From Haladaptatus salinisoli (lineage in GTDB: Archaea; Halobacteriota; Halobacteria; Halobacteriales; Haladaptataceae), in assembly GCF_020614375.1 (NCBI RefSeq), contig NZ_CP085333.1, positions 124,001-188,000 on the forward strand: DNA of 64,000 bases. Reading direction: 5' to 3'. The notes below the pieces were generated by a model. It had not been told where the DNA came from, did no database searches, and was given only the letters and a program-made list of their open reading frames with translations. Below are positions 1 through 64,000 of this stretch, in pieces (the stretch's first letter is position 1; each line of letters opens with the position of its first letter). Position numbers and translations under genes: made by a program.

Positions 1-129
1 CAATTCCCAATACGCCCGCGATAAGGAAGATCGGAGGCCGAGGTGGTCAATGATTCTTCGAACTGGTGGCGTCGAGAATATCCACTGGCCCACCCTGAGT
101 GCACTTGCTGTGAGTTTCTTCGTAGACAT
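1..129 (-). CDS. N-terminal part of a gene that runs off the window start
   Basis: An ATG on the minus strand at 129 opens a frame of 43 codons that is still open at base 1. The residues begin MSTKKLTAS and are basic, with no signal peptide. A good TATA box lies 26 nt upstream of the ATG, which fits a leaderless haloarchaeal transcript and supports this start. The gene is adjacent to, and on the same strand as, a flippase and a GT4 gene, so a role in surface polysaccharide assembly is likely from context only. The visible fragment is too short for me to name the family. Confidence 0.55.
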   Translation of the reverse strand, partial: MSTKKLTASALRVGQWIFSTPPVRRIIDHLGLRSSLSRAYWEL

Positions 130-154
130 CCCTCTGTAGCAATTGCCGGTGGCT

Positions 155-163
155 CTTTATATA
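155..163 (-). promoter_or_regulatory. TATA box of the partial gene at the window start
   Basis: On the minus strand the sequence reads TATATAAAG, 26 nt before the ATG at 129. That is the spacing expected for a leaderless archaeal promoter. Confidence 0.5.
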
Positions 164-229
164 GCCCCTGGACTAACCTCTTCAACCGCTCCCGTTACTA
201 CCTGAATTGTGCTAGCGACTAGTGGAGAT

Positions 230-2428
230 CTAGCTCCAGTCCCAGAGTATGAGCCCGAGAAGACCACCATTTGATGTAGTCTGTGTCCCCGTGGTAGTGC
301 TGGGCTGCGTATTGGTGGTCTGAGAGGCTGTGGTCGATTGCTGAGATCCTATCGTCTTGTTTCCTGGGAGAATCTCAGTAGTTGTAGAGGTGCTAGTTGT
401 GGGTGTCGTACTGGTCATACTCGTCGTAGCGGTTGTAGTGGCCGAAGTTGTCGTAGTGGTGGTTGTCGTCGTACTCGGTGGTGATGTCGTGGTCGTTGTC
501 GTACTTGGCGGTGACGTCGTGGTCGTCGACGTACTTGGTGGTGTTGTGCTGGTCGTTGTCGATGAGGTTGTTGTCTCAGCCGGAGGCTTAGTAGTACTCG
601 TTGGTGGTTGCGTAGTACTCGTTGTTGAGGTTGGGTCCGTCGTACTATCGGGGGCCTCCGTCGTGCTTTCTGGCGGCTCTGTTGTCGTCTGTTTCGTGGT
701 CGTACTGTCGACGGCTCCAGCAGGCGTCGTACTCGTCAGCGACTGTGTAGTATTCTGTGACTGTGCAGGGTCAGGGCCGCCGCCGAGTCCGTCAAGCCCT
801 GGGTCGAGGAACGCATACCCGACACCGGAGACGAACAAGAGGATCCCAGCGACGACCATCATCTTTTGCATTGAATCGGATGACATGGTACCTGTTCTCA
901 CTTTGGATTGGAGTGTTTCAGCATATGAACCAAACGGTCTGGGGAACGACGAGAGCGTATTAAGTACTTCACAGAGTTCAAGCGCGCCCATGGCAAAGCA
1001 GAAGAACAGAAAGATCACCAACCCCAACGGTGGTATGATGATGAGCGACAGTGGAACGTGAACTCCGAAAACGATAGGTCGTAGGTCAAGAAGATGCGCA
1101 AGGACAAAGATGGGCGGCGCAGAAAGTATTGTCGTCGCAATAACTCGCCCAAGACGGGCATCTGATAATGGGTTGAAACCGACTTTCCGGGCGCTCCAGA
1201 GGTGAAAGACGAACATCGACCCATAGCCAATACTTGTAGATATTGCTGCCCCGTGTGTCTCGAATCGAGGGATAAGCAGACTATTCAGTACAAGGTTGAT
1301 TCCAGCAGCGGTTCCTGTGGCAAGGATGGGGAATTTGAGATCGCCTTTTCCCTGCGAAATTGCGAGGATAGGTCGCGCCACTGCGAATCCAAGTGTCCCT
1401 GGTAGGAGCAAGAGCAACGGAGTAATTGCTGGGATAAATTTCGGCCCGAAATACACAGGGACAGCGACATTCGCGAGCGCCGCCAACCCGAGTGCCATTA
1501 CGCCGGTCAGCAAGAATGTGTATCGGGTAGTCCGAGCTGCAAGTTCCGATATCTTTTCTGTCTCGCCATTCGACCACAGCTCCGATGTGGAGTGGACGAA
1601 CACCGTTTGGAGTGCAAGTGGAATGAACCACAGGAACTCTGCGAGCTTGAGTGCAGCTCGATAGTAGCCGACTTGTTTACTCCCAGACATCAGTTGAAGC
1701 ATCAAGATATCCACGTGATAAAGCGACATTAAGAGAAGAATGAGCACAATCGATAACGAGTTGAACGTCAACATCGTTCGCCGTGGGAAATTGCTGGGTG
1801 TCGTCCGAAAAACACCGCTAAGCGATACTTGTCGTGCGACGAGTAACAACCCAGCAACTGCTACAACCGCTCCTGCAGCAATTTTCCCGGCCAATGCACC
1901 CTTAACGCCAAAGCCGAAGTGCACCAAGGGAAGCGCCACTGCCACGAACGCAATCTGCTGGAGGACTTTTAGTGGTTCAGAGTACCGTTCTAGTCCGAAT
2001 CCCATTAGCGTTCGCCGGCCGTATGCCCGAAACTGATCCGTTACGACAAGTATCGCAAGGACGTAGAAATACGGCTCAAACCCTGAACCGAATACTTCTT
2101 CGACTAGTCCGGCCCATGCGGAGAGCGCAAGTACGACTGATCCAACGACCGAGAGCGCCAGTGCCAGTCGAAAGTAAAACCCGACAACATGCTCCTCCCA
2201 GCAGTCCATATCACGGTCTTCGGCGAGAAACTTCCGAACACCGTCGGTGACGCCGGAACTCACAAATATCATGAACAGTGAGAACACGGAAAGGACAGTG
2301 GTATAGACACCGACTCCTTCTGGCTTTAAAAGCCGATAGAGGATCGGCGTTGTGAGGAGGCCGATGATAAGCGTAAGTACCTTCGTTCCTGCTACTGAAA
2401 GCACTCCACTTAGAATACTTCGTTGCAT
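230..2428 (-). CDS. Oligosaccharide flippase (Wzx/MATE-like) with a Thr/Ser-rich C-terminal tail
   Basis: The first ~490 residues form a multi-pass membrane protein. It starts with a short cytoplasmic MQRSILSGVLSVAG segment, the usual start of the polysaccharide biosynthesis/flippase superfamily, followed by about 12-14 hydrophobic helices. Such proteins flip lipid-linked oligosaccharides across the membrane for surface glycans or glycoproteins. Unusually, a further hydrophobic helix near residue 525 (starting MVVAGILLFV) is followed by a Gly/Pro linker and ~150 residues of almost pure Thr, Ser and Pro with scattered Glu and Lys, ending in a short hydrophobic LLGLILWDW. Family members are usually ~480-500 residues, so about 230 residues are extra. 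The tail resembles O-glycosylated spacer segments of haloarchaeal surface proteins. It could be a fusion with the 3' end of a surface-protein gene. It neighbours glycosyltransferase genes. Confidence 0.85.
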   Translation of the reverse strand: MQRSILSGVLSVAGTKVLTLIIGLLTTPILYRLLKPEGVGVYTTVLSVFSLFMIFVSSGVTDGVRKFLAEDRDMDCWEEHVVGFYFRLALALSVVGSVVLALSAWAGLVEEVFGSGFEPYFYVLAILVVTDQFRAYGRRTLMGFGLERYSEPLKVLQQIAFVAVALPLVHFGFGVKGALAGKIAAGAVVAVAGLLLVARQVSLSGVFRTTPSNFPRRTMLTFNSLSIVLILLLMSLYHVDILMLQLMSGSKQVGYYRAALKLAEFLWFIPLALQTVFVHSTSELWSNGETEKISELAARTTRYTFLLTGVMALGLAALANVAVPVYFGPKFIPAITPLLLLLPGTLGFAVARPILAISQGKGDLKFPILATGTAAGINLVLNSLLIPRFETHGAAISTSIGYGSMFVFHLWSARKVGFNPLSDARLGRVIATTILSAPPIFVLAHLLDLRPIVFGVHVPLSLIIIPPLGLVIFLFFCFAMGALELCEVLNTLSSFPRPFGSYAETLQSKVRTGTMSSDSMQKMMVVAGILLFVSGVGYAFLDPGLDGLGGGPDPAQSQNTTQSLTSTTPAGAVDSTTTKQTTTEPPESTTEAPDSTTDPTSTTSTTQPPTSTTKPPAETTTSSTTTSTTPPSTSTTTTSPPSTTTTTTSPPSTTTTTTTTTSATTTATTSMTSTTPTTSTSTTTEILPGNKTIGSQQSTTASQTTNTQPSTTTGTQTTSNGGLLGLILWDWS
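290..735 (-). repeat. Low-complexity Thr/Ser-coding tract in the flippase gene
   Basis: About 450 bases of imperfect triplet repeats (minus-strand ACN/TCN codons; GTN-rich on the plus strand) encode the Thr-Thr-Ser tail. Clusters such as CCGCCAAGTAC recur at intervals of roughly 42 bases around 480-560, which indicates tandem duplication of short units. Length variation between strains is plausible. Confidence 0.8.
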
Positions 2429-3039
2429 AACATCACCATCCTACTGTCTTTTCACCGGAGACTACTTCGAATGACACTCGTCACATTGTTTTCGGTGTTG
2501 GGGCTTTATTATACACTAACTAGACCACGCAAAAGCGGTGAGGGTGAACTGTTCAGCTCTGAAGGGTGGAGCTTTCTGCTTCTGAAATCCACTGTCCCTG
2601 GCAGTATATCCCATTGGGAACGCAGTCTCCCCGAATGATTGGATTAGACTGATACATTCCTCTCCACTTGACGATCTCGTTAATAGAACTGAACAATTAT
2701 CCATCCGTGCTAATAGACTTAAATATAGATCCACACTTCGACGGTCTTACCCTCGATTTCGACCACCAAGTTGGAATCTGAAACTGTTCTGGGGGCACGA
2801 CTTCAAAAGGCGCCTCTCTCTGCCTAAGAGAGCACGATTTAAGCGTCTACATTCTGCATAGAAATCCACAATGATTTGGTGAGTCTCGACTGTAATAGGC
2901 GCGTCTTGGTCAGTCTCTTGATTGCTTCTTAACTGACCTTTTTATAATAAGAATTCAATGATCGAGATTCGTTAGGAAAACGGCTACCGTATAGGCCTCT
3001 TTTAGAGCCAACCTAAATACAGGAAAATAAGCTCTAATA
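2429..3039. other. Gene-free stretch with possible degraded coding remnants
   Basis: No intact gene is visible. On the minus strand two short stretches look like decayed coding sequence. One (about 2830-2935) reads acidic residues TDQDAPITVETHQIIVDF. The other (2719-2775), in another frame, reads NLVVEIEGKTVEVWIYI and then stops. I do not recognise the parent protein. The AT-rich sequence at 2930-3010 probably holds the 3' end region of the GT4 gene. Confidence 0.3.
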
Positions 3040-4290
3040 TCATCCCTCAAGGACGTGAGCGTATATGTGTGCAATATCAACGCAAACGCGTTCCCATGTG
3101 AACTGTTCCGCATGTGCCTCGATTTGGTCATGATCCCACTCTTTTTGGAGTGCCCGCACTACTGCATCTATGAGAGCGTCGTAGTTCTCTGGACTGTCGA
3201 CCAAAAACCCGTGGTCCTCAGAAGTGATGACTTCCTCACTCCCACCATTTATTGTGGAGACAACTGGAGATCCGCAGGCCATGGCTTCTAACTGAACAAG
3301 GCCAAAACTCTCACTGTAACTCGGGAGGACAAAAGTGTCGCAGGCACTCATCCAATAATGCAACTCTTCGTTCGATACATAGCCTAGTAGACGAACATGG
3401 TCGGTGAGATTAGCTTTATTAATCTGCTCTTCAAGTTCTGAGCGCATCCCTCCATGGCCACCAATGGCACAAATAACATCATCTTCACGATTAATAATTT
3501 CAGGCATTACACTGATCAGATGTTGAAATCCTTTGCGCTTTTTAAGATGCCCCAGTGAGAATAAGAGTTTCGTCTCTTGTGTGATTCCGAGATGCTCTTT
3601 TGCCTTGGTTTGCGGAACTCGACGAAGGCGGTCTCGGCTAAATCCATTTGGGATATAATAAACGTGCTCATTGAACTGCTTGAGCTTGTTCTGGTCTTGC
3701 CGATTAACCCGAATAATAGCATCAGCACATTTCCATGTTTGATCAATTTTATCATTTGATGATTCAAGTTGTTTCATAAATAGGTCGTGGTTCTCATGCA
3801 CCGTAAGAACGAACGGTATCCCCAGTTCCTGTCTGAGGACACTACCGACATATCCGGCGGTCCACGTGAGATGAGAATGAATAACATCAAATTCAATAGG
3901 AAGTTCAGTGATTATCTTTTTCACCTTTCTAGCGTGCTGATCGCCAAGGAACCGTCGATGAAGGTCCACCGGTAAATAAAGTAGTGGCGTACTGACAACT
4001 GTGACGTTTTCAGGTTTATCCTGTTGATTTATCTTCGCATTTTTACTATATGGTTTAGCGTAGTCTATGGGAAGGTACTTCGAGACGTCCGCGAAGCGAT
4101 TATATCGTACAAAAACGTACACCTCCTGAAAGTACTCCGCAAGTACGTCGACTTGCCCCTTTACAAAATGATTGTAGCTATGAGAGACAATAAGTAGGTT
4201 CTTCGTTGCCAGCGTGTTGAGGTCGTGATCATGTGGCACGTTCCCAACGTCTGGCGGTTTGGTGATCTGTGCTTGCGTATTTTCTAACAT
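3040..4290 (-). CDS. Glycosyltransferase family 4
   Basis: This is a two-Rossmann (GT-B) glycosyltransferase that transfers a sugar from a nucleotide donor to a glycan under construction. From the chosen ATG at 4290 it has 416 residues; an in-frame ATG at 4374 exists, but the extra 28 residues are not family-like. The N-terminal domain has a LLIVSHSYNHF strand-loop and an SHLTWTAGYVG acceptor-site loop. The C-terminal domain has GHLKKRKG and the GT4 EX7E motif (ESFGLVQLE) followed by AMACGSPVV. It lies on the same strand as the flippase and opposite the GT2 gene. The sugar specificity cannot be read. Confidence 0.88.
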   Translation of the reverse strand: MLENTQAQITKPPDVGNVPHDHDLNTLATKNLLIVSHSYNHFVKGQVDVLAEYFQEVYVFVRYNRFADVSKYLPIDYAKPYSKNAKINQQDKPENVTVVSTPLLYLPVDLHRRFLGDQHARKVKKIITELPIEFDVIHSHLTWTAGYVGSVLRQELGIPFVLTVHENHDLFMKQLESSNDKIDQTWKCADAIIRVNRQDQNKLKQFNEHVYYIPNGFSRDRLRRVPQTKAKEHLGITQETKLLFSLGHLKKRKGFQHLISVMPEIINREDDVICAIGGHGGMRSELEEQINKANLTDHVRLLGYVSNEELHYWMSACDTFVLPSYSESFGLVQLEAMACGSPVVSTINGGSEEVITSEDHGFLVDSPENYDALIDAVVRALQKEWDHDQIEAHAEQFTWERVCVDIAHIYAHVLEG

Positions 4291-4561
4291 GCATATGCGG
4301 AGGTATTCGCTGGAGTTTATTATCTGGTGGCTAAGTTCGTGGTTACTACTTGAGAAGCCAAGAGTACTTGCCACAGGGGATATGCTGAGTTTCTCTATGT
4401 CGGTTTCCCTGGTGGATATCTTGGATTACTTCTACTGTTATTCGTCGCTATGGTCTTGCCTAGAGACGAAACAAGCTAACTGCCTCAAGTCAGGCCCTGA
4501 GGCAGTTCACGATTGTGCTTTTCGATTAGGTGGTCGATAATAATACACTGCGAAAACGGAC

Positions 4562-5488
4562 ATGCAAGCAAAAATGGCCCCAAGTGTGAGCGTCATTGTG
4601 CCGACGTACAACCGAGCAGATGCCCTCCCTCGGACTATCGAGAGCGTTCTCTCTCAGACACTCGAAAATTTGGAACTCATCATCGTTGATGACGCCTCTG
4701 AGGACAACACGGAGGATGTGGTTGCGTCCTATGACGATGAGCGGATTCAATTCATCCAGCATGAAATAAATAAGGGAGCAAGCGCTGCGCGAAACACGGG
4801 AATTGAGCACGCCGACGGGGAGTACATGGCATTTCTTGATTCCGACGATGTGTGGCTCCCCACAAAGCTCGAAAAGCAAGTACTCACTCTTGAATTGCGT
4901 TCTGATGACTGGGTTGCTGCCTACTGTGAAGCAGAGACAGTTCGTCCCGGTGGACAGAGTCCGCTCGTAAGGTGGGTGACGCGACTCATTTCACGGCGAA
5001 ACAAGACCGAAGGTGCAGAAGGTGGAAAAGAGCTTATTGGGCTCATTCTAAGCGATGATCTCCATACGAGTGCAGGGTCATCGCTACTCGTGAAAAGTGA
5101 CGTTGTGCGAACCATAGACGGCTTCGATGAGTCGTTTAACCGATTCCAAGATCCCGAGTTTCTTATCCGTGTACTCAAACATGGAAAACTCGCTTGCGTA
5201 AACGAACCCCTGCTTTTGCGCTATGAGACCGGGTCACCTCCCGCAGATGCGGTCGCTAAAGCCGATGAACACTTCCGACGGACGTTTGCAGAGGAAGTTG
5301 AGCGGTTGGAACGGCAGGGGATCGATGTAACCGGCGCACACCACTACATACTCGCTCGACAATATTTGGATGAGGGCCAGCTTCGTACCGGCTTCCGCTA
5401 CCTTCGACATGCACGCCGACCTGAACTGCGACAGCTTCCAGGACTACTGCTAAACGTGTACTCAGGCCTCCGAACACACATTCGATGA
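4562..5488 (+). CDS. Glycosyltransferase family 2
   Basis: 308 residues with the GT-A fold. VIVPTYNRADALPRTIESVL begins the nucleotide-binding strand near residue 11, DDAS near 43, and FLDSDDVW near 91 supplies the DXD-type metal/donor site. The N-terminal ~220 residues are the transferase; the rest is a helical C-terminal region. An alternative start is the ATG 12 bases downstream (MAPSVS). The stop overlaps the start of the next small membrane gene by four bases (ATGA), so the two are probably co-translated. Divergent from the GT4 gene, it belongs to the surface-glycan region. Confidence 0.88.
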   Translation: MQAKMAPSVSVIVPTYNRADALPRTIESVLSQTLENLELIIVDDASEDNTEDVVASYDDERIQFIQHEINKGASAARNTGIEHADGEYMAFLDSDDVWLPTKLEKQVLTLELRSDDWVAAYCEAETVRPGGQSPLVRWVTRLISRRNKTEGAEGGKELIGLILSDDLHTSAGSSLLVKSDVVRTIDGFDESFNRFQDPEFLIRVLKHGKLACVNEPLLLRYETGSPPADAVAKADEHFRRTFAEEVERLERQGIDVTGAHHYILARQYLDEGQLRTGFRYLRHARRPELRQLPGLLLNVYSGLRTHIR

Positions 5489-5676
5489 GTATGAAAAATC
5501 GGGCAACGAGATACGCTTGGTACTATCTCGCTCTGTCAGTGTTCTCGATACTCATCTTCGGCTGCGCCATACTTGACGTTGGTATACTTGCTTCTTTCTC
5601 GCCAAAGCAGTCGACAATAGTAATCATCGTTTTATACACCATTTTGACGTTATTGCATTCAGTTACTGACAATTAA
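5485..5676 (+). CDS. Small two-helix membrane protein coupled to the GT2 gene
   Basis: 63 residues with two predicted membrane helices (about residues 9-31 and 38-55) separated by a short SFSPKQST loop. Its ATG overlaps the GT2 stop codon (ATGA), which is strong evidence for translational coupling. No family is recognised. It may anchor or assist the glycosyltransferase at the membrane, by analogy with other small membrane proteins in glycan operons; this is inference. Confidence 0.6.
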   Translation: MSMKNRATRYAWYYLALSVFSILIFGCAILDVGILASFSPKQSTIVIIVLYTILTLLHSVTDN

Positions 5677-5817
5677 TCCTCACTATGATGTATCGTTTTG
5701 GTTAAAAAAGGAATAAAAATGGTAAATCTTGGCTATCTATTTACTCCGTTCAAATCGTACAATCGCAAGACTTGAACGGAATAAAACGACGCGGAAAAGA
5801 ACGAAAGGATCGCCGTA

Positions 5818-5826
5818 CTTTATATC
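5818..5826 (+). promoter_or_regulatory. TATA box of the first DUF7344 gene
   Basis: CTTTATATC lies about 32-39 nt before the ATG at 5857, a position that fits an archaeal promoter with a short leader. Confidence 0.45.
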
Positions 5827-5856
5827 CCATCCATGTCTCGGCTGTAGCGAAGAAGC

Positions 5857-6438
5857 ATGAGCGCTACAACGGAGACGCCCGCTGATGAATCAGCAGTATT
5901 ATCTGACGAATCGCCGGACAACCTTACGAAGGACAAAATTTTCCATATCCTTCAGACGCAGCGTCGTCGGGATGCACTTCGCTATCTAAAAGAGAATGAT
6001 GGACCCGTTGAGATGCGGGATCTTGCCGAGCAGGTAGCAGCCTGGGAGAACAATACAACCCTCCAAGCGCTTACTTCGGATGAACGCCAGCGTGTGTACA
6101 TTGCGCTTTATCAATCACACCTCCCAAAACTCGACAAAGAAGATATCATTAAATATAATCAAAGTCGTGGCGTTGTTGAGCGGGGTCCGCTAGCTGAGCA
6201 GTTTGATCCATATCTTAATACGCTTGAGACTGATGATACAGATCTTGAACTAGATGCCACTATTCAAGATGACGACCGCTGGTTCCACTACTACCGTTGG
6301 GCGACCGTAGCAAGCGTTGGAACGCTTGTGGGTTCATGGATAAATTTACCGTTTCTCTCAGCCCTTCCCGGTCACTTTCTCGGTGCCTTCGTCGTTATGC
6401 TCTATGCGGCTATTTCCACTATTCATTTCTTCCGGTAA
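5857..6438 (+). CDS. DUF7344 HTH-like membrane protein (copy 1)
   Basis: 193 residues. Residues ~22-110 match the haloarchaeal DUF7344 domain, a winged-helix-like module whose signature here includes KIFHILQTQRRRDALRYL, ENDGPVEMRDLAEQVAAWEN and RVYIALYQSHLPKLD. Two hydrophobic segments at the C-terminus (about 150-190) suggest membrane attachment. Members are thought to be transcriptional regulators; the ligand and targets are unknown. A close paralogue is at 21051-21647. The two genes share a 146-bp block with no base difference although flanking codons have diverged, which indicates gene conversion. Confidence 0.75.
   Translation: MSATTETPADESAVLSDESPDNLTKDKIFHILQTQRRRDALRYLKENDGPVEMRDLAEQVAAWENNTTLQALTSDERQRVYIALYQSHLPKLDKEDIIKYNQSRGVVERGPLAEQFDPYLNTLETDDTDLELDATIQDDDRWFHYYRWATVASVGTLVGSWINLPFLSALPGHFLGAFVVMLYAAISTIHFFR
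5992..6137 (+). repeat. 146-bp block identical to 21204-21349
   Basis: Every base from 5992 to 6137 matches 21204-21349. The bases just outside already differ (A/G at each edge), and the rest of the two genes is much less similar. Confidence 0.9.
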
Positions 6439-6595
6439 TTAGCGAACGTTGTTATAGAATCGCAGGCGAGAAGACTACGACCTTAAGGGCGTGGATGAAT
6501 CGCCGTGTTTGTTTACTTTCGATGCACGGTAAAGACGTAGGTGCCCTCCGTGCATATCTATCTCAGTCGATTCAATGGTTTCCCATCGAATTCTG

Positions 6596-6836
6596 ACGGT
6601 CCGAAAACTGTCAGTTGACTCGGTGTTTGCCGCATCAAATACGTAAACCCTCGGACACCCAACCGACACAAAACAATCAGGTACCTCCAAGTCCCGTCCG
6701 TTTCCCGGACACGATAGGAGTACCGGTGGCGTGGCAGTGCCAGCACCTCATCGGGGTGCGAACCGTAACTGTCCCTACTCAGCACGACCGGCGTGTGGGA
6801 CGCCCGCATCTTGAGGCGCGGGAGGATGTCACTGGT
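6596..6836 (+). mobile_element. Probable degraded IS200/IS605-type end
   Basis: No gene is visible at 6439-6916. Around 6800-6832 a hairpin (CCCGC, short loop, GCGCGGG) is followed by AGGATGTCAC, the layout common at right ends of haloarchaeal IS200/IS605 and IS1341-type elements. The upstream ~200 bases look like a decayed 3' end of the transposon gene but have no open frame I can assign. Confidence 0.35.
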
Positions 6837-6916
6837 ACAGGTCTGGGGTAGTTCCTCTTGTTCAGCTATTTTCCCTGTATTTTGCGCCTCCGACTGAAGA
6901 AACGATAAAATTGTCA

Positions 6917-7096
6917 CTAACGCATTTCCTTACGAGCGCGGTGGGCCTCTTCAGGATGATTGGCGCGACCTCGTTTTACTTCTGTGGCCGTCATACATTC
7001 AAAACAGCCGTATACCTCATTTCTGTTATTTCCGAAAACACGAGCAAATTGAGGTGTCACGAATGAATCGCAGTTCTGACACTGCGTATCAGCCAT
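6917..7096 (-). CDS. Small zinc-finger protein, DUF7563-like
   Basis: From the ATG at 7096 this gives 59 residues with two CxxC pairs (CQNC and CFEC) bracketing FVTPQFARVFG. That is the pattern of the haloarchaeal single-zinc DUF7563 family. A longer reading from 7141 adds 15 unconserved residues, so the inner start is preferred. A second family member is at 15857-16111. Function is unknown; nucleic-acid or protein binding is the usual guess for such zinc micro-proteins. Confidence 0.65.
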   Translation of the reverse strand: MADTQCQNCDSFVTPQFARVFGNNRNEVYGCFECMTATEVKRGRANHPEEAHRARKEMR

Positions 7097-7391
7097 TGAG
7101 CTACTATCGACGTTTTGTGACGCCTTCATATCCATCGACATGGCGTCTTATTTTTCAGGAGGCGACACCATTACTATCCAGAAGCTAAATTGGTGAAACA
7201 GACGAAACAAAATTGGTAATCTATCGTTTCTCCATCTAAGCTTAGACATGAGGCTCCTTGTCTAATGGACGATCGGAGTGAGGAGAAAGGTGATAGGGGC
7301 TTCCTTGTTTGAACTATCTCCGCAACCTGCAAACGGACTATATGTGTCTTTTCTATCTTACCCGGCCGATACATTAGCTGTATGCAGGTGC

Positions 7392-7444
7392 TAAGCCCCC
7401 GTCCTCAGCGAGGCCGTTAGGCCGAGCAGGACGAGGTAGGTCAC
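7392..7444 (+). mobile_element. Solo IS1341-type right end (tnpB 3' hairpin)
   Basis: The sequence AAGCCCCCGTCCT, an AGCGAGGCCGTTAGGCCGAGC core hairpin, then AGGACGAGGTAGGTCAC closely matches 19066-19116 and, reversed, the right end of the tnpB element at 25622-25676. In this element class the same DNA forms the right end and the 3' end of the TnpB guide RNA. No tnpB gene is attached here. It lies between the zinc-finger gene and the 3' end of the GlmU-like gene. Confidence 0.6.
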
Positions 7445-7454
7445 GGAGAAGAAG

Positions 7455-8636
7455 TCACTTATCTCGAGAGACTTCTTCGTTGGGAAGTGTTGTTATTCCA
7501 GGTGAGAGCGTCACGCCTGGGTAAAGGCTAGTGTTAATACCAGTTTTTGCATTGTCGCCGACAACGACCCCAAATTTCCGACGATCGGTTGAAACACGGT
7601 CTCCCTTTACGGTGTGTTTCACTGCTTGTCCGTCATGCCGGAGGTTTGCCACATTTGTCCCTGCACCGAAGTTCACATTACGTCCGAGGATACTATCGCC
7701 GACATAGGAGAGGTGGCCAAGCGTAGCGCCGGGCGAGAGTACACTATTTTTCACTTCGACACTGTGGCCGACTTTTGCTCCTGTACTCACGAGCGTCGCC
7801 CCGCGGATATAAGCGTTCGGCCCAATGGTTGCATCCGATTGAATGAGTGCGGGACCTTCAATGACAACGCCCGGTTTCACCGTCGCACCCTCTTCGACGA
7901 CAACACTTCCATCGAGCGTTGCTAGTTCACTTACGTCGCCCTGTATGTCCCGCTCCAGTTCGCCAAGCTTCCACTCATTAGCTTCGAGCAGCTCCCATGG
8001 ACGACCTACGTCGAGCCACCGCTCCAGTTCCACCGCAGTCACGTCGTATTCCGCGATAACGCGCTCTACTACATCCGTGATCTCGTACTCACCGCGTTCG
8101 CTTTCACCCACCTCGAGCCAATCGCGCGCTTCCTCGGGGAAGACGTAGGCTCCGGTGTTGGCGAGGTCGGTCGGTGGGTCGGCAGGTTTCTCGACGATGC
8201 CAGTTACGCGGTTACCGTCCGCCGAGATGACACCGTAGTTCGATGGGTCGTCTACCCGGTACGTGCCGAGGCTCGGCCCACTCTCGAAAAGGTGCTTTAC
8301 CGCGGGCGCGTCGTACAGATTATCGCCATTCAACACTGCAAACCGTCCGTCGATATGTTCTTGCGCCGCGCGAACCGCGTCCGCCGTGCCGCGCTGTTCT
8401 TCCTGTATCGCGTACTCGACTGGGATTCCAGCGTACTCCGTGCCGAAGTACTCACGAACCATCTCGGCCTCATAGCCGACGACGAGAATGAGTTCATCTG
8501 CTCCAGCTTCTACAGCAGTGCGTGCCGTGTGCGCAACTAGTGGTTCCTCCGCAACTGGCAACATGGGCTTGGGACACGAGGAAGATAGCGGTCGCATCCG
8601 TGTACCCTCACCCGCAGCCAAAACGATTGCCTGCAT
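7455..8636 (-). CDS. Bifunctional sugar-1-phosphate nucleotidylyltransferase/acetyltransferase (GlmU-like)
   Basis: 393 residues. The N-terminal ~230 residues are a nucleotidyltransferase: the signature LAAGEGTRMRPLSSS is at 6-20, the KPMLP lysine follows, then NGDNLYD and VEKPADPP. The C-terminal ~150 residues are a left-handed beta-helix of hexapeptide repeats (GATVKPGVVIEGPALI and similar), as in the archaeal enzymes that make UDP-sugars and acetylate the sugar phosphate. It supplies activated sugars for the adjacent glycosyltransferases. An ATG at 8636 with a TATA box 24-32 nt upstream supports a leaderless start. The exact sugar (glucosamine, glucose or another) is not decided by sequence. 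Confidence 0.85.
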   Translation of the reverse strand: MQAIVLAAGEGTRMRPLSSSCPKPMLPVAEEPLVAHTARTAVEAGADELILVVGYEAEMVREYFGTEYAGIPVEYAIQEEQRGTADAVRAAQEHIDGRFAVLNGDNLYDAPAVKHLFESGPSLGTYRVDDPSNYGVISADGNRVTGIVEKPADPPTDLANTGAYVFPEEARDWLEVGESERGEYEITDVVERVIAEYDVTAVELERWLDVGRPWELLEANEWKLGELERDIQGDVSELATLDGSVVVEEGATVKPGVVIEGPALIQSDATIGPNAYIRGATLVSTGAKVGHSVEVKNSVLSPGATLGHLSYVGDSILGRNVNFGAGTNVANLRHDGQAVKHTVKGDRVSTDRRKFGVVVGDNAKTGINTSLYPGVTLSPGITTLPNEEVSRDK

Positions 8637-8659
8637 GACGCAACATACTGCTAGAAGCA

Positions 8660-8668
8660 GTATAATTA
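8660..8668 (-). promoter_or_regulatory. TATA box of the GlmU-like gene
   Basis: The minus strand reads AATTATACT about 24-32 nt before the ATG at 8636. Confidence 0.45.
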
Positions 8669-8721
8669 TTCACGGTCTAACTCCGGGTCACGGTCAAAGA
8701 AGGTCTTGTGAGGTAGTAAGA

Positions 8722-8868
8722 CTATTCCGAGTGGGTTCGACTCCTCGAGAATGGCCATTCCGCCCCCACGTCCCGGATTTCGTACTTCCATGAAAACTCC
8801 ATGTACTCACGCCCCAGCCATAGCACGTTGTTCCGAGAGCCAAGTTCGGCACGGAGGATGCGCGTCAG
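8722..8868 (-). pseudogene. Unrecognised coding remnant
   Basis: The stretch 8637-9284 has no intact gene. On the minus strand about 48 codons read as plausible protein (LTRILRAELGSRNNVLWLG, then REYMEFSWKYEIRDVGAEW) before a stop at 8722, with no start codon and poor sequence upstream. It may be the C-terminal tail of a lost surface-glycan gene. The family is unknown. Confidence 0.3.
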
Positions 8869-9284
8869 TATATCGCAGCCAGCAGCGTCTACCACCGCTC
8901 GTCACCGTGACGACAGAGCAATGGCTCGGTGTTGTCCTAACACTCACAGATATTCCGACGGAGGCAAAACTTACAAATGCGAATTGGATTTCCATGGAAT
9001 GTCTGTTTGCTTCTTGAATGGCCTAGTCGATGACTTGGATTATGATTCGTCTCTTCTATCGTGGTAATTTTAGACTTATATATTGAATGAGAACATGATA
9101 TAATATCTGAAGTTAGCCTTCGTACTCTTACCATTTATAAAGGATAACGTGGAATGAATGTAGTATGATATGAAAACATCGAAATTGCAAGGGTAGGATA
9201 TGGTTTTAGCTGTCGATTAGAGGATAAAACGGTACGAAACCATATCTCCCCTTTTTGGTGACGGGGAAAAAACGTCGAATCATC

Positions 9285-9581
9285 ATGAGTGCGACCGAAC
9301 GTTGTCACGAGGTTTCTGGATTAGTCGATACATTCGTCGACCTTCAAATCGAAGATGCACTCCGCGTCACTGTTGCAGGCGTGACTATCGATTGCTGTGT
9401 TCACGACATTGACCGGCGGGACAGCCGGTTTACACTCCTACTAAAAACGTTCGCGGAAGATTATCTCCGCATCGAGACGCAGTGGGCGTGCGGGTGGCTT
9501 GACCCTCAGGTAGATCGACTCAAACCTGTCGCTGAGGAGCGTCAGCCGCTCGGTGAGCTACAGGGTATCGAACTGCTTTGA
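9285..9581 (+). CDS. Hypothetical protein, 98 residues
   Basis: Not recognised. The ATG at 9285 (MSATERCHEVSGLV) is preferred over an upstream alternative at 9255 because the extra residues are basic and unlike the rest. The protein is acidic and soluble, with no membrane segment. A CC pair occurs in VTIDCCVHDIDRRD. Its 3' end abuts the hairpin that marks the tnpB debris at 9580. Confidence 0.5.
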   Translation: MSATERCHEVSGLVDTFVDLQIEDALRVTVAGVTIDCCVHDIDRRDSRFTLLLKTFAEDYLRIETQWACGWLDPQVDRLKPVAEERQPLGELQGIELL

Positions 9582-9610
9582 TATCCTCCCCGCGCTAAAG
9601 CGCGAGGATC
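9580..9610. mobile_element. Hairpin end of an IS1341/IS200-type element
   Basis: GATATCCTCCCCGCGC, four bases, then GCGCGAGGAT forms a strong stem-loop typical of termini of haloarchaeal tnpB elements. It could be the left end of the broken element that follows or the right end of a lost minus-strand element. Confidence 0.4.
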
Positions 9611-9901
9611 CTCAAAGAGGATAATAAGAACGAGCGACGGTGTGAGCCATGATGAGGAGCTATTCTGTCTTCGCGAGATGCGTTATCTCTACCGTCAGGC
9701 GCGACCCGTCGGCGCATTCAAACGTCAATAAACAGCCGAAGATGAGACCTGAGGAATAGTGGTCATAGAGGGGAGCATGAGTTCCGTCTCGAATGTCTCT
9801 GTATTCACCTCGGACAGATATCGGTCGCGACAGAGGTACGTCTTATAGTAGCGACCGAGACGCGTCACTTCAATCATTAAATTGAGTTCGTTGATTGGCC
9901 A

Positions 9902-10759
9902 GTGAAACGTCCACAAGCAGCTGAACGAGTGGAGTTCCGCATCAGTGCGAAGCCGTACAAGCACGTCAAGGGCGTCCTCAAAGGGAGTGACATTCACCTC
10001 GACCATTCTCAAGACCGCACTCGAAAGCGAACAGTGGAAAATTGGGACAGCGGAAGCCCTGTTCCACAACGGCAACCCCGAGTTGCACGTCAACGTCACC
10101 AACACCGAGCAGACCGTTCGAGATAAGCAGGACTCACGGACGGTCGTTGGTGTGGACGTGAACGAGGATCACGTGGCTCTCACCGCCCTCTCCGAAAACG
10201 ATGTCGAAGATACATTGGTCATCGACTTTCCCGAAATCAAATTCGAGCGTCACCGCTATTTCACGATGCGGAAGCGCGTCCAGAACGCGGGGAAGGACAG
10301 CATCCACTACACGCTTGAAGGACGCGAGAAACGATTCGTCCGTGACCGACTTACAAGGTATCTCAGCACATCGCGGAGTAGAGCCAGCAGTTTGGGAAGC
10401 CGTGCATCGTCTTTGAAGACCTCAAAGAGATGCGCGACAGTATCGACTACGGCACGCGGATGAACCGGCGCTTGCACCACCTCCCGTTCCGCGCTCTCCA
10501 GTTCTATACGTCGTACAAGGCGTCATTCGAGGAGATTCCGACCGCGTGGATTAACCCCGAGTACACCAGCCAGCGGTGTCCGATATGCGGACACATGGAG
10601 CATGCGAACCGCAACAAGAAGCGGTTCAAATGTCGGTCGTGTTCCCATCAAGACCACAGCGCCCGTGGTATAAGCGTCAATATCGCCGTGAAAGGCGTAA
10701 AGAAACTCGATTGGAATGTACCTGCTCTCAACAGCCTTCCCGTTGTTCGGAAGGTGTGA
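9902..10759 (+). pseudogene. Broken tnpB (RNA-guided nuclease of an IS1341-type element)
   Basis: Pieces of a TnpB protein are spread over at least two frames. One frame (about 10026-10350) carries HVNVTNTEQ and the first RuvC aspartate in VVGVDVNEDHVALTAL. After ~10350 the matching sequence continues in another frame (CIVFEDLKEMRDS at ~10400, with the catalytic glutamate). The last part (to 10759) carries the zinc ribbon CPICGH...CRSCSHQDH. The third acidic residue region reads SARGISVNIAVKG. The N-terminal part upstream of 10026 is also frameshifted. The gene cannot make a full-length protein. Confidence 0.75.
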
Positions 10760-10844
10760 CGGCAGGCATCGGGGACTTTGGATGCCCCGACCGTTTGAGG
10801 CTATCAGGCCGATGGTCAGATGGGAGTGTCCGACTAAACCACGG

Positions 10845-10877
10845 GAAGCCTCGGGGCTTGACCCCAAGGCGGTTCAC
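10845..10877 (+). mobile_element. Right end of the broken tnpB element
   Basis: GAAGCCTCGGGG, CTTG, CCCCAAGGCGGTTCAC forms a hairpin ending in GTTCAC, the same terminal layout seen at 19066-19116. It lies 85 bases after the tnpB remnant's stop. Confidence 0.55.
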
Positions 10878-10961
10878 CAGGAAAATGAATACAGAGAACA
10901 CACCGTGTCCAGCTTCCAACCTCGGAAACACGCTTTTCGAAGAGTTCACCCCGATTCTGCA

Positions 10962-11465
10962 CTAAAACTGCCTCCTTGGTGATACCCTATCCAACTGATC
11001 AGTCAGCAGGCCATTCACTCGTTGTGGGTCGGCGATGTTCTCGAAAACGAGGTTGACGGATCCCGTGCCCGCCGTGTGGATGGTAACGTCGCCGTAGTTG
11101 AATACTCGCTCTACGAGCGACTGTGAGTAGGTTGTGTTCTGAATTCGATCGAGTCGAACCTGCGTCACGTCCTGTCCAAACACGCCCGTCTTATGGTACA
11201 CCTCCTCCGTTGTGAGGACGTACCACTCGCTCCGCCAGCGGAGGAACGGCGGCACCGCGACGGCAAAGCCAATCGGAACGAGGAGGAGCGCGATCCATCC
11301 TAGCCCGCCGAGGATGCCGCTTCCGGTCACCCCCGCCCCTATCAGGATGAGCAGGGAACCAACCGTCACGGCCGGAAGAACGTAGTAGACACTCCGGTGA
11401 CCTGCCCATAGTATCTCCTCGTCAGGCGTGAGGTGAAGCCATGACGGCTCGAAATTTTCGGACAT
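10962..11465 (-). CDS. PH-domain membrane protein (bacterial PH, DUF304-like)
   Basis: 167 residues. Two membrane helices at about 29-50 and 55-75 are followed by a bacterial PH-like domain: WRSEWYVLTTEEVYHKTGVFG, then VRLDRIQNTTYSQSLVERVF and GDVTIHTAGTGSVNLVFENI. The family is YdbT/DUF304-like. Its role is unknown, with membrane or stress functions suspected. The ATG at 11465 fits the family start (MSENFEPSWLHLTPDEEILW). Downstream is the tnpB right end. Confidence 0.75.
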   Translation of the reverse strand: MSENFEPSWLHLTPDEEILWAGHRSVYYVLPAVTVGSLLILIGAGVTGSGILGGLGWIALLLVPIGFAVAVPPFLRWRSEWYVLTTEEVYHKTGVFGQDVTQVRLDRIQNTTYSQSLVERVFNYGDVTIHTAGTGSVNLVFENIADPQRVNGLLTDQLDRVSPRRQF

Positions 11466-11785
11466 CGTCTCACAACGATGAGAGCAAGCCCCTTACGTTT
11501 TACCGCTGTTTTCTGGAGAAAGGGGTTTTCAGGTTTGCAGTTCGAACTCTGCTTCATCAGTATTGAAGCCCGAGGAAGCATTAACGGAGAGTAAGGACAC
11601 ACCTTCTCCCGAGAGCACTACAACCAAGATGGAACTTCTCAATTCGATAGTCAGAATCCCAATCGAATACAGTTTTAAAAATCACTTTCACCGCACTTAA
11701 GGAATTTATTTTTGTACAAACAAATTCAAAATAAAGTGCGATGAGGAAATTCGACCCGCCGACTCCCTTATCGCCGCTCACCATT

Positions 11786-11992
11786 ATGAACGACGACAAA
11801 CAGACGGCGGACGAAATCCCGCCAAAGAACTCGAGAGACGTACCGTGCGCCAAGAAGCTCAGACGCTTGCGTCTGTTCGGCGCTGTACTGAAGCTGTGGG
11901 GTGATGCTATTACGGTGTGGCTGAAGATCATTGCGGCTTTGCTCGCCGGATTCGCGGCGATACTGAAGGCAGGAATGCCGTTCAACTGGTGA
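11786..11992 (+). CDS. Small hypothetical protein with a hydrophobic C-terminal half
   Basis: From the ATG at 11786 it has 68 residues (MNDDKQTADEIPPKNSRD). The basic CAKKLRRLRLFG segment is followed by about 35 mainly hydrophobic residues that could form one membrane helix or an amphipathic hairpin. No family is recognised. It stands alone between convergent and divergent neighbours, and 11466-11785 upstream holds nothing else visible. Confidence 0.4.
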   Translation: MNDDKQTADEIPPKNSRDVPCAKKLRRLRLFGAVLKLWGDAITVWLKIIAALLAGFAAILKAGMPFNW

Positions 11993-12015
11993 CCCCAAGC
12001 ACCGTCTCTCCCCCG

Positions 12016-13485
12016 TTACTCCTCTTTCTCATTCCGTAGCTGGTCCACCAGCCTAGGTAAGTACTTCGCGACGGTCCACCCGAACATGAGTCCAATGAAA
12101 CCGAGACCGCTCCACGCCATCAGCGTCGAGGGCAAATCGCCGATCATCGCTGGTGGTCGGTCGCCATCCGATCTGCTGTCGTTTCCGCCAGATGCCTTCC
12201 CGCCGGTCGAGTCGTCGACTCCGCTACCGTCGGTCTTCCCCTCACCGATTCCACCCTTTAGCCCTTGCACGTTAAGATTCGCGGGCGTTGTGACGTATCG
12301 AGCGAGCCACGTGTCCATCGGCTTTCCGGCTACGTCGGCGACGATCTTCTCGAAATCTGTGTAGGTCACTGGTCCCTCGTGGCGATTCATCCGGTAAAAC
12401 ACGTCCATCAGACTTCGCTTTTCGCCGGTTGCGTTCTGGATTTTTGCGTCCAACGCCCATAGCATGAGCGCGCCTTGGTAGTACGGCACCTCGCGGCTCA
12501 CCCATGTGGTCGGCCTTGAGAGAACCGCCTCGTCGTACTGTTTCGCCGAGAGCGTCCGTGCGACCGCGGATTGAGAAGTTCGATCCTGTCGAATCGTCAG
12601 GTCGGACGCGAAGTAGGAGGCGCTAGCCTCGCGAAACCACCGCATTCGTTCCCCAAGTGTGAACGACTGGCGTGTATGGACGTACTCGTGAATCCAGAGG
12701 TTCTGCGGGTCGGAGAGTCTAGCGTCTTCGTGCACCCAGAACTCATCGCTTTGGGGTGAGGCGTATCCACCGCGCCAGATAGGATCAGACAGGACGAAGA
12801 GCAACACCTCGTCCGGAGACTCGCCTGGAAAATGTTCGCTCGCCGTTCCGAGCGACTCAAACACTTTCCGGGGTGGACTAGCGGGCGTGGCACCTGCGCC
12901 GATTACCATCCGGAACCGCTGGCCATCCGCTCGGTGGATGCGTTCCTCGTACGGCCCGACGTAGGTGAACATTGACCCAAGCACACCCGAGTTGGCGAAC
13001 TCGACGCTTGAACCGGGATAGTCGTCATCCAAGAGATGGTCGTAGCGCCACTCGCCGTTTTCACCCGGCGACCATGCAACCGTGAGCCTCGGCGTCGGCG
13101 CGAGCACCCACTTATCAGTAGCGGCGTACTCGGACCCATTTCCAACGTTGGCGACAACAGTCACCGACGGTGATTTAGTTTCACTGTCCCAGCGAAGTGC
13201 ATGGTTACCATCCTTCGTCCGATCCGCCACGAACCCCTCGGAGGACACCACGTTTCCAGTGTAGTTAATGAGCCAAAACGCTCGCTGCGGTGTCTCAAAT
13301 TCGAGGTGATATCGGACCTTCGCCGCATCGTCGGCGTTTCGCTCGACCGAAATCGAGACGCCCGGCGGTTCGGCTGTAGACTGCGCCGTCGCCGGCGCGC
13401 TCACGCCGGCGGTAACCAGCGAAAATACGAGCAAGAGCGACACCGTCCCGCCGGAAACCCATCCCTCGAGCGCCATCGAGTACAA
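12016..13485 (-). CDS. Exported, membrane-anchored gluzincin-type metalloprotease-like protein
   Basis: 489 residues. The N-terminal signal peptide ends near APATAQ (residues 30-35). An extracellular domain carries HEYVH at 266-270 (HExxH zinc motif) and, 16 residues on, WFREASASYFAS with E286 as the likely third zinc ligand; this resembles M1/M61-type gluzincins. A Gly/Ser/Asp-rich spacer (about 418-445) precedes a membrane helix at ~452-472 and a charged cytoplasmic tail, so the enzyme would sit on the outer cell surface. The domain before the active site looks beta-rich, like M61 N-terminal domains. An alternative start is the ATG at 13476. The substrate is unknown. High GC matches the neighbouring hisS region. 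Confidence 0.7.
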   Translation of the reverse strand: MYSMALEGWVSGGTVSLLLVFSLVTAGVSAPATAQSTAEPPGVSISVERNADDAAKVRYHLEFETPQRAFWLINYTGNVVSSEGFVADRTKDGNHALRWDSETKSPSVTVVANVGNGSEYAATDKWVLAPTPRLTVAWSPGENGEWRYDHLLDDDYPGSSVEFANSGVLGSMFTYVGPYEERIHRADGQRFRMVIGAGATPASPPRKVFESLGTASEHFPGESPDEVLLFVLSDPIWRGGYASPQSDEFWVHEDARLSDPQNLWIHEYVHTRQSFTLGERMRWFREASASYFASDLTIRQDRTSQSAVARTLSAKQYDEAVLSRPTTWVSREVPYYQGALMLWALDAKIQNATGEKRSLMDVFYRMNRHEGPVTYTDFEKIVADVAGKPMDTWLARYVTTPANLNVQGLKGGIGEGKTDGSGVDDSTGGKASGGNDSRSDGDRPPAMIGDLPSTLMAWSGLGFIGLMFGWTVAKYLPRLVDQLRNEKEE

Positions 13486-13589
13486 TGGCGTCCTGAAGTC
13501 GTTTTGTTAAACACTGCCTGCGCCACGTTCAGGTACCGCCACCGACTAATTAGGGTTTTTATTCGCCGCAATACAACAGGAGCGCGTCA

Positions 13590-13790
13590 TCCTGTATCAC
13601 CTACTATGTCTCCGTCGGCGATAAGATACGTCCCCCGTAATGTACGTCGTATCGTCGCTGGCCAAGAAGGCCACGGCACTCGGCATATCCTCTGGTCTGC
13701 CAAGTCGGCCGACTGAAGAATTGACTCGAATCGTTCGCGGTATTTCACATCTGTGTCCTCGGTATCTCGACCACAGGACATCGTACGCCG
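13590..13790 (-). pseudogene. C-terminal remnant of a short-chain dehydrogenase
   Basis: On the minus strand one frame reads LGRPEDMPSAVAFLASDD followed by TTYITG, the classic C-terminal SDR signature. One extra base shifts the continuation TYLIADGDI into another frame, and the upstream YRERFESIL is in yet another. No cofactor-binding or catalytic part remains. The rest of 13486-14048 shows no gene. Confidence 0.6.
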
Positions 13791-14048
13791 AGTCCAGAAC
13801 CTGGACAGACGATGTTGCGGCGTTTAAGGCCTAAAATCTTCAACCCGAGGTTTACCATTATCGGAAGCTCCGCTCTTACGGGCGGTCGAGGACGTTACGT
13901 AATCCTGCTATTTGGAGGTAATATGGAAAATTCACAACATTTCCCCGTAAGTGGCGCTCGGTAGGTGCTCCGTACTATTGAAAGGTCCTACCACCATTCA
14001 AGACCGAAGATAGCCAGAGGTAAATTGCTTGCCTTCGATACGCGAAGC

Positions 14049-15341
14049 ATGGACGAGTTTGAGAGCCTGAAGGGTTTTTACGATCGTTACCCGGAGGAGT
14101 GGGCGGCATGGCGCGAGGTCGTGGACGCTGTGGAGGCGGCGGCCCGGGAGTTTGGGTTCCGCGAGATTGACGCGCCGAGCGTCGAACTGACTAATCTGTT
14201 TAGGGTGAAATCAGGCGAGGAGATCGTCGAACAGACGTATAGCTTCGAGGATAAGGGCGGGCGTGAGGTGACGCTCATTCCCGAGCAGACGCCAACCCGA
14301 GCACGATTGGTACAACAACGTAAAGACCTCGGAACGCCAATCAAGTGGTTCGACACCTCGAAGCGGTGGCGCTACGAGGCGATACAGAAGGGCCGAGACC
14401 GGGAGTTCTTCCAGACCGACATTGACATCTTTGGCGTCGAATCGGTCGAGGCGGACGCGGAGATAATCGCCTGCGCCGCGACCATCTTCGAGAAACTCGG
14501 CGTCGCCGACGCGGTGGAGTTCAAGCTGAACGACCGAAAACTACTCGACGCGCTCCTGCGAGCGATGGACGTCTCCGAGAGCGAGGATGTGATGCGGGTC
14601 ATCGACAAGAAGGAGAAACTCAGCCGCGCGGAGTTTCTCGGGCAGCTCCGCGAGGAGGGCGTCGACCGCGACACAGCCAAGGAGATAGACGAACTCACGG
14701 CCATCGGCGGCGAGATGGAGAGTTCGCTGGTCGAACTCTCGGACAAAGCGCCCGAGGGCGCGGACGACGCGATCAACCGCATGCACGACCTCTACAACGC
14801 CCTCGCCGGCTACGGCGTCGAGTCGATGTGCACCTTCGACCTCTCCATCGTCCGCGGAATGGACTACTACACCGGCCTCGTCTTCGAGGCGTTCGCCACC
14901 GAGAGCGACCTCCGCGCCCTGTTCGGCGGCGGGCGGTACGACGACCTCATCGGCCAGTTCGGAAGCCGCGACGTTCCGGCCATCGGATTCGCGTTCGGCT
15001 ACTCGACGACGATGCAGTTGCTGAAGGAACGGGGCGAGTGGCCCGACGAAGCCGTCTCGACCGACGCGTACGTTCTGAACGTCTCCGACTCGGTGCGCGA
15101 GGTCGGTCTGGAGTACGCCATGGAGCTTCGCCGCGAAGGACTGACGGTCGAGACCGACCTCACGGGGCGAAGCGTCGGCGAGCAGTTCGGCTACGCCGAC
15201 CGCATCAACGCCGACTACACGGTCGTCGTCGGCGAGCGCGACTTGAACGAGGGCGTCGTGACGGTGCAGGACATGGACTCAGGCGAGGAAGCGCAGGTGC
15301 CGAAAGACGACGTGGTCGACCACGTCCTCGACCGACTCTGA
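14049..15341 (+). CDS. hisS: Histidyl-tRNA synthetase (class II)
   Basis: 430 residues from the ATG at 14049 (MDEFESLKGFYDRYPEEW); the upstream frame opens at 13965 but its 28 residues are not synthetase-like. Class II motif 2 is in KRWRYEAIQKGRDREFFQTD, and the histidine-binding motifs are VRGMDYYTG and GGGRYDDLI. A C-terminal anticodon-binding domain starts near residue 335 (AYVLNVSDSVRE). It charges tRNA-His with histidine. The N-terminus and insert differ from the usual haloarchaeal form I recall (typically MYDxLKGFRDFYP), so it may be a divergent or second copy. GC content is clearly above most of the window. Confidence 0.88.
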   Translation: MDEFESLKGFYDRYPEEWAAWREVVDAVEAAAREFGFREIDAPSVELTNLFRVKSGEEIVEQTYSFEDKGGREVTLIPEQTPTRARLVQQRKDLGTPIKWFDTSKRWRYEAIQKGRDREFFQTDIDIFGVESVEADAEIIACAATIFEKLGVADAVEFKLNDRKLLDALLRAMDVSESEDVMRVIDKKEKLSRAEFLGQLREEGVDRDTAKEIDELTAIGGEMESSLVELSDKAPEGADDAINRMHDLYNALAGYGVESMCTFDLSIVRGMDYYTGLVFEAFATESDLRALFGGGRYDDLIGQFGSRDVPAIGFAFGYSTTMQLLKERGEWPDEAVSTDAYVLNVSDSVREVGLEYAMELRREGLTVETDLTGRSVGEQFGYADRINADYTVVVGERDLNEGVVTVQDMDSGEEAQVPKDDVVDHVLDRL

Positions 15342-15660
15342 AGTCCCCCTTCTCCGACGTCCGTGGGGCGCGGTCTGAGGATGCCGTGCAAAGCCGATTC
15401 CACAAACCCACGAGCTCGGCGTCAAGACGGTCAGTTCCGGAGAACTATCTGGACCGTCAGAACCGTCCAAACGGTCAAAACCGCCAAAGCTGGCGAAACC
15501 ATCGCGACCGCCGGCTTCGTCGCCTTTACTTTCGCTCGGTAATCTCTCGATTCAACCGAAAAAACCGCTAGATGAAGGCGGATGCGGACCGAACTCGAAA
15601 TATTCACTTTCGCTCCGGGTAAGACTCGGTGTTTTGAGGTGAATGGGCGTAGCCACTCGC
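15342..15660. other. Intergenic stretch with repeated ACTTTCGCTCGG-like motif
   Basis: No gene is visible. A motif close to TTTACTTTCGCTCGGTAA occurs at 15525-15543 and again at 15603-15622 (TTCACTTTCGCTCCGGGTAA); a looser copy lies at 16173-16195 after the zinc genes. Short direct repeats of CCGTC/CGGTC-AAA units occur at 15450-15490. These could be protein-binding sites for the small zinc genes or for divergent promoters. Confidence 0.3.
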
Positions 15661-15864
15661 ATGAGCATTCGCGATATCGACACGCCGACGGCGAAGTGGC
15701 GCTACACGTGTCCCAATGGCCACACCAGTTGGGAGCCGACGAACAGTCACTTCTGGTGTCACCAGTGCAGTCGTCTCCCCGACGCGGAGGCGGAGTTCTG
15801 GAAGCTCCGGGATAGAAAGACCGGTGAGCGACTCGCGCGCGAGAAGGTGGTTCTCGATGGCTGA
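15661..15864 (+). CDS. Small zinc-ribbon protein
   Basis: 67 residues from the ATG at 15661 (MSIRDIDTPTAKWRYTCPNG). CPNGH and CHQC, about 15 residues apart, form a zinc-ribbon-like knuckle within WRYTCPNGHTSW. The C-terminal half is charged and probably helical (AEFWKLRDRKTGERLAREK). Its last eight bases overlap the start of the next zinc-finger gene, so the pair is translationally coupled. No biochemical role is known to me. Confidence 0.6.
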   Translation: MSIRDIDTPTAKWRYTCPNGHTSWEPTNSHFWCHQCSRLPDAEAEFWKLRDRKTGERLAREKVVLDG

Positions 15865-16111
15865 GACGGAAGAACGCTTCGACGCACGGCGTCGACGTCC
15901 TGCGTGGAACCCGAGTAGTCGGTCGCGGTACGTCACCTGTCGAAACCCGTCCTGCGAGAACGAACACGTCGACCCCGACTTCGCGCGCACCTTCGGCGAC
16001 GACGACGGAACCGTCTTCGCCTGCCCCGACTGTACTCCGTGGGCGGCGCTGAAACGCGGCGCGGCGGCCGACCCGGCGTTCGAACATCGGGTGAGACGCG
16101 ACAGCTGGTGA
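15857..16111 (+). CDS. Zinc-finger protein, DUF7563-like
   Basis: 84 residues from the ATG at 15857. It is homologous in pattern to the gene at 6917-7096: Cys pair CRNPSC, then FARTFGDDDGTVFACPDC. An Arg-rich N-terminal arm (FDARRRRPAWNPSSRSR) precedes it, which could contact nucleic acid. It overlaps the preceding zinc-ribbon gene by eight bases and is followed by an inverted repeat at 16152-16170. Confidence 0.6.
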   Translation: MAETEERFDARRRRPAWNPSSRSRYVTCRNPSCENEHVDPDFARTFGDDDGTVFACPDCTPWAALKRGAAADPAFEHRVRRDSW

Positions 16112-16151
16112 ACGGGGCGGCGAGCGCGCGTTGGTTCGTCGGTGCGATTTC

Positions 16152-16170
16152 GTTCGAGTTTCGAACGAAC
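16152..16170. promoter_or_regulatory. Inverted repeat CGTTCG/CGAACG
   Basis: CGTTCGAGTTTCGAACG is a near-perfect palindrome with a short spacer, between convergent genes (zinc-finger gene and histidine kinase). It could be a transcription-terminating hairpin or an operator. Confidence 0.3.
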
Positions 16171-16325
16171 TACTTTCACTTCCGGTTCGGGTAAGAGAAA
16201 ATGCTTTTCCGGTGTCCGTCCTCGATACGGACGCGGGTCACCGACCCGCACAGGAGGTTGGGTTTACGCGACTGCTATCCCCTGCGCGTACCCCAGATTT
16301 TGTTTCCACCCCTTCGGACGGGCGG

Positions 16326-17747
16326 TCACTCCGCCCGTCCGGTGAACTCCATTCCCGTGATTTCGAACTGAGCGCCGCCGTCGTCACCCTCGGCGATGGA
16401 GATGTCCCATCCGTGCGCGTCGACGATCTGCTGAACGATGGTGAGACCGAGACCGGTGCCATCGTTCGTCGTGAATCCGCTCTCGAACACCGTCTCGCGC
16501 TCGTCGGGCGGGATACCCGGACCGTCGTCCTCGACGGACACGCCGTTAGAGAAGCATTCGATATGAACCGACACGTCGTCACCCGCATGTTCGATGGCAT
16601 TGCGAAAGAGGTTCTCGAACACCTGACTCAATCTGTCCACGTCGGCCGATATCTCGCCCTCGACGTTCTCCAACACCAGCGTTGCCTCCGGCGGTGCGAC
16701 GCGTGACCACACGTCCTCCACGATCTCCTGTAACGCCGTCATCTGTGTCTCCTCGATGACGCCGGGCTTGCGTGCGAGGTCGAGCATCTCGTTTATCATC
16801 CGCTCCATCCGACTAAGAGCGCCACGAACCTCCTCGAATGCGTCGTCAGAACCGTCAGCCTCCGCGACCTGGAGGTATCCCTGCGCGATTCCCAGCGGAT
16901 TGCGGAGTTCGTGGGCAAGCATGCTTGCGAACTCGTCGAGACGTTTGTTCTGATCCTTGAGTTCCTGCTTTCTTCGCTTGTGCTCGGTGACGTCCCGAAA
17001 AATACCGATGACTTCGGGGTGCTCGGCGTCGAATTGTATCCGTGCCGTGTTTATCTCCGCGTAGCGCGTCTCCCCATCGGGTGCCGTGTACGTCACTGAG
17101 TACGGCGGCTGTTCATCGTCCGTCTCCCGCTCGCGCAGATTCGCTGTAAGTTTCTCAAGCGAATCATTGGGGAACACGTCAATAGCGCTGATTCGCTCGC
17201 TGAGGATGGCAGGACGGTCGAGTCCAGACACTTGGCAGAAAGCATTATTAATCGCCTGAATCTGGCCGTCCGAGTCCAGAACGAACACGGGATCAGGAGC
17301 GGTCTGGAACAGCGTCCGGAAGCGCTCTTCGCTCTCTTCTTTCTGGCGTTCGAGTTTCACTGAAAGTCGACGTCGTTCGAGCAAGCCGTCGATGCGCGCC
17401 TGTAACACCGCCTTCTCGATGGGAATCGTGATAATTTCGTCGAGGCCCTGCCACACTTTTGGCATCCGTGCAGGGGAACTGGTCGAAGTAACGAGTAAGT
17501 AGGGGAGAAACGTTGGCGATGCGGCGTCTTTACAAGTACGAAGTTCGTCCCGATACCGATTAAATGACGGTTCATCAACGATACAGAGATCGAATGAGGG
17601 GTCAAGTCCTTCGGTCGGAAAGACGACATCGTACTCCGAGGCCAGCCACTCGTCTAACAACCGACGATTTTCACTATGGTCAATGAGGAGGAGGACGGTA
17701 CTGCTCGGAGCCTGCGCGTGGGTATTCGTCTCCCGATACCTGCTCAT
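16326..17747 (-). CDS. Sensor histidine kinase (receiver-like, PAS, HisKA, HATPase)
   Basis: 473 residues, cytoplasmic. Residues ~17-120 are a degenerate receiver-like domain (STVLLLIDHS, D58 in CIVDEPSF). A short coiled linker (123-140) leads to a PAS domain (~141-255, RFRTLFQTAPDPVFVLDSDG). HisKA carries the phospho-accepting H279 in MLAHELRNPLG. HATPase_c has the N-box FENLFRNAIEHAG, VEDDGPGIP and GTGLGLTIV. The stimulus is unknown, and the PAS domain implies a redox or small-molecule signal. The HalX response regulator 350 bases upstream on the same strand is the obvious partner. Confidence 0.88.
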   Translation of the reverse strand: MSRYRETNTHAQAPSSTVLLLIDHSENRRLLDEWLASEYDVVFPTEGLDPSFDLCIVDEPSFNRYRDELRTCKDAASPTFLPYLLVTSTSSPARMPKVWQGLDEIITIPIEKAVLQARIDGLLERRRLSVKLERQKEESEERFRTLFQTAPDPVFVLDSDGQIQAINNAFCQVSGLDRPAILSERISAIDVFPNDSLEKLTANLRERETDDEQPPYSVTYTAPDGETRYAEINTARIQFDAEHPEVIGIFRDVTEHKRRKQELKDQNKRLDEFASMLAHELRNPLGIAQGYLQVAEADGSDDAFEEVRGALSRMERMINEMLDLARKPGVIEETQMTALQEIVEDVWSRVAPPEATLVLENVEGEISADVDRLSQVFENLFRNAIEHAGDDVSVHIECFSNGVSVEDDGPGIPPDERETVFESGFTTNDGTGLGLTIVQQIVDAHGWDISIAEGDDGGAQFEITGMEFTGRAE

Positions 17748-17773
17748 CGTTGTCCCTCTTTCGACATATCGGT

Positions 17774-18049
17774 TTATCGTTCGTCAAATAGAATTCGCTC
17801 TATTTTGCCCATCCATCCGAGTGTACCGTTTGAGACGCCGTAAACGCAGTCGGGCAACTGTCCTTGCCCAAGTTCATTCGGCGTGAGAACGGTCTTTGTG
17901 GTTCTGGGGTCACTGTGAAGGGAAAAGCTTTGCTCTGCAACGAGTCCACTAGACACAATCTTATCCAGTTCGTGGACGCCGGCCGAAATGCACGCAAGCG
18001 GACTCATCATACCTGTCTTTCTCATGCCGAGTTTACGAGCGCAACTCAT
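17774..18049 (-). CDS. Doubtful small gene between kinase and HalX regulator
   Basis: An open frame of 91 codons lies on the same strand as its neighbours. The text (GVHELDKIVSSGLVAEQSF, then SLHSDPRTTKTVLTPNELG) reads like real protein, but Cys and Met content at the N-terminus is odd for a haloarchaeon and I do not recognise it. It may be a decayed or N-terminally altered gene. Otherwise the 17748-18094 interval is empty. Confidence 0.25.
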   Translation of the reverse strand: MSCARKLGMRKTGMMSPLACISAGVHELDKIVSSGLVAEQSFSLHSDPRTTKTVLTPNELGQGQLPDCVYGVSNGTLGWMGKIERILFDER

Positions 18050-18094
18050 AGCCCTATCGTATAATTGGACACGAACCGTACTGGGGGAGAGAAA

Positions 18095-18709
18095 TTACGT
18101 CCCCGTTTCGTCATCCGTTGACGACTGGATCAGCTTCGATCTGGCTGTGTTCCGGTTGTGGAACTCCGCACGCAAGTCCTCGTTGTCAAGATCCATCGCC
18201 ACGGCGGACAGCTCTTCCCGAAGGGACGCTAACTCCGTTTCAAGAGCGTTATACTCTTCGTTTTCCTTGAGTTCTTCCGAGTCCTTTCGCTCTTCCAAGG
18301 CCGCCTTCTTAGACGAGAGTGCGAGCAGTTTCTGCACCTGTGAATCGTAGGACGAACGGGCTTCGAGCGTCGAGACAATATTCTGAAGCTCTTCTGGGTC
18401 AGAAACCGGCTTACAGATGTACGCGTCGAAGCCAAGTTCGAGTATATCGAAATCCGGTTCGACCGCGGTCACCATTGCAACCCGGCAATTGAGTTCTCGC
18501 TCGCGAATCTCATCCAATACCTCTCGACCAGATAGGTCGGGCATACGTCTATCAAGAAGAACGATATCGACGGATTCGTCTATCTTCTCAAGTGCCTCCG
18601 TTCCGCTATACGCAGTTTGGATTTCATAGGAATCCTCGAGCCACCGCGCATGTAAATCCGTAATCGCATGTTCGTCATCGACGATGAGAACGGTGGACTC
18701 GTTAAACAT
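18095..18709 (-). CDS. HalX-domain response regulator
   Basis: 204 residues. The receiver domain spans 1-~120 with the acidic pair DDE (11-13), the phospho-acceptor D53 in VLLDRRMPDLSG and the conserved Lys in CKPVSD. The C-terminal ~75 residues match the haloarchaeal HalX domain, rich in Lys/Glu coiled segments (LSSKKAALEERKDSEELKEN). HalX regulators have no classic DNA-binding domain, and their output is not well known. It is the likely partner of the kinase at 16326-17747. Confidence 0.88.
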   Translation of the reverse strand: MFNESTVLIVDDEHAITDLHARWLEDSYEIQTAYSGTEALEKIDESVDIVLLDRRMPDLSGREVLDEIRERELNCRVAMVTAVEPDFDILELGFDAYICKPVSDPEELQNIVSTLEARSSYDSQVQKLLALSSKKAALEERKDSEELKENEEYNALETELASLREELSAVAMDLDNEDLRAEFHNRNTARSKLIQSSTDDETGT

Positions 18710-19004
18710 TGTCTATATCCCAGTTCATCATCCCTGCCATATCAAATGTATCGGTTTGCTTCATTCATTGGTGGTTCTTCCGAATTTGCCTTGCGAAGAG
18801 CTCTTTCACGGACAATAACGGCCTTTGTGCGATAACTAATCGATGAATATGATCGTTTTTATTAAAAACGTTTCGGCACATTGGTCGATTTTGTGATGTA
18901 TAGGACGGGTCGGTTCAGTATTACCAATACGATCGGCGGAATACACTTAAAATTGATAAGTACTTTAAATATTTATTCTCTCTGCGCTTTACTCCGATTC
19001 AACG

Positions 19005-19116
19005 CCTGTGGAGACTGTGCTCCCTACGGACACGGTTGTGTCTGCAAAGCGCGTCATCGAAACAGGAAGCCCGTCCGCAGCGAGGCCGTTAGGCCGAGCA
19101 GGGCGGGGTAGTTCAC
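19005..19116 (+). mobile_element. IS1341-type tnpB tail and right end, solo
   Basis: The 3' end of a tnpB reading frame (PVETVLPTDTVVSAKR, then VIETGSP) runs into GAAGCCCGTCC, the AGCGAGGCCGTTAGGCCGAGC core hairpin and GGGCGGGGTAGTTCAC at 19066-19116. The body of the gene is gone. The core is identical to the one at 7392-7444. The remaining interval 18710-19546 shows no gene. Confidence 0.65.
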
Positions 19117-19546
19117 TGGGTGCTTGCTTTTGCAAGGCAATGCTTTTTCTTACCTAAGTAGAAATAAACGGTAGAAATGGCCACACATTTGGCTTCCCCG
19201 GAAACTAACGGATGGCTTCAAATGGACATGGGCTGTGGATTACCCAGGTGAAGTATGAGTAAAGCTACCAAGGTGGAAAATAATAACACAGCCGTGTTTC
19301 GCGATGACGCCTCGCGAATTAAGGTTCACAACGATTAACAGCAGAACTGGAACGACGAAGGTAGATAAACTCAAAATGAAGACTGATGACTACACTATTA
19401 CGGGTTCATTTCTTCCTCTATTGAGGGCATCTCAATTAGGAACAAGTAATAATCCAGATCGAATAATGTCGTCTAGTATTAATACCGAAATAAAGATATG
19501 AATAGTGCTCTTAAATCAGTATATTCGGACAAAAGGTGAGTTCCAA

Positions 19547-20620
19547 ATGAATAGCGGAAATTCGGAAGAAGATCTCCGAGGGGCGTCGACCGTGTTAGTA
19601 CTCGCACCGCTAACGCCAGACGGCAACATGGCACATATGGAACTCGTTGGTTCGACACCGCCGGAGGAGATGAGCCTTGCAGCCGTTACGTATACTCAAC
19701 CACCTGATCAGTGGCTCGAAGACTGGCAAACGAACCTTAGAAGGCTCCCGCAGGAGACACAGTTCATCCACGCAAGTGGTATGGCTCAACCTGGTATGTA
19801 CGAAGAGCAGATGCCAGACAACGTCACAACGGTGACTGTTGATCCAGCAGATCCAATGGAGATCATCGTACCATTGAGCAGTCATTTAGAGAAGTGGACT
19901 ACTACCGAAACGCAACCAATAGTCTCGATACAAACGCTAACTGTTCTCCTTGAATACGTCGATTTCGACACTGCATTCCGATATCTCCATATTCTCACCC
20001 ATCGAATACAAGCCGCCGATGCGGTTGGCTATTTCCAGATGGATCCCGATATCCACGACCCAGAAACGATTAATACACTCAAAACGCTATTTGACGTTAT
20101 CGTCGAAATTTCCGAAGAGGGTGTTGAGTGGACGACTTCACCAGCATACGCACCGAGTCAAGAGACAAACGAAGCTGATGAAACAGGTGCATCCGAGGAA
20201 GATGTGAATGCACACGATGGCCCACTATCGTCAATTCGGTCAATGGTATCTGGGTTTTTCGACCGCTCAGTGGACGATCATGAAGTGAGAGCGGAGTCCG
20301 TACCTAATTCTAGTACCTCTGTTGACCACCAAACGGATGAAGGAACAGAGTCAATCGAAAAATCTCCCGTCGGAAATCTCGCTGATGAAGAAATGCTCAC
20401 CGACGAAGAACGTATTAAATCACTCCTTCTCAAGTATGGAGGTCGGATGAAACAGTCAGATATTACGGCGGAAACTTCATGGTCAAAATCGACCGTTAGC
20501 AGAAAACTCTCGAAGATGGAAGAAAATGATGAGATCACACGTGTACAAGTTGGTCGCGGAAATCTTGTATTCTTAAATGGGACTGAACCAGAAGCCACAA
20601 AGTCCCAATTTGAAGCATAA
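19547..20620 (+). CDS. DUF7504-type protein with C-terminal helix-turn-helix
   Basis: 357 residues from the ATG at 19547 (MNSGNSEEDLRGASTVLVLA). The first ~200 residues resemble the haloarchaeal DUF7504 domain, a RecA/RadA-fold-like module here without a recognisable Walker A. A disordered acidic linker (~205-290) follows. A winged helix-turn-helix sits at ~290-350 (ERIKSLLLKYGGRMKQSDI, then SWSKSTVSRKLSKMEENDEI). This combination is common in haloarchaeal regulators; ligand and targets are unknown. It opens the regulator-rich block. Confidence 0.75.
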   Translation: MNSGNSEEDLRGASTVLVLAPLTPDGNMAHMELVGSTPPEEMSLAAVTYTQPPDQWLEDWQTNLRRLPQETQFIHASGMAQPGMYEEQMPDNVTTVTVDPADPMEIIVPLSSHLEKWTTTETQPIVSIQTLTVLLEYVDFDTAFRYLHILTHRIQAADAVGYFQMDPDIHDPETINTLKTLFDVIVEISEEGVEWTTSPAYAPSQETNEADETGASEEDVNAHDGPLSSIRSMVSGFFDRSVDDHEVRAESVPNSSTSVDHQTDEGTESIEKSPVGNLADEEMLTDEERIKSLLLKYGGRMKQSDITAETSWSKSTVSRKLSKMEENDEITRVQVGRGNLVFLNGTEPEATKSQFEA

Positions 20621-21050
20621 ACCCATTCCTCATCTGTTTACCATTTCATCGTTTCTTTCTAAAAGAATCTCTACTTCATCGTGGGTTACAGGCAGTCGCA
20701 AAACGTGAGAGGAAGCAAGTCATGAGCGCTACTACTCTCACGGCCGGATATTAGTACCGTGCCTCCGCGCTAGGCAATCCTATCTTTATGCCTTACTCTT
20801 AATTACTATGTTGTGGTTAATCGCCTAAACCCGTTAGAAACCTCAAACTCTGGAGAAAAAAGATAGTTCTGCTATTCTTTCCCTTTATACCTCCATCAAA
20901 AGCGGTTATGAATCGCGTAAACTCCTACTCAAAAGCCAGGGTGTTTTTATCCTTATAGGGTCAATAAGCGGTCCACATTCAGTAAATTTGATTTCGATAA
21001 AAGAAGACCGCAATAGACTTATACTTACTGAGCGGCTAATTCTATTAGTC
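20621..21050. other. Gene-free stretch
   Basis: No coding or RNA gene is seen. The sequence is AT-rich towards 20800-20990, with promoter-like TTTTTATCCTTATAGG at 20943-20960. Confidence 0.35.
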
Positions 21051-21647
21051 ATGAGCGCTGTAGAGGATCAATATAACGATGTTGAGAAGGCTGTTACAAC
21101 AGACGACAAAGAAGAGGAGAGTATCGACCACGAACTCTCAAAAGACAAGATATTCCACCTTCTTCAGACACCACGTCGACGAGGTGTCCTTCGTTATTTA
21201 AAGGAGAATGATGGACCCGTTGAGATGCGGGATCTTGCCGAGCAGGTAGCAGCCTGGGAGAACAATACAACCCTCCAAGCGCTTACTTCGGATGAACGCC
21301 AGCGTGTGTACATTGCGCTTTATCAATCACACCTCCCAAAACTCGACAAGGAGGGTATAATCAGGTACGATCAGAATCGCGGTACCGTTGTGCGCACAGA
21401 GCTTGCAAATCGACTTGATTGTTACCTTAACGTTTCTGCCACTGATTCCCCCGACTCTCATGACGAAGACAGCACAGCCACACGATGGGAGGTATATTAT
21501 CTCGGCGCGTCGGTACTTGGTACCATCATCCTTGGAGGCTCTGAACTTGGTGTTCCTCTACTCGTAACGCTTCCTGCTGTTGCCATCGGTGGAGGTATTG
21601 TTGCTCTATTCCTTTTAGTAACGCTCGCCCAGTTTTTCTTCCATTAA
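21051..21647 (+). CDS. DUF7344 HTH-like membrane protein (copy 2)
   Basis: 198 residues from the ATG at 21051; an upstream in-frame ATG at 20988 would add 21 residues unlike copy 1. The DUF7344 domain lies at ~28-115 (KIFHLLQTPRRRGVLRYL, ENDGPVEMRDLAEQVAAWEN). Two hydrophobic C-terminal segments of a sequence quite different from copy 1 follow. The N-terminal acidic arm also differs, so only the domain core is shared. Confidence 0.75.
   Translation: MSAVEDQYNDVEKAVTTDDKEEESIDHELSKDKIFHLLQTPRRRGVLRYLKENDGPVEMRDLAEQVAAWENNTTLQALTSDERQRVYIALYQSHLPKLDKEGIIRYDQNRGTVVRTELANRLDCYLNVSATDSPDSHDEDSTATRWEVYYLGASVLGTIILGGSELGVPLLVTLPAVAIGGGIVALFLLVTLAQFFFH
21204..21349 (+). repeat. 146-bp block identical to 5992-6137
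   Basis: Second copy of the perfectly conserved segment inside the DUF7344 genes. Confidence 0.9.
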
Positions 21648-21714
21648 ATCTATCGATTAATATATTAGAATAGCGCAGAATTGCCCAATGAGCGACTCTC
21701 CTTGTGGTCAATTG

Positions 21715-21942
21715 TTAGCTTGGTGTAGGGGTAGGTATCTCTTCTTCCATCTCTTCTGTAAGTTTTTCTGAGAGCTTGAATACTGCCTCTTGGTGGTCAG
21801 TTTTGGAGCGATGAATTGATGTAGGGTAAACTCCTGTTGCTTCATAATCGGTACAGTCGAGCGCTCGGTCGTTTTGCATCTCATAGCGTGTTTTGATCTC
21901 TACGAGTAGTCCATGGAGGTGGATCAGTTCTTGCTTCTTCAT
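21715..21942 (-). CDS. UPF0058 family protein (copy 1)
   Basis: 75 residues starting MKKQELIHLHGLLVEIK, the hallmark of UPF0058, a small helical archaeal family that may bind metal through its His residues; TSIHRSKTDHQEAVFKL is the second conserved block. Function is unproven. It lies opposite to its neighbours in the regulator block. A second copy is at 25256-25492. Confidence 0.75.
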   Translation of the reverse strand: MKKQELIHLHGLLVEIKTRYEMQNDRALDCTDYEATGVYPTSIHRSKTDHQEAVFKLSEKLTEEMEEEIPTPTPS

Positions 21943-22137
21943 ATGGGTGATTAGGCTGCTCTATGATTATATTTTCTTGGGCCAGTTTCTTTCTGCTTCG
22001 GCTATAAATGTTATACGAAAATCAAATTCTGCATTCGTAATGGAGAGTACAATAGATTCTAGACAAATAATATGCTGGGTTCAATCAGAATGATAACATT
22101 ATAATACACTTAACTAATACCATGTAGACATAACATA

Positions 22138-22446
22138 GTGACGGATATGTACGACCTAACCGGATTCCAACGAGATCTGTTGTATGTCATCAACGGATTG
22201 GACGAACCGCATGGCCTTGCCATTAAAGAAGAACTAGAGGATTATTACGAAAAAGACATTCACCACGGTCGTCTCTATCCCAATCTCGATACACTCGTCG
22301 ACAAAGGACTAGTCGAAAAAGGGCAAGTGGATCGTCGGACTAACTACTACACACTCACTCGTCGCGGACAGCGTGAGATTGAGGCGCGACATGAGTGGGA
22401 GGCACAGTACGTCGACGAAAAAGAACCTGTTGAAGTCACTGACTGA
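22138..22446 (+). CDS. PadR family transcriptional regulator (copy 1)
   Basis: 102 residues from a GTG at 22138, or 99 from the ATG at 22147. The winged helix has the PadR pattern: LTGFQRDLLYVINGL, HGLAIKEELEDYYEKDIHHG, RLYPNLDTLVDKGLVEKGQ and DRRTNYYTLTRRG. These DNA-binding repressors respond to small molecules or act in haloarchaeal regulatory cascades. A close paralogue is at 24258-24614, and a TFB gene lies between them. Confidence 0.82.
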   Translation: MTDMYDLTGFQRDLLYVINGLDEPHGLAIKEELEDYYEKDIHHGRLYPNLDTLVDKGLVEKGQVDRRTNYYTLTRRGQREIEARHEWEAQYVDEKEPVEVTD

Positions 22447-22844
22447 TTCCGTTCTGGTTTCAACAGAACACCCAAGTTTTCTTTAAAATACGCAACCTGC
22501 CCTTTTAGTGGGTATTTCCGTTCTATCCATTCATTTCATGAACTTGAAAACGAATAGAAACCGCTAAGTTGATTGAAGTAACACGATATTGAATGATTGT
22601 TCTTAATGTATTAAACTATGATGGGATATGAATGAGACCGGAACTAGATCTAGTTAGAACTCCATCAGGCCAAGATCTCTCTGTCCTTTTAATCCTATAA
22701 TTACTATCCATAATGCAATAACTACGTATATGGAATACGCAGACTGCTTTGACTTCTTTGCTTTTTTATCCTGATACCGACTATAGTTCGAAACGTGTCT
22801 TTCCATCCGGGGGTTTAAATGTTTCCTGTGAGTATAGAGCATTG
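22447..22844. other. Gene-free stretch upstream of the TFB gene
   Basis: AT-rich with no convincing gene. GGGTTTAAATG at 22811-22821, about 25-34 nt before the TFB ATG, is a likely TATA box. Confidence 0.4.
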
Positions 22845-23801
22845 ATGAAACGGTCCACTCGCCAACGGGAGCGCCGTGCGGAGCAAACCAAAACTGAGGA
22901 GGAGGCAGTACAGGGGTGTCCCGAGTGTGGGTCGGAAAACCTCGTGAACAGTGCAGACCAATCAGAGCTGGTCTGTGACGACTGTGGACTGGTGGTTGAA
23001 GAAGACAATGTAGACCGCGGACCAGAGTGGCGCGCATTCAACCACAGTGAGCGACAGAGCAAATCACGCGTGGGTGCGCCAACCACACAAACAATGCACG
23101 ATAAGGGGTTGACGACCACTATTGACTGGAAGAATCAAGACGCATACGGTCGCTCGCTCTCGTCGGAAAAGCGGAGCCAGATGCATCGGTTGCGAAAGTG
23201 GCAGGAGCGCATCCGAACGAAAGACGCGGGCGAGCGGAACTTACAGTTTGCCCTCTCTGAAATCGACCGGATGGCTTCTGCACTTGGTGTTCCCCGATCG
23301 GTTCGCGAAGTAGCATCGGTCATCTATCGTCGAGCACTCTCAGAAGACCTAATTCGAGGGCGCTCTATTGAGGGTGTTGCAACAAGCACGCTCTACGCTG
23401 CCTGTCGCCAAGAAGGCATTCCGCGGAGTCTCGAAGAAGTAGCGGAGGTGTCTCGGGTGAATCAAAAAGAGATTGGTCGAACGTACCGATATATATCGCA
23501 GGAGCTTGGCCTTGAGATGAAGCCTGTTGATCCTAAGCAGTATGTACCTCGATTCTGCTCTGACCTTAATGTTAGTGAGGAGGTGCAATCAAAGGCGAAT
23601 GAAATAATCGATACCACAGCAGAACAAGGTCTACTCTCGGGTAAGTCACCGACAGGTTACGCAGCCGCCGCAATCTACGCTGCATCGCTTCTTTGTAATG
23701 AGAAGAAGACTCAACGCGAGGTTGCTGATGTAGCACAGGTGACCGAGGTCACCATCCGTAACCGATACCAAGAGCAAATTGAAGCGCTTGGAATTCACTG
23801 A
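22845..23801 (+). CDS. tfb: Transcription initiation factor IIB
   Basis: 318 residues from the ATG at 22845 ([20 protein letters not shown]). The zinc ribbon has C25-x2-C28 and C44-x2-C47 (GCPECG, VCDDCG). A B-finger region [19 protein letters not shown] and two cyclin folds (~120-215 and ~220-318) follow. It recruits RNA polymerase to TBP-TATA complexes. Haloarchaea carry several TFBs that act as global regulators. This one is located in an accessory block beside PadR genes, which suggests a specialised rather than housekeeping role (inference). Confidence 0.92.
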
Positions 23802-24257
23802 TACTTTAAGTACATCCTAGTTTTCACTGGGTTTTTCGAGACTATACAAGCGTATACTTCTCTAAGTTGGCGTCAGCTCACCAGGTAACTTAATGGACTT
23901 GCCGGCGGGTTTCTTACCGTTGTTCATAGCACCTCTCTACGCTATCAAGAGCAGAACGCCATAATCAATCATGACCTAATAAAAGGATTATACTGTGATT
24001 AAGAAGTAAATGGTGAGGAGATGTACTTTTCGTTTTCACCCGTTTTGTTCTTCAAACATTTAGCCCAGAAATACAGATGATCACTCTTATGTAAGAATGT
24101 ATGATTGTTTACATCCTTCACGAATATTTCCCTCTTGTTCTCCTATTTTCTGCAACTCGGTTATGGCAGCTAGATAATATCTGTAACAAAAGCCGTAAAA
24201 ATTGCTCAAATTAGGAAGTTTTATATCCTCTGTCAGTCCATGTCACAATAGACCCCC
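23802..24257. other. Gene-free AT-rich stretch with the copy-2 PadR promoter
   Basis: No gene is seen. GTTTTATATCC at 24218-24228 lies 30-40 nt before the PadR ATG and is a likely TATA box. Confidence 0.4.
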
Positions 24258-24614
24258 ATGTCAGAGGCACAAACCATCACCGAAACGGAAACTGCTCGCG
24301 ACTTAACTGCCTTCCAGCAAAACGTTCTACTGGTTCTTGCCGAGGAATCTCGGTATGGCCTTGCAGTAAAGCGTGAACTGGAAGATTACTATGATGAGGA
24401 AGTGAACCACGGTCGGTTGTACCCGAACTTGGACACTCTTATCGAACAAGGATTGGTTGAAAAAAGCGAACTCGATAAACGCACTAATGAATACGCGATC
24501 ACCGATAAGGGGATCAATGTCCTCCTCGACACGTTCAATTGGCGGTTCAAGCAATTCATCACAAACAATGAGCGTGCGGAGAAGGTTCGTACGCTTCTAG
24601 AAAACCAGTCGTAA
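24258..24614 (+). CDS. PadR family transcriptional regulator (copy 2)
   Basis: 118 residues. The winged helix is very close to copy 1: ELEDYYDEEVNHGRLYPNL, DTLIEQGLVEKSELDKRTN. A longer acidic N-terminus (MSEAQTITETETARD) and a helical C-terminal tail (WRFKQFITNNERAEKVRTLL) follow the usual PadR dimerisation layout. It is preceded by a good TATA box. Confidence 0.83.
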   Translation: MSEAQTITETETARDLTAFQQNVLLVLAEESRYGLAVKRELEDYYDEEVNHGRLYPNLDTLIEQGLVEKSELDKRTNEYAITDKGINVLLDTFNWRFKQFITNNERAEKVRTLLENQS

Positions 24615-24734
24615 TTAAGACCTTCTTTTTCGTGAAAGTGTGGTATAGCGGCATTCTCCTGAGTGTTTCACACGTTCATAGCAATGCTTTCTCCATCTAG
24701 GTCAATAATTTCGCACGCTCCATCTATAGCCGAA

Positions 24735-25035
24735 TTGCAGGTAAGTACGCCCCCTTCCTCACGGAGCGATCGAAGCGAGCGAGTAGGGAGGGGATACAGC
24801 GCCGTCTTTGGTGTTCTCACACGCGCGATAGTAGGTGGAATTGAAGCCCTCAAGGCCTCCCACGCACTGGACAGCGCGGAACCATAAGCACGGGACAGGC
24901 CGAATCCACGCCTTCGGAGACTGCGACCACTGTGGATTCCCGGTGAATCTGCACGCCTTATTGGTGAACAAGGAAGCTCCCACCGCACGAAGCGAGGGAT
25001 GAGTAACTCCGAGTGCGGTAGGACAGAGTAGTTTA
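24735..25035 (+). mobile_element. Internally deleted IS1341-type element
   Basis: The left ~60 bases (CGAGTAGGGAGGGGATACAG and surroundings) match, in inverse orientation, the left end of the tnpB element at about 26853-26905. The right part encodes a zinc-ribbon tail in frame (ACGGGAC onwards reads GTGRIHAFGDCDHCGFPVN, stop near 25002) and ends in GAAGCTCCCACCGCAC, GAAGCGAGGG, GTGCGGTAGGACAGAGTAGTTTAC, the right-end hairpin. Almost all of tnpB is missing, so it is a non-autonomous remnant. Confidence 0.6.
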
Positions 25036-25255
25036 CGACTCTTGAATTCCTTATTTCTTACAGAGATGCGAAACAAATAGGGAAAATAATTATCTCCCAT
25101 AATTGTTCTAATTATCATCTATCAAAAATGCCGTTTCTTCTTAATCAAGAAAGAAGACGTTGTATTACAGCAAAAGTATCGCTATAATAATCGGCCTGTT
25201 TGCGAATGTGTCTCAAGGAAAGGTTATGGGTTTAGGGTTTGAAGATCGTGCTACG

Positions 25256-25492
25256 ATGAAGAAACAAGAACTCATTCACCTGCATGGACTTCTTTCAGAA
25301 GTACGTAACAAACTTAATCAAAAAAATAGTTCCCCAATTGATATACCTGCTTATGAAACTCAAGATACACGGCCAACATCTATTCACCATTCAAAAGAAG
25401 ATCACCGTAAAGCAGTGCTCACGTTATGCGACGGTATCACAACAAACTTGATGGAAGAGAAAACTGAGTTTATCGTCTCACACGCGGACTAG
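25256..25492 (+). CDS. UPF0058 family protein (copy 2)
   Basis: 78 residues from the ATG at 25256 (MKKQELIHLHGLLSEVRNKL). It is homologous to copy 1 along its length, with the same TSIHHSKEDHRKAVL block; the upstream frame extension from 25160 is hydrophobic and not family-like. Function is unknown. It lies between the two tnpB-type elements. Confidence 0.72.
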   Translation: MKKQELIHLHGLLSEVRNKLNQKNSSPIDIPAYETQDTRPTSIHHSKEDHRKAVLTLCDGITTNLMEEKTEFIVSHAD

Positions 25493-25621
25493 ATTTTTGT
25501 CAAAACCAATAAAATGGTATAGACACTAATATACGGATAGAGGATTTGACAGCTAGCATATCCTTGAGGATATCGAACAGCGAGGATTACAATATGTCGT
25601 GCCAAAGCTGATGCAGCCGAG

Positions 25622-25676
25622 TAAACTACCCTACTTCGCTCGGTCTGACGACCTCGCTCGTCGAGGGTAGGGCTTT
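25622..25676 (-). mobile_element. Right end of the tnpB element (hairpin)
   Basis: The minus strand reads GAAAGCCCTACCCTCGACG, AGCGAGGTCGTCAGACCGAGC, GAAGTAGGGTAGTTTA. It has the same core and terminus as 7392-7444 and 19066-19116, with compensating differences in the outer stem. Confidence 0.65.
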
Positions 25677-26734
25677 CGCGTAGACTCCCGTTCTATGCCA
25701 CCGTCCGCGGTAGCAAGCGGGGGACATACTCCCCACTCACGTTCAGCGTCCCGCGATTCAACGTCTACTGGTGCGCCTCCGTCGGCTGCATTTTGCCTCC
25801 GACGGAGATACCGGAATCCGATATTCTTCGCCGTGTTGTAATCCGCGTGGTTCTGATACCCGCATTTCAAGCACTCGAAGTGCTCGCCGTCGCGGTTGTC
25901 CTCATGAGTACAGCCGCACGTCGAACAGCGTTGAGACGTGTGGTTCGGTGGGACTTGTACGGCTTCGACGCCGTGCTCTGCCGCCTTGTACTCGACGTAT
26001 TGGAATAACCGGCGGAACGCCCACACGTGTTGCCACGTCGCCTGCGGGATGTTCTCGCGGATATACGTTAGGTCCTCGAAGACAATGTGCGAACAGCCGT
26101 ATTCGACGGCTTCCTCGATGAGTTCGTTCGCTACGCCGTGAAGATATATCTCGAACCGTCCGTACTCCTTACGTCCGACGCCTTCAATAGCTTCGTGTGC
26201 CGCTCGCGATCCTCGCTGTTGAAGTGAGCCACGGCGCTTCTCGTACTCTCGACGCCAGTGGTTGAGTTCATCGGCAGACCAAAACGTTCCGGTGGACGAA
26301 ACGGCGATGTTGTTTACCCCGAGGTCCACACCGAGTACTGTTCTCTGCTTGGTGTCGGGTTCGGGGTCGTCGGCTTCGACCTTCCGCATAGACGCATGAA
26401 GGAACCACTCGCCATCTCGACGCTGTAGGTTCGCCATGCGGAACTCATACTCCTCGTCTTCAAGGTAGGTCCGTGGATGGCGGTCGGGGTCTTCGGGGAG
26501 GATGTAGTCGCACTCGACGCGCCCGTTGACGGTCGAAAGGGAGACATGGTCGTAGTGGAACGTCGCGCTTCGTTTGTCGTAGACCGCGCCATCGGCGGAA
26601 AAGTAGGGTTGCGACGTTCGTTCACCGCGCTTCAGCCTCACTACACCGCTCTTGACGGCTTCGACCGCTCGCCGAACTCCCTTTTGTACGAGGTTCGCGG
26701 TAAGGTCGGTTTCGTCCCGTAGTTGGTCGTACAA
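25631..26734 (-). CDS. tnpB: TnpB, RNA-guided nuclease of an IS1341-type element, N-terminally shortened
   Basis: 367 residues from a TTG at 26734. The RuvC triad is intact: D in VLGVDLGVNNIAVSS, E in IVFEDLTYIREN and D in NHADYNTAKNIG. The zinc ribbon is CSTCGCTH...CLKCGYQNH. Homologues are usually 40-70 residues longer. Here the frame continues upstream only to WIDTKSKAKAERAL and then meets a TGA near 26763. An ATG at about 26767-26770 lies just beyond, as if ~140 bases were deleted. No tnpA is nearby. The protein could still fold partly, but activity is doubtful. Confidence 0.75.
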   Translation of the reverse strand: MYDQLRDETDLTANLVQKGVRRAVEAVKSGVVRLKRGERTSQPYFSADGAVYDKRSATFHYDHVSLSTVNGRVECDYILPEDPDRHPRTYLEDEEYEFRMANLQRRDGEWFLHASMRKVEADDPEPDTKQRTVLGVDLGVNNIAVSSTGTFWSADELNHWRREYEKRRGSLQQRGSRAAHEAIEGVGRKEYGRFEIYLHGVANELIEEAVEYGCSHIVFEDLTYIRENIPQATWQHVWAFRRLFQYVEYKAAEHGVEAVQVPPNHTSQRCSTCGCTHEDNRDGEHFECLKCGYQNHADYNTAKNIGFRYLRRRQNAADGGAPVDVESRDAEREWGVCPPLATADGGIERESTRKPYPRRARSSDRAK

Positions 26735-26935
26735 GGCACGTTCTGCTTTGGCCTTCGATTTCGTGTCTATCCATCATCTGTGTTTAGACCAAGTTTCAAC
26801 ATAAAGGTGGTAGTGGGCCTGTGGGCCGAGCGTCGAACGTGTTTGAGAACCGTGCGGCGCTGTATCCCCTCCCTACTCGCTCGCATCGGTCGCTCGTTGA
26901 GGAAGAGGCCTTAGCGCCTCAATTCAGGTAATCCA
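26735..26935 (-). mobile_element. Left part of the tnpB element
   Basis: The sequence upstream of tnpB includes GGGAGGGGATACAGCGCCG (minus strand), shared with the deleted copy at 24735-25035, and an outer segment with GGCGCTAAGGCC. Its outer boundary is not sharply defined. Confidence 0.45.
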
Positions 26936-26955
26936 CCATAGGAGGTACAGTAGAT

Positions 26956-26995
26956 ATCAAAGCGGATTCGTTTCTGGGTGATCCGCTGCTTTGAT
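26956..26995. repeat. Imperfect inverted repeat
   Basis: ATCAAAGCGGAT pairs with ATCCGCTGCTTTGAT across a 13-base loop, with a 3-base bulge. It lies just outside the tnpB element in an otherwise empty interval (26936-27240). It may be a hairpin or operator. Confidence 0.35.
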
Positions 26996-27240
26996 CAAAT
27001 AAACATCAAACTATATTGGAGTATGATTGCTAATCAGAATTAGCTTTTGAACTCCAGTGTGAAGTGGTTGCAGGTCGGTGGATCAGTCGAAATCGTGCAT
27101 TACAGACTCTCTATACCAGCTGTAGTCTCCTTTTCCAAAGGGGTCGGATTTGATATAGCACTATTCAATTTATACTATCGGCTATTTGGCTTCTAGCCTC
27201 TCTACCGTTCGAATACGGCAATTGCTTGCATAAGCCATCT

Positions 27241-27307
27241 ACTTCCGCATAGATCGATAAGCGGAAGTGCACCCACCCCGGGACCCCCGAAGCAATCTAT
27301 GCGCAAC
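27241..27307 (+). repeat. Hairpin repeat, copy A
   Basis: A perfect 8-bp stem (ACTTCCGC, loop ATAGATCGATAA, GCGGAAGT) is followed by the GC-rich box GCACCCACCCCGGGAC and a CAATCTATGCGCAACG tail. It matches copies B-F in layout. Confidence 0.75.
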
Positions 27308-27324
27308 GCTTTCTCACCCTGAAT

Positions 27325-27445
27325 CAGAGGGAATTGTAACGAACGGCTCGCACGCTATCGGTGCTCGAAGGTGGTCACACAGCCTGAGAACTACAGTTGC
27401 GGCGACTGCGGCGGATTGCTCCGTGTCAAGGGCGCCACCGAATGA
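27325..27445 (+). pseudogene. C-terminal remnant of a SprT-like protein
   Basis: About 38 codons read NERLARYRCSKVVTQPENYS followed by CGDCGGLLRVKGATE and a stop: the zinc-ribbon tail of SprT-like metalloproteins. The catalytic part is missing and a stop lies immediately upstream. A GTG at 27371 could in principle start a 24-residue peptide. The stop overlaps the start of the next small zinc gene (ATGA). A fuller but broken relative is at 41374-41943. Confidence 0.6.
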
Positions 27446-27633
27446 CGCGCAACTACCGCTGTCCGCGCTGTCTGCAGGTTATTGGGACGATGACGGTGGG
27501 TGGTTCGTCGTGGGTCCATCTGCGTCCGTGCGGGCACCGTCTTGTTACTCCTGATGCCGTGCTTGCAATGGGCGATCTGCACCCACCCCGCCCTGATATG
27601 TGGGTGACGGATTTCCTTGCTGCATCTCACTGA
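27442..27633 (+). CDS. Small Cys/His-rich protein, putative zinc finger
   Basis: 63 residues from the ATG at 27442, overlapping the preceding remnant's stop by four bases. MTRNYRCPRCLQVIGTM and LRPCGHRLVTP supply a CxxC and a CGH, enough for one zinc site. No family is recognised. The ATGA overlap suggests it was translationally coupled to the intact ancestor of the SprT remnant. Confidence 0.45.
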   Translation: MTRNYRCPRCLQVIGTMTVGGSSWVHLRPCGHRLVTPDAVLAMGDLHPPRPDMWVTDFLAASH

Positions 27634-27796
27634 CTCCTGCGAACGCTTTCGGCCCTCATTTGTTCTTTTCAAGCGGCAGAGGGGCGTGCTCTAGTTAGTA
27701 TAATATACTAACTTCTGTGTATCCACCTTGGCTTTGGCAGGCGACTGTTTGCAGCGGTTTCGAGCGGAGGTTCGTGTATGTCTACTCTTTCTCTAC

Positions 27797-28507
27797 TCAG
27801 CGTTTCGTGAGAACTGCCCGATAGTAGTGTCCATTCTCACCCCGACGAATCTCAGCTACATCCCATCCGGTTCCAACCACGGCATCACGTAATCGACTTG
27901 GGCTTACTAACCGAAGTAACAGCGGTTCGCTCACATCGCCTTCGTATTCGAAGTGGTAGATGCGAAAGCCGAGCCCTGGTGCTGGATCAGCACGATAGCC
28001 AAAGAACTTGGGAGCGTGCTCATGATCTGGGTCGTTGCCGTCAATGATCGCTGTGGCATCGTCTGTTGTGACGTAGGAGAGATCGCCGAGAAACTGCCGA
28101 AGACCTCCTCTCGACCTAGCGGCTCTAACCTGCGTCCCGTGGGCGAACGCCGAGCGAAACCGGTTTTGTCCAAATGATTCTCGCAGGGCGAACATATCGG
28201 CCTGCCGTGCATCGTTCACACCCTGATCTCGTAACGTCACCACAAGATGCTCACTAATCTCGATTGCAACGGTCTCAAAGCGCTTTTGGAAATACAGTGA
28301 GTGCTGACCGACTCCAGCGCCCATATCGAGTAAGGGGCCTGCAAGCCATATGTCGTGCCAGTCATCCGTTGGCTCGAATCCGCCAAAATAATACTCTCCG
28401 ATTGGATGTTCGCGTGTTTCACCGCCACAGCGTTCGATGAGTGGTTCGGTTTGCTGGTCGAGATAGTAGTCGCGAATTGCACGACTGTATGGATCAGAGT
28501 CCATCAC
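27797..28507 (-). CDS. Class I SAM-dependent methyltransferase
   Basis: 236 residues. Motif I is LLDMGAGVGQHSLYF at ~59-73 and binds S-adenosylmethionine; VAIEIS near 80 is the acidic end of strand 2; ADMFAL follows. The C-terminal part (FRIYHFEYEGDVSEPLLLRL) is a beta-rich substrate region. The substrate is unknown. Two adjacent ATGs make the start slightly uncertain (28507 or 28504). It is a lone gene within the mosaic region. Confidence 0.78.
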   Translation of the reverse strand: MMDSDPYSRAIRDYYLDQQTEPLIERCGGETREHPIGEYYFGGFEPTDDWHDIWLAGPLLDMGAGVGQHSLYFQKRFETVAIEISEHLVVTLRDQGVNDARQADMFALRESFGQNRFRSAFAHGTQVRAARSRGGLRQFLGDLSYVTTDDATAIIDGNDPDHEHAPKFFGYRADPAPGLGFRIYHFEYEGDVSEPLLLRLVSPSRLRDAVVGTGWDVAEIRRGENGHYYRAVLTKR

Positions 28508-28547
28508 AGTGTGTCACAGACCATCATTTGTAATAAATTTATAATGA

Positions 28548-28670
28548 GTGGTGGTACCAACCAGCGAAGATCCATCATACAATGATCCACAGAGTGAGCT
28601 TGCGATTGACCTAGAAGAGACGCAAGATGACGACACTGAGCGGCTTGCTAAGCGGATGTTTGACGATTGA
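28548..28670 (+). CDS. Very small acidic protein
   Basis: 40 residues from a GTG at 28548: VVPTSEDPSYNDPQSELAI, then DLEETQDDDTERLAKRMFDD. The strongly acidic composition is typical of haloarchaeal coding sequence, and the frame stays clean. There is no family match. It precedes the barrel-like gene at 28735 and could be the small first gene of that pair. Confidence 0.35.
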   Translation: MVVPTSEDPSYNDPQSELAIDLEETQDDDTERLAKRMFDD

Positions 28671-28734
28671 CCCTGAACCTGTTTTTTCTTTTGATTGTCG
28701 AAACAGGTTAGTCGAAGATCCACCTGTACTATCT

Positions 28735-29052
28735 ATGGTTGATCCACCACGAGTCATACTGACCGTGGAAGAGAGTTATTCCACTGATCCAAAGTGTGGA
28801 TACGTCCGAATTCATCAGAAGGCTATCGACACACTTGAACTCAGAGCTGGTGATGCCATTACGGTTAAGCCCGAAGATCAGCAACCGCGCTCTGGGTTCG
28901 CGATTCGTCGACTCCCATGGTTCAAAGAGGGAATCATCTGTATTCCAGAAGCCATTCGAGATCGACTGAATGTCTCGGTGGGTGATACGGTCACTGTTGC
29001 TCATGAAAAGTATAGTCTTACTCCAGAAAGTCTCGATGACGAGATTCTATAA
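28735..29052 (+). CDS. Double-psi beta-barrel-like protein (AbrB/CDC48-N-like)
   Basis: 105 residues from the ATG at 28735 (MVDPPRVILTVEESYS). Two similar halves, GYVRIHQKAIDTLELRAGDAI and IICIPEAIRDRLNVSVGDTV, show the internal pseudo-repeat of a swapped-hairpin or double-psi barrel. Such barrels occur as AbrB-like DNA-binding antitoxins or as the N-domain of CDC48-type proteins. No ATPase is attached, so an AbrB-like regulator is the likelier role. Confidence in the exact family is modest. Confidence 0.5.
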   Translation: MVDPPRVILTVEESYSTDPKCGYVRIHQKAIDTLELRAGDAITVKPEDQQPRSGFAIRRLPWFKEGIICIPEAIRDRLNVSVGDTVTVAHEKYSLTPESLDDEIL

Positions 29053-29220
29053 CGGTGGTATTCACCTTTTGATAGCCTGTTTTACTAGCAATGAATAATC
29101 GAAGTTTCGGTCAAACGCAGGAATAGTACGAAGCGATGTACAATCTACGCTGAAGAACGAACGTGGGTGGATAGGAGTGAAAACGGGCTCGTAGTATTTC
29201 ACTCAAAATGAGGAGTATTC

Positions 29221-29290
29221 ACTTCTGCTGAAATCTATAATCGGCAGTGCAACCACCCAGGGGCCCCGAATCGATCTGTGCGGAATTCGT
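29221..29290 (+). repeat. Hairpin repeat, copy B
   Basis: Imperfect stem (ACTTCTGC against CGGCAGT) with TATAA in the loop, then GCAACCACCCAGGGGCCCCG and CGATCTGTGCGGAATTCGTG. It is located 54 bases before the membrane gene at 29344. Confidence 0.65.
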
Positions 29291-29343
29291 GGTGCGAATC
29301 TTACACCGGTAGCATTTCTATCAAGAGGATATTTTACCATCTT

Positions 29344-29694
29344 ATGAACACGCGAGTATGGCGAAGACGACTTAACGGGTGGGGACTCCTATTAGTCGGC
29401 GGCGTGGGAACGGTGTACTCAGTTAGTCAGTGGGGCTTAGATACACCGGTTATGACTGCGCTTTTCGGAATTTTTGCACTCAGTGGTGCTTTTACGGTTG
29501 GTGGACGGGAGAACGTCTATTACTATCTCCTCCCAGTTATGGGCGTACTTACATTTATCAAAACAGTTGGATACTATTTGATTTATGGGATTACGATGGT
29601 GACACTCGCGTTTCTCCTCCTCGGTACCGCGATTGTCGCTGTAGGAGTCCAAGCGTATCGGAAGTCGCAGCAAGACACTGATGCGGAGACATAA
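29344..29694 (+). CDS. Small four-helix membrane protein
   Basis: 116 residues from the ATG at 29344 (MNTRVWRRRLNGWGLLLVGG). Four hydrophobic segments (about 12-28, 37-50, 60-77 and 83-104) with a positively charged N-terminus and an acidic C-terminus. No family is recognised. Hairpin repeat copy B lies upstream. Confidence 0.55.
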   Translation: MNTRVWRRRLNGWGLLLVGGVGTVYSVSQWGLDTPVMTALFGIFALSGAFTVGGRENVYYYLLPVMGVLTFIKTVGYYLIYGITMVTLAFLLLGTAIVAVGVQAYRKSQQDTDAET

Positions 29695-29759
29695 ATAAGT
29701 GATATCAAAATTTTGTATTATCGTTCTTTTTCCTGTCCAACACATCCTCTTTATCCAGC

Positions 29760-30020
29760 ATGACGCGATCTTTTATCGCCTTAGTCCATAACCGACAGTG
29801 GAATCCCCTGATCACCTTTGATCGAATTTCTGGCCAGTTCGTGGCACATATTAGCGTGCCCACTGCCGTTGAGTTCGATGATCAAAGTCGGCTACTCCGC
29901 ATAATCGGTGAAAAAGTAGTCTATGTTCTGGGATTTCGGCGTGTTTCAAGCTGCGTGATTGGTTTGATAACCAAACTAGAACGTGTGACGGCAGCAAGGT
30001 CGATTTCTCAGAATCGGTGA
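29760..30020 (+). CDS. Doubtful ORF ending in repeat C/D sequence
   Basis: 86 codons from an ATG at 29760. Its last ~20 codons (LERVTAARSISQNR) lie in a block repeated at 35582-35700, where the same peptide text appears in frame. The body (FVAHISVPTAVEFDDQSRLL) is not recognised. It could be a decayed gene whose end is the shared block. The rest of 29695-30215 has no other gene. Confidence 0.25.
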   Translation: MTRSFIALVHNRQWNPLITFDRISGQFVAHISVPTAVEFDDQSRLLRIIGEKVVYVLGFRRVSSCVIGLITKLERVTAARSISQNR

Positions 30021-30108
30021 TTTTGGGTGATTTACTTCTTGTGGGCATAGTAAGCGGAAGTGGATCACCCTCGGTACCTCCATTTCGATCTGTGCGGAGT
30101 TCGTGGCG
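29957..30108 (+). repeat. Hairpin repeat, copy C, with 5' extension
   Basis: Bases 29957-30035 match 35582-35660 (about 85 percent by eye; both contain GAACGTGTGACGGCAGC). Then come the stem ACTTCT...GGAAGT, the box GGATCACCCTCGG and the tail CGATCTGTGCGGAGTTCGTG shared with copy B. DUF5789 starts 108 bases downstream. Confidence 0.7.
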
Positions 30109-30215
30109 CGTATGCATCGATTTCAGGTGGGTCTGTGAAGGTGGTTGTTGTCCTGGAGGTGGTCATTTCGATGAGCGACCCAACCGTTATCCGAATCGGT
30201 CTCCTACTATAAGGT

Positions 30216-30518
30216 ATGACAGATGACGAAGAGCGACACCAGTCAGAGCGAGAGGTAGAGGAGGTACGTAACCGTGCCGGTGAAGACGAACAGAAGCACG
30301 GCGACCCTAGTGCACAGCTTGGTGACCTTGATGAAGCACTCGAAACCCACGACTATCCAACCACGACGGATGAATTGGTCGAGGCCTATGGCGGCTATGA
30401 AATTGAAACGCAGGGTGGGACGGAATCCCTCGAGGAAGTGCTCGCTTCTACTGATAACCAAACGTACGACTCCGCTAATGATGTTCGAAGCCGGATACTA
30501 GGGCTAATACATCGCTAG
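30216..30518 (+). CDS. DUF5789 family protein
   Basis: 100 residues, very acidic. The conserved core is LDEALETHDYPTTTDELVEAYG, then GGTESLEEVLAS and ETYDSANDVRSRILGL-like text, the DUF5789 pattern of small haloarchaeal proteins. Function is unknown. It follows hairpin repeat copy C. Confidence 0.72.
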   Translation: MTDDEERHQSEREVEEVRNRAGEDEQKHGDPSAQLGDLDEALETHDYPTTTDELVEAYGGYEIETQGGTESLEEVLASTDNQTYDSANDVRSRILGLIHR

Positions 30519-30764
30519 TACAGACAGCTCAACTCCTCTGTCTCGCTAGTCGGGATTCTCTGGATCTGAGACGTTTCTCCTCTGAGTAGACAATATGGTC
30601 TTTGAAAACTGTCCCTAACAGTATCCATATGATGAGTGCCGACGAGTAAGAGGAGTTCAGTGAGGGGGACACTCGAGAACCCTAAAAGAGACATCGTCGC
30701 GGCTGACAGATCGTTCATCTCCAAACGACCTGACTGATACACTCTTCTGGGGAATCTACTATCC

Positions 30765-31790
30765 CTACCGTTGTGAGTCACGGAGGATGAGCGGTTCGAT
30801 TGCGAGCGTCCGCTTGGCGACCGTCACAATCCGCAGGACGTAGGCCGCAAATATTAGAAATGGGAGAAGCGTAATCGTGAACGCTACACCGATCGTCCAC
30901 GTCATATTTGCCACGCCAAGCGTGCTCCCAGGAAACGTGCCTCCGTCAACGACCGTGAGCATGATTCCAGCGACGACCAACGCTGGAATTGCTGCATAGA
31001 GAATCATCTGTGAGAGCGTGACAAGCTCCCATTCGAAGTACAGTGTCTTGATGTGTTCACGAGCTGGGCCGAACAGACTGAGCGAAGTCTTCAAATCGTC
31101 CAGAAGGGCGGTCTCATTGTCGCCGAGACTGTCTTCGTATTCGTTGGCGATTCGTTCGACTTGGAAGATTTTCCAGCTATAGTTGAAGTTAAGCGCGGCG
31201 AACAGTACATCAAAGGTTCCGAACGATGCCCCGTCAAGTTGATCGTGAACCGTTTCGGCATTGCCGATGAGACTGTCGGTGAATTCGTCAACCTCTTCGC
31301 GGAGCTGGTCATTGTTACTTTCCGATAGGCCGTCGCGGAGCACTTTGGCCCGTTGTTCGGCGGTGTCGATGATTTCGCTAAGAAACGCTGACGGATCTGC
31401 CGGACTAGGCGATCCAATTAATTCCTCAGTATAATCCCGGAAGTCCATCGAGTTCTCCATTCGTTCACGTTGCTCGCCAAGCGGGCCGTTCTCTTGAGAG
31501 AGGACCAGCTGGCCGATGGTGATGACGATTGTGGTGCCGGTGATGATTGCTCCGATCATCGTCGAGAACATCGTCTCAATTGTGTCACCAGCCCTGAGTT
31601 GTGGTTGCAAGGGTTGTGGAAGGGAGGTGACCGCCACAACAAACACCACGAACACAGCCAGTGCCAAGACGGCAGTAACCTGAAGCCGGTTCGAAGCGAG
31701 GAGCAGCCAAATTTTGAGTCGGCTCTCGCCCGCTCGCTCACGCATCGTGTTAGCCGTACTGATGTCGGAAGTCTCCGTACTCTCGCTCAC
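30765..31790 (-). CDS. Haloarchaeal four-helix membrane protein of unknown function
   Basis: 341 residues from a GTG at 31790. Two N-terminal helices (~37-55 and ~73-95) are followed by a ~150-residue soluble helical region (116-255, acidic, with FLSEIIDTAEQRAKVLRDGL) and two C-terminal helices (~263-282 and ~298-325). The layout resembles an uncharacterised haloarchaeal membrane family. The GTG start overlaps the stop of the DUF4177 gene by four bases, so the pair is an operon. Confidence 0.65.
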   Translation of the reverse strand: MSESTETSDISTANTMRERAGESRLKIWLLLASNRLQVTAVLALAVFVVFVVAVTSLPQPLQPQLRAGDTIETMFSTMIGAIITGTTIVITIGQLVLSQENGPLGEQRERMENSMDFRDYTEELIGSPSPADPSAFLSEIIDTAEQRAKVLRDGLSESNNDQLREEVDEFTDSLIGNAETVHDQLDGASFGTFDVLFAALNFNYSWKIFQVERIANEYEDSLGDNETALLDDLKTSLSLFGPAREHIKTLYFEWELVTLSQMILYAAIPALVVAGIMLTVVDGGTFPGSTLGVANMTWTIGVAFTITLLPFLIFAAYVLRIVTVAKRTLAIEPLILRDSQR

Positions 31791-32011
31791 AGCGGGTCAC
31801 CCTCATCGATACTTGCACCTGCCTCGACAGGGCGTTTGAACACGAGGAATTTTGTTCCGCCCCCCGTATAGTCGATCGTTTCAATGAGTTCCCAGCCGTC
31901 CTTCCCGTGAGCATTCAACTCGGCTTGGGGGTCTTCCGCCTCTTTTTTGCTTTCGCCTCGGTGTGGTCTAAGTGTCTTATACTCCCAGTGACTTGATTGT
32001 GGTTGACTCAT
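31787..32011 (-). CDS. DUF4177 family protein
   Basis: 74 residues. WEYKTLRPHRGESK, LNAHGKDGWELIETIDYTGG and TKFLVFKRPV match the short DUF4177 fold (a beta-alpha domain). Function is unknown. It is translationally coupled to the membrane protein downstream (GTGA overlap). Confidence 0.75.
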   Translation of the reverse strand: MSQPQSSHWEYKTLRPHRGESKKEAEDPQAELNAHGKDGWELIETIDYTGGGTKFLVFKRPVEAGASIDEGDPL

Positions 32012-32124
32012 TTACGTTTGGATGGACGCACCTCCCGGCCCTAAGAATGGTGGTAGCACCAGTTAGTCCGTCTGACCGATCCATGCACTGTTTCAGCAGG
32101 TGATTTATCAGCTACTGATTCAGT

Positions 32125-32340
32125 GGCTCTGTAGTTTCGCTAGGCGGAGGTCGATTTGGTGTATTTTGGCCAGTATATCTCCACATTGATTGCGTGATTT
32201 TTAGCCTTGTCCAGCGGTTCCCTGGTTGGATTTCAGAAAAACCGAGAGACGGCAATCGATTCGTGACATATATCTCTCTACTGACTGTTTAAGAGTGATT
32301 TCTCGCTAATTGTAGCACCGTCTAGCGAAACTACAGAGTC
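32125..32340. mobile_element. 216-bp MITE with 23-bp terminal inverted repeats and 8-bp target duplication
   Basis: The left end GGCTCTGTAGTTTCGCTAGG and the right end (reverse complement GACTCTGTAGTTTCGCTAGA) pair over 23 bp with two mismatches. GATTCAGT directly flanks both sides (32117-32124 and 32341-32348), a clean 8-bp target duplication. The interior has no gene. An end beginning GGCTCTGT with an 8-bp duplication suggests an IS6-family parent (inference). The right duplication contains the stop codon of the adjacent gene. Confidence 0.85.
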
Positions 32341-32343
32341 GAT

Positions 32344-32859
32344 TCAGTCACTCCGCTGAACAGCCGCTATGAGTTGGCTCTTCGGAAGCCACTCGTCGGA
32401 GAGAATGGAGGCATCGTCTCGGTTTTCAAACTCTCGACGTTTTTCACGAAGACGATTTTCCAGCCCTTCGCGGCGGTCGTCATCTGCCCCAGTGTTTTCT
32501 ATGCCGCGTTTGAGAGAGTGTATCCCGTGTGCGAGCCGCATGAGCGGACGAGCTGGCGCAGAATTCTCGAAAAGAATCGCATCCTCGGTTTCCCGGGTGA
32601 CGTGTCCAACGAACGTTGTCGGTGTAGATCTATCCATGACACGGACCTTCTTTTCAGCCAACCACTCCGGGATCTGGACGAACAGATCGTTTTCGCTGAG
32701 GAGACCTAACAATTGCCACAGTTGACGAGTATCTTGTTCGTTGAGTAGCCCCCGTTCTCGGGCTTCGTTAAGGGATACACTGTAGTCATTGAGAGTCTCT
32801 GAGTGCCGCTCACGAGCGAATGATTCGTAGTCGGTGTGGTCGGTAATCAGATCCGTCAC
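32344..32859 (-). CDS. Hypothetical haloarchaeal protein
   Basis: 171 residues, soluble and highly charged, not recognised. The N-terminal half (FARERHSETLNDYSVSLNEA) is helical; the middle has VRVMDRSTPTTFVGHVTRET with a possible small beta unit; the C-terminal half is a Lys/Arg/Glu helix. Its TGA lies inside the MITE target duplication, so insertion occurred right at the 3' end and may have spared or slightly altered the C-terminus. Confidence 0.55.
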   Translation of the reverse strand: MTDLITDHTDYESFARERHSETLNDYSVSLNEARERGLLNEQDTRQLWQLLGLLSENDLFVQIPEWLAEKKVRVMDRSTPTTFVGHVTRETEDAILFENSAPARPLMRLAHGIHSLKRGIENTGADDDRREGLENRLREKRREFENRDDASILSDEWLPKSQLIAAVQRSD

Positions 32860-33153
32860 TGTTCCTCACGGTAGCTTAGTTTCCCATCATCTATCTCTTC
32901 CGAGACTATGTCGTCCACTCCCTGATAGACGATCGTCGCCATGAACTACAGTTGGCGGGCCACGTCCATAACATGGTAGGTGATGGGTTCTGGACGAACA
33001 CACGTCTCCGAGGGCGAAAGAGTGATCCACGGCAACCACCAACCAGGATTCCTACACACCAGTCCCTTCGGACGAGTATAGATACCGCTCTAACAACGGT
33101 AGTCTGAAAAATGAATCCGTACCGTCCGTCACAGTGCAGTGACTGTGAGTAAC
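32860..33153. other. Gene-free stretch
   Basis: No gene or clear repeat is seen between the hypothetical gene's start and the 3' end of cspA. Confidence 0.4.
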
Positions 33154-33348
33154 TCAGGCGCGGACGACGTTCGTCGCGCGCGGACCCTTGGGTGCCTGTT
33201 CGATATCGAACTCAATGTCCTGTCCTTCTTCGAGATCCGGGCCGCCCACGTCTTCCATGTGGAAGAAAACGTCGTCGTCCGCGTCCTCAGTCGAGATGAA
33301 ACCGTAGCCGCCTGTATCGTTGAAGAAATCAACTTTACCGTTTGCCAT
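33154..33348 (-). CDS. cspA: Cold shock protein (CspA family)
   Basis: 64 residues from the ATG at 33348 (MANGKVDFFNDTGGYGFIST). The RNP1-like GYGFIS and RNP2-like VFFHM motifs for single-stranded nucleic acid are present; VGGPDLEEGQDIEFDIE and GPRATNVV complete the five-strand barrel. It acts as an RNA chaperone. A TATA box 27 nt upstream supports a leaderless start; a longer in-frame start at 33396 is therefore rejected. Confidence 0.9.
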   Translation of the reverse strand: MANGKVDFFNDTGGYGFISTEDADDDVFFHMEDVGGPDLEEGQDIEFDIEQAPKGPRATNVVRA

Positions 33349-33374
33349 TACAAACAATTGTACAACCGAATGAT

Positions 33375-33381
33375 GTATAAG
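33375..33381 (-). promoter_or_regulatory. TATA box of cspA
   Basis: The minus strand reads CTTATAC, 27 nt before the ATG at 33348, with upstream CGGAACC as a possible BRE. Confidence 0.5.
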
Positions 33382-33452
33382 GGTTCCGAGAGTCACGGTA
33401 CCGCGACCCGTGTTGTACGAACGTTGATTGGCCTTGCCATCCTACTAGGCGC

Positions 33453-33881
33453 ATGGCCGAGTTTCCAGACGAGCGACAGCTCGTACTACGAGCGCGATCC
33501 CGCTTGGAACAATGGACGAATAGTGCCCGGACGGCGGCATATGCTGAACTGTTCGACGGTGACGAGCCAATCCTCACCGCGGACGAACTCCGACTCCTCG
33601 ATGCCCTCGATTCTGAACTGGAACGACAGGGCGGCGATGGTGTCTGGGGAACCGACCAGTACGGAATCCACACGGCGGGAATCTCAAGTTCGGATACTTC
33701 ACTCGGAGTGGTCTGTGTCTATCACCCACAGATCACCACAGACTCCGTCCTTCGTGGAGCAGACGAACTCGACGACGAGACCGAAGAACGGCTCAACGTC
33801 GCACTCTGGCAATACAGTGAGCGTGTCGCAACGCTCATCGAAGCAAAACTCGACGAGTTCGTCCGCCGGACGCAGGGCTAG
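33453..33881 (+). CDS. Uncharacterised haloarchaeal protein (possibly DUF7539)
   Basis: 142 residues, acidic and soluble. Recognisable haloarchaeal blocks are ELFDGDEPILTADELRLLD, RQGGDGVWGTDQYGIHTAGI and GVVCVYHPQITTD. I associate these with a DUF of unknown function and am unsure of the number. Divergent from cspA, with which it is often neighbouring. Confidence 0.6.
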   Translation: MAEFPDERQLVLRARSRLEQWTNSARTAAYAELFDGDEPILTADELRLLDALDSELERQGGDGVWGTDQYGIHTAGISSSDTSLGVVCVYHPQITTDSVLRGADELDDETEERLNVALWQYSERVATLIEAKLDEFVRRTQG

Positions 33882-33929
33882 CCGCGCATTCTCGTGGTTC
33901 TTTGGCTTCTATTCGTAATGGAATCAAGT

Positions 33930-34946
33930 TCAGGGTTCAATCACGGCTCGAAACCGAACCTCGCTTTCCATCATACGTTCATATGCTTCAGCGGCCTCCG
34001 TTAGGTCGAATACCTCCACCTCGGGCGTAATATCACGAAGTGCACTGAATTCTAACGTATCCTGTGAATCACGGGCATGACCGGAAGCCCAGCCACGGAT
34101 CGTCCCACGATTTCCAACCAATGATGCTCCAGAGACATCAATAGGGTCGCCGGGGACACCAACAACGACGACTTCACCGTCCGTTCCCAAACCAGGGATG
34201 ATAGAAGAGATTGCCGTCGCACTCGGTGCTGTAGCAAGGATCACCATTGCGCCACCAAGTTCAGAGAGTACTTCCGCAGCATCTTCTGCATTCGCGTCGA
34301 TAAAATGATCAGCACCTAAATCGAATGCATACTCTTTTTTGTCTGTTCCGCGTGAAATTGCTACCGTCTCGAATCCTGCTTGATGAGCATACTGTACGCC
34401 AAGATGACCGAGGCCACCGATACCTTGTACGGCGACTAAATCACCTGGCTGAGCGTCGGTGTGTCGAAGGGCGTTGTAGGTCGTGATTCCAGCACACAGC
34501 AACGGTGCAGCATCAACTGGTTCGAGTTCGTCCGGTACTCGAGCGAGTGCCTCCGCGTTGATAGTAGCATATTCAGCGTATCCGCCATCGACCGTTATCC
34601 CATGGATGTCCTCATTTTCACATTGTTGAAACTCACCACGACGGCAAGCATCACAGACGAAGCAGTGACCGCCGTGCCAACCGGCACCGACACGGTCTCC
34701 TTCGGTCCACAGTTCTACAGCTGAACCAACGGAGTCCACACGTCCAACGATCTCATGCCCGGGGATTCGGGGGTAAGAAAGACCTGGGTAGCCACCCTCT
34801 TTCGCGTACGAGTCGCTATGGCAGACACCGCAGGCTTCGATCTCAACGCGAACCTCCGTGGCTTCCGGATTGGGGACTGTTCGGTCGACAAGTTCAAATG
34901 GTGCACCAGGTTCAGCTACCTCTATTGCGCGCATTGTGTCAGGCAT
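33930..34946 (-). CDS. Zinc-dependent alcohol dehydrogenase (MDR family)
   Basis: 338 residues from the ATG at 34946 (MPDTMRAIEVAEPGAPFEL); the frame is open to 35036 but the added residues are not family-like. Catalytic zinc ligands are C in ACGVCHSD and H in PGHEIVG; the structural zinc Cys cluster is CFVCDACRRGEFQQC. NAD(P) binding is by GIGGLGHLGVQYA. It oxidises an alcohol or reduces an aldehyde; substrate range is unknown. It overlaps in opposite orientation the degraded gene at 35041. Confidence 0.88.
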   Translation of the reverse strand: MPDTMRAIEVAEPGAPFELVDRTVPNPEATEVRVEIEACGVCHSDSYAKEGGYPGLSYPRIPGHEIVGRVDSVGSAVELWTEGDRVGAGWHGGHCFVCDACRRGEFQQCENEDIHGITVDGGYAEYATINAEALARVPDELEPVDAAPLLCAGITTYNALRHTDAQPGDLVAVQGIGGLGHLGVQYAHQAGFETVAISRGTDKKEYAFDLGADHFIDANAEDAAEVLSELGGAMVILATAPSATAISSIIPGLGTDGEVVVVGVPGDPIDVSGASLVGNRGTIRGWASGHARDSQDTLEFSALRDITPEVEVFDLTEAAEAYERMMESEVRFRAVIEP

Positions 34947-35040
34947 AGCATCATAGCTATCGGGCGCACTGTCAATAAAGATAGCTTCAGCGGAAGGAGA
35001 TGTTTTCAACACATCATTATGCGAATCAAACCCCATCCAG

Positions 35041-35583
35041 CGTTGGAAAAGGTGCTATGACCTCCCAGAACTTCCGGCTCTCGACAACGGTGTCACACTC
35101 CTCGAGACAGACGAGCGAGCGACCGGCGCATTACAGTCGCTCGTACTCGACCATTTGCTTCTCGGCGGTGGCTCGGCTATTTGGATAGACGTCCACGGTC
35201 ATGGGACAACACAACTACTCTCGCGGATCACACCATCCATGCGCGTCCTTGATCACATCCGAATCGCACGTGCATTCACCGCATGGCAACACCAAAGTCT
35301 CTGCCAGGATCTTCCACCTGAACTCACTGACGACACTGCTCTAGTCGTCCTTCCGGCGTTCAATTGGTTCTATCGATCGGAGGATCTCCCGCGCGGCGAC
35401 GATGAGCGAATGCTCTTAGCTGCTTTGAATCTCATCGGTGAAATTGTAGATTCCTTCGATGTCTCAGTGCTCGTGACTCAGCACACTGATGATGCGCTGA
35501 CGGATCCGATCCAAGAATTATCGAAACAAGATCACTTATGTCAGTCTAATTCATGTCATTTCACCCCATTTCGAGATGGCTGA
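35041..35583 (+). pseudogene. Frameshifted remnant of a RecA-fold-like haloarchaeal protein
   Basis: One frame (to ~35097) reads YDLPELPALDNGVTL. After CTCCCTC, which has one extra C, the text continues in the next frame as LETDERATGALQSL, then LVLDHLLLGGGSAIWIDVHG and LVVLPAFNWFYRSEDL. The C-terminus ends early (CHFTPFRDG) where the repeat copy D begins. There is no valid start. The Walker-like strand IWIDVHGHGTT hints at a Rad55/KaiC-like fold; this is tentative. Confidence 0.5.
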
Positions 35584-35700
35584 TTGGTTCTATGACCGAT
35601 ACAGAACGTGTGACGGCAGCGAGGTCGATTTCCCAAAATCGGCGATTTGAGGCGATTGACTGCCGGTTGAGAGTATAAGCGGCAGTAGATCACCTCATGT
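35582..35700 (+). repeat. Hairpin repeat, copy D, with 5' extension
   Basis: The extension matches 29957-30035. The stem is a perfect 7 bp, ACTGCCG / CGGCAGT (35659-35665 and 35680-35686), around a loop containing TATAA. Compared with copy A it carries a paired T-to-G and A-to-C change, that is, the stem is preserved by compensation. AGATCACCTC follows. Confidence 0.72.
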
Positions 35701-36010
35701 TAATCAACGAGCAGGAGACATCGTCTGGGAGTACAAAGGCGTGGATTTGCCCTATTCTGCCGACCGATTGAGCGTTCCTGAAGAATCCGGGAAAACAGTT
35801 CCCGGATGGCAACTCGACAATCGGACATCGAACGCCGGTGACGTTGTCGGAACTATCCGCAGTTTCGAGGGGTGGGCCTCCTACGTCTTCCCCACGTGGA
35901 TGAAGCTTCCTGAGTTACTAACGCTTGCTGCGAGCGGACTTGCGATCCTGGCGATAGTGGTTGACCTATCGATCTACGGTATTGCAACTCTGACTCAGTA
36001 CCGAAACTAG
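35701..36010 (+). pseudogene. C-terminal remnant, possibly of an arylsulfotransferase-like protein
   Basis: The frame has no proper start (it enters from repeat D). It reads RAGDIVWEYKGVDLPYSADR, then GWQLDNRTS, and ends with one membrane helix (LTLAASGLAILAIVVDLSIY). The VWEY text before a C-terminal membrane helix is seen in haloarchaeal arylsulfotransferase-like proteins; the match is partial. A GTG at 35741 could start an 89-residue product. Confidence 0.4.
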
Positions 36011-36086
36011 TCTTTTTCTCACAATCCTCGATGAGTGGCCAGCTGAGCAAATTCATCCGGAATGACGGTACTGTATCATGATTGAG

Positions 36087-36818
36087 TCAATCTATTTTTG
36101 CGATTTCAGACGACAGCGACGATCGAGTACCCAGAATATCGGATACTTGTGTCTCGGTGAGGAGCCGGATGAACGGTTCAACGTTCATGAGGAGCTTGTT
36201 CTCGGCTTTCCGGAGATGCTCCTCGAACGTTGCCCGGGCGATGTTTGTCTGTTCAGCCAGCTCCTTCGTCGATGCATCTCGCGGTTGACTGTAGTACCCA
36301 TTGTCCAAAGCCAGACGGAGAGCAGCGAGCTGCCTATCGGTAAGCCCAGCGAAGAGTCGATCGACAGAGAAGAGTGTGCTCTGAGGGAGCTGACGCTTCT
36401 CAATAGAGGTTTTTGAGAGGACGTCGATCTCACGAGATTCGTCTAGATCTTGTAAAACCCCCTGTATATCGCTCTCATCAAACCCAATCACCGTATAGTG
36501 TTCCCACCCTTGTCGATAGATGGTTGGTGGGGTGTACACACAGCTGTGGTTCTGAAACCGCTTGATAATGGAGTCCTCAATCGGACATTTACACGACTGT
36601 GCTACCACGTACAGCCCATCATCGTCGGTTGTACTGTGCAAGACGTCTCCGATGTGCTGAATTTCCTCAAGAAGATCCTCGGATGGTGCCGTTGTGCTTG
36701 ACAGCTCTAAAACTTGGCAATCGTGGTGATGCCACTCACGGATTGTGACGTCCGGAAATCGCTCAGAGAACTCTCGGTATGGGCATTCGTGACGGATTTT
36801 AAATGAGGTCTCGTACAT
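36087..36818 (-). CDS. HTH_10 (bacterio-opsin activator-type) transcriptional regulator
   Basis: 243 residues. The N-terminal ~150 residues form an uncharacterised sensor with Cys/His residues (HECPYREFSERF, HHHDCQVLEL, CKCPIEDSI) that could bind metal or thiols. The C-terminal HTH_10 lies at ~165-235: LTDRQLAALRLALDNGYYSQ, then STKELAEQTNIARATFEEHL. It is divergently placed next to two rhodanese genes, so regulation of that sulfur module is a reasonable inference. Confidence 0.82.
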   Translation of the reverse strand: MYETSFKIRHECPYREFSERFPDVTIREWHHHDCQVLELSSTTAPSEDLLEEIQHIGDVLHSTTDDDGLYVVAQSCKCPIEDSIIKRFQNHSCVYTPPTIYRQGWEHYTVIGFDESDIQGVLQDLDESREIDVLSKTSIEKRQLPQSTLFSVDRLFAGLTDRQLAALRLALDNGYYSQPRDASTKELAEQTNIARATFEEHLRKAENKLLMNVEPFIRLLTETQVSDILGTRSSLSSEIAKID

Positions 36819-36913
36819 CGGTGTAGTGAAATACTGTCCGGTATCGTATATAGACTACCGGTTATAGCTGGTGTTGTCGGCGATAAAATCGTTGTACTAG
36901 CTAGGAAAGAGTG

Positions 36914-37237
36914 TTACTCTGAACTTTGGTTCCATCCTTCGAGTCCGTTTTCGAGCGCCTTTGCATCGTATCCTTGCTCGCGAAGCATGTTTGCAGTCTC
37001 CCCCGAGACATGGCCCGCATCGCAGACCGTGACAATTTCAGCATCGGCGGGAAGATCATCCAACAGTTTCAGTGCCTCGTCGACATTTCCAGACAGTAAT
37101 GCTTCTCGAACGGGAAGATTCTCACTCCCTTCGATGCGCTCTTCTTCATAATCTTCTGGTGAGCGGATATCTACAATTCGAACATCAGCGTCGTTCTGAA
37201 GTCGGGTACGAAGTTCTTCGGGGCTAATTCCAGCCAT
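36914..37237 (-). CDS. Single-domain rhodanese
   Basis: 107 residues from the ATG at 37237. The rhodanese fold has VRIVDIRSPEDYEEERIEGS and the active-site cysteine in VTVCDAGHVSG (C72 from this start), followed by LREQGYDAKALENGLEGW. It moves sulfane sulfur (persulfide) between acceptors. The active-site loop CDAGHVS is typical of prokaryotic single-domain forms. It is divergent from the rhodanese-MBL gene across an ~90-bp shared promoter region. Confidence 0.85.
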   Translation of the reverse strand: MAGISPEELRTRLQNDADVRIVDIRSPEDYEEERIEGSENLPVREALLSGNVDEALKLLDDLPADAEIVTVCDAGHVSGETANMLREQGYDAKALENGLEGWNQSSE

Positions 37238-37328
37238 CGCCAAGTACTACACAGGTGAGGTAATTAGAGGTGATGCCAGTTATAGCTGGCAGTGCTGATA
37301 TAGCGATGTCGAAGCTACCTAGTAGGTG

Positions 37329-38435
37329 ATGGCAGAACTCGCCCCAGAGGATCTTGCGGACCGATTGGAGGACGGTGACAGTCAACCCCTTATTCTCGAT
37401 ATTCGGCACGAAGATGAGTTCGAGAGCTGGCATATCCCGGACAGCGTCAATATCGATGTCTACGACACATTAAAAGAATCACCCGAGCAAGCACAATCGG
37501 CACTCGAAACACTACCACAAGATAAAGAGATCGTTACCGTCTGCGCAGCGGGAGCAGTCTCCGACACAGCGACGACTGTACTCACCGATCTCGGATATGA
37601 GGCGTCGACCCTTGAGGAGGGCATGCGTGGTTGGAGTCGTGTCCATCTCGCGGCAGAACTTCCAACCACTGGCCCTGAGCAGCTTCTTCAGGTGGCACGA
37701 CCGGGAACCGGATGTCTTTCGTACGTTCTCATCGATGACGGCGAAGCAGTTGTCGTCGATCCAAGCCAGTACACACAGAACTATCTCGACCTAATTGATG
37801 CCCACGGAGCAACGCTAACGGCGGTTCTCGAAACACACGCTCATGCCGATCATATCTCCGGCGCACAGGAACTCGCTGAGACTCACGACATCCCTCACTA
37901 CCTCCACCGTGCCGATGCTGGTGCTCTCACGTCGATCACCACACTCACTGATGGGCAGGTGCTCTCCATCGGCTCATTCGAGATTGAGGCCATCCATACG
38001 CCTGGCCATACGGAAGGAAGCGTTACGTTCAACGTGGATGGGGAGACCCTCCTAACCGGTGATACACTCTTCCTCGAAAGCGTCGGTCGCCCTGACCTTG
38101 AGGGTGGAAACGAGGAAGCCATCCGTGGACGTACACAAACGCTATTCAACAGTCTGCAGCGGATCCTCGGCCAGTCAGACGACCTCTTGGTTCTCCCCGC
38201 CCACGATCCAGGTGCGCCCGAGCCACCGACGACCGCCTCTCTTCACGACGTCCGTGAGCATAACGAGGTCTTGGAATACGATCAGGAGGGATTTGTTGAA
38301 GCGATCACTGCAAATATCCCTGAGACACCGCCCAACCATGAACAGATCAAACGTGTGAACACCGGAAAAGAGAACGTCGAGGACGAAGAGGCTCGGCAAC
38401 TCGAACTCGGCCCGAATCAGTGTGCAGCAAACTAA
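37329..38435 (+). CDS. Rhodanese-metallo-beta-lactamase fusion (persulfide dioxygenase-like)
   Basis: 368 residues from the ATG at 37329. The N-terminal rhodanese (~1-105) has the active Cys in VTVCAAGAVSD. The C-terminal MBL fold (~115-330) has HAHADH (starting near 170), HTPGHTEGSVTF and TGDTLFLESVGRPDL, typical of ETHE1-like persulfide dioxygenases with a single Fe site. It would oxidise persulfide to sulfite with the rhodanese handling the product or feeding substrate. The order is the reverse of many fusions (MBL first). The MFS gene starts eight bases after its stop. Confidence 0.85.
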   Translation: MAELAPEDLADRLEDGDSQPLILDIRHEDEFESWHIPDSVNIDVYDTLKESPEQAQSALETLPQDKEIVTVCAAGAVSDTATTVLTDLGYEASTLEEGMRGWSRVHLAAELPTTGPEQLLQVARPGTGCLSYVLIDDGEAVVVDPSQYTQNYLDLIDAHGATLTAVLETHAHADHISGAQELAETHDIPHYLHRADAGALTSITTLTDGQVLSIGSFEIEAIHTPGHTEGSVTFNVDGETLLTGDTLFLESVGRPDLEGGNEEAIRGRTQTLFNSLQRILGQSDDLLVLPAHDPGAPEPPTTASLHDVREHNEVLEYDQEGFVEAITANIPETPPNHEQIKRVNTGKENVEDEEARQLELGPNQCAAN

Positions 38436-38443
38436 CGAGAGCG

Positions 38444-39739
38444 ATGGCACTAGAAAATTCATCCAAATATACGCAGGGCATTCGTGAGCACCTTTCGCAG
38501 TTTTCCCTCCACGTTGTACTCGTATTTGCGACGGGACTGACCATTGGATCCGAACGTGCGGTCGTGCCTATCTTGGGCCGTGACGTTCTCGGTGTCAAGT
38601 CGCTCTTCGTCATTGGTTCGTTCGTCGTTTCCTTTGGAATTGTGAAATCGCTGATCAACCTCTATGCTGGCAAATGGGGCGAAGAGTATGGTCGTAAGCC
38701 CGTGCTCATCCTGGGATGGGCGACCGCACTCCCGTTGCCGGTCATTTTGATTTTCGCGCCAAACTGGTGGTGGATCACTATCGGGAATATCCTGCTCGGC
38801 GTCAATCAGGGACTCACCTGGAGTATGGCAGTGAACGCGAAAATTGATCTTGCAGGGCCAGATCAGCGTGGTCTCGCCGTCGGCATTGATGAGGCGTTCG
38901 GGTACACTGGTCTTGCGGTCGGTGCGTGGATTACCGGCGCGATCGCCGCTCAGACGAGCCTTCGCCCACAGCCGTTCTACTTCCTCGCTGTCGTAGTGGT
39001 GCTGGCATTTCTCATCTCGATCACCCTCGTCAAGGAGACGGTTCAGTACGCACTGGCAGAGGGTGACGAGGACCATCACGACGCGAATTTGCCGTTCAAC
39101 GAAGTGCTGAAGCGAGCGACCTATGGTGATCGAACATTATTTGCGGCTGCACAGGCGGGTCACATAGAGAATTTCGTTGATACGTTGTTCTGGATTGGTG
39201 TCCCGCTCTACCTCACGAGTCAAGGGTTGGGTATCGCGGCTGTTGGTGTTGTCGTTGGCGTCCACAGTGCGATGTATTTCCTCCAAATCGGGACTGGAGG
39301 GCTTGCAGATCGAATCGGTCGGCGACCGCCAGTGATTGCGGGCATGTTTGTGGCTGGTATCGGTGTCTTAGGGATGACAGTCGTCGACGGATATCTTCTG
39401 TGGGCGGTAATGGCGGGTATTTCGGGCGTTGGAATGGCGTTGCTCTATCCGAATCTGATGACGGTTCCGGGAGATGCGGCACATCCAACGTGGCGTGCGT
39501 CTGGCATGGGTGTTTACCGGATGTGGCGTGACTCTGGCTATGCCGTCGGAGCGATTCTGATTGGGCTTGCGATGCAATTCGTGAACATCGAAGCTGCCTT
39601 CTATATGACCGGGGTGTTAATGTTCGTCTCCGGCGGCCTTGTGTACCTCTGGATGGAAGAGACGCACCCCGACTTCGGAACGCACGAACCGCCTGCGCCA
39701 GCAACTGATGTACCTGATCAACTCGTTACCGAGGACTAG
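38444..39739 (+). CDS. MFS transporter
   Basis: 431 residues from the ATG at 38444, with 12 hydrophobic helices. The MFS signature between helices 2 and 3 is YAGKWGEEYGRKPVL, with a second-half echo GGLADRIGRRPPVI. It starts eight bases after the rhodanese-MBL gene, so the two form an operon. By context it may export or import a sulfur oxyanion or related compound; sequence alone gives no substrate. Confidence 0.85.
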   Translation: MALENSSKYTQGIREHLSQFSLHVVLVFATGLTIGSERAVVPILGRDVLGVKSLFVIGSFVVSFGIVKSLINLYAGKWGEEYGRKPVLILGWATALPLPVILIFAPNWWWITIGNILLGVNQGLTWSMAVNAKIDLAGPDQRGLAVGIDEAFGYTGLAVGAWITGAIAAQTSLRPQPFYFLAVVVVLAFLISITLVKETVQYALAEGDEDHHDANLPFNEVLKRATYGDRTLFAAAQAGHIENFVDTLFWIGVPLYLTSQGLGIAAVGVVVGVHSAMYFLQIGTGGLADRIGRRPPVIAGMFVAGIGVLGMTVVDGYLLWAVMAGISGVGMALLYPNLMTVPGDAAHPTWRASGMGVYRMWRDSGYAVGAILIGLAMQFVNIEAAFYMTGVLMFVSGGLVYLWMEETHPDFGTHEPPAPATDVPDQLVTED

Positions 39740-39860
39740 GCGTAGCTGTCTACTACGCAAAGGATCTTCGCATGTCCTAATGTAGTACAGTTGCGACAGG
39801 TCGAGACGACAACGAGACTACGTATCGTAAGCAATCGAACGATCCCACTCCACCGAACAT

Positions 39861-40223
39861 ATGATCTACATGGATCACGCAGCAACGACGTATACTTCCA
39901 CTCGAATACCCGTTAAGTCGGCGGGGAAAATCCACGTCGACATAGACGACCTCAGCTTGGATCTGGTGAGTTTGAGCGCCCACAAGTTCTACGGCCCGAA
40001 CGGCGTGGGCGCACTCTACGCCCGCGACGGCGTCGAATTAGAATCACTTATCCACGGCGGTGGGCAGGAACGCGGCCTTCGCAGCGGCACCAAGAACGTT
40101 GCCGGTCTCGTCGGGATGGGGAAAGCCGCCGACCTCGCGATGGTGGTGTGTAGTGCACTTCCGCCTTGTGCAACATGGAGCAGTGAGACACATGGCTCCA
40201 ACCCATCCACTCTTCTTGGGTGA
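39861..40223 (+). pseudogene. Internally deleted cysteine desulfurase (NifS/IscS)
   Basis: [10 protein letters not shown] is the intact N-terminus, but after five residues the text jumps to [19 protein letters not shown] and [14 protein letters not shown], which contains the PLP lysine. About 170 residues are missing in between, and the C-terminus is lost after [14 protein letters not shown]. The deletion kept the frame. The product cannot bind cofactor normally. Confidence 0.75.
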
Positions 40224-40310
40224 GTGTATTCTCACCTGAACTGATAAGCGGAAATGGATTCAGCTGGGTCGCCGCCCTCGGGGAAGCACGAAATTTGTTC
40301 GGAGAGGACT
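40157..40310 (+). repeat. Hairpin repeat, copy E (weak)
   Basis: GATAAGCGGAAATGGATTCA at 40243-40262 resembles the right arm and box of the family. The only matching left arm, ACTTCCGC, is 83 bases upstream at 40157. CCCTCGGGG follows at 40275. It is degenerate but has the same orientation as the others. Confidence 0.4.
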
Positions 40311-40367
40311 GAACTGGATGGCATCGGGGAACATCTTTACACGATGGGCCACCTATCTAGCGGTGTG

Positions 40368-40646
40368 ATGACCCAGAGATCCGCCCGGATCGTCCGGGAG
40401 CTGCACGATGAACCTCACATCGAGGGCAGCCGTCTCACCGTCCGATACATCAAAGAGCGCGTCGAAGGGCTTAGTCTGGACCCTCAGACCGTTGCCGATC
40501 GTCACAATCTCGACGTGGCCGACGTGTACCACGCCCTCGCGTACTACTACGACCACCCCAAGGAGATGCTAAAGGTCGAGCAGCGCCGTCAGGCGCGCAT
40601 TGAGGAGAGTGCCGAGACGGCAATTACTGGCCCGGAGGATCTGTGA
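40368..40646 (+). CDS. DUF433 antitoxin-like protein
   Basis: 92 residues from the ATG at 40368 (MTQRSARIVRELHDEPHIEG). The DUF433 helix-turn-helix core is SRLTVRYIKERVEGLSLDPQ and VADRHNLDVADVYHALAYYY. In haloarchaea these precede a DUF5615 PIN-like toxin, and that partner follows here but is truncated. An upstream in-frame ATG at 40344 is possible. Confidence 0.75.
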   Translation: MTQRSARIVRELHDEPHIEGSRLTVRYIKERVEGLSLDPQTVADRHNLDVADVYHALAYYYDHPKEMLKVEQRRQARIEESAETAITGPEDL

Positions 40647-40658
40647 GGGGTTTCCTCT

Positions 40659-40787
40659 GTGTGCTTTCGTGTCCTCCTTGACGAGAACGTTGAGCGGCAA
40701 GCAATGCAGATGCTGACCAAGATGGGTCACGACATCGAGATGGTCGTCGATGTCGACTCACTTTGTAGAGTATCGACAAGCGTCTGA
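40659..40787 (+). pseudogene. Truncated DUF5615 PIN-like toxin
   Basis: A GTG start 12 bases after the DUF433 stop gives FRVLLDENVERQAMQMLTKM and GHDIEMVVDVDSL, the N-terminal third of a DUF5615 toxin with its first acidic residues. It then runs into unrelated sequence and stops after 42 residues. The break falls at about 40755, exactly where a minus-strand ATPase remnant is also cut off. Confidence 0.65.
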
Positions 40788-41144
40788 AACGCCGAGAGGA
40801 CGGTGTCACTCGACGTAACGAGGTACGGAAATTCGTCGAGAGCGATCAGTCGCTTGCTGTCAGCGAGTGTTTCGCCAAGATAGTCAGCTACGTCGTGCCA
40901 GTCGTCGAGCCGTGGCACTCGCTCGTCGCGGTAGACTGCGGAGTTCGTCGGCGAGTTTCTCCTGCTGGACTTTTGCGGAGTCCTGTGTGGCGAGATGATA
41001 CAGATGCTCTTTCCCGTTACAGAATGCTTTGATGAGTTCGGTTTTTCCGACGCGCCGCCGACCATAGATGATGACGAGACTGAAGTAATCGCGCTCATAT
41101 TCGGTGTGGAGTACGTCGAGTTCGTCGTCTCGGTCGTAGAACAT
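40755..41144 (-). pseudogene. Broken archaeal AAA ATPase (DUF234-associated type)
   Basis: The ATG at 41144 opens MFYDRDDELDVLHTEYERD with the P-loop IYGRRRVGKTELIKAF. After ~40950 the frame changes, and the downstream text WHDVADYLGETLADSKRLIA and LDEFPYL (Walker B) is in another frame. The gene ends abruptly after LVDTLQSE at the 40755 junction, losing the C-terminal half. It cannot encode a functional ATPase. Confidence 0.7.
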
Positions 41145-41373
41145 TCGTACGATAATGCTCACTACGATAATGACTTAGTTGTTTTCACCAATTCTGGTTC
41201 TCTCTGTCTTGACTGTCTCCAATCGTGGGCCGAGAGCGATGGTTCGTTAGATGCCTGTTCTTCAGATCACCGTTTAGCGGCCAACATCTCTCAACTGATG
41301 TTTCGGTGCTTCTCATGCGTATTCGATGGTGAATGGGCGTTGTTCTTCGGTCAGTTTTCCTTCGACTACTATA

Positions 41374-41943
41374 TTAGGCAGTAGAAGAGCCGTCAGCCTC
41401 TTCGATACGCAGCAACCTGCCGCAATCGCCACAGCATTACTCGTCGAGCTGCGTGACTACCATTGAGCGGCGATAGCGCGGGAGTCACCTACCGCATTCA
41501 GTGCAGACCACCTATCAGTTCGGCGTCTTAAACCGCTCGCAGTAGTAGTGTCAAGCGCGTCGGTCCAACGGTCGAACGTTCGGCCGTGGTCAGCGTCGCC
41601 GAACTTATGGAACTGCCAGGCGTGAATGAGTTTGTACCGGACGATGGAACTGAATTGCTCCCACCCGTGTTTTGCGTAGGCCTTCCAGGTCAACGCAATC
41701 CCAATCTTGTCCGTTGTAGGGTCCTACTTCGTGACGCCTGCTTGCTGTTGTGCTCTGTGTGAGATCATCCAGTCGATCGTTTCGACCGGCAGATCAGAGG
41801 AATACTCGGTGGTGACGTCGGCCGCGTGCTGTTGTGTTCGGTCGAGGAGGGCTGTTGGTGTCTCGATTATCGGTCGAAGTATCCGCACTTTCCGTCAACG
41901 TTCGCTGGTCGGTGATGTCCGAAAACGTCGATTGGCGTGACAT
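41374..41943 (-). pseudogene. Decayed SprT-like metalloprotein
   Basis: The ATG at 41943 begins MSRQSTFSDITDQRTLTESA. Further on come TWKAYAKHGWEQFSSIVRY, KLIHAWQFHKFGDADHG and DRWTDALDTT. The SprT zinc site HExxH has become YKLIH, losing the first His and the Glu. A frameshift after DALDTT leads to the zinc-ribbon text CERFKTPN, VVCTECG, RYRRSMVVTQLDE and CCGDCGRLLRIEEAD, interrupted by four stops. It is clearly non-functional. Another C-terminal fragment of the family is at 27325-27445. Confidence 0.7.
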
Positions 41944-41955
41944 AGATAAAAAATA

Positions 41956-42333
41956 CTAGAGCGGTGGTTCGTTCGGCAGTTCCGCCAATCCTGTTTGCAT
42001 GCACGGCCAGCACGGGAAGCCACCGAGGCCGTCACAGTCGCAGCCTTCAGAGTCGACATCGTCTTTGTCCTTGGATGAGAAGACGTCGAGTGTTCCGTCG
42101 TCAGTTACGTTTTCGACGCCCGCCATGTGTTTGCAGAACGTGCTTAGGTGACCGTGGTGCGGGCAAGTGCAAGCCATCGCGTCATCGGTCACGTCGTCCA
42201 GCGTGACGACGTATTGCTGCTCAGCGGGGTTGTCGTGGCTCTCGTTGGTGACTTCCACTATTCCAGAGGGATCGGTGTTGAAGGAGAAGTCATCTACTGG
42301 AGATAGATTACAGGAAAAGCTCTTATATGGCAA
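41956..42333 (-). CDS. SWIM zinc-finger protein
   Basis: 125 residues. The SWIM motif is AMACTCPHHGHLSTFCKHM (CxCx7-8CxH). The preceding VEVTNESHDNPAEQQYVVTL is the usual beta segment. A second Cys cluster (EGCDCDGLGGFPCWPC) at ~97-111 is typical of haloarchaeal SWIM proteins. It may bind nucleic acid or protein. The N-terminus is shorter than in most relatives I recall. Confidence 0.72.
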   Translation of the reverse strand: MPYKSFSCNLSPVDDFSFNTDPSGIVEVTNESHDNPAEQQYVVTLDDVTDDAMACTCPHHGHLSTFCKHMAGVENVTDDGTLDVFSSKDKDDVDSEGCDCDGLGGFPCWPCMQTGLAELPNEPPL

Positions 42334-42368
42334 GAATAGTAGTCTCTGCTGTTGGTACTGGGTTTAGC

Positions 42369-42527
42369 TTACAAGATTCGTTGGGCGGCCCAAATGATAA
42401 CGGCAGCAATAATGAGCATGACGCCGATCCCTGACGTTGCTGGTTCTGGGAAAATAAAGAGAATAATACCAGCGAGAAGCAGTAGTCCTACGAGTCCGAG
42501 GCCAGCTATGTTACTGTTGCGCACCAT
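42369..42527 (-). CDS. Small two-helix membrane protein
   Basis: 52 residues from the ATG at 42527 (or 55 from 42536). Helices lie at about 7-26 and 33-49, separated by FPEPATSG. This resembles the short hydrophobic proteins common in haloarchaea. No function is known. Confidence 0.5.
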   Translation of the reverse strand: MVRNSNIAGLGLVGLLLLAGIILFIFPEPATSGIGVMLIIAAVIIWAAQRIL

Positions 42528-42601
42528 AGTTACCATATTTTGCCGGTAAAGATATGCATTTTGGCAGAGTGTTGAAGTATTGTCCAAATCTCACGGCGAT
42601 A

Positions 42602-42766
42602 CGCAAGTCAGAATTTCCTACAGCGACCGCTCAGTGGGTGGCGGATACGCTCGAGGTTGAGCGGTCGTCTGCGCATCGACGGCTTGAGGGGGTTACAGGA
42701 GGATGGGAAGGTTGAGCGAGGAAATTGAGTCTGCGAGTTGTTATCTGGTGGATTTCGGAGGAATAG
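42602..42766 (+). pseudogene. Winged-helix protein remnant
   Basis: Three short in-frame pieces on consecutive frames read TAQWVADTLEVERSSAHRRL, LQEDGKVER and LRVVIWWISEE, which together spell a winged helix-turn-helix (recognition helix ERSSAHRRL, wing DGKVER). Two frameshifts separate them, and no start is visible. Confidence 0.45.
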
Positions 42767-42932
42767 AGCAATAGATACCCTCCGAGAATTTTATACTGAC
42801 TAGTTTCGATTGACTCCGAGCGAAGGTAGCATCGTGGTGGCGAATTGCTGCCAGTATTGTGAGTGCTCCATAGAGTGATGCCGCCATGTCTGATAGACTC
42901 GTACTTTACACTGGAAGTGATGGTGTTTCGGT

Positions 42933-42975
42933 CACTTCTGCATAGATAAGTGGAAGTGGACCATCCCGGGGGTGA
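42933..42975 (+). repeat. Hairpin repeat, copy F
   Basis: A 9-bp stem (CACTTCTGC / GTGGAAGTG with two G-T pairs) around loop ATAGATAA, then GACCATCCCGGGGGTGAC. It lies 60 bases beyond the stop of the LTD gene. No further gene is seen in 42767-43034. Confidence 0.7.
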
Positions 42976-43034
42976 CTCAAAAAAAGATGCATGAACGCTA
43001 TCCACCAACTCCACTAAAAACGAAATCGGCCTAC

Positions 43035-43967
43035 TCAGCAGTCTTCTTTGTCGCCAGTACCCGACTTTTCACCACTCGAACTCCCGTCTTCATCCGACGA
43101 GCCACTGGATTTCCCGCCGTCATTTGGTGTGGTCGTCGTGTTGTCACCACTAGAGTCTGAATCGCTACTACTATTGTCGCCTTCGGATGTTGTCGGTGAT
43201 GGTTTCCCCGGCTCTCCATCGTCGTCGACTATCTCGTTTTTCACGATAGGGAAACAATTACTGGGACCGTCTACGGCCCACATGCGCAACTCTACCCTCC
43301 CGTATGTATTTACGAGAACCTCGAACGTGGTTTCACTATTTGCATCGACGGTCACCGTCCCTTGTCCGACGGTCGTCACTACATTACTATACCCAAGTTT
43401 GAGGGCTTTGTCTTCATGATTCGTGACGCGGAAAGTCGCAAAAGTTTCTTCGTCGGGGTCGGTTGTCCCGACAGCTTCAATTTCAATGTTGGGACAGTCT
43501 TTGTCAGATTCTTCCTCAGTCGTTGTTGTTTCTTCTGGGGTTGTCGTCTTTGTCACAGGAGCATCCTCGCTCGTCGCAACTTCCTCACCTTCCGGCGTAA
43601 GAAGTGCAACAACGTCTGAGCCGTCATTTCGGAGGACACTTCTCTTGTAATCAAGCGTCTCATCGGCATTGGGCACGTCTTCGGCACCGGTCGCAACTGT
43701 CAACGTCCCACCAGCAGGAATCGTCACGTTTTCACCGAGTGCTTTCCGCTGATCGGTACCGTCGTTCTCATACTCAAACGCAACCGTGTAGCCAGAGACG
43801 TCAACATCCTCACTTCCGTTATTCGCGAAGACGACGTATTCACCTTCGTAGTTGACCTCTTTCACTTCGATGTTGGTGTCTGCTTGGCCGAATACTTGTG
43901 TCGCACCGAAACCGACTGTTGCTACTGCCCCAAGTCCCACCAGGACATTCCGTCGTGTGTTGTTCAT
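43035..43967 (-). CDS. Exported lamin-tail-domain protein
   Basis: 310 residues. The Tat-type signal is MNNTRRNVLVGLGAVATVGF. The lamin tail (LTD) domain spans ~32-125 (IEVKEVNYEGEYVVFANNGS, YTVAFEYENDGTDQR). A Thr/Glu spacer (~137-155) follows, then a second beta domain (~156-250; IEIEAVGTTDPDEETFATFR) and a Ser/Asp/Gly/Thr-rich tail ending GTGDKEDC. It is secreted or surface-associated, with no catalytic motif. The low-complexity acidic tail suits the high-salt exterior. Confidence 0.75.
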   Translation of the reverse strand: MNNTRRNVLVGLGAVATVGFGATQVFGQADTNIEVKEVNYEGEYVVFANNGSEDVDVSGYTVAFEYENDGTDQRKALGENVTIPAGGTLTVATGAEDVPNADETLDYKRSVLRNDGSDVVALLTPEGEEVATSEDAPVTKTTTPEETTTTEEESDKDCPNIEIEAVGTTDPDEETFATFRVTNHEDKALKLGYSNVVTTVGQGTVTVDANSETTFEVLVNTYGRVELRMWAVDGPSNCFPIVKNEIVDDDGEPGKPSPTTSEGDNSSSDSDSSGDNTTTTPNDGGKSSGSSDEDGSSSGEKSGTGDKEDC

Positions 43968-44264
43968 GGTACCACCAATCCAACATCTGCATGATGGTAA
44001 ATACTTTCTGTATTTGATCTATGAGGGAGTGGTCAATAAATGCGGATGATTGCGATGTGTCCCAGTTTCGGTGACGCAACCAATTCGAAACCGTCCTCAC
44101 ATCAATCCTCTAGTGCTTGCATACATAGACCCCCAGTCCACGACGGACAATCTCGTGCTCCCCCGGTTATCTTCCTTGAAGCGATCTTATCGAACAGTCG
44201 CCGTAGGTGGGATATCCAGTAACCCTAACCCATCTGAATACGAATCGACTTTCGAAACCAAATC

Positions 44265-44864
44265 ATGAATCTCATGCGCCTCCTCGACGAATTGCGTATT
44301 CTCAGTCAGAATGGGGTAGAGTATGCCGATAACCCGTACGACAAAGAACGCTATGAACGGATACTTACGCTAACGAGTCTGTACTATGGAAAGGCGCTCT
44401 CGCTTCCCCCTGCTGAAGTTCGCAATCGGTTTGCCGCTGAACTTGGACATATCACGCCAAAAGTGGGAGCAGAAGCAGCGATATTTAATTCTGCAGGAGA
44501 TATCCTGTTGATGCAACGCGCTGACGACGGCACGTGGTGTCTGCCCTGTGGATGGGTTGATCCAAACGAGTCGCCTGCTGCCACTGCAATTCGAGAGACC
44601 AAAGAGGAGACGGGCCTCAACGTTGATGTGATCACATTAGTTGATGTATACTTCCATGCTCCAAGTGCCAAATTTGGTCCACACGGCCGCATCGACATCC
44701 TTTATTACTGCTCAATCGTCGACGGATCGCTCAGACTATCTCATGAAGGTGAAGCTCTCGAATACTGGAACATAGACGATGTTCCTGTCTGGCACAAACA
44801 GCATGAAACGTATGCGCGGGACGCCGAGCATGCATGGAGCGAGGATACTTGCCCTGAAAAGTAA
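44265..44864 (+). CDS. NUDIX hydrolase
   Basis: 199 residues. A helical N-terminal extension (~1-65; NLMRLLDELRILSQNGVEYA) precedes the NUDIX fold. The NUDIX box is GWVDPNESPAATAIRETKEE followed by TGL, with REtkEE metal ligands intact. The family hydrolyses nucleoside-diphosphate derivatives, perhaps NDP-sugars given the sugar genes that follow. The N-terminal extension resembles the ADP-sugar or CDP-choline pyrophosphatase-like subgroup. An ATG 9 bases downstream is an alternative start. Confidence 0.85.
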   Translation: MNLMRLLDELRILSQNGVEYADNPYDKERYERILTLTSLYYGKALSLPPAEVRNRFAAELGHITPKVGAEAAIFNSAGDILLMQRADDGTWCLPCGWVDPNESPAATAIRETKEETGLNVDVITLVDVYFHAPSAKFGPHGRIDILYYCSIVDGSLRLSHEGEALEYWNIDDVPVWHKQHETYARDAEHAWSEDTCPEK

Positions 44865-44950
44865 GGCTTTACGCTTGTTTCTACATAATATGTTTCTTGA
44901 CGTTTGAATGGCGGAATGACTATGTTAATGGCTCACATCTCTTCGGTGAA

Positions 44951-45706
44951 ATGGTTCGACCGGCGATTCAACTATACACTCTCCGTGATCTCGAGGAACC
45001 GCTGACAGAAACACTCCATCGGATTGCCGATAAAGGATACGAAGGCGTTGAATTCGCTGGATTAAGCGACGAGTCGCCCGAAGCTATCGCCAACGCGCTT
45101 GACGACACTGATCTCAGACCTGTCGGTGCTCACGTCGGCCTCGACATACTTCAGACCGACTATGAGGAAACAGTTGAGTCATACCAAACCTTGGATTGTG
45201 AACGTATTATTATCCCCTCCTACGGCGAGGATGGCTTCACTTCCGAATCTGCGGTTTCAGAAGCTGCAAGCCGACTTCTAACGCTTTCAGACAGCCTCAT
45301 TGACGAGGGCTTCGAAGTACACTATCACAACCATACTTATGAGTTCACAGAGTTAGCAGGTGATTTTGACACCGCATATGACGCGTTTGCCGCACAGACA
45401 GACGATCGACTCGGTCTTGAGTTCGACGTTGGACTTGCGCGTCATGGCGATGTCGATCCAACATTGTACCTTGACCGCTATTCCGATCGGATCTCGCTGA
45501 TTCACCTGACTGATACGATCCCTGGTAAGGACAACTCACTCCATGTCAACCTCGGTGAAGGCGTTGTCGACCTCAATGCATGTGTTCGTGCAGCCGTCAG
45601 CGCCGACGCAGAGTGGCTCATTTATGAAAATGGTCTTACAACTAATCCAATTGCCACACTCACCTCAAGCATGACTCGTATTCAGGAACTGCTCAACACC
45701 GCCTGA
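44951..45706 (+). CDS. Sugar phosphate isomerase/epimerase-like TIM barrel (AP endonuclease 2 family)
   Basis: 251 residues from the ATG at 44951 (MVRPAIQLYTLRDLEEPLTE). Motifs of the xylose isomerase-like barrel are KGYEGVEFAG, VGAHVGLD, VHYHNHTYEF, LEFDVGLARHGDVDP and LIHLTD, with the metal-binding Glu/Asp/His spread over them. HNHTYEF resembles the IolE/hydroxypyruvate isomerase group. It likely works on an oxidised sugar or cyclitol made by the adjacent oxidoreductases (inference). Confidence 0.82.
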   Translation: MVRPAIQLYTLRDLEEPLTETLHRIADKGYEGVEFAGLSDESPEAIANALDDTDLRPVGAHVGLDILQTDYEETVESYQTLDCERIIIPSYGEDGFTSESAVSEAASRLLTLSDSLIDEGFEVHYHNHTYEFTELAGDFDTAYDAFAAQTDDRLGLEFDVGLARHGDVDPTLYLDRYSDRISLIHLTDTIPGKDNSLHVNLGEGVVDLNACVRAAVSADAEWLIYENGLTTNPIATLTSSMTRIQELLNTA

Positions 45707-45735
45707 TATCTATATTATCTGGATTATAGGCGTAA

Positions 45736-45890
45736 AAGCCCCCTCGTTAACGGGGGATACAGTGCCATCATTGTCTTACTTGCGCGAGACTACCGTCTTG
45801 CAGGCCCACAGAATCGATAAAGCAGTTACCCACCCAATAGAGACGTTACTCCTTGAGCGACTGACTTGCACTGGGTGCGAGTTCACAATA
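45736..45890 (+). mobile_element. Possible tnpB tail and right-end remnant
   Basis: A hairpin (CCCCCTCGTTAACGGGGG at 45741-45758) is followed by a frame reading LRETTVLQAHRIDKAV and THPIETLLLERL and a terminal TGCACTGGGTGCGAGTTCAC at 45871-45890, which ends in the GTTCAC seen at other right ends here. It is degenerate, and the assignment is tentative. Confidence 0.3.
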
Positions 45891-45920
45891 CTTATCCCAA
45901 GTGCTATAAGACGTATCCCT

Positions 45921-46889
45921 ATGTCTCGCATCGTCACGGTTGGAAGGAGGGCGGCGGTGCAAGCGCATGTTGAACGCTACAAACGGTTCGGCGAAATGAC
46001 CGTCTGTGGAGCTGTCGGACCTGCCGATGAATCACTTGACGATCTCGACGTACCAGTCTACGATTCACTAGCCCACGCGCTTTGCGACGACGTAGATGGG
46101 GTGGACATCTGCGGACCGGGCGCAGCCTACGACAACATGATCAATGCAGCTCGTGATGCGGGGATTCCAATTCGCTGTGATCCGCCATTCGCGCTTGATG
46201 AGACACAGTTCGATCGACTTGTCTCAGGAGCGTCGAACGAGAACGGATGGTTGATGGCGCACTCCCCCCACCGCTTCTCACGGCTGTACAGCCAACTTCG
46301 GTCAGACGTTGAAGCAGGTGCTATTGGAACAATTGGCGTTGCCAGAATCAAACGAACCGCACCCTTTGGCGGTCTCGGATGGAACACTTCGTATGACGGT
46401 GTCGCGGCCGCTACCGACCATGTGGAGGCGCTTTGCTCTGTTCTCGCTCATGATATTGACGTTCTTGATTGGACATTCGGTACTGTTGGGCGTGTCTTCG
46501 CTCGGGCTCGCTTTAGCGAACGATACGACCATGCACATGCTGTGCTCACATTCCAAGACGGTGGACGAGCGACCATCGAAACGACCTGGAGCAAGGAAGA
46601 AACTCCTTCACCACGCGTCAGTGTCGAGTATAGCGGCAATCACGGGCGTCTCAGTTTCAATGAGCGTGATGCATCAACTGCACTCCAAGAAAAGTCAAAG
46701 CCACTAAACGTAGATCCGCCGGAAAACGACTGTCGGGGTCGATTGCTGCGCGAGTTCATCACCCATATTCAGAACAGTGAAAAGCCCCCATTAGATATTA
46801 CTCCGATCAATGCCTCGCAAGTCACAATCGCTGTACGCCAGTCTGTCGACGAGCAGGTACCGATTACAATCGCTGAGGAATCGTTATGA
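45921..46889 (+). CDS. Divergent Gfo/Idh/MocA-fold protein lacking the EKP motif
   Basis: 322 residues from the ATG at 45921 (MSRIVTVGRRAAVQAHVERY). It keeps the family layout (Rossmann half, then TRFxxx-like C-terminal beta sheet ending in ITIAEESL), but the nucleotide-binding glycines are poorly kept (TVGRRAAV). The catalytic EKP is replaced by IRCDPPFAL. It is translationally coupled (ATGA) to a canonical paralogue downstream, so it may be a non-catalytic or altered partner. Confidence 0.75.
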   Translation: MSRIVTVGRRAAVQAHVERYKRFGEMTVCGAVGPADESLDDLDVPVYDSLAHALCDDVDGVDICGPGAAYDNMINAARDAGIPIRCDPPFALDETQFDRLVSGASNENGWLMAHSPHRFSRLYSQLRSDVEAGAIGTIGVARIKRTAPFGGLGWNTSYDGVAAATDHVEALCSVLAHDIDVLDWTFGTVGRVFARARFSERYDHAHAVLTFQDGGRATIETTWSKEETPSPRVSVEYSGNHGRLSFNERDASTALQEKSKPLNVDPPENDCRGRLLREFITHIQNSEKPPLDITPINASQVTIAVRQSVDEQVPITIAEESL

Positions 46890-47872
46890 CCGTTCCCATT
46901 GGTATTTGTTCGACCGCCCACGTTAACGCAGAGGTGTACGCAGCGCTTCTATCAAAATTACCAGAAGTCGACCTTGTTGGAATCTCCGAGCAGACGGCTG
47001 ATCAAGCGCGTAAACGAGCGAACGCCGTCGGTACATCGGCGATGTCGCATCGTGAACTGATGCAGATAGCCGAAGGGGTAGTTATCTGCTCGACAACTAC
47101 TGCTCACGACGAGTTAATCGACCTTGCACTTCAGCATAATGTTGCTTTTCTTTTAGAAAAACCAATCGCAACATCACTAGCGGAAGCGAAGTCAATACAC
47201 AAGCGGTGCGCCGAAAGCGACGTCATCACGGGAATGGCAATGCCGCTTCGTTATAGTCACCCGATGCGGCAACTCAAAGAGCGATACGAAGCAGGATCAG
47301 TCGGCGAACTCGTCGCAGTCTCGGGAGTAAACCGCGGTCGGATGCCGGGTGGATGGTTTGTTGATCCTGAACTGGCTGGTGGTGGAGCCATTGCCGACCA
47401 CACAGATCATATCGTCGATATTGTGCGGTGGATTACCGGTGAGGAGGTTCAAGAGGTGTACGCCGAAACGGATACCCGATTCTACGATCTTCCGGTTGAA
47501 GACGTGAATTTGTTGTCGATGACGCTCTCAAACGGCGCCTCATTCTTCCTCGATGGGTCGTGGAGCACGCCACAGAAGGACTCATTTTGGGGTGATGGTA
47601 GGGTCGAACTCGTAGGGACAAAATCAACGTTTTCGGCGGACTGCTTCGGTTACCGGTATACACGCGTCAAAGATACCGCTCACGGAAAGCACAATGAATC
47701 CATTTACTGGGGCGCTGACCCGAACAACGCCTTGTTACGAAATTTCGTCATGTCTATTCGTGGAGAGTCCGCCCCTGCAACGACCCTCGAAGATGCTGTG
47801 CAGACTGCTGCAGTTATTGATGCTGCGTACGAGTCAGTCGAACAGGGCCAACCAGTTACAGTCAAATATTAA
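46886..47872 (+). CDS. Gfo/Idh/MocA family oxidoreductase (a)
   Basis: 328 residues. The Rossmann N-terminus is IGICSTAHVNAEVYAALLSK, the catalytic Lys is in LLEKPIATS, and the substrate domain has GWFVDPELAGGGAIADHTDH and VDIVRWITGEEVQEVYAE. It oxidises a sugar or cyclitol hydroxyl with NAD(P). It shares near-identical long blocks with the convergent gene at 47901-48914. It overlaps the divergent Gfo gene by four bases. Confidence 0.87.
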   Translation: MTVPIGICSTAHVNAEVYAALLSKLPEVDLVGISEQTADQARKRANAVGTSAMSHRELMQIAEGVVICSTTTAHDELIDLALQHNVAFLLEKPIATSLAEAKSIHKRCAESDVITGMAMPLRYSHPMRQLKERYEAGSVGELVAVSGVNRGRMPGGWFVDPELAGGGAIADHTDHIVDIVRWITGEEVQEVYAETDTRFYDLPVEDVNLLSMTLSNGASFFLDGSWSTPQKDSFWGDGRVELVGTKSTFSADCFGYRYTRVKDTAHGKHNESIYWGADPNNALLRNFVMSIRGESAPATTLEDAVQTAAVIDAAYESVEQGQPVTVKY

Positions 47873-47900
47873 TCAATTTCCCGATATCATAGAAATTCTA

Positions 47901-48914
47901 TCAGCTTGTTGGAGCGGTGGTTTCGGCTGTTTCGACGGCGACAGATTCGGTTCGTTCCGCGGACTCATAAGCCGCTTCGACGACAGCAACGTCGTTGACG
48001 GCGTCTGCGCCCGTTTTAAGTGGTGGCCGATTCTCCGCAACGGCGTTGACAAAGTCGGCGACAAGCCCCTCGTCAGGATTTGACCCCCAGTACACCGACT
48101 GAATCCCAGGGGCACCAGTATCACGTGTTTGTTTTATTTTTTGGTCGAAGCAGTCAATGGAGACAACCCCTTCTGTACCAACAAGTCGAAGCGTCGCGTC
48201 CCCCCAGAAATCCCATTCGTTGGGTTTGCTCCACGACCCGTCGAGGACAAACTCCGTTCCGTCGGTGAGTGTCATCGATAGGAGGTTCACATCCTCGACA
48301 GAAATGTCGTGGAATCGAGTATCTGTTTCTGCGTATATTTCTTGGACCTCTTCACCAGTAATCCACCGCACAATATCGAGGATGTGTACTGAGTGGTCCA
48401 TCACTGCGCCACCGCCAGACGCTTCGCTGTCGACGAACCATCCACCAGGCATTTGTCCGCGATTCGTTCCACTGAGGAATTTCAGCTCTCCAAGCACACC
48501 ATTTTCCATTGCCGTTTTTGCGTTCCGGACTGGTTGGCTGAAGCGAAGTGGCATCGCCACACCAAGGTTGATATCTGCTTTTTGACAGATATTGACCATT
48601 TTCTGCGCTTCGGTAACTGTCGGTGCTAATGGTTTCTCGCAGAGAACATCAACGCCAGCGTCAGCAGCGCGTTCAACCCACGCGGCGTGATCAGTGTTCG
48701 TCGAACAGACGATGACGCCGTCTGCCTCGGCAAGCAACTCGTCAGGGTCGAGGTAATCGACGCCGTACTCATCAGCTTTTGCACGTGTGTTGTCGATGTG
48801 GTCACCGACATCTGTAACGCCGACAAACTCGGCGTTTGACCGATCAGTTAGCGAGGCGGCATAGGAGTCAGCATGAAGATGCGCGGTCGAACAAATACCG
48901 ATTCGTACAGTCAT
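47901..48914 (-). CDS. Gfo/Idh/MocA family oxidoreductase (b)
   Basis: 337 residues. IGICSTAHLHADSYAASL, LCEKPLAPT, GWFVDSEASGGGAVMDHSVH and LDIVRWITGEEVQEIYAE mark it as a close paralogue of the gene at 46886. The pair are convergent with 28 bases between stops. It is preceded on the same strand by another family member, overlapping by four bases. A short Thr/Ala-rich tail (VAVETAETTAPTS) is extra. Confidence 0.87.
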   Translation of the reverse strand: MTVRIGICSTAHLHADSYAASLTDRSNAEFVGVTDVGDHIDNTRAKADEYGVDYLDPDELLAEADGVIVCSTNTDHAAWVERAADAGVDVLCEKPLAPTVTEAQKMVNICQKADINLGVAMPLRFSQPVRNAKTAMENGVLGELKFLSGTNRGQMPGGWFVDSEASGGGAVMDHSVHILDIVRWITGEEVQEIYAETDTRFHDISVEDVNLLSMTLTDGTEFVLDGSWSKPNEWDFWGDATLRLVGTEGVVSIDCFDQKIKQTRDTGAPGIQSVYWGSNPDEGLVADFVNAVAENRPPLKTGADAVNDVAVVEAAYESAERTESVAVETAETTAPTS

Positions 48915-49909
48915 GCGCCCACCTCCATAGGTGAGACAGGTTCACCGCGTTCGCTTGACTCGATAGCCGCGAGAGCGATTCTGACCGCTTGACGCGCATC
49001 ATCGGGTGAGATATTTGGGTCGTATCCGTTCTCAGCACAGTCAATGAAGTGTTCGAGTTCCTTCGTGTACGGACTCTTTGCCAGCGGACTGACAGGGGCA
49101 TTCGTTCCCTTTGCGCCACCAGAGATACGGACTGCATTCTCATCTCGTGCGTCGAACTCTAACAAGCCCTCGTCTCCGGCGAATTCATAGCTGGTAATAA
49201 AGGGTGATCCTTCTGGGTAACCCCATGACGCCTCAACATGAGCAGCCGTTCCATCTTCAAAGCGCAATAGCACCGAAGAATGCTCATTCAGGTGGCCATC
49301 GTCCCACTCAACTGTGCGGGCGAACACGTGATCAACCTCCCCAACGACCCAGCGAAGATAGTCGAAGTCATGAATTGCCATGTCAAGTAGTACGCCTCCA
49401 CTCTGTTCTTTGTCACTGAACCATGAGTTAGTGCCATATCGCGGTGGCGATGAGAGGCGTTCGGTGTGTAGTGTACCTACTGTACCGACTTCACCGGCGT
49501 CGATACGTCGTTTCGCCTCAACATACTCGGGAAAGTATCGAAGCACATGGCCGGTCATAAAGGTGATGTTAGTATTGCCCACTATGTCGACGATTGCGTC
49601 CGCGTCTTCTGCAGTGCGAGCAAGTGGTTTTTCACAGAACGTATTCAGTTCGTGCTCGACGGCCGCTTCGACGAATGGTCGGTGCGTCGGCGTCGGAGTA
49701 CAAATATCAACGGCCGTGATGTCGGCTTCGGCCATCATCTTCTCAGCATCGTTGTAGACGTCGGCATCCGCTGTGTTTTCCGCCGCGAAGGTCTCTCGGT
49801 CATCATCAAGCGATGCGACCGCAACCACCTCGGCATCCGCGATTTCTTGGTAACTGGTAGCGTGAGTCATGGCCATAAAGCCACTACCCACTAACCCAAT
49901 TCGTTGCAT
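48911..49909 (-). CDS. Gfo/Idh/MocA family oxidoreductase (c)
   Basis: 332 residues. The Rossmann fold is RIGLVGSGFMAMTHATSY, the EKP motif is FCEKPLART, and the substrate domain has SGGVLLDMAIHDFDYLRWVV. It is less similar to (a) and (b) than they are to each other, so a different step or substrate is likely. It is coupled to gene (b) by an ATGA overlap on the minus strand. Confidence 0.87.
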   Translation of the reverse strand: MQRIGLVGSGFMAMTHATSYQEIADAEVVAVASLDDDRETFAAENTADADVYNDAEKMMAEADITAVDICTPTPTHRPFVEAAVEHELNTFCEKPLARTAEDADAIVDIVGNTNITFMTGHVLRYFPEYVEAKRRIDAGEVGTVGTLHTERLSSPPRYGTNSWFSDKEQSGGVLLDMAIHDFDYLRWVVGEVDHVFARTVEWDDGHLNEHSSVLLRFEDGTAAHVEASWGYPEGSPFITSYEFAGDEGLLEFDARDENAVRISGGAKGTNAPVSPLAKSPYTKELEHFIDCAENGYDPNISPDDARQAVRIALAAIESSERGEPVSPMEVGA

Positions 49910-50012
49910 TCAGCTCTAACGTGCGGAACTATCAGTATTAAAACTTCCCCAGCAAGGAATCGTGTATAAACAACTATAGGTCGGGTGATCCGTTGAACCC
50001 TCGCTGTATCCT

Positions 50013-51290
50013 TTAGATATTCGACCAAGTAGTTGTAGTCGTACCCGACGTAATGCCGATCCGAGCAAACCGGTCGCTATTCTCAAACGCTGAACGGATA
50101 ACCGATGGGTCTTCAAGGAGGCGATGCCGGAGATAGCTCCCACGGGCCCGTCCACCACCTGTCCGAGTGATTTCGAGCACTTCAAGGAACTCCCACTCTC
50201 GCAGGAGGTCGTGGATGCGCCGCTTCGAGAGCGTCTCTAAGCCCGACTCGGCGCAGATATCCTCGTAGGCAGCATACACCTCTGGTGTTTTAAACGTCCG
50301 CGTCTTCTCGACAAGTGCTAACGAGACGACTGCGAGTAGCGTCGCTTTTTGCTGAACCGTCGATCCAGCGAGGAGTGCGTTGACTCGGTCACGCTCGGCT
50401 AAGTTGTTGGCGCTGTGTACGTGCTGGATAGTGATTTTGTCTGCTTCGTTCATCGTGGCAAGTTCACCAGCGTGGCGAAGCAGGTTAATCGCCTTTCGCG
50501 CGTCACCGTGCTCGTCTGCAGCGAGAGCTGCACACTCCGATACCACGTCGTCGGAGAGGACACCGCTGTTGAAGGCGTTTGACCGACTTCGAATTATCGT
50601 ACGGAGAGCGTCGCGGTCATACGGTGTGAAGATGATTTCGCGCTCTTGGAGGCTACTTTTGACACGCTCTTCGAGCCGATTCCGATATTTGATTTTATTG
50701 CTGATGCCGATAATGCCAACTGAACAGCGCTCAAGTTTGTTGGCTTCAGTCGCACGCGATAGCTGCATAAGGAAGTCCGTTCCCTCTAGCCGGTCGAGTT
50801 CGTCGAGCACGATAAGCACGGCGTCAAAGCGTGCATCGAGAGCTTCCCAGAGAAGGCTGTAATAGCGCGAGCGTCCAAGTCCAGTTTTAGGAACGACGAA
50901 TCCAGTCACTTCTGAGTCATTCAGTCCTCGTACTGTTGCTCTAATCGCACGAGTCTCGGTATTCTCTTGGGAACAGTCGACGATAACGCGGCCCACCGAG
51001 ACATTGTTTTCCGCCGCTTCGACGAGTCGACGCGTCGTGTATCGGGCACACAGTGACTTACCGGTGCCTGTTTTCCCGTATAAAAAAACATTGCTTGGTG
51101 CTTCCCCGATGATAGCAGGATTGAGGGAGCTTGCCAGACGGCGAATCTCCTCATTGCGAGCAACAATGTGGTCAGGACCAGGGACATACCCGACATCGAG
51201 AAACTGTTTCTTTGAGAAGACGTGATCCTGTACGCTAAATGTATCTCCAAGAGCGCTTGCGTTTTCGATTGGTTCGTTGGTCCCTGTCAT
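50013..51290 (-). CDS. orc1: Orc1/Cdc6 replication initiator
   Basis: 425 residues from the ATG at 51290 (MTGTNEPIENASALGDTFSV). Walker A is FLYGKTGTGKSLCARY, Walker B VLIVLDELDRLEG, sensor 1 GIIGISNKIKYRNRL. The C-terminal winged helix (~330-400; SKRRIHDLLREWEFLEVLEI) binds origin boxes. It would initiate replication at its cognate origin. Haloarchaea carry many such genes, commonly beside their origins and on plasmids or integrated elements. It is unrelated in function to the surrounding sugar genes. Confidence 0.9.
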   Translation of the reverse strand: MTGTNEPIENASALGDTFSVQDHVFSKKQFLDVGYVPGPDHIVARNEEIRRLASSLNPAIIGEAPSNVFLYGKTGTGKSLCARYTTRRLVEAAENNVSVGRVIVDCSQENTETRAIRATVRGLNDSEVTGFVVPKTGLGRSRYYSLLWEALDARFDAVLIVLDELDRLEGTDFLMQLSRATEANKLERCSVGIIGISNKIKYRNRLEERVKSSLQEREIIFTPYDRDALRTIIRSRSNAFNSGVLSDDVVSECAALAADEHGDARKAINLLRHAGELATMNEADKITIQHVHSANNLAERDRVNALLAGSTVQQKATLLAVVSLALVEKTRTFKTPEVYAAYEDICAESGLETLSKRRIHDLLREWEFLEVLEITRTGGGRARGSYLRHRLLEDPSVIRSAFENSDRFARIGITSGTTTTTWSNI

Positions 51291-51372
51291 ACTTTGATGG
51301 TACATAGACATCCATGATAAAGTTTGACAAAACAAACATTTCTATGATAAATCTAACGGGATTTCGGTCGTA

Positions 51373-51440
51373 TAAGCCCGCTCCAGCCATTTCAGGATGG
51401 TACCCCCGCCCCCCATTTCACCTGTATCGGGTTACAATCC
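51373..51440. promoter_or_regulatory. Candidate origin-recognition boxes upstream of orc1
   Basis: On the minus strand TACAGGTGAAATGGGGGG (about 51409-51426) resembles the haloarchaeal ORB pattern (CA..GAAA.GGGGG). A second TGAAATGG lies at 51387-51394. Both are within ~140 bp of the orc1 start, the usual place for an origin. AT-rich sequence follows at 51470-51570. There are too few copies for certainty. Confidence 0.35.
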
Positions 51441-51567
51441 TATGATTGTAAAGAAAACAGAGGGACATTGTCACCTCACTTTAGATACATATTGTGAAAG
51501 CTAGGCAAGTCGCTCGCTGACTACATAGAATATACTAGCGCCGAACATTATAGCGAAAAAGGACTAA

Positions 51568-52272
51568 CTATACTGAGCCAAGAAACTCAGTGGCGCTCTT
51601 ATGGAGCGGAACGAAGCCTTCGGCGAATTTAACGCCTCGAGTACGACCAAGCACTCGGGCCTCGGCGCGTACGTCCTCAATGAGTCCGTCGAACTCTGCA
51701 TCAATACCACCGTGCTCTTTGAGCCATTCGACCTGGGATTCGTGTTTGAGAATCGCCTCTTCTTTCGTCGACTGATAGTTACCGATGTCAATGTACGTCT
51801 CAGGCTCGAACGAGGAGGTCGGCTTGCCGAAATAATAGACGTTCTGTGGTTCCCACGGTTCTGACTCCGTCTCTAGCAGTGGGAGCGAGCACATGTAGTA
51901 TGCATCGCTTACCAGCCGAGAGGTTGTTCGGTGGTCAGGATGCATATCGTCGCGGAAGTGCGTGAGTACGATGTCTGGTCGGTGTTCTCTGAGCACGTCC
52001 ACTAATTGAAGTCGGTTTTCCATCGAATATGTGATGCGACCGTCTTCAAAATCGAGAAATAGTGCTTTAGCCCCGAGCGTTTCAGCAGCGGCTTCAGCTT
52101 CATCTTCGCGCGTAGCTGCCAGTTGTGCTTCGGTTGTGTCGAAGCCACCATATTCGCCACGGGTCATGTAGACTATCGTCACGTCGTCGCCACGGTCAGC
52201 GTGCTTAGCGAGCGTCCCGCCACAGAAGATATCCGCGTCATCAGGATGTGCAACTATTGCTGTGAGATGCAT
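51568..52272 (-). CDS. PIG-L family deacetylase
   Basis: 234 residues from the ATG at 52272 (MHLTAIVAHPDDADIFCGG). Zinc-binding AHPDD at 8-12 and HPDH in FRDDMHPDHRTTSRLVSDAY are the family hallmarks. Members remove acetyl groups from N-acetylglucosamine-type sugars, bacillithiol/mycothiol precursors or N-acyl aminosugars. In this island it points to an N-acylated substrate. It lies on the same strand as the second isomerase gene. Confidence 0.88.
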   Translation of the reverse strand: MHLTAIVAHPDDADIFCGGTLAKHADRGDDVTIVYMTRGEYGGFDTTEAQLAATREDEAEAAAETLGAKALFLDFEDGRITYSMENRLQLVDVLREHRPDIVLTHFRDDMHPDHRTTSRLVSDAYYMCSLPLLETESEPWEPQNVYYFGKPTSSFEPETYIDIGNYQSTKEEAILKHESQVEWLKEHGGIDAEFDGLIEDVRAEARVLGRTRGVKFAEGFVPLHKSATEFLGSV

Positions 52273-52395
52273 ACGCAAGGAAATTCAAGCCAAGTGGATA
52301 ATAAACATTGCGCCGACTGGTTGCTGGCACAACATTTGATATCATCATGACCCATACATAAACGAGAGGTAGGAGTCGATACCATGCTACTCGCG

Positions 52396-53199
52396 CTACG
52401 AGAACAGATGGTTCAGGTCGGAACAGACGCGCGGTGGCATTCGTTCAGGTGCCGTTCGGTATGGTGGCACTTCGGCGGTCACCCATCCGTCGTAACCAAT
52501 GGCTGTCAGCGCCTCATTGACGGCCGTCCAGTCGACATCACCTTCCAATGGGTAGGTGAAGGCGTCTATTGTATCGACATCGGTTCGGTAATCCTTTACG
52601 TGGATACGCTCGATTCGTTCGCCAAGGATTCGAATCCATTGCTCCGGGTGGCCAAACCGTTTGACGTTTCCTACATCGAAGTACGCTCCGACCGGCCCGG
52701 ATTCCGATGCTTGGTCGATGAATTCGGCAAACTCCAACGGTGAGAGCAGAAAGTCGTTCCAGACATTTTCTACGCAAACGACCACGTCGTACTTAGACCC
52801 AATTACGGCGAGGTGTCGAACTGAGTCTAGTGCACGGTCGTATGCCTTGTCGTACGGTGTCTCTTCATTGACGATAGCTGGAACGATAAGCACGGCTCCA
52901 GCATCGAGTGTATCTGCAACTTCGATCATCCGTTCACCAGCTTCGATGCCAGCTTTGCGTGTCTCTTCATTTGTACTTGATAACTGCTGCTCCCAGTGAA
53001 GCGTTGTTGAGACGGCAGGCACATCGAGACCCAGTCCAGCAATTTGGTCGGCGAACTCATCGACTGCCTCGTCATCCCATAGCGGTCCGTCGCTGGTTAA
53101 GTTCGGTTCAATACCGTCATACCCGGCATCTGCGAGTAGTTCGGCATTTGTTTGGAGACTATTCTCAGGAAACCCCATTTGATTGAGTGCAAATTTCAT
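52396..53199 (-). CDS. Sugar phosphate isomerase/epimerase-like TIM barrel (second)
   Basis: 267 residues from the ATG at 53199 (MKFALNQMGFPENSLQTNAE). Barrel motifs are AGYDGIEPNL, VVVCVENVWNDFLLSPLEFA, GAYFDVGNVKRFGHPEQWI and RIHVKDYRT. These match the hydroxypyruvate isomerase/tagatose epimerase-type group with metal ligands E, D, H, E. It is followed (same strand) by the PIG-L gene. Its substrate probably lies in the same pathway as the oxidoreductases. Confidence 0.83.
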   Translation of the reverse strand: MKFALNQMGFPENSLQTNAELLADAGYDGIEPNLTSDGPLWDDEAVDEFADQIAGLGLDVPAVSTTLHWEQQLSSTNEETRKAGIEAGERMIEVADTLDAGAVLIVPAIVNEETPYDKAYDRALDSVRHLAVIGSKYDVVVCVENVWNDFLLSPLEFAEFIDQASESGPVGAYFDVGNVKRFGHPEQWIRILGERIERIHVKDYRTDVDTIDAFTYPLEGDVDWTAVNEALTAIGYDGWVTAEVPPYRTAPERMPPRVCSDLNHLFS

Positions 53200-53305
53200 G
53201 TACACCAACGTGGCTTCTACACTGGTTTATAGATTTGTGTGACAACCACTTTCTCCATGCAGAAGCGGATACTTTTAACATCTCCTAAACGAGATATGTG
53301 ATAAC

Positions 53306-54313
53306 GTGACGCTCTCGATAGGGTTCATTGGCGCCGGAGGTATCGCCTCGGTTCACTTGGAAACGCTTGACAATGCGATAGATGGGGAGTTGAAAACCCA
53401 CAATGGAGACCCTATCGACGTAGAGCTGGCAGCCATCGCCGACATAGATGAGAGCCGAGCACGGGAGGCTGCTGCCTCTCGCAATGCCGCGACCTATACT
53501 GATGGAATAGAACTTCTTCAGTCCGAGTCAATCGACGCAGTCGTGGTGGCTGTTCCGCCGTTTGCCCATGGCGATTATGAACGGACAGCGGCGAAGTACG
53601 GCGTCGATCTCTTCGTTGAGAAACCAGTTGACCTTTCCATCGACACAGCACGCGAGACGGCACGACAAATTGAGGAATCGAATATCCTCGCACAGGTTGG
53701 CTATGTCTGCCGCTATGGACGGATAACAGAGCAAGCACTGGAGCTGCTCGATGGCCGTCAAATCGGTCACATTGATAGCACGTACTGGGCTCCGATTCCC
53801 GAAACATCGTGGTGGCGAGAGCAGACGCGCTCGGGCGGACAGATTGTCGAACAGGCGACACACGTCTACGATCTGCACCGATATCTTGCAGGTGAAGTAA
53901 CGGACGTGACTGGAAGCGGAACTGAGCAGTTGCTCGCCGACGAAATCGACTTTCAGGACACAACGTCGGTGACGCTCGACCATGAGTCGGGTATCGTCTC
54001 ACATATTTCCTCGACCTGCACCTCCCCTACCTTCCGTTTCGAGGTGCGTATCGTCGCTGAGGATGCATACCTCGAACTTGACTACTTTGATCACTCGCTT
54101 TCGGGCATCGTCGACGGTGACTCAGTTCAATTTGAGACCGATGACGACTGGTATTTTCGAGAGTTCAATGCGTTCATTCGTGCAGTGGCCGAGCGTGACA
54201 GAACTCGGAGCAAGACGCCAACAGGTGTTGACGTGCGATCGGACTTCGAAGACGCCGTAAAAACGCTTGATCTCACACTTACCGCACGCGAAGCCGCTGA
54301 ATCATACGAATGA
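53306..54313 (+). CDS. Gfo/Idh/MocA family oxidoreductase (d)
   Basis: 335 residues from a GTG at 53306 (TLSIGFIGAGGIASVHLETL). The catalytic EKP is in FVEKPVDLS, and the substrate domain has SGGQIVEQATHVYDLHRYLA. GFIGAGGIA is a clean dinucleotide-binding motif. It diverges from the isomerase gene, leaving ~106 bases for two promoters. It is the family member closest to the ABC transporter genes. Confidence 0.87.
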   Translation: MTLSIGFIGAGGIASVHLETLDNAIDGELKTHNGDPIDVELAAIADIDESRAREAAASRNAATYTDGIELLQSESIDAVVVAVPPFAHGDYERTAAKYGVDLFVEKPVDLSIDTARETARQIEESNILAQVGYVCRYGRITEQALELLDGRQIGHIDSTYWAPIPETSWWREQTRSGGQIVEQATHVYDLHRYLAGEVTDVTGSGTEQLLADEIDFQDTTSVTLDHESGIVSHISSTCTSPTFRFEVRIVAEDAYLELDYFDHSLSGIVDGDSVQFETDDDWYFREFNAFIRAVAERDRTRSKTPTGVDVRSDFEDAVKTLDLTLTAREAAESYE

Positions 54314-54367
54314 TATTGTACGGATAGTCTATGGTGATGATCGCCTCAACTCATGAAGTCACCTGTA

Positions 54368-54378
54368 AATTTATAATG
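54368..54378 (+). promoter_or_regulatory. TATA box of the ABC transporter operon
   Basis: AATTTATAATG lies about 33-43 nt before the ATG at 54411. Confidence 0.45.
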
Positions 54379-54410
54379 GTTGATCGCAATTCGGCATGTA
54401 GTGACTTTGC

Positions 54411-55547
54411 ATGGGTAAGTTAGACATCCGCAATTTACGGAAAGAGTTCGCGGACGAGAACCAATCGATCATTGCCGTTGACGATCTGAATATCGACGTT
54501 AAAGATGGGGAGTTCCTCATTTTTGTCGGTCCATCAGGATGCGGAAAATCGACGACACTTCGTTGCATTGCCGGACTAGAATCGGTCACCAGCGGCGAGA
54601 TCATTCTCAACGGTGACTCTATCACGAATCAACCGCCTACCGAGCGCGACATCGCGATGGTCTTTCAGAACTACGCGCTGTACCCGCATATGTCCGCCCG
54701 ACAAAACATTGGCTTTGGGCTTAAAATGTCGACGAATATGTCGGGAGATGAGATCGAGCAGCGCGTAGAGCAGGTGGCAGAGATGATGGGAATAAATGAT
54801 TTGCTTGACAAAAAGCCCGGAGAGCTCTCGGGCGGTCAACAACAACGCGTCGCACTTGGACGCGCCATTGTACGGGAACCAGAAGTATTCCTGATGGACG
54901 AACCGTTGTCGAACCTTGATGCGAAACTTCGGACGACAATGCGTACTGAGCTTCAGAATCTCCAGCAGGAACTCGGAATCACCACAATCTACGTTACGCA
55001 CGATCAGACCGAAGCGATGACGATGGGCGATCGAATCGCTATCCTCGACGGTGGTGAGCTTCAGCAACTTGGGACGCCGTTAGAGTGTTATTATGAGCCA
55101 GCCAACCGGTTTGTCGCGGGGTTCATTGGCTCGCCGTCGATGAACTTTTTCGAGGTTGAGTACACCGATGGCAAACTGATTCATGATGGCTTCCAGCAAG
55201 AACTGTCACAGAAAACCCGCGAAGAACTTGTCGGACACGAAGGCCCATTGACGCTCGGTATTCGTCCCGAAAGCCTTGAAATAGCTTCAAACAACGAACC
55301 CGGTTCGATTTCAGCTCCGGTTTCTGTAACGGAACCAATGGGAGAGATTACCTACGTTTACGTCGATATTGGCAACAAACCGTGTACAGTGACGCTCACC
55401 GGAGAGCAGATAGTCGAGACCGGAACAACGCTCAACCTTCACATCCCTGAAGAAAAGATGCATCTCTTCGATGCTGAAACCGGCGAGACAATCAAATCGC
55501 GAAACGTTTCCGCTGCTACCAACGTCGACATCAACGCTCGCGCCTGA
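54411..55547 (+). CDS. ABC transporter ATP-binding protein (MalK/UgpC type)
   Basis: 378 residues. Walker A is GPSGCGKSTTLRC, the signature LSGGQQQRVALGRAI, Walker B VFLMDEPLSNLD and the H-loop YVTHDQTEA. The C-terminal ~130 residues are the TOBE/regulatory domain typical of CUT1 sugar importers (LGIRPESLE). It energises the permeases downstream. It begins the operon ATPase, binding protein, permease, permease, small membrane protein. Confidence 0.92.
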   Translation: MGKLDIRNLRKEFADENQSIIAVDDLNIDVKDGEFLIFVGPSGCGKSTTLRCIAGLESVTSGEIILNGDSITNQPPTERDIAMVFQNYALYPHMSARQNIGFGLKMSTNMSGDEIEQRVEQVAEMMGINDLLDKKPGELSGGQQQRVALGRAIVREPEVFLMDEPLSNLDAKLRTTMRTELQNLQQELGITTIYVTHDQTEAMTMGDRIAILDGGELQQLGTPLECYYEPANRFVAGFIGSPSMNFFEVEYTDGKLIHDGFQQELSQKTREELVGHEGPLTLGIRPESLEIASNNEPGSISAPVSVTEPMGEITYVYVDIGNKPCTVTLTGEQIVETGTTLNLHIPEEKMHLFDAETGETIKSRNVSAATNVDINARA

Positions 55548-55673
55548 ATTCGACAATTCGCACATATTGATGTTATGTGTGCTTTGATCCAAAACTGGCA
55601 AGACTCTGTCTAGATATGTTATAACGTACCGAAGGTTTATTGTACAGTACCTATATCTTTCCTCAAGGGTAGC

Positions 55674-56957
55674 ATGAGCAACAGACATCTTACTCGACGA
55701 CAGATCATCACCATGGCCGGTGCGGCCGGTGCAGCAAGTCTAGCTGGCTGTTCGGGCAGTGGTAATGGTAACGGCAATGGCTCCGGTAATGGAGGCGGAA
55801 ACGGTGAAGCATCGGCGACGCTATGGGCGTGGAACGATCCTGGGCTTTCACCAATACGTAAAAAACAGGCAAAGGATCTTTCAAAAAAGAGCGACAAAAT
55901 TGCCGACATCAGCTGGGAGTACTATCCGTTCGAGAACTACCTCGCGAAGGCAACAACGGCCATCCCTGCCGGAAATGCCCCAGATAGCCTGGCGCTTTCG
56001 GTCCTCTGGGTTCCACGGTTTGCAGACAAAGGTGTTGCACTCAACCTCGAGGAGAATGGTTTCAAGGCAGACGACTATGTTTCGGCTGCAAGGAGCAACG
56101 CCAGTTACAATGATACACTGTGGGCAGTGCCATGGTACGCGGACTGCCGCTTAGTCGCAATTAACAAAAAAATGTTCAAGGAGGCAGGGCTGAAAGTCCC
56201 CGACCCAACGCGTCGTCCCAGCTGGGAGGAATTCGGCTCTTGGGTTGATACCCTAGCCAAAAAGCATGGAACCGGTTATTCGATGTCGGCAGGCGAAGGG
56301 TTTGACTGCTTCGCGCTTTCAAACGGAAGCGGCTATCTCAACGACGACGGGACGAAGGCGATTATCAACAACGATGCTGCACTTGAGGCAGCGAACTTCC
56401 TGCAACCCAAGATTGTCGAGGACAAGTCGATCATTGCACGTAACCCAGGCGGAACGATGGCTATTGAGGACCTCCTCGCTGGAGAGTCGGCGATGTGTTT
56501 CGCTGGGTCATGGCACTATCCGCGTCTGCGAGACAGTGGACTTGACTGGCAATATATCCCATACCCCAGTGGCCCGAAGGTAAATAAAAGCCACACGTGG
56601 AGTGCTGGAGTGTTCTATAGCGTTCCAAGTCGCGGCGGTGCGAACAAGGACCTCGGACTCGAATGGCTAAACTACATTAACTCGATGGAAGTTCAAAAAT
56701 CTGTGACAAAATCCATGGGTGGCTTTCCTGGCCGTAAGGACGCATATGAAACGGACACGTTCAAACAATTCATCAAAGACAATCCAAAACTGAAGCCGGT
56801 CGCTCAAGAGATGGAGAATACGGTTTCGTTCCCAAGCCATCCGGAAGTGTCGAAGATGTGGGATAGTGTGCATACGCAGGCGCAGGCAATGTGGCAGGGG
56901 AAGAATCCAAAACAGGCGCTTGATAAGGCAGCTAAAGACATCAACGCATTGCTCTAA
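55674..56957 (+). CDS. ABC transporter substrate-binding lipoprotein
   Basis: 427 residues. Tat-type lipoprotein signal: twin Arg in LTRRQIITMAGAAGAA followed by the lipobox LAGC, so the protein is exported folded and lipid-anchored. A Gly/Asn-rich linker (GNGNGNGSGNGGGN) precedes the CUT1-family binding fold (family 1 extracellular solute-binding), with WAWNDPG and VPWYADCRLVAINKKMFKEA. It captures the sugar or sugar derivative outside the cell. Confidence 0.9.
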   Translation: MSNRHLTRRQIITMAGAAGAASLAGCSGSGNGNGNGSGNGGGNGEASATLWAWNDPGLSPIRKKQAKDLSKKSDKIADISWEYYPFENYLAKATTAIPAGNAPDSLALSVLWVPRFADKGVALNLEENGFKADDYVSAARSNASYNDTLWAVPWYADCRLVAINKKMFKEAGLKVPDPTRRPSWEEFGSWVDTLAKKHGTGYSMSAGEGFDCFALSNGSGYLNDDGTKAIINNDAALEAANFLQPKIVEDKSIIARNPGGTMAIEDLLAGESAMCFAGSWHYPRLRDSGLDWQYIPYPSGPKVNKSHTWSAGVFYSVPSRGGANKDLGLEWLNYINSMEVQKSVTKSMGGFPGRKDAYETDTFKQFIKDNPKLKPVAQEMENTVSFPSHPEVSKMWDSVHTQAQAMWQGKNPKQALDKAAKDINALL

Positions 56958-56959
56958 CC

Positions 56960-57898
56960 ATGGCACAATCGCAAGGATTACAGCGCATTCGACGCCGCTT
57001 TACGGGATATTTGTCAGTCTCTAATATCGGGGCGAATGACACCGACTTATCATGGTATGCCATTGTGCTGCCGAAGGTGATCCTCTTTGCAGCGATCCTC
57101 CTCGTGCCGTTTCTCGGGGCGTTCTACATCAGTCTTCATGAATGGGGTCCATTAGCACAATCGCATCCATTCATCGGTCTCGACAACTATGTACGGTTGG
57201 TCAATGACCCAATCTTTTGGAACGCAATCATCAACACTGCAGGATACAGCTTCGCGCTGCTTATCTTTGACGTACCTATCGCACTCGGGTTAGCGTTGTT
57301 ATTGAACATGAATCTCCGTGGGACAAAGTTCTACTCTGGTGCGATTTTCCTTCCTGTCGTAACGTCATGGGTCGTCGTCTCACTTATCTGGTCATGGCTC
57401 TACAATCCTGAGTACGGTTTATTGAACACTGCCTTGGGAGCTATCGGACTACCGCAATTGTCATGGCTTCAGAGTTCAGACACGGCGTTGGCATCGATCG
57501 CACTCATGAGCATCTGGAAACACATTGGTTTCAACATGGTTATCTTCCTTGCTGGGCTGAAAGGTATCCCTGACGATTTTTATGAAGCAGCGATTGTCGA
57601 CGGGGCGAATCGCTGGGAGCGGTTCCGTTACATCACACTGCCACTGTTGAAGCCGACGACATTCTTCGTGGTCGTCGTGACACTCATTTTCTCGTTCCGC
57701 GTTTATACACAAGTATATGTAATGACGCAGGGCGGGCCGGTGCGATCAACCTACACTATTGTCTATTATTTCTGGCAGACAGGGTTCCAGCAGTTCGAGA
57801 TGGGATATGCAAGTGCGATCGCAGTTGTGCTTTTCCTCATCGTTTTCGGGTTGAGCACCCTGCAACAGCGTACCTGGGGTGATAACGTTGAGTACTGA
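56960..57898 (+). CDS. ABC sugar permease (MalF type)
   Basis: 312 residues with six membrane helices. The EAA loop that contacts the ATPase is YEAAIVDGANRWERFRYITL-PLL. It starts two bases after the binding-protein gene and its end overlaps the next permease by 20 bases. Confidence 0.9.
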   Translation: MAQSQGLQRIRRRFTGYLSVSNIGANDTDLSWYAIVLPKVILFAAILLVPFLGAFYISLHEWGPLAQSHPFIGLDNYVRLVNDPIFWNAIINTAGYSFALLIFDVPIALGLALLLNMNLRGTKFYSGAIFLPVVTSWVVVSLIWSWLYNPEYGLLNTALGAIGLPQLSWLQSSDTALASIALMSIWKHIGFNMVIFLAGLKGIPDDFYEAAIVDGANRWERFRYITLPLLKPTTFFVVVVTLIFSFRVYTQVYVMTQGGPVRSTYTIVYYFWQTGFQQFEMGYASAIAVVLFLIVFGLSTLQQRTWGDNVEY

Positions 57899-58769
57899 CG
57901 AATTTGAGTTCGACGACAATCGACCAAGCGTTGAACAAGAGAAATCACGGTACGATCTGCTCGCGAAGGGCGTCGCCCATCTGATCCTGATCGCTGCAAG
58001 TGCGGTTATGACGATCCCATTCATTTGGGCGTTTCTCACCTCTCTTAAGCCGGAAAACAAGATATTCACCACTATCACGCAAATAATCCCAGCAAATCCG
58101 ACGTTTGCAAACTACGTCAACGTCTGGATGCAAAACCCACTCGACCGCTGGGTCCTCAATAGTCTCGTGTTAGCAGTCGGTGTCGTGTTCTTTACGTTAG
58201 TGCTAGATACGCTCGCAGGATTTGCCCTCGCGAAGGGTGACTTTAAGGGCAAATCACTCGTCTACACTCTCGTCATCGGGACGCTTGTCATTCCACCACA
58301 AGTGGTGCTCGTCCCACTGTATTTGGAGATGAACGCGATAAATTGGTCGAACACGTACTGGGCAATTATGGTGTTGTATATCGCTAATCCCTTTGGAACA
58401 TTCATGATGCGTCAGTTCTTCCTTGGTATTCCAGACTCACTTCTTGAGGCAGCGCGGATGGACGGCTGTAGCACAATTCAAATCTATACGCGCATTATGC
58501 TGCCACTGGCGAAGCCGGCACTCTCCTCATTAGGTGTGTTCACCTTTATCTTTGTCTGGGGAGCATTCCTCTGGCCGCTGGTCATTCTCAATGATTCGGC
58601 GATGTATCCCCTTCAGGTCGGTATTGGGCTGCTCACCGGACGGTACAGCTCGCAGTGGGGACAGCTACTTGCGGCGGTCATCCTCGCCGCATTGCCCGTC
58701 ATTGCCGCGTATCTGCTTGCACAGCGGACCTTCATGGAAGGTATCGCCCTCACAGGAGGGAAAGGATAG
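57879..58769 (+). CDS. ABC sugar permease (MalG type)
   Basis: 296 residues from a GTG at 57879 (a TTG at 57888 is an alternative). Six membrane helices; the EAA loop is LLEAARMDGCSTIQIYTRIM-LPL. It forms the heterodimeric channel with the preceding permease. The C-terminal ALTGGKG is typical of MalG-like proteins. Confidence 0.9.
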   Translation: MITLSTDEFEFDDNRPSVEQEKSRYDLLAKGVAHLILIAASAVMTIPFIWAFLTSLKPENKIFTTITQIIPANPTFANYVNVWMQNPLDRWVLNSLVLAVGVVFFTLVLDTLAGFALAKGDFKGKSLVYTLVIGTLVIPPQVVLVPLYLEMNAINWSNTYWAIMVLYIANPFGTFMMRQFFLGIPDSLLEAARMDGCSTIQIYTRIMLPLAKPALSSLGVFTFIFVWGAFLWPLVILNDSAMYPLQVGIGLLTGRYSSQWGQLLAAVILAALPVIAAYLLAQRTFMEGIALTGGKG

Positions 58770-58997
58770 ATGCTCCTTGATATTCTCTCTATCGTGTTGC
58801 GTCTCGGCTACGCTGGTAAGAACGAGCCAGTTGTCGGTGGTGCGCTCGTCTTCCTTGTCGCCGCGATCGGTGTGCTATACATGTCCTTTGTTCGTGATGA
58901 GATGGATGCTGGTCCGTTGATGAAAATTGGGGGTATCCTCCTCCTTGGGATGGCGGTCTTAGCATACTTCTGGCCGATGCGCCCGTGGCCGCACTAA
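58770..58997 (+). CDS. Small two-helix membrane protein of the ABC operon
   Basis: 75 residues starting immediately after the permease stop, with no gap. Two hydrophobic segments (about 22-38 and 50-67). No family is recognised. The tight spacing makes it a genuine operon member, possibly a transporter accessory. Confidence 0.6.
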   Translation: MLLDILSIVLRLGYAGKNEPVVGGALVFLVAAIGVLYMSFVRDEMDAGPLMKIGGILLLGMAVLAYFWPMRPWPH

Positions 58998-59174
58998 AAA
59001 GTACGGACGTTGTTTTAACAAATATACGTATTAAACCACTGATTTAAATATCTTAATAGCCTATCTTACAGTTAGTAGATGTGCTCCCTTGACGCTACGT
59101 CGACAACCGAGATCTATAATTAAGAGGGTTCAGTGAGGGAATTGTTCATAACAATTGGCCGCATAATAACTTTC

Positions 59175-60608
59175 ATGAGAATCGCAGTCGGGACGATGAG
59201 CCATGAGACTAACACGTTTGCAGCAGGTTCAACCAAACTCGAAGCGTTTTCGACCGCAATTGATGCCGACCTATTGAAAACCAATGAAGTCGGCCGCTCA
59301 CTTAGCGGCATCGTTGACACGCTTGAAGAGGAGGCTGTCGAAATAGTGCCAACGGTTGGCGCGAGTGCCCTTCCGTCAGCGACCGTCAAACGAGAAGCAT
59401 TTGACTGGGTGAAACAACGCCTACTTGATCGACTCACCAGCGAAGACGTAGACGGAGTCTGTCTCGATCTCCACGGTTCAATGTTTGTCGAAGGCGAACC
59501 TGATCCGGAGGGGGAACTCCTCTCAGCAGTTCGCAATGCTGTTGGCAATGACGTACCAATAACCTCGGCGCTCGATATGCACGCGACCATCACCGAACGA
59601 ATGGTCGAACAGCTTGATGGCATCGCAGGCTACCGAACTGCTCCACATACCGATGTCTATGAAACGGGGGTACGAGCGGCAAATCTCCTGCTTGCGGCTG
59701 TTCGTGGCGAAGCCTCGCTTGTTATGGGGTGGAAACAACTCCCCATGATATTGGCTGGAGAGAAATCCGAGTCCGAGGCCGAACCGATGCGCACGCTCGT
59801 CGATCTGCTTCGTAAGGCGGATAGAATTGACGGTGTATACGATGCAAATTACTTTTTGGGGTTCCCATGGGCCGACACGCCCCATATGGGATGTCACTCG
59901 CTCGTAACTGGGGGTGTATCGGCGTCAGCTGTCGTCGACGAGACCGCAGCTGAGCTCGCGCAAGAGTTCTGGCAGCGACGACATGATTTTGCATTCACCA
60001 CAGAGGCACACACGCCATCTACCGCGTTGGATGAAGCAGCAAAGATAAGCGTGCGACCGGTCGTTATCGCCGATACTGGCGACATCCCCGGCGCGGGTGC
60101 AGGCGAGAACACAACAAACCTCCTCTCGGAGATTTTAAACCGAACTGACCTCGGAACACCACTGATCGCTATAATTGCTGACGCCGATAGCTATGACATC
60201 TGTTATGAAGCAAGCGTAGGAACCACAATCTCCCTTTCACTTGGTCATGTCTATCCCGACAGAACACCGCTCGAAGTTACGGGAACTGTGGTCAAGCACC
60301 TCAAAACTGACGCTGTCAGGACCTCTCTTATATCGCTCGACGGCGGCGCAGACGTGGTAATCAGCGATAGTCGGACAAACGTCCACCGTGACCCTGAATT
60401 CGTTCGGCGACTCGGAATTGACTTGACGACGCGAGATGTTGTCGTCCTGAAGAGCGGATATCTGAGCCCGGCTTGGAAAGATGTTGCTGCGAAACGACTC
60501 TTCGCGTTGACACCTGGCGAAACCAACCAGCGACTTACTCAACTACCGTATAAGCGTATTCCGCGTCCTATCTATCCATTAGACAATGACACGACATGGC
60601 CGTCATGA
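59175..60608 (+). CDS. M81 family metallopeptidase (MlrC-like)
   Basis: 477 residues from the ATG at 59175 (MRIAVGTMSHETNTFAAGST); the open frame from 59133 adds unrelated residues. Conserved blocks are SHETNTF, LDLHGSMFVEGEPDPEGELL, ALDMHATIT, GYRTAPHTDVYETG and IADTGDIPGAGAGENTTN, with His/Asp residues expected to bind zinc. The family includes microcystinase C but also uncharacterised catabolic amidohydrolases. In the island it could cleave an amide or ring of the substrate (inference). Confidence 0.85.
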   Translation: MRIAVGTMSHETNTFAAGSTKLEAFSTAIDADLLKTNEVGRSLSGIVDTLEEEAVEIVPTVGASALPSATVKREAFDWVKQRLLDRLTSEDVDGVCLDLHGSMFVEGEPDPEGELLSAVRNAVGNDVPITSALDMHATITERMVEQLDGIAGYRTAPHTDVYETGVRAANLLLAAVRGEASLVMGWKQLPMILAGEKSESEAEPMRTLVDLLRKADRIDGVYDANYFLGFPWADTPHMGCHSLVTGGVSASAVVDETAAELAQEFWQRRHDFAFTTEAHTPSTALDEAAKISVRPVVIADTGDIPGAGAGENTTNLLSEILNRTDLGTPLIAIIADADSYDICYEASVGTTISLSLGHVYPDRTPLEVTGTVVKHLKTDAVRTSLISLDGGADVVISDSRTNVHRDPEFVRRLGIDLTTRDVVVLKSGYLSPAWKDVAAKRLFALTPGETNQRLTQLPYKRIPRPIYPLDNDTTWPS

Positions 60609-60702
60609 AGTGAGCGTCCACAGCTAGTTGTGAGCCTTGTAAGAAACCAGCCGATCCAATACCGCTTGGGCGTCTGTTGGAGCTGAGAAGCTAGTGACGA
60701 GA

Positions 60703-60924
60703 CTACGGAAGGAGATTCAGAACCCGGATAACTATCAACGCGACGAAAAGAAGTCCGCTAACCGCTAGCGCTGAATTGGAAAGCCAACGGTTCTGATCTT
60801 CAACTGGAACTCGGTCGGAATGAAGAAGCAACAGGAGAACAACTGCGAGAAACGGCATAAATACCGCGCCGAGTGAAAAACCATAAGCAAACGCCGTGAC
60901 CGTCTCTTGCGTAAGGACCTCATA
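60703..60924 (-). pseudogene. 5'-truncated small membrane protein
   Basis: A clean minus-strand frame of 73 codons after a TAG reads YEVLTQETVTAFAYGFSLGA, FMPFLAVVLLLLLHSDRV and LLFVALIVIRVLNLLP: two membrane helices with a charged loop. No start codon is available near its N-terminal edge, so the 5' part appears lost. The family is unknown. Confidence 0.45.
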
Positions 60925-61687
60925 CTAATCCCAGTTGCAAACTTTCCTCATTTGGTCAAATAAACGACTAACACGCCATCTGGGTGACAAAGAAACAGAA
61001 ATAAGGACAAAATGAGAATTAAGCTGTTCGTCCGACTTCTATAAACTTTAACCCTATCTTAGGCAAGGTATAGTGTGATTTAAAATAATTTGACAAAAAC
61101 CAAATTAACTTGCACCGTAGTACAGAGATATCAGAAGTAATACGCACTAAGGTGGATTTGCTAGGAGAATACTTAGTAGTAAACCGCAATCTAATCAACC
61201 GTAGATACGAGTATGTATAAATGAAAAGACAGTCGACAAAGATATTATGATTATTTATATATAATATACCATGTTCCTAATATATTGTCTCTTAAACAGT
61301 AAGTAACTGCTTAACAAATCTGGATCGAATTCTCAGAACAAGCGCTTGAGAACCTCACCGAAATATCTGACAAGGCGTCTCTCTGTGGAAATGTAATTGC
61401 AGCGAGGGAATCATCTCGAAGAATATGGTTGTCTCGTCTGCACTGACTAGAGTGATGCCTAGCATCGCTAATAATTTTCTAATGTTGAATAAAACTACAA
61501 TTAATATGCGGTTGATTTTCATATAGCATAATTACCGTTGAGAGACTTACTCGTAGCAGCGTCCTTTACGACTGTGAATACGTATGATAGGGTTCTTTTC
61601 TTGCTAAACCATGGCTGCTTTCCATCGATTATTGTTACTCGCTGCAACCAAAAACAAGAATACAGCGCTCACGAATAGTAACATACC
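60925..61687. other. AT-rich gene-free stretch
   Basis: About 760 bases with no gene, clearly more AT-rich than its surroundings, especially 61230-61290 (TTATTTATATATAATATACC). It ends at the winged-helix gene. It could be a decayed or horizontally acquired junction. Confidence 0.45.
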
Positions 61688-62017
61688 ATGCCAGATACGC
61701 TCAGTACACAAGTCCGAGCTCTCCATGAGGCACAGCCCACGAAATACGGGCTACTCTCTACGTATCATCAGGAGGTGCACCGGGCACTCGAAACATGCCA
61801 GCGTAACTATCCATGTGTGAGACAACTCTATGAGGCTCTTGACGAGCCCGAGCTCAACCAACGGATGCTTGGGAATATCCTTTCACTCCTTGTCCAACTC
61901 GACATTCTCGGTATCTACAGTGAACGAAATAACAGTAATCGGTATGATCTCACACAGTATGATCAGGCGGCGATGCAAAAACTCACATACGTTCTCGAAA
62001 CAGAAACCGATCGATAG
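61688..62017 (+). CDS. Small winged-helix-like protein
   Basis: 109 residues. The pattern LYEALDEPELNQRMLGNILS, LLVQLDILGIYSERNNSNRY resembles the C-terminal winged helix of Orc1/Cdc6-type or related DNA-binding proteins, without an ATPase domain. The N-terminal ~35 residues are helical. It could be a lone DNA-binding domain or the remnant 3' end of a cdc6-like gene that has acquired its own start. Confidence 0.5.
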   Translation: MPDTLSTQVRALHEAQPTKYGLLSTYHQEVHRALETCQRNYPCVRQLYEALDEPELNQRMLGNILSLLVQLDILGIYSERNNSNRYDLTQYDQAAMQKLTYVLETETDR

Positions 62018-62263
62018 CCGCGCCTTGCCATGTGAAAAATGATCGAATTATGCTTTGTCGCTGGCTACATATCCATTACAGAACTCGGTCAAAATGGAAA
62101 TCCCTATGACCAAGTTGAACCGTGGGTCTCTGGGTGTAAGTCAATCATTTGCTATGTATCGTGGCAGTAGGGAAACGGACTCACCGATGCGATGGGCATC
62201 TCGTTCTCTACACCGGCGTTGTGGGGATCCCCCGTTTAAAAACGCAGAAAAACTTTAAGATAT

Positions 62264-63382
62264 TCACTCTTGATTCGGGATTTTGATTGATGATCTGCCA
62301 TCAACTACCCGAAATCCGCCTGACTCCTCTCGAGCCGATACCTCTTGTTGTGGGTATGGTATTTTGATGCCCTCACGGTCATACGCAAGTTTAACTGCTC
62401 GAACGACAGCTGTAACTGCACGCCATTTCCGCCGACTACTTGGTTTTTCGATCCAAAATCGTAGCTCAAGGAGTACTGCAGAATCGCCAAATTGCTTTAG
62501 CACCACGTCAGGGCTGGGTACAGCCAATATTTCATCGACTTCCTTCATTGCATCGTTCGCAACAGCGATGGCTTGGTCAGGATCGGTCGCATAATCTACC
62601 CCCACTTCAATATCGAGTCTAAGCCGTCCCTTCCGTCCAATATTAATAATCGTACCGCTACTCACAACATCATTAGGAAGCATAACATACTTTCCAGCAA
62701 ACGTCTCTATTCGAGTTGTGAAAATTGTAATATCGGTTACAATTCCCTCATGTTCATCAATTTGTACCCAATCCCCGATTTCAAAGGGTCGAGAGAACAT
62801 TAGCTGAAAGCCAGCAAGTAGCGCGCTAAGTGTTTCGTTTGCAGCTAACCCAATAGCGGCTCCGAGAAGACCGGCTCCAATAAACAGCCCCTGTAAATTA
62901 ATTTTCCAAACACTCATCACCGCAAGAACACCAACAACATAAACCGCGATATCGGAAAGTCGTGCGACTACTTCCCCTTGGTGACGGGTGATTTCTTCTG
63001 TCTTTTCCAAGAGGCGATCAATGATTCGATTGACCATTCCGGCGCTAACGTACGCTGCTGCACTGACTCCAAGCGTTAGCACTATCCGAATGGCGATTTG
63101 CCTGATTTTGTCGAGAGCCTTAACACTCGCTACCGCATTTTGGGTTTGGTCCCAGATAACCACGAAGAGGCTGCCGCCTGTTACCAATAGAAGTAGACTC
63201 ACAACCAGTAACCCAATATTCACAAGCCGATGTGGATACCTCCGTTTGGCGAGCCGTGAGAATCGCCAAAGCACCCACTCACCAAGGATAATTCCAATTG
63301 TAACGATGAGTGAGAGCAGAAACTGCCCTTCTCGACCTAGAAAAATGCTGGTGAACCATTGAGGTAGAGATGTGGGAATCAT
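62264..63382 (-). CDS. Mechanosensitive channel (MscS family)
   Basis: 372 residues. Membrane helices lie at ~20-38, 52-76, 93-113 and 134-150, then the pore helix GLFIGAGLLGAAIGLAANET with the small-residue packing of MscS. The beta domain (FEIGDWVQIDEHEGIVTDI, YVMLPNDVVSSGTIINI) and the C-terminal alpha/beta domain follow. It opens on membrane tension to release osmolytes during hypo-osmotic shock. It is a lone gene. Confidence 0.9.
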   Translation of the reverse strand: MIPTSLPQWFTSIFLGREGQFLLSLIVTIGIILGEWVLWRFSRLAKRRYPHRLVNIGLLVVSLLLLVTGGSLFVVIWDQTQNAVASVKALDKIRQIAIRIVLTLGVSAAAYVSAGMVNRIIDRLLEKTEEITRHQGEVVARLSDIAVYVVGVLAVMSVWKINLQGLFIGAGLLGAAIGLAANETLSALLAGFQLMFSRPFEIGDWVQIDEHEGIVTDITIFTTRIETFAGKYVMLPNDVVSSGTIINIGRKGRLRLDIEVGVDYATDPDQAIAVANDAMKEVDEILAVPSPDVVLKQFGDSAVLLELRFWIEKPSSRRKWRAVTAVVRAVKLAYDREGIKIPYPQQEVSAREESGGFRVVDGRSSIKIPNQE

Positions 63383-63759
63383 AACCCTCCCTCTTCCACC
63401 AAGAAGCCATTACTATTTTCATCGAAATAACTACCGCTCAATGGTAGTAGTTCTCCCTCAGTGCGTGCCATGTAATAACCTTGGAGGCACTATCACCACA
63501 AGAGCGTATCGATAGTATGTTTCAGTATAATTAACTCTGTCTTAACATAATGAGGTAATCATAAATTTAGTGGACTCAGTTTGACCAAGCACAAACACTC
63601 AGTTGCCGACGTCATAGTTGTTCATTCCCACTTACTGTCAATAGAGGTCTTGGAGATTGGTAATTATCCAAAAAGGGCCAATGGAATCATATGCCATGAA
63701 ACTCACCACTCCTCTATCAGTCGAAAATTACCTCTATCCCCGACTAGTTCCACTATAGA
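63383..63759. other. Gene-free stretch
   Basis: No gene is recognised between the divergently oriented channel gene and the last partial gene. The sequence is AT-rich from 63530 on. Confidence 0.4.
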
Positions 63760-64000
63760 ATGACACAAATGACGACATATAAGAAATTCATTATTGGGAT
63801 CATTGTTGTGGTAGTTCTCATTGCTGGAAGTGGCCTTCTAGCGATTAGTAGCGGTCAAGTTCCAAAGCCTTCTGCTGGTGTTCAAGATTTTGGCGATTGG
63901 GGAGCCGTCACTGACCAGCAAACCGAGATCATTACGACGTTTTGGACGAATAACCCCTACCCTATTGATCTCACGACTGGAAAAGCACTCCACCTTCGCT
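63760..64000 (+). CDS. LEA-type (WHy domain) protein, partial
   Basis: 80 residues are visible from the ATG at 63760; the frame runs past the window end. One N-terminal membrane helix (KFIIGIIVVVVLIAGSGLL) is followed by DFGDWGAVTDQQTEIITTFW and TNNPYPIDL, the repeated-pair strand of LEA14/WHy desiccation-stress domains. It is membrane-anchored and outward-facing. An ATG at 63769 is an alternative start. Confidence 0.55.
   Translation, partial: MTQMTTYKKFIIGIIVVVVLIAGSGLLAISSGQVPKPSAGVQDFGDWGAVTDQQTEIITTFWTNNPYPIDLTTGKALHLR

Follow-up and report, generated by a model that had tools for sequence, protein, structure and literature searches.

The window analysed here, a 64,000-nucleotide stretch of Haladaptatus salinisoli DNA, lies on a 338-kb replicon (contig C7) of a 5.0-Mb genome and carries a dispersed family of short inverted repeats (Table 1). 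A sequence-only reading of the window had listed six shared-stem copies in the same orientation, here called sites A to F, and scans with a covariance model based on eleven copies and with a weight matrix place the family at these positions far above chance. Sites A to D are full 28-bp copies, site A being the top covariance-model match in its own genome; E and F are degraded, and two further sites, at 29772 and 40157, had been overlooked. The right flank of the former belongs to a five-member family. A CCACCC..GGGG box that had been ascribed to all copies turns out, together with the CGATCTGTGCG tail that had correctly been assigned to A, B and C, to be part of a right-flank family, RF1, which is complete in these three copies; E has a right flank of another family, RF3, and D runs into a truncated gene within about 16 nt. 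The segment to the right of site D (35702-36010) matches the 3' third of a gene of which an intact copy exists elsewhere in the genome (L080:4057-5343); the remainder of this gene was not found in the part of the window compared.

Table 1. Repeat sites, flanks and cassettes in the window, and loci exemplifying the site upstream of the integrase gene.
Feature	Position	Strand	Description
Site A left flank, family L0	27030..27240	+	DDE-transposase element 3'-flank remnant, with TTTGATATAGC..TTTATA
Site A	27241..27268	+	28-bp 11-6-11 inverted repeat ACTTCCGCATA-GATCGA-TAAGCGGAAGT; weight matrix 35.5 bits
Site A right flank, family RF1 (CCACCCCGGGACCCCCGAAGCAATCTATGCG)	27269..27306	+	RF1 sequence match
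Site B	29221..29248	+	Weight matrix 30.4 bits
Site B right flank, family RF1	29249..29285	+	RF1 sequence match
Weaker extra site, left end of cassette	29772..29799	+	14.9 bits; absent from earlier list
Complete ~262-bp cassette, no clear gene, left-flank family L1	29783..30061	+	Bounded by sites 29772 and 30034
Site C	30034..30061	+	Weight matrix 24.7 bits
Start of cassette right of site C: RF1 flank and DUF5789 gene (30216-30518)	30062..30514	+	Homology
Site D (ACTGCCGGTTG-AGAGTA-TAAGCGGCAGT)	35659..35686	+	29.7 bits; left-flank family L1
Opposite-orientation extra site	40157..40184	-	22.1 bits; absent from earlier list
Site E, degraded, RF3-type right flank	40228..40255	+	13 bits; right arm alone well kept
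Site F, degraded, centre shortened (24 nt)	42934..42957	+	Covariance-model match 49.6 bits; sequence
Upstream-type site, examples	L098-L101, L230, L198-L209		Upstream of integrase ATG

As defined by the weight matrix, the consensus site is ACTTCCGCTTA-N6-TAAGCGGAAGT, a 28-bp 11-6-11 arrangement in which the right arm is highly conserved, the left arm less strictly so and the centre free; the spacer is 5 bp in some copies. Core sites of tyrosine recombinases, dif among them, have this same 11-6-11 layout. A weight-matrix scan of 1.01 Mb of fetched Haladaptatus DNA yielded 205 non-redundant sites, the same scan giving 319 raw matches in real sequence versus seven in the reversed-sequence control. 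The copies had been thought to be limited to 16 kb of the window. This does not hold: the covariance model finds 37 matches in the genome, and the 23 strong ones all lie on contigs other than the main chromosome (p=4e-9). With up to two mismatches allowed, the consensus occurs in 9 of 9 Haladaptatus genomes (up to 94 copies per genome in the covariance-model search) and in a single sister-genus genome; a sample of 285 further Halobacteriales gave no match. A search of 84,980 species genomes found the exact consensus only in Haladaptatus and in one unrelated Bacteroidales assembly; viral contigs gave no exact match. The searches made here agree with the earlier view that no named family matches.

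The arms of the repeat are inverted, copy D carries a paired change and family L0 has a promoter-like TTTATA box upstream, all of which could point to a structured RNA or a cruciform maintained by compensatory change, as had been proposed for copy D. The paired change is indeed present, as a combination of common arm variants. Across 161 distinct sites, however, arm pairing is 60.6% as observed and 60.7% with the 3' letters shuffled, so that the covariation which the sequence-only reading had itself named as the check is nil in a large alignment. Since, in addition, the whole window has no Rfam match at the gathering threshold and the arms are inherited from different neighbours (see below), the RNA reading fails, and we regard maintenance by compensatory change as extremely improbable. 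What stands of the original pair of suggestions, structured RNA or cruciform protein site, is an inverted-arm protein site resembling a recombinase core. Both the absence of covariation and the variant combination in D are as predicted for arms that are inherited independently.

Comparison of the fetched loci gave 86 cases in which a homology block of at least 200 bp stops at a site in both sequences, against a mean of 0.06 when the sites are shifted at random. Left- and right-flank families occur joined in many combinations. As judged by these alignments, left and right flanks are inherited independently and the site is the exact junction between them. At sites that share the left flank, the family-weighted identity is 0.74 for the left arm and 0.61 for the central hexamer; where only the right flank is shared the values drop to 0.47 and 0.37, respectively, close to the 0.47 and 0.34 of unrelated sites. 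The left arm and the hexamer travel with the left flank, which places the crossover, on the evidence of identity, at or just right of the boundary between the centre and the right arm. Site C provides an example: its left homologies stop at 30062-30064, and homology on the right to replicon C2 of the same genome starts at 30057, the cassette start listed in Table 1 being 85% identical to G000:C2 424435-424910, a locus that has another left flank. Mosaic junctions might also be produced by ordinary homologous recombination and decay acting on short dispersed repeats (e.g. transposon ends), given that repeats can mediate rearrangement and that transposase remnants lie beside some sites. Homologous recombination would, however, have very little length to work on in a diverged 28-bp repeat, and exchange falls on the same fixed boundary whatever the family or genome; we therefore consider this explanation unlikely.

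The sites are arranged in arrays. Neighbouring sites within 5 kb share the same orientation in 76 cases and are opposed in 17 (p=4e-10; 67 and 13, respectively, within 3 kb); the median distance between sites is 1.4 kb. An interval mostly holds zero to two small genes of types common in haloarchaea (methyltransferases, RibD_C, HTH_10 and HalOD1 proteins, for example), nearly unbiased in orientation (60:44). RF1 is present at 101 of the 205 sites, almost always 15-16 nt past a right arm, and RF3 at 23; the left-flank families L0, L1 and L2 have 22, 22 and 15 members, respectively. The ~262-bp cassette of the window is also flanked by two sites on G001:C6, G001:C7 and G004:C9, with other neighbours there. 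Furthermore, two H. halobius replicons share a left and a right flank: on one replicon the two meet at a single site, and on the other they are separated by 13.8 kb that includes an array; this is the only such pair in a systematic search for empty and occupied sites, and the loci are paralogous, with 83-85% identity. No excised circle was found, and the small contigs considered (17.6 kb and 3 kb) were uninformative.

Dispersed 11-6-11 sites, their same-orientation arrays, their role as junctions with a fixed exchange boundary and the presence of one cassette in differing neighbourhoods are thus established, and we think it probable that the repeats are the core sites of site-specific cassette recombination on Haladaptatus plasmids, an estimate that covers the cassette reading and excludes the assignment of the enzyme. 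A cassette would start with the right arm and 5' flank (RF) and end with the 3' flank (LF), the left arm and the central hexamer; cassettes would be aligned head to tail and would move via excision and reinsertion at the sites, presumably through the action of a tyrosine recombinase. The 17 of 93 site neighbours that point the opposite way speak against this model.

Two kinds of transposon-related sequence were found near some of the sites. The L0 sequence corresponds to the 3' flank of an element with a DDE transposase, intact in H. halobius (553 aa; L136:1413-3074), the left flank of site A being homologous to the DNA 3' of this transposase (L136:3165-3400); in about ten copies the transposase stop codon lies at a near-constant ~300 nt before the site. 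IS1202-family elements keep a constant distance from pdif sites and a constant orientation relative to them (PMC10132070), and L0 may by analogy be an insertion sequence that targets dif-like sites. The sister-genus genome (G009) has two near-perfect sites (L183 and L197), the first of which has a transposase remnant of the L0 type to its left; the arrangement in this genome is possibly closer to the ancestral one.

The second is an IS1341-type TnpB gene (25631-26734, minus strand) located about 500 bp from site A. Haloarchaeal palindrome-associated transposable elements (PATEs) and IS605-type elements have near-terminal palindromes and make no target duplication (PMC3119063), and the Haladaptatus sites resemble them in being dispersed plasmid palindromes with no inverted terminal repeats and no evident target duplication. 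The sites could, then, be ends or relics of IS200/IS605-type elements moved as single strands by TnpA, a reading that the nearby TnpB gene would also suit. The genome, however, contains 12 TnpB matches and a single match to TnpA (Y1 transposase), which is broken by stops, and neither the TnpA locus nor 11 of the 12 TnpB loci has a site within 1.5 kb; the sole exception is the window's own TnpB, where the site is on the 5' side of the gene. Unlike PATEs, the sites are therefore not associated with TnpA or TnpB in their own genome. As, in addition, RF1 almost always follows a site and not random DNA, we reject this candidate as quite improbable.

The best candidate for the recombinase is encoded within the arrays. 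Family L2 corresponds to the 3' end of a gene whose 201-aa product is a tyrosine recombinase (Pfam PF00589, E=3e-11), in which R45, K84, H147, R150, W174 and Y183 are conserved (R45 is changed in one copy) and which has little room for an N-terminal core-binding domain; a structure prediction was of low confidence (mean pLDDT 52) and was left out of the conclusions. A same-orientation site follows the 3' end of the integrase gene by ~23-25 nt in about 15 of the 18 Haladaptatus copies that retain this end, fragments included. Numbers of sites and integrase copies per genome are correlated, with genome size as a confounder (rho 0.87, n=9), and three genomes (G000, G002 and G004) have sites without an intact copy; H. 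caseinilyticus has an integrase that is intact. The gene is located inside the arrays, at no fixed end. Phage records gave one distant integrase only (27.7%), and small integrases encoded on haloarchaeal plasmids (for example Halobacterium salinarum PHS4 and Haloarcula marismortui pNG200) are of the same family (44-45% identity to the Haladaptatus integrase), their loci differing in having no ACTTCCGC-type site.

The integrase has a site of its own. A different 11-6-11 sequence (TTTCGTGTTT/TTGCACGTTT-N6-AAACGTGCAA) is located 115-130 bp upstream of the integrase ATG in nearly all orthologues, Haladaptatus included, across more than ten haloarchaeal genera. On an H. halobius plasmid (G003:C8) it occurs three times in the same orientation (142472, 144257 and 145314), upstream of a broken integrase gene. 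Paralogous integrase copies in other genera are homologous only over the stretch that the upstream GTGCAA-type site and the stop codon delimit; the exception is one pair lying in a long duplication. Orthologues in other genera (70-80% identity) have no ACTTCCGC-type site. Because the integrase has its own upstream site and its orthologues elsewhere lack the Haladaptatus one, its link to the dispersed sites is a putative one. We nevertheless rank it as the most likely enzyme, as a candidate whose chances we put somewhat below even. Integron integrases act on both attI and attC; that the 201-aa integrase may, by analogy, act on both of its site types is given the same, rather less than even, standing.

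Nearly balanced, in our estimate, is the prospect that the cassette system is the same and the recombinase another, the 201-aa integrase being a passenger that travels with its own upstream site in a multiplied cassette. Such a passenger would account for the conservation of the integrase's own site across genera and its small array on G003:C8, as well as for the orthologues that lack the ACTTCCGC-type site. Likewise, a search for hybrids of the two site types gave none that is convincing or clearly above the background from the palindrome that the two share: nearly all matches are ordinary ACTTCCGC sites. Against the passenger stand the regular position of a site after the integrase 3' end in Haladaptatus and the outcome of the search for other recombinase genes, none of which was found recurrently beside the sites.

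As interpreted here, cassette recombination at the Haladaptatus sites would work like an integron or a dif-module array, yet the system fails defining tests of both. As in integrons and CALINs (attC arrays; for archaeal integrons see PMC9668308), same-orientation sites lie 0.3-6 kb apart with small genes between them, in clusters (two or more sites separated by less than 4 kb); the site-internal sequence is variable, exchange occurs at a single boundary and a tyrosine recombinase is the candidate enzyme. Unlike in integrons, only 6 of the 205 sites contain the attC GTTRRRY core, the 201-aa candidate integrase scores 21.8 bits against a cut-off of 265 for the IntI model TIGR02249 (its best NCBIfam match is archaeal XerA, with 38.6 of 220 bits), an integrase platform at one end of the array is not evident, and the cassette genes are near-random in orientation. 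Exchange at a single boundary is compatible with the single-strand, one-strand-cut chemistry of attC sites and may reflect it, although it is no proof. With the dif modules of Acinetobacter plasmids (pdif, XerC/D; PMC13141974, PMC10132070) the system shares 28-bp 11-6-11 plasmid sites that flank exchangeable modules and, possibly, an insertion sequence at a fixed distance from the site. It differs in that pdif modules are bounded by alternating, opposite sites, in that the Haladaptatus arms are unrelated to the XerC/XerD consensus quoted in the same two papers, and in that the candidate enzyme is not XerCD and the hexamer follows one side.

Archaeal integrons with the canonical IntI and attC have been described in metagenome-assembled genomes (PMC9668308). 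Term searches found haloarchaea unmentioned in that paper and cassettes unmentioned in a review on tyrosine recombinases of archaea (PMC8371274). The cassette systems that we found described are integrons and Xer/dif modules. The fullest version of our interpretation, which we hold tentatively and think more doubtful than the integrase assignment by itself, is an independently arisen, integron-like haloarchaeal system in which a cassette-borne, catalytic-domain-only integrase with its own attI-like upstream site shuffles cassettes at one boundary of unrelated attC-like sites. Both the candidate integrase and the site fail to match those of integrons, so that standard integron searches are not expected to flag these arrays, large examples of which are carried by culture-derived Haladaptatus plasmid records. 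Cassette recombination would offer a route to gene exchange and mosaicism among Haladaptatus plasmids, and the question of whether an unrelated recombinase can evolve integron-like behaviour becomes testable in culturable strains.

Follow-up and report, generated by a model that had tools for sequence, protein, structure and literature searches.

In the 64-kb stretch of Haladaptatus salinisoli DNA analysed here (the window), a 216-bp non-coding element without a transposase gene (32125-32340) sits between two genes that run in the same direction, both on the minus strand. The first, hereafter the host gene (32344..32859), encodes a 171-aa protein for which Pfam and NCBIfam searches gave no match, and the gene downstream of it (31787..32011), of the DUF4177 / Sp36 family, starts 105 bp beyond the left of two direct repeats that flank the element. 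The element is bounded by 23-bp terminal inverted repeats (TIRs) that match at 21 of 23 positions, with mismatches at positions 2 and 20, as an earlier, sequence-only reading of this DNA had correctly described. The left end, GGCTCTGTAGTTTCGCTAGGCGG, lies at 32125-32147 on the plus strand, and the right end, on the minus strand at 32318..32340, is GACTCTGTAGTTTCGCTAGACGG when read inward (32340-32318). The same reading gave 216 bp as the length of the interior; this number holds for the whole element, with 170 bp between the 23-bp ends. No ORF of at least 50 aa overlaps the element. The octamer GATTCAGT is present on both sides as a perfect 8-bp duplication (32117-32124 and 32341-32348), and the TGA of the host gene (32344-32346, minus strand) does fall within the right copy, as previously noted.

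The window was searched for 23-bp inverted repeats with up to two mismatches and spans of 60-1500 bp. The element was the sole such repeat flanked by a perfect 8-bp direct repeat, and three Markov-simulated windows contained no such inverted repeat, whatever the flank. A second inverted repeat of this kind in the window (47408-48386) has no flanking 8-bp repeat and was rejected as a transposon, being the product of two convergent paralogous genes. These genes (46886-47872, plus strand, and 47901-48914, minus strand), with the N-termini MTVPIGICSTAH and MTVRIGICSTAH, give rise to a ~37-bp near-perfect inverted repeat.

Searched for in the genome collection, the end RCTCTGTAGTTTCGCTAG occurs in 35 stretches, almost all of them from haloarchaea; viral contigs gave no match to the MITE end. 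Most of these stretches are the ends of a single insertion sequence (IS) of 925-927 bp, many with perfect 8-bp duplications (14 of 18 full-length copies). The other four full-length copies (L113, L067, L003 and L031) have no matching octamers at their flanks, suggesting that IS copies recombined with each other or that the flanks were rearranged. The 926-bp IS encodes a 273-aa DDE transposase, annotated as IS5 family in plasmid records, that matched NCBIfam NF033579 (IS5) with an E value of 3e-71 (240 bits against a cut-off of 140) and also PF01609 DDE_Tnp_1 (E 4e-22). The MITE and IS ends are identical over 18-25 bp with at most one mismatch. Over its first 33 bp (32125-32157 in the window) the MITE matches the right end of the IS at 82-91%, and its own right end matches the left end of the IS over 19-23 bp; past these ends, no significant similarity was detected between the MITE and IS interiors.

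Full-length relatives of the window element, 215-217 bp long, were found in other genera, and all five MITEs of the family are flanked by perfect 8-bp duplications of differing sequence. The Natrinema pallidum copy is 217 bp with the duplication ATGTCCTT (the copy in G086 is the same and probably represents the same genome), a plasmid copy of archaeon DL31 is 215 bp with CATATTTT, and genome G035 carries two 217-bp copies that are 100% identical to each other, with CTTCACTC and CTATTGTT. These relatives are 75-79% identical to the window element over the whole length, ends and interior included. With TIRs shared with an autonomous element, a duplication of the same length as that of the helper and copies at unrelated sites, the window element is a MITE with true target duplications, in agreement with the sequence-only reading. 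G035 also contains three identical 926-bp ISs, each with a different perfect duplication (GATTCTTA, AAAATTTC and TACACCTG); the presence of identical copies of the MITE together with identical copies of the IS makes recent mobility of both probable in this genome. A partial MITE copy is present in archaeon YIM A00010 (L029), with the same junction in G382. Among 394 genomes drawn from the order, a match of any kind was present in 15, and matches longer than ~35 bp were restricted to five (G000, the window genome; G008, Haladaptatus sp. DYF46; G035; G086; G382). We also observed an unannotated 865-bp IS copy (L123 372-1236), with a perfect duplication TAGATCTT and an apparent internal deletion, on plasmid phalar01 (CP002989.1) of archaeon DL31, ~10 kb from the MITE.

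The window genome (5.0 Mb in 8 contigs) belongs to the same genus as Haladaptatus sp. DYF46 and contains the element and its ends once. The sequence-only reading had made its case depend on the inverted repeats occurring elsewhere; they are abundant in other haloarchaea and absent from the rest of their own genome. A search of this genome for IS5_2 transposases gave none over the cut-off, the IS5_2 relatives present being broken and below it, and a search for IS6 transposases gave no intact copy and one 58-residue remnant, also below the cut-off. Because no helper was found in its own genome, the window copy is probably immobile now.

Haladaptatus sp. DYF46 carries a remnant of the element against the end of the same gene, at the same position and in the same orientation, from which the left 48 bp have been lost. 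The remnant is 88.7% identical to the window element, is accompanied by the octamer GATTTAGT and has the same variant right end, GACTCTG, found in none of the other full-length MITEs. Because site, orientation and variant end are all shared, the insertion is older than the separation of the window and DYF46 loci, or else passed between the species together with its flank. The earlier reading had taken the intact ends as a sign of recent insertion, a view contradicted by this same-site remnant in a different species. A second, MITE-less copy of the gene in DYF46 shares only the right flank and a single octamer, GATTTACT. In DNA, this copy is 82% identical to the window gene and the MITE-bearing copy 74%. 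Because the MITE-less copy is the closer one, duplication together with recombination or excision appears to have taken part in the history of the gene. The left-flank gene sits elsewhere in DYF46 (C27:44263), and a strict empty site with both flanks, sought by the left flank and by the host gene, was not found. The DYF46 MITE copy is near a contig end. On contig C27 (L046 / G008 C27:1-1404), copies of the 171-aa gene lie near both ends, one of them frameshifted and without a MITE, and a cold-shock-like gene is present at the contig start, as near the window gene; this contig is possibly circular or has a repeat at its end.

The host gene ends RSD-stop in the window. In DYF46, where the stop position is unchanged, the endings are RSD-stop and RGE-stop for the two copies, and the G006 homologue ends RSE-stop. 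As the stop position is also kept in MITE-less homologues, the stop inside the octamer is ancestral, and the host gene has retained it because the duplication rebuilt it. We think it improbable that the MITE has been kept in two species as a 3´ UTR or terminator of the 171-aa gene or as the promoter region of the next gene, which would make it a domesticated archaeal MITE.

The sequence-only reading had proposed an IS6-like transposase as the mobiliser, and the 8-bp duplication is indeed also the IS6 length. The motif GGCTCTGT, which we take to resemble IS6 ends, could be counted in favour of the same proposal, as could the many IS6 elements described in haloarchaea (PMC7986276). However, every checked autonomous carrier of these ends encodes an IS5-family enzyme, no helper with an IS6-family transposase was found, and the window genome itself holds only the short IS6 remnant. 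Since the IS that bears these ends has a transposase of the IS5 family, the proposal is unsupported; within the scope of the present tests it is refuted, and it retains very little probability. A structured RNA or terminator hairpin that mimics a MITE is just as hard to credit. The element folded as single-stranded DNA is more stable than shuffled sequences (z -4.1), but this stability comes largely from the inverted ends, an Rfam search gave no match, and in the consensus fold the covariation term is small, with weak interior covariation among four sequences. Copies at unrelated sites with perfect duplications further indicate mobility.

A different question is whether the window and DYF46 copies were inserted separately into the same octamer, in which case the window insertion could be recent. 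The element is 88.7% identical between the two genomes, more than the 74% of the adjacent gene overall, a difference that speaks for separate arrivals. The last 60 bp of the window gene and the MITE-bearing DYF46 gene are, however, 88% identical, like the element, and the copies agree in exact position, orientation and the GACTCTG right end. Because the duplications of this MITE family are diverse, without sequence specificity, a second insertion at exactly this base is unlikely, and we give this explanation only a small chance of being correct.

From these comparisons we infer, with high confidence, that the window element is a non-autonomous MITE mobilised in trans by a 926-bp haloarchaeal IS that shares its ends and supplies an IS5-family transposase. 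The transposase would bind the shared ends of ~23-33 bp, excise the element and insert it at a target cleaved with an 8-bp stagger, and repair of the target would generate the 8-bp duplication. At this locus the target octamer contained the stop of the 171-aa gene, and repair would have rebuilt it, so that the coding sequence stayed whole after the insertion. The insertion took place before the window locus and its DYF46 counterpart separated. Counting against this reading are the lack of an intact helper or a further matching end in the window genome, the search for a strict empty site, which found none, the closer match of the MITE-less DYF46 gene, and the position of the DYF46 MITE near a contig end.

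The nearest named relative found is ISH19 of Haloarcula marismortui, which likewise has an IS5-family DDE transposase. The transposase of the 926-bp IS (P0001) is 57.5% identical to the annotated ISH19 transposase, but the two ISs are distinct, and the 926-bp IS ends were not found around the ISH19 gene in the stretch read; unlike the ISH19 family, the window element has no transposase. The Haloquadratum HqIRS families, ISH2/ISH8 and MITEHsal2 resemble the window MITE in being short and without a transposase, with transposon-related ends and a duplication of helper length. Haloquadratum MITEs are reported to have moved, in some cases even though the functional helper is gone (PMC3119063), and ISH2 is mobilised by ISH8 in Halobacterium (PMC10264941). 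By their descriptions, these elements differ from the window MITE in length and helper, ISH2 being 531 bp with 10-bp duplications and MITEHsal2 411-413 bp (PMC10264941). The window MITE is the same kind of element as known haloarchaeal MITEs, with another helper, and is ordinary in kind. No named version of this family was found in the open literature, a search that did not include ISfinder.

For the window, these results correct the helper to IS5 rather than IS6 and the age of the insertion to old rather than recent, and the locus illustrates how a gene can escape damage when the target duplication restores its stop codon. The analysis adds a small family of 215-217-bp MITEs for which an IS5-family helper is identified and which spans at least four haloarchaeal lineages. 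G035, with its identical MITE and IS copies, would be a natural place for testing trans-mobilisation in archaea.
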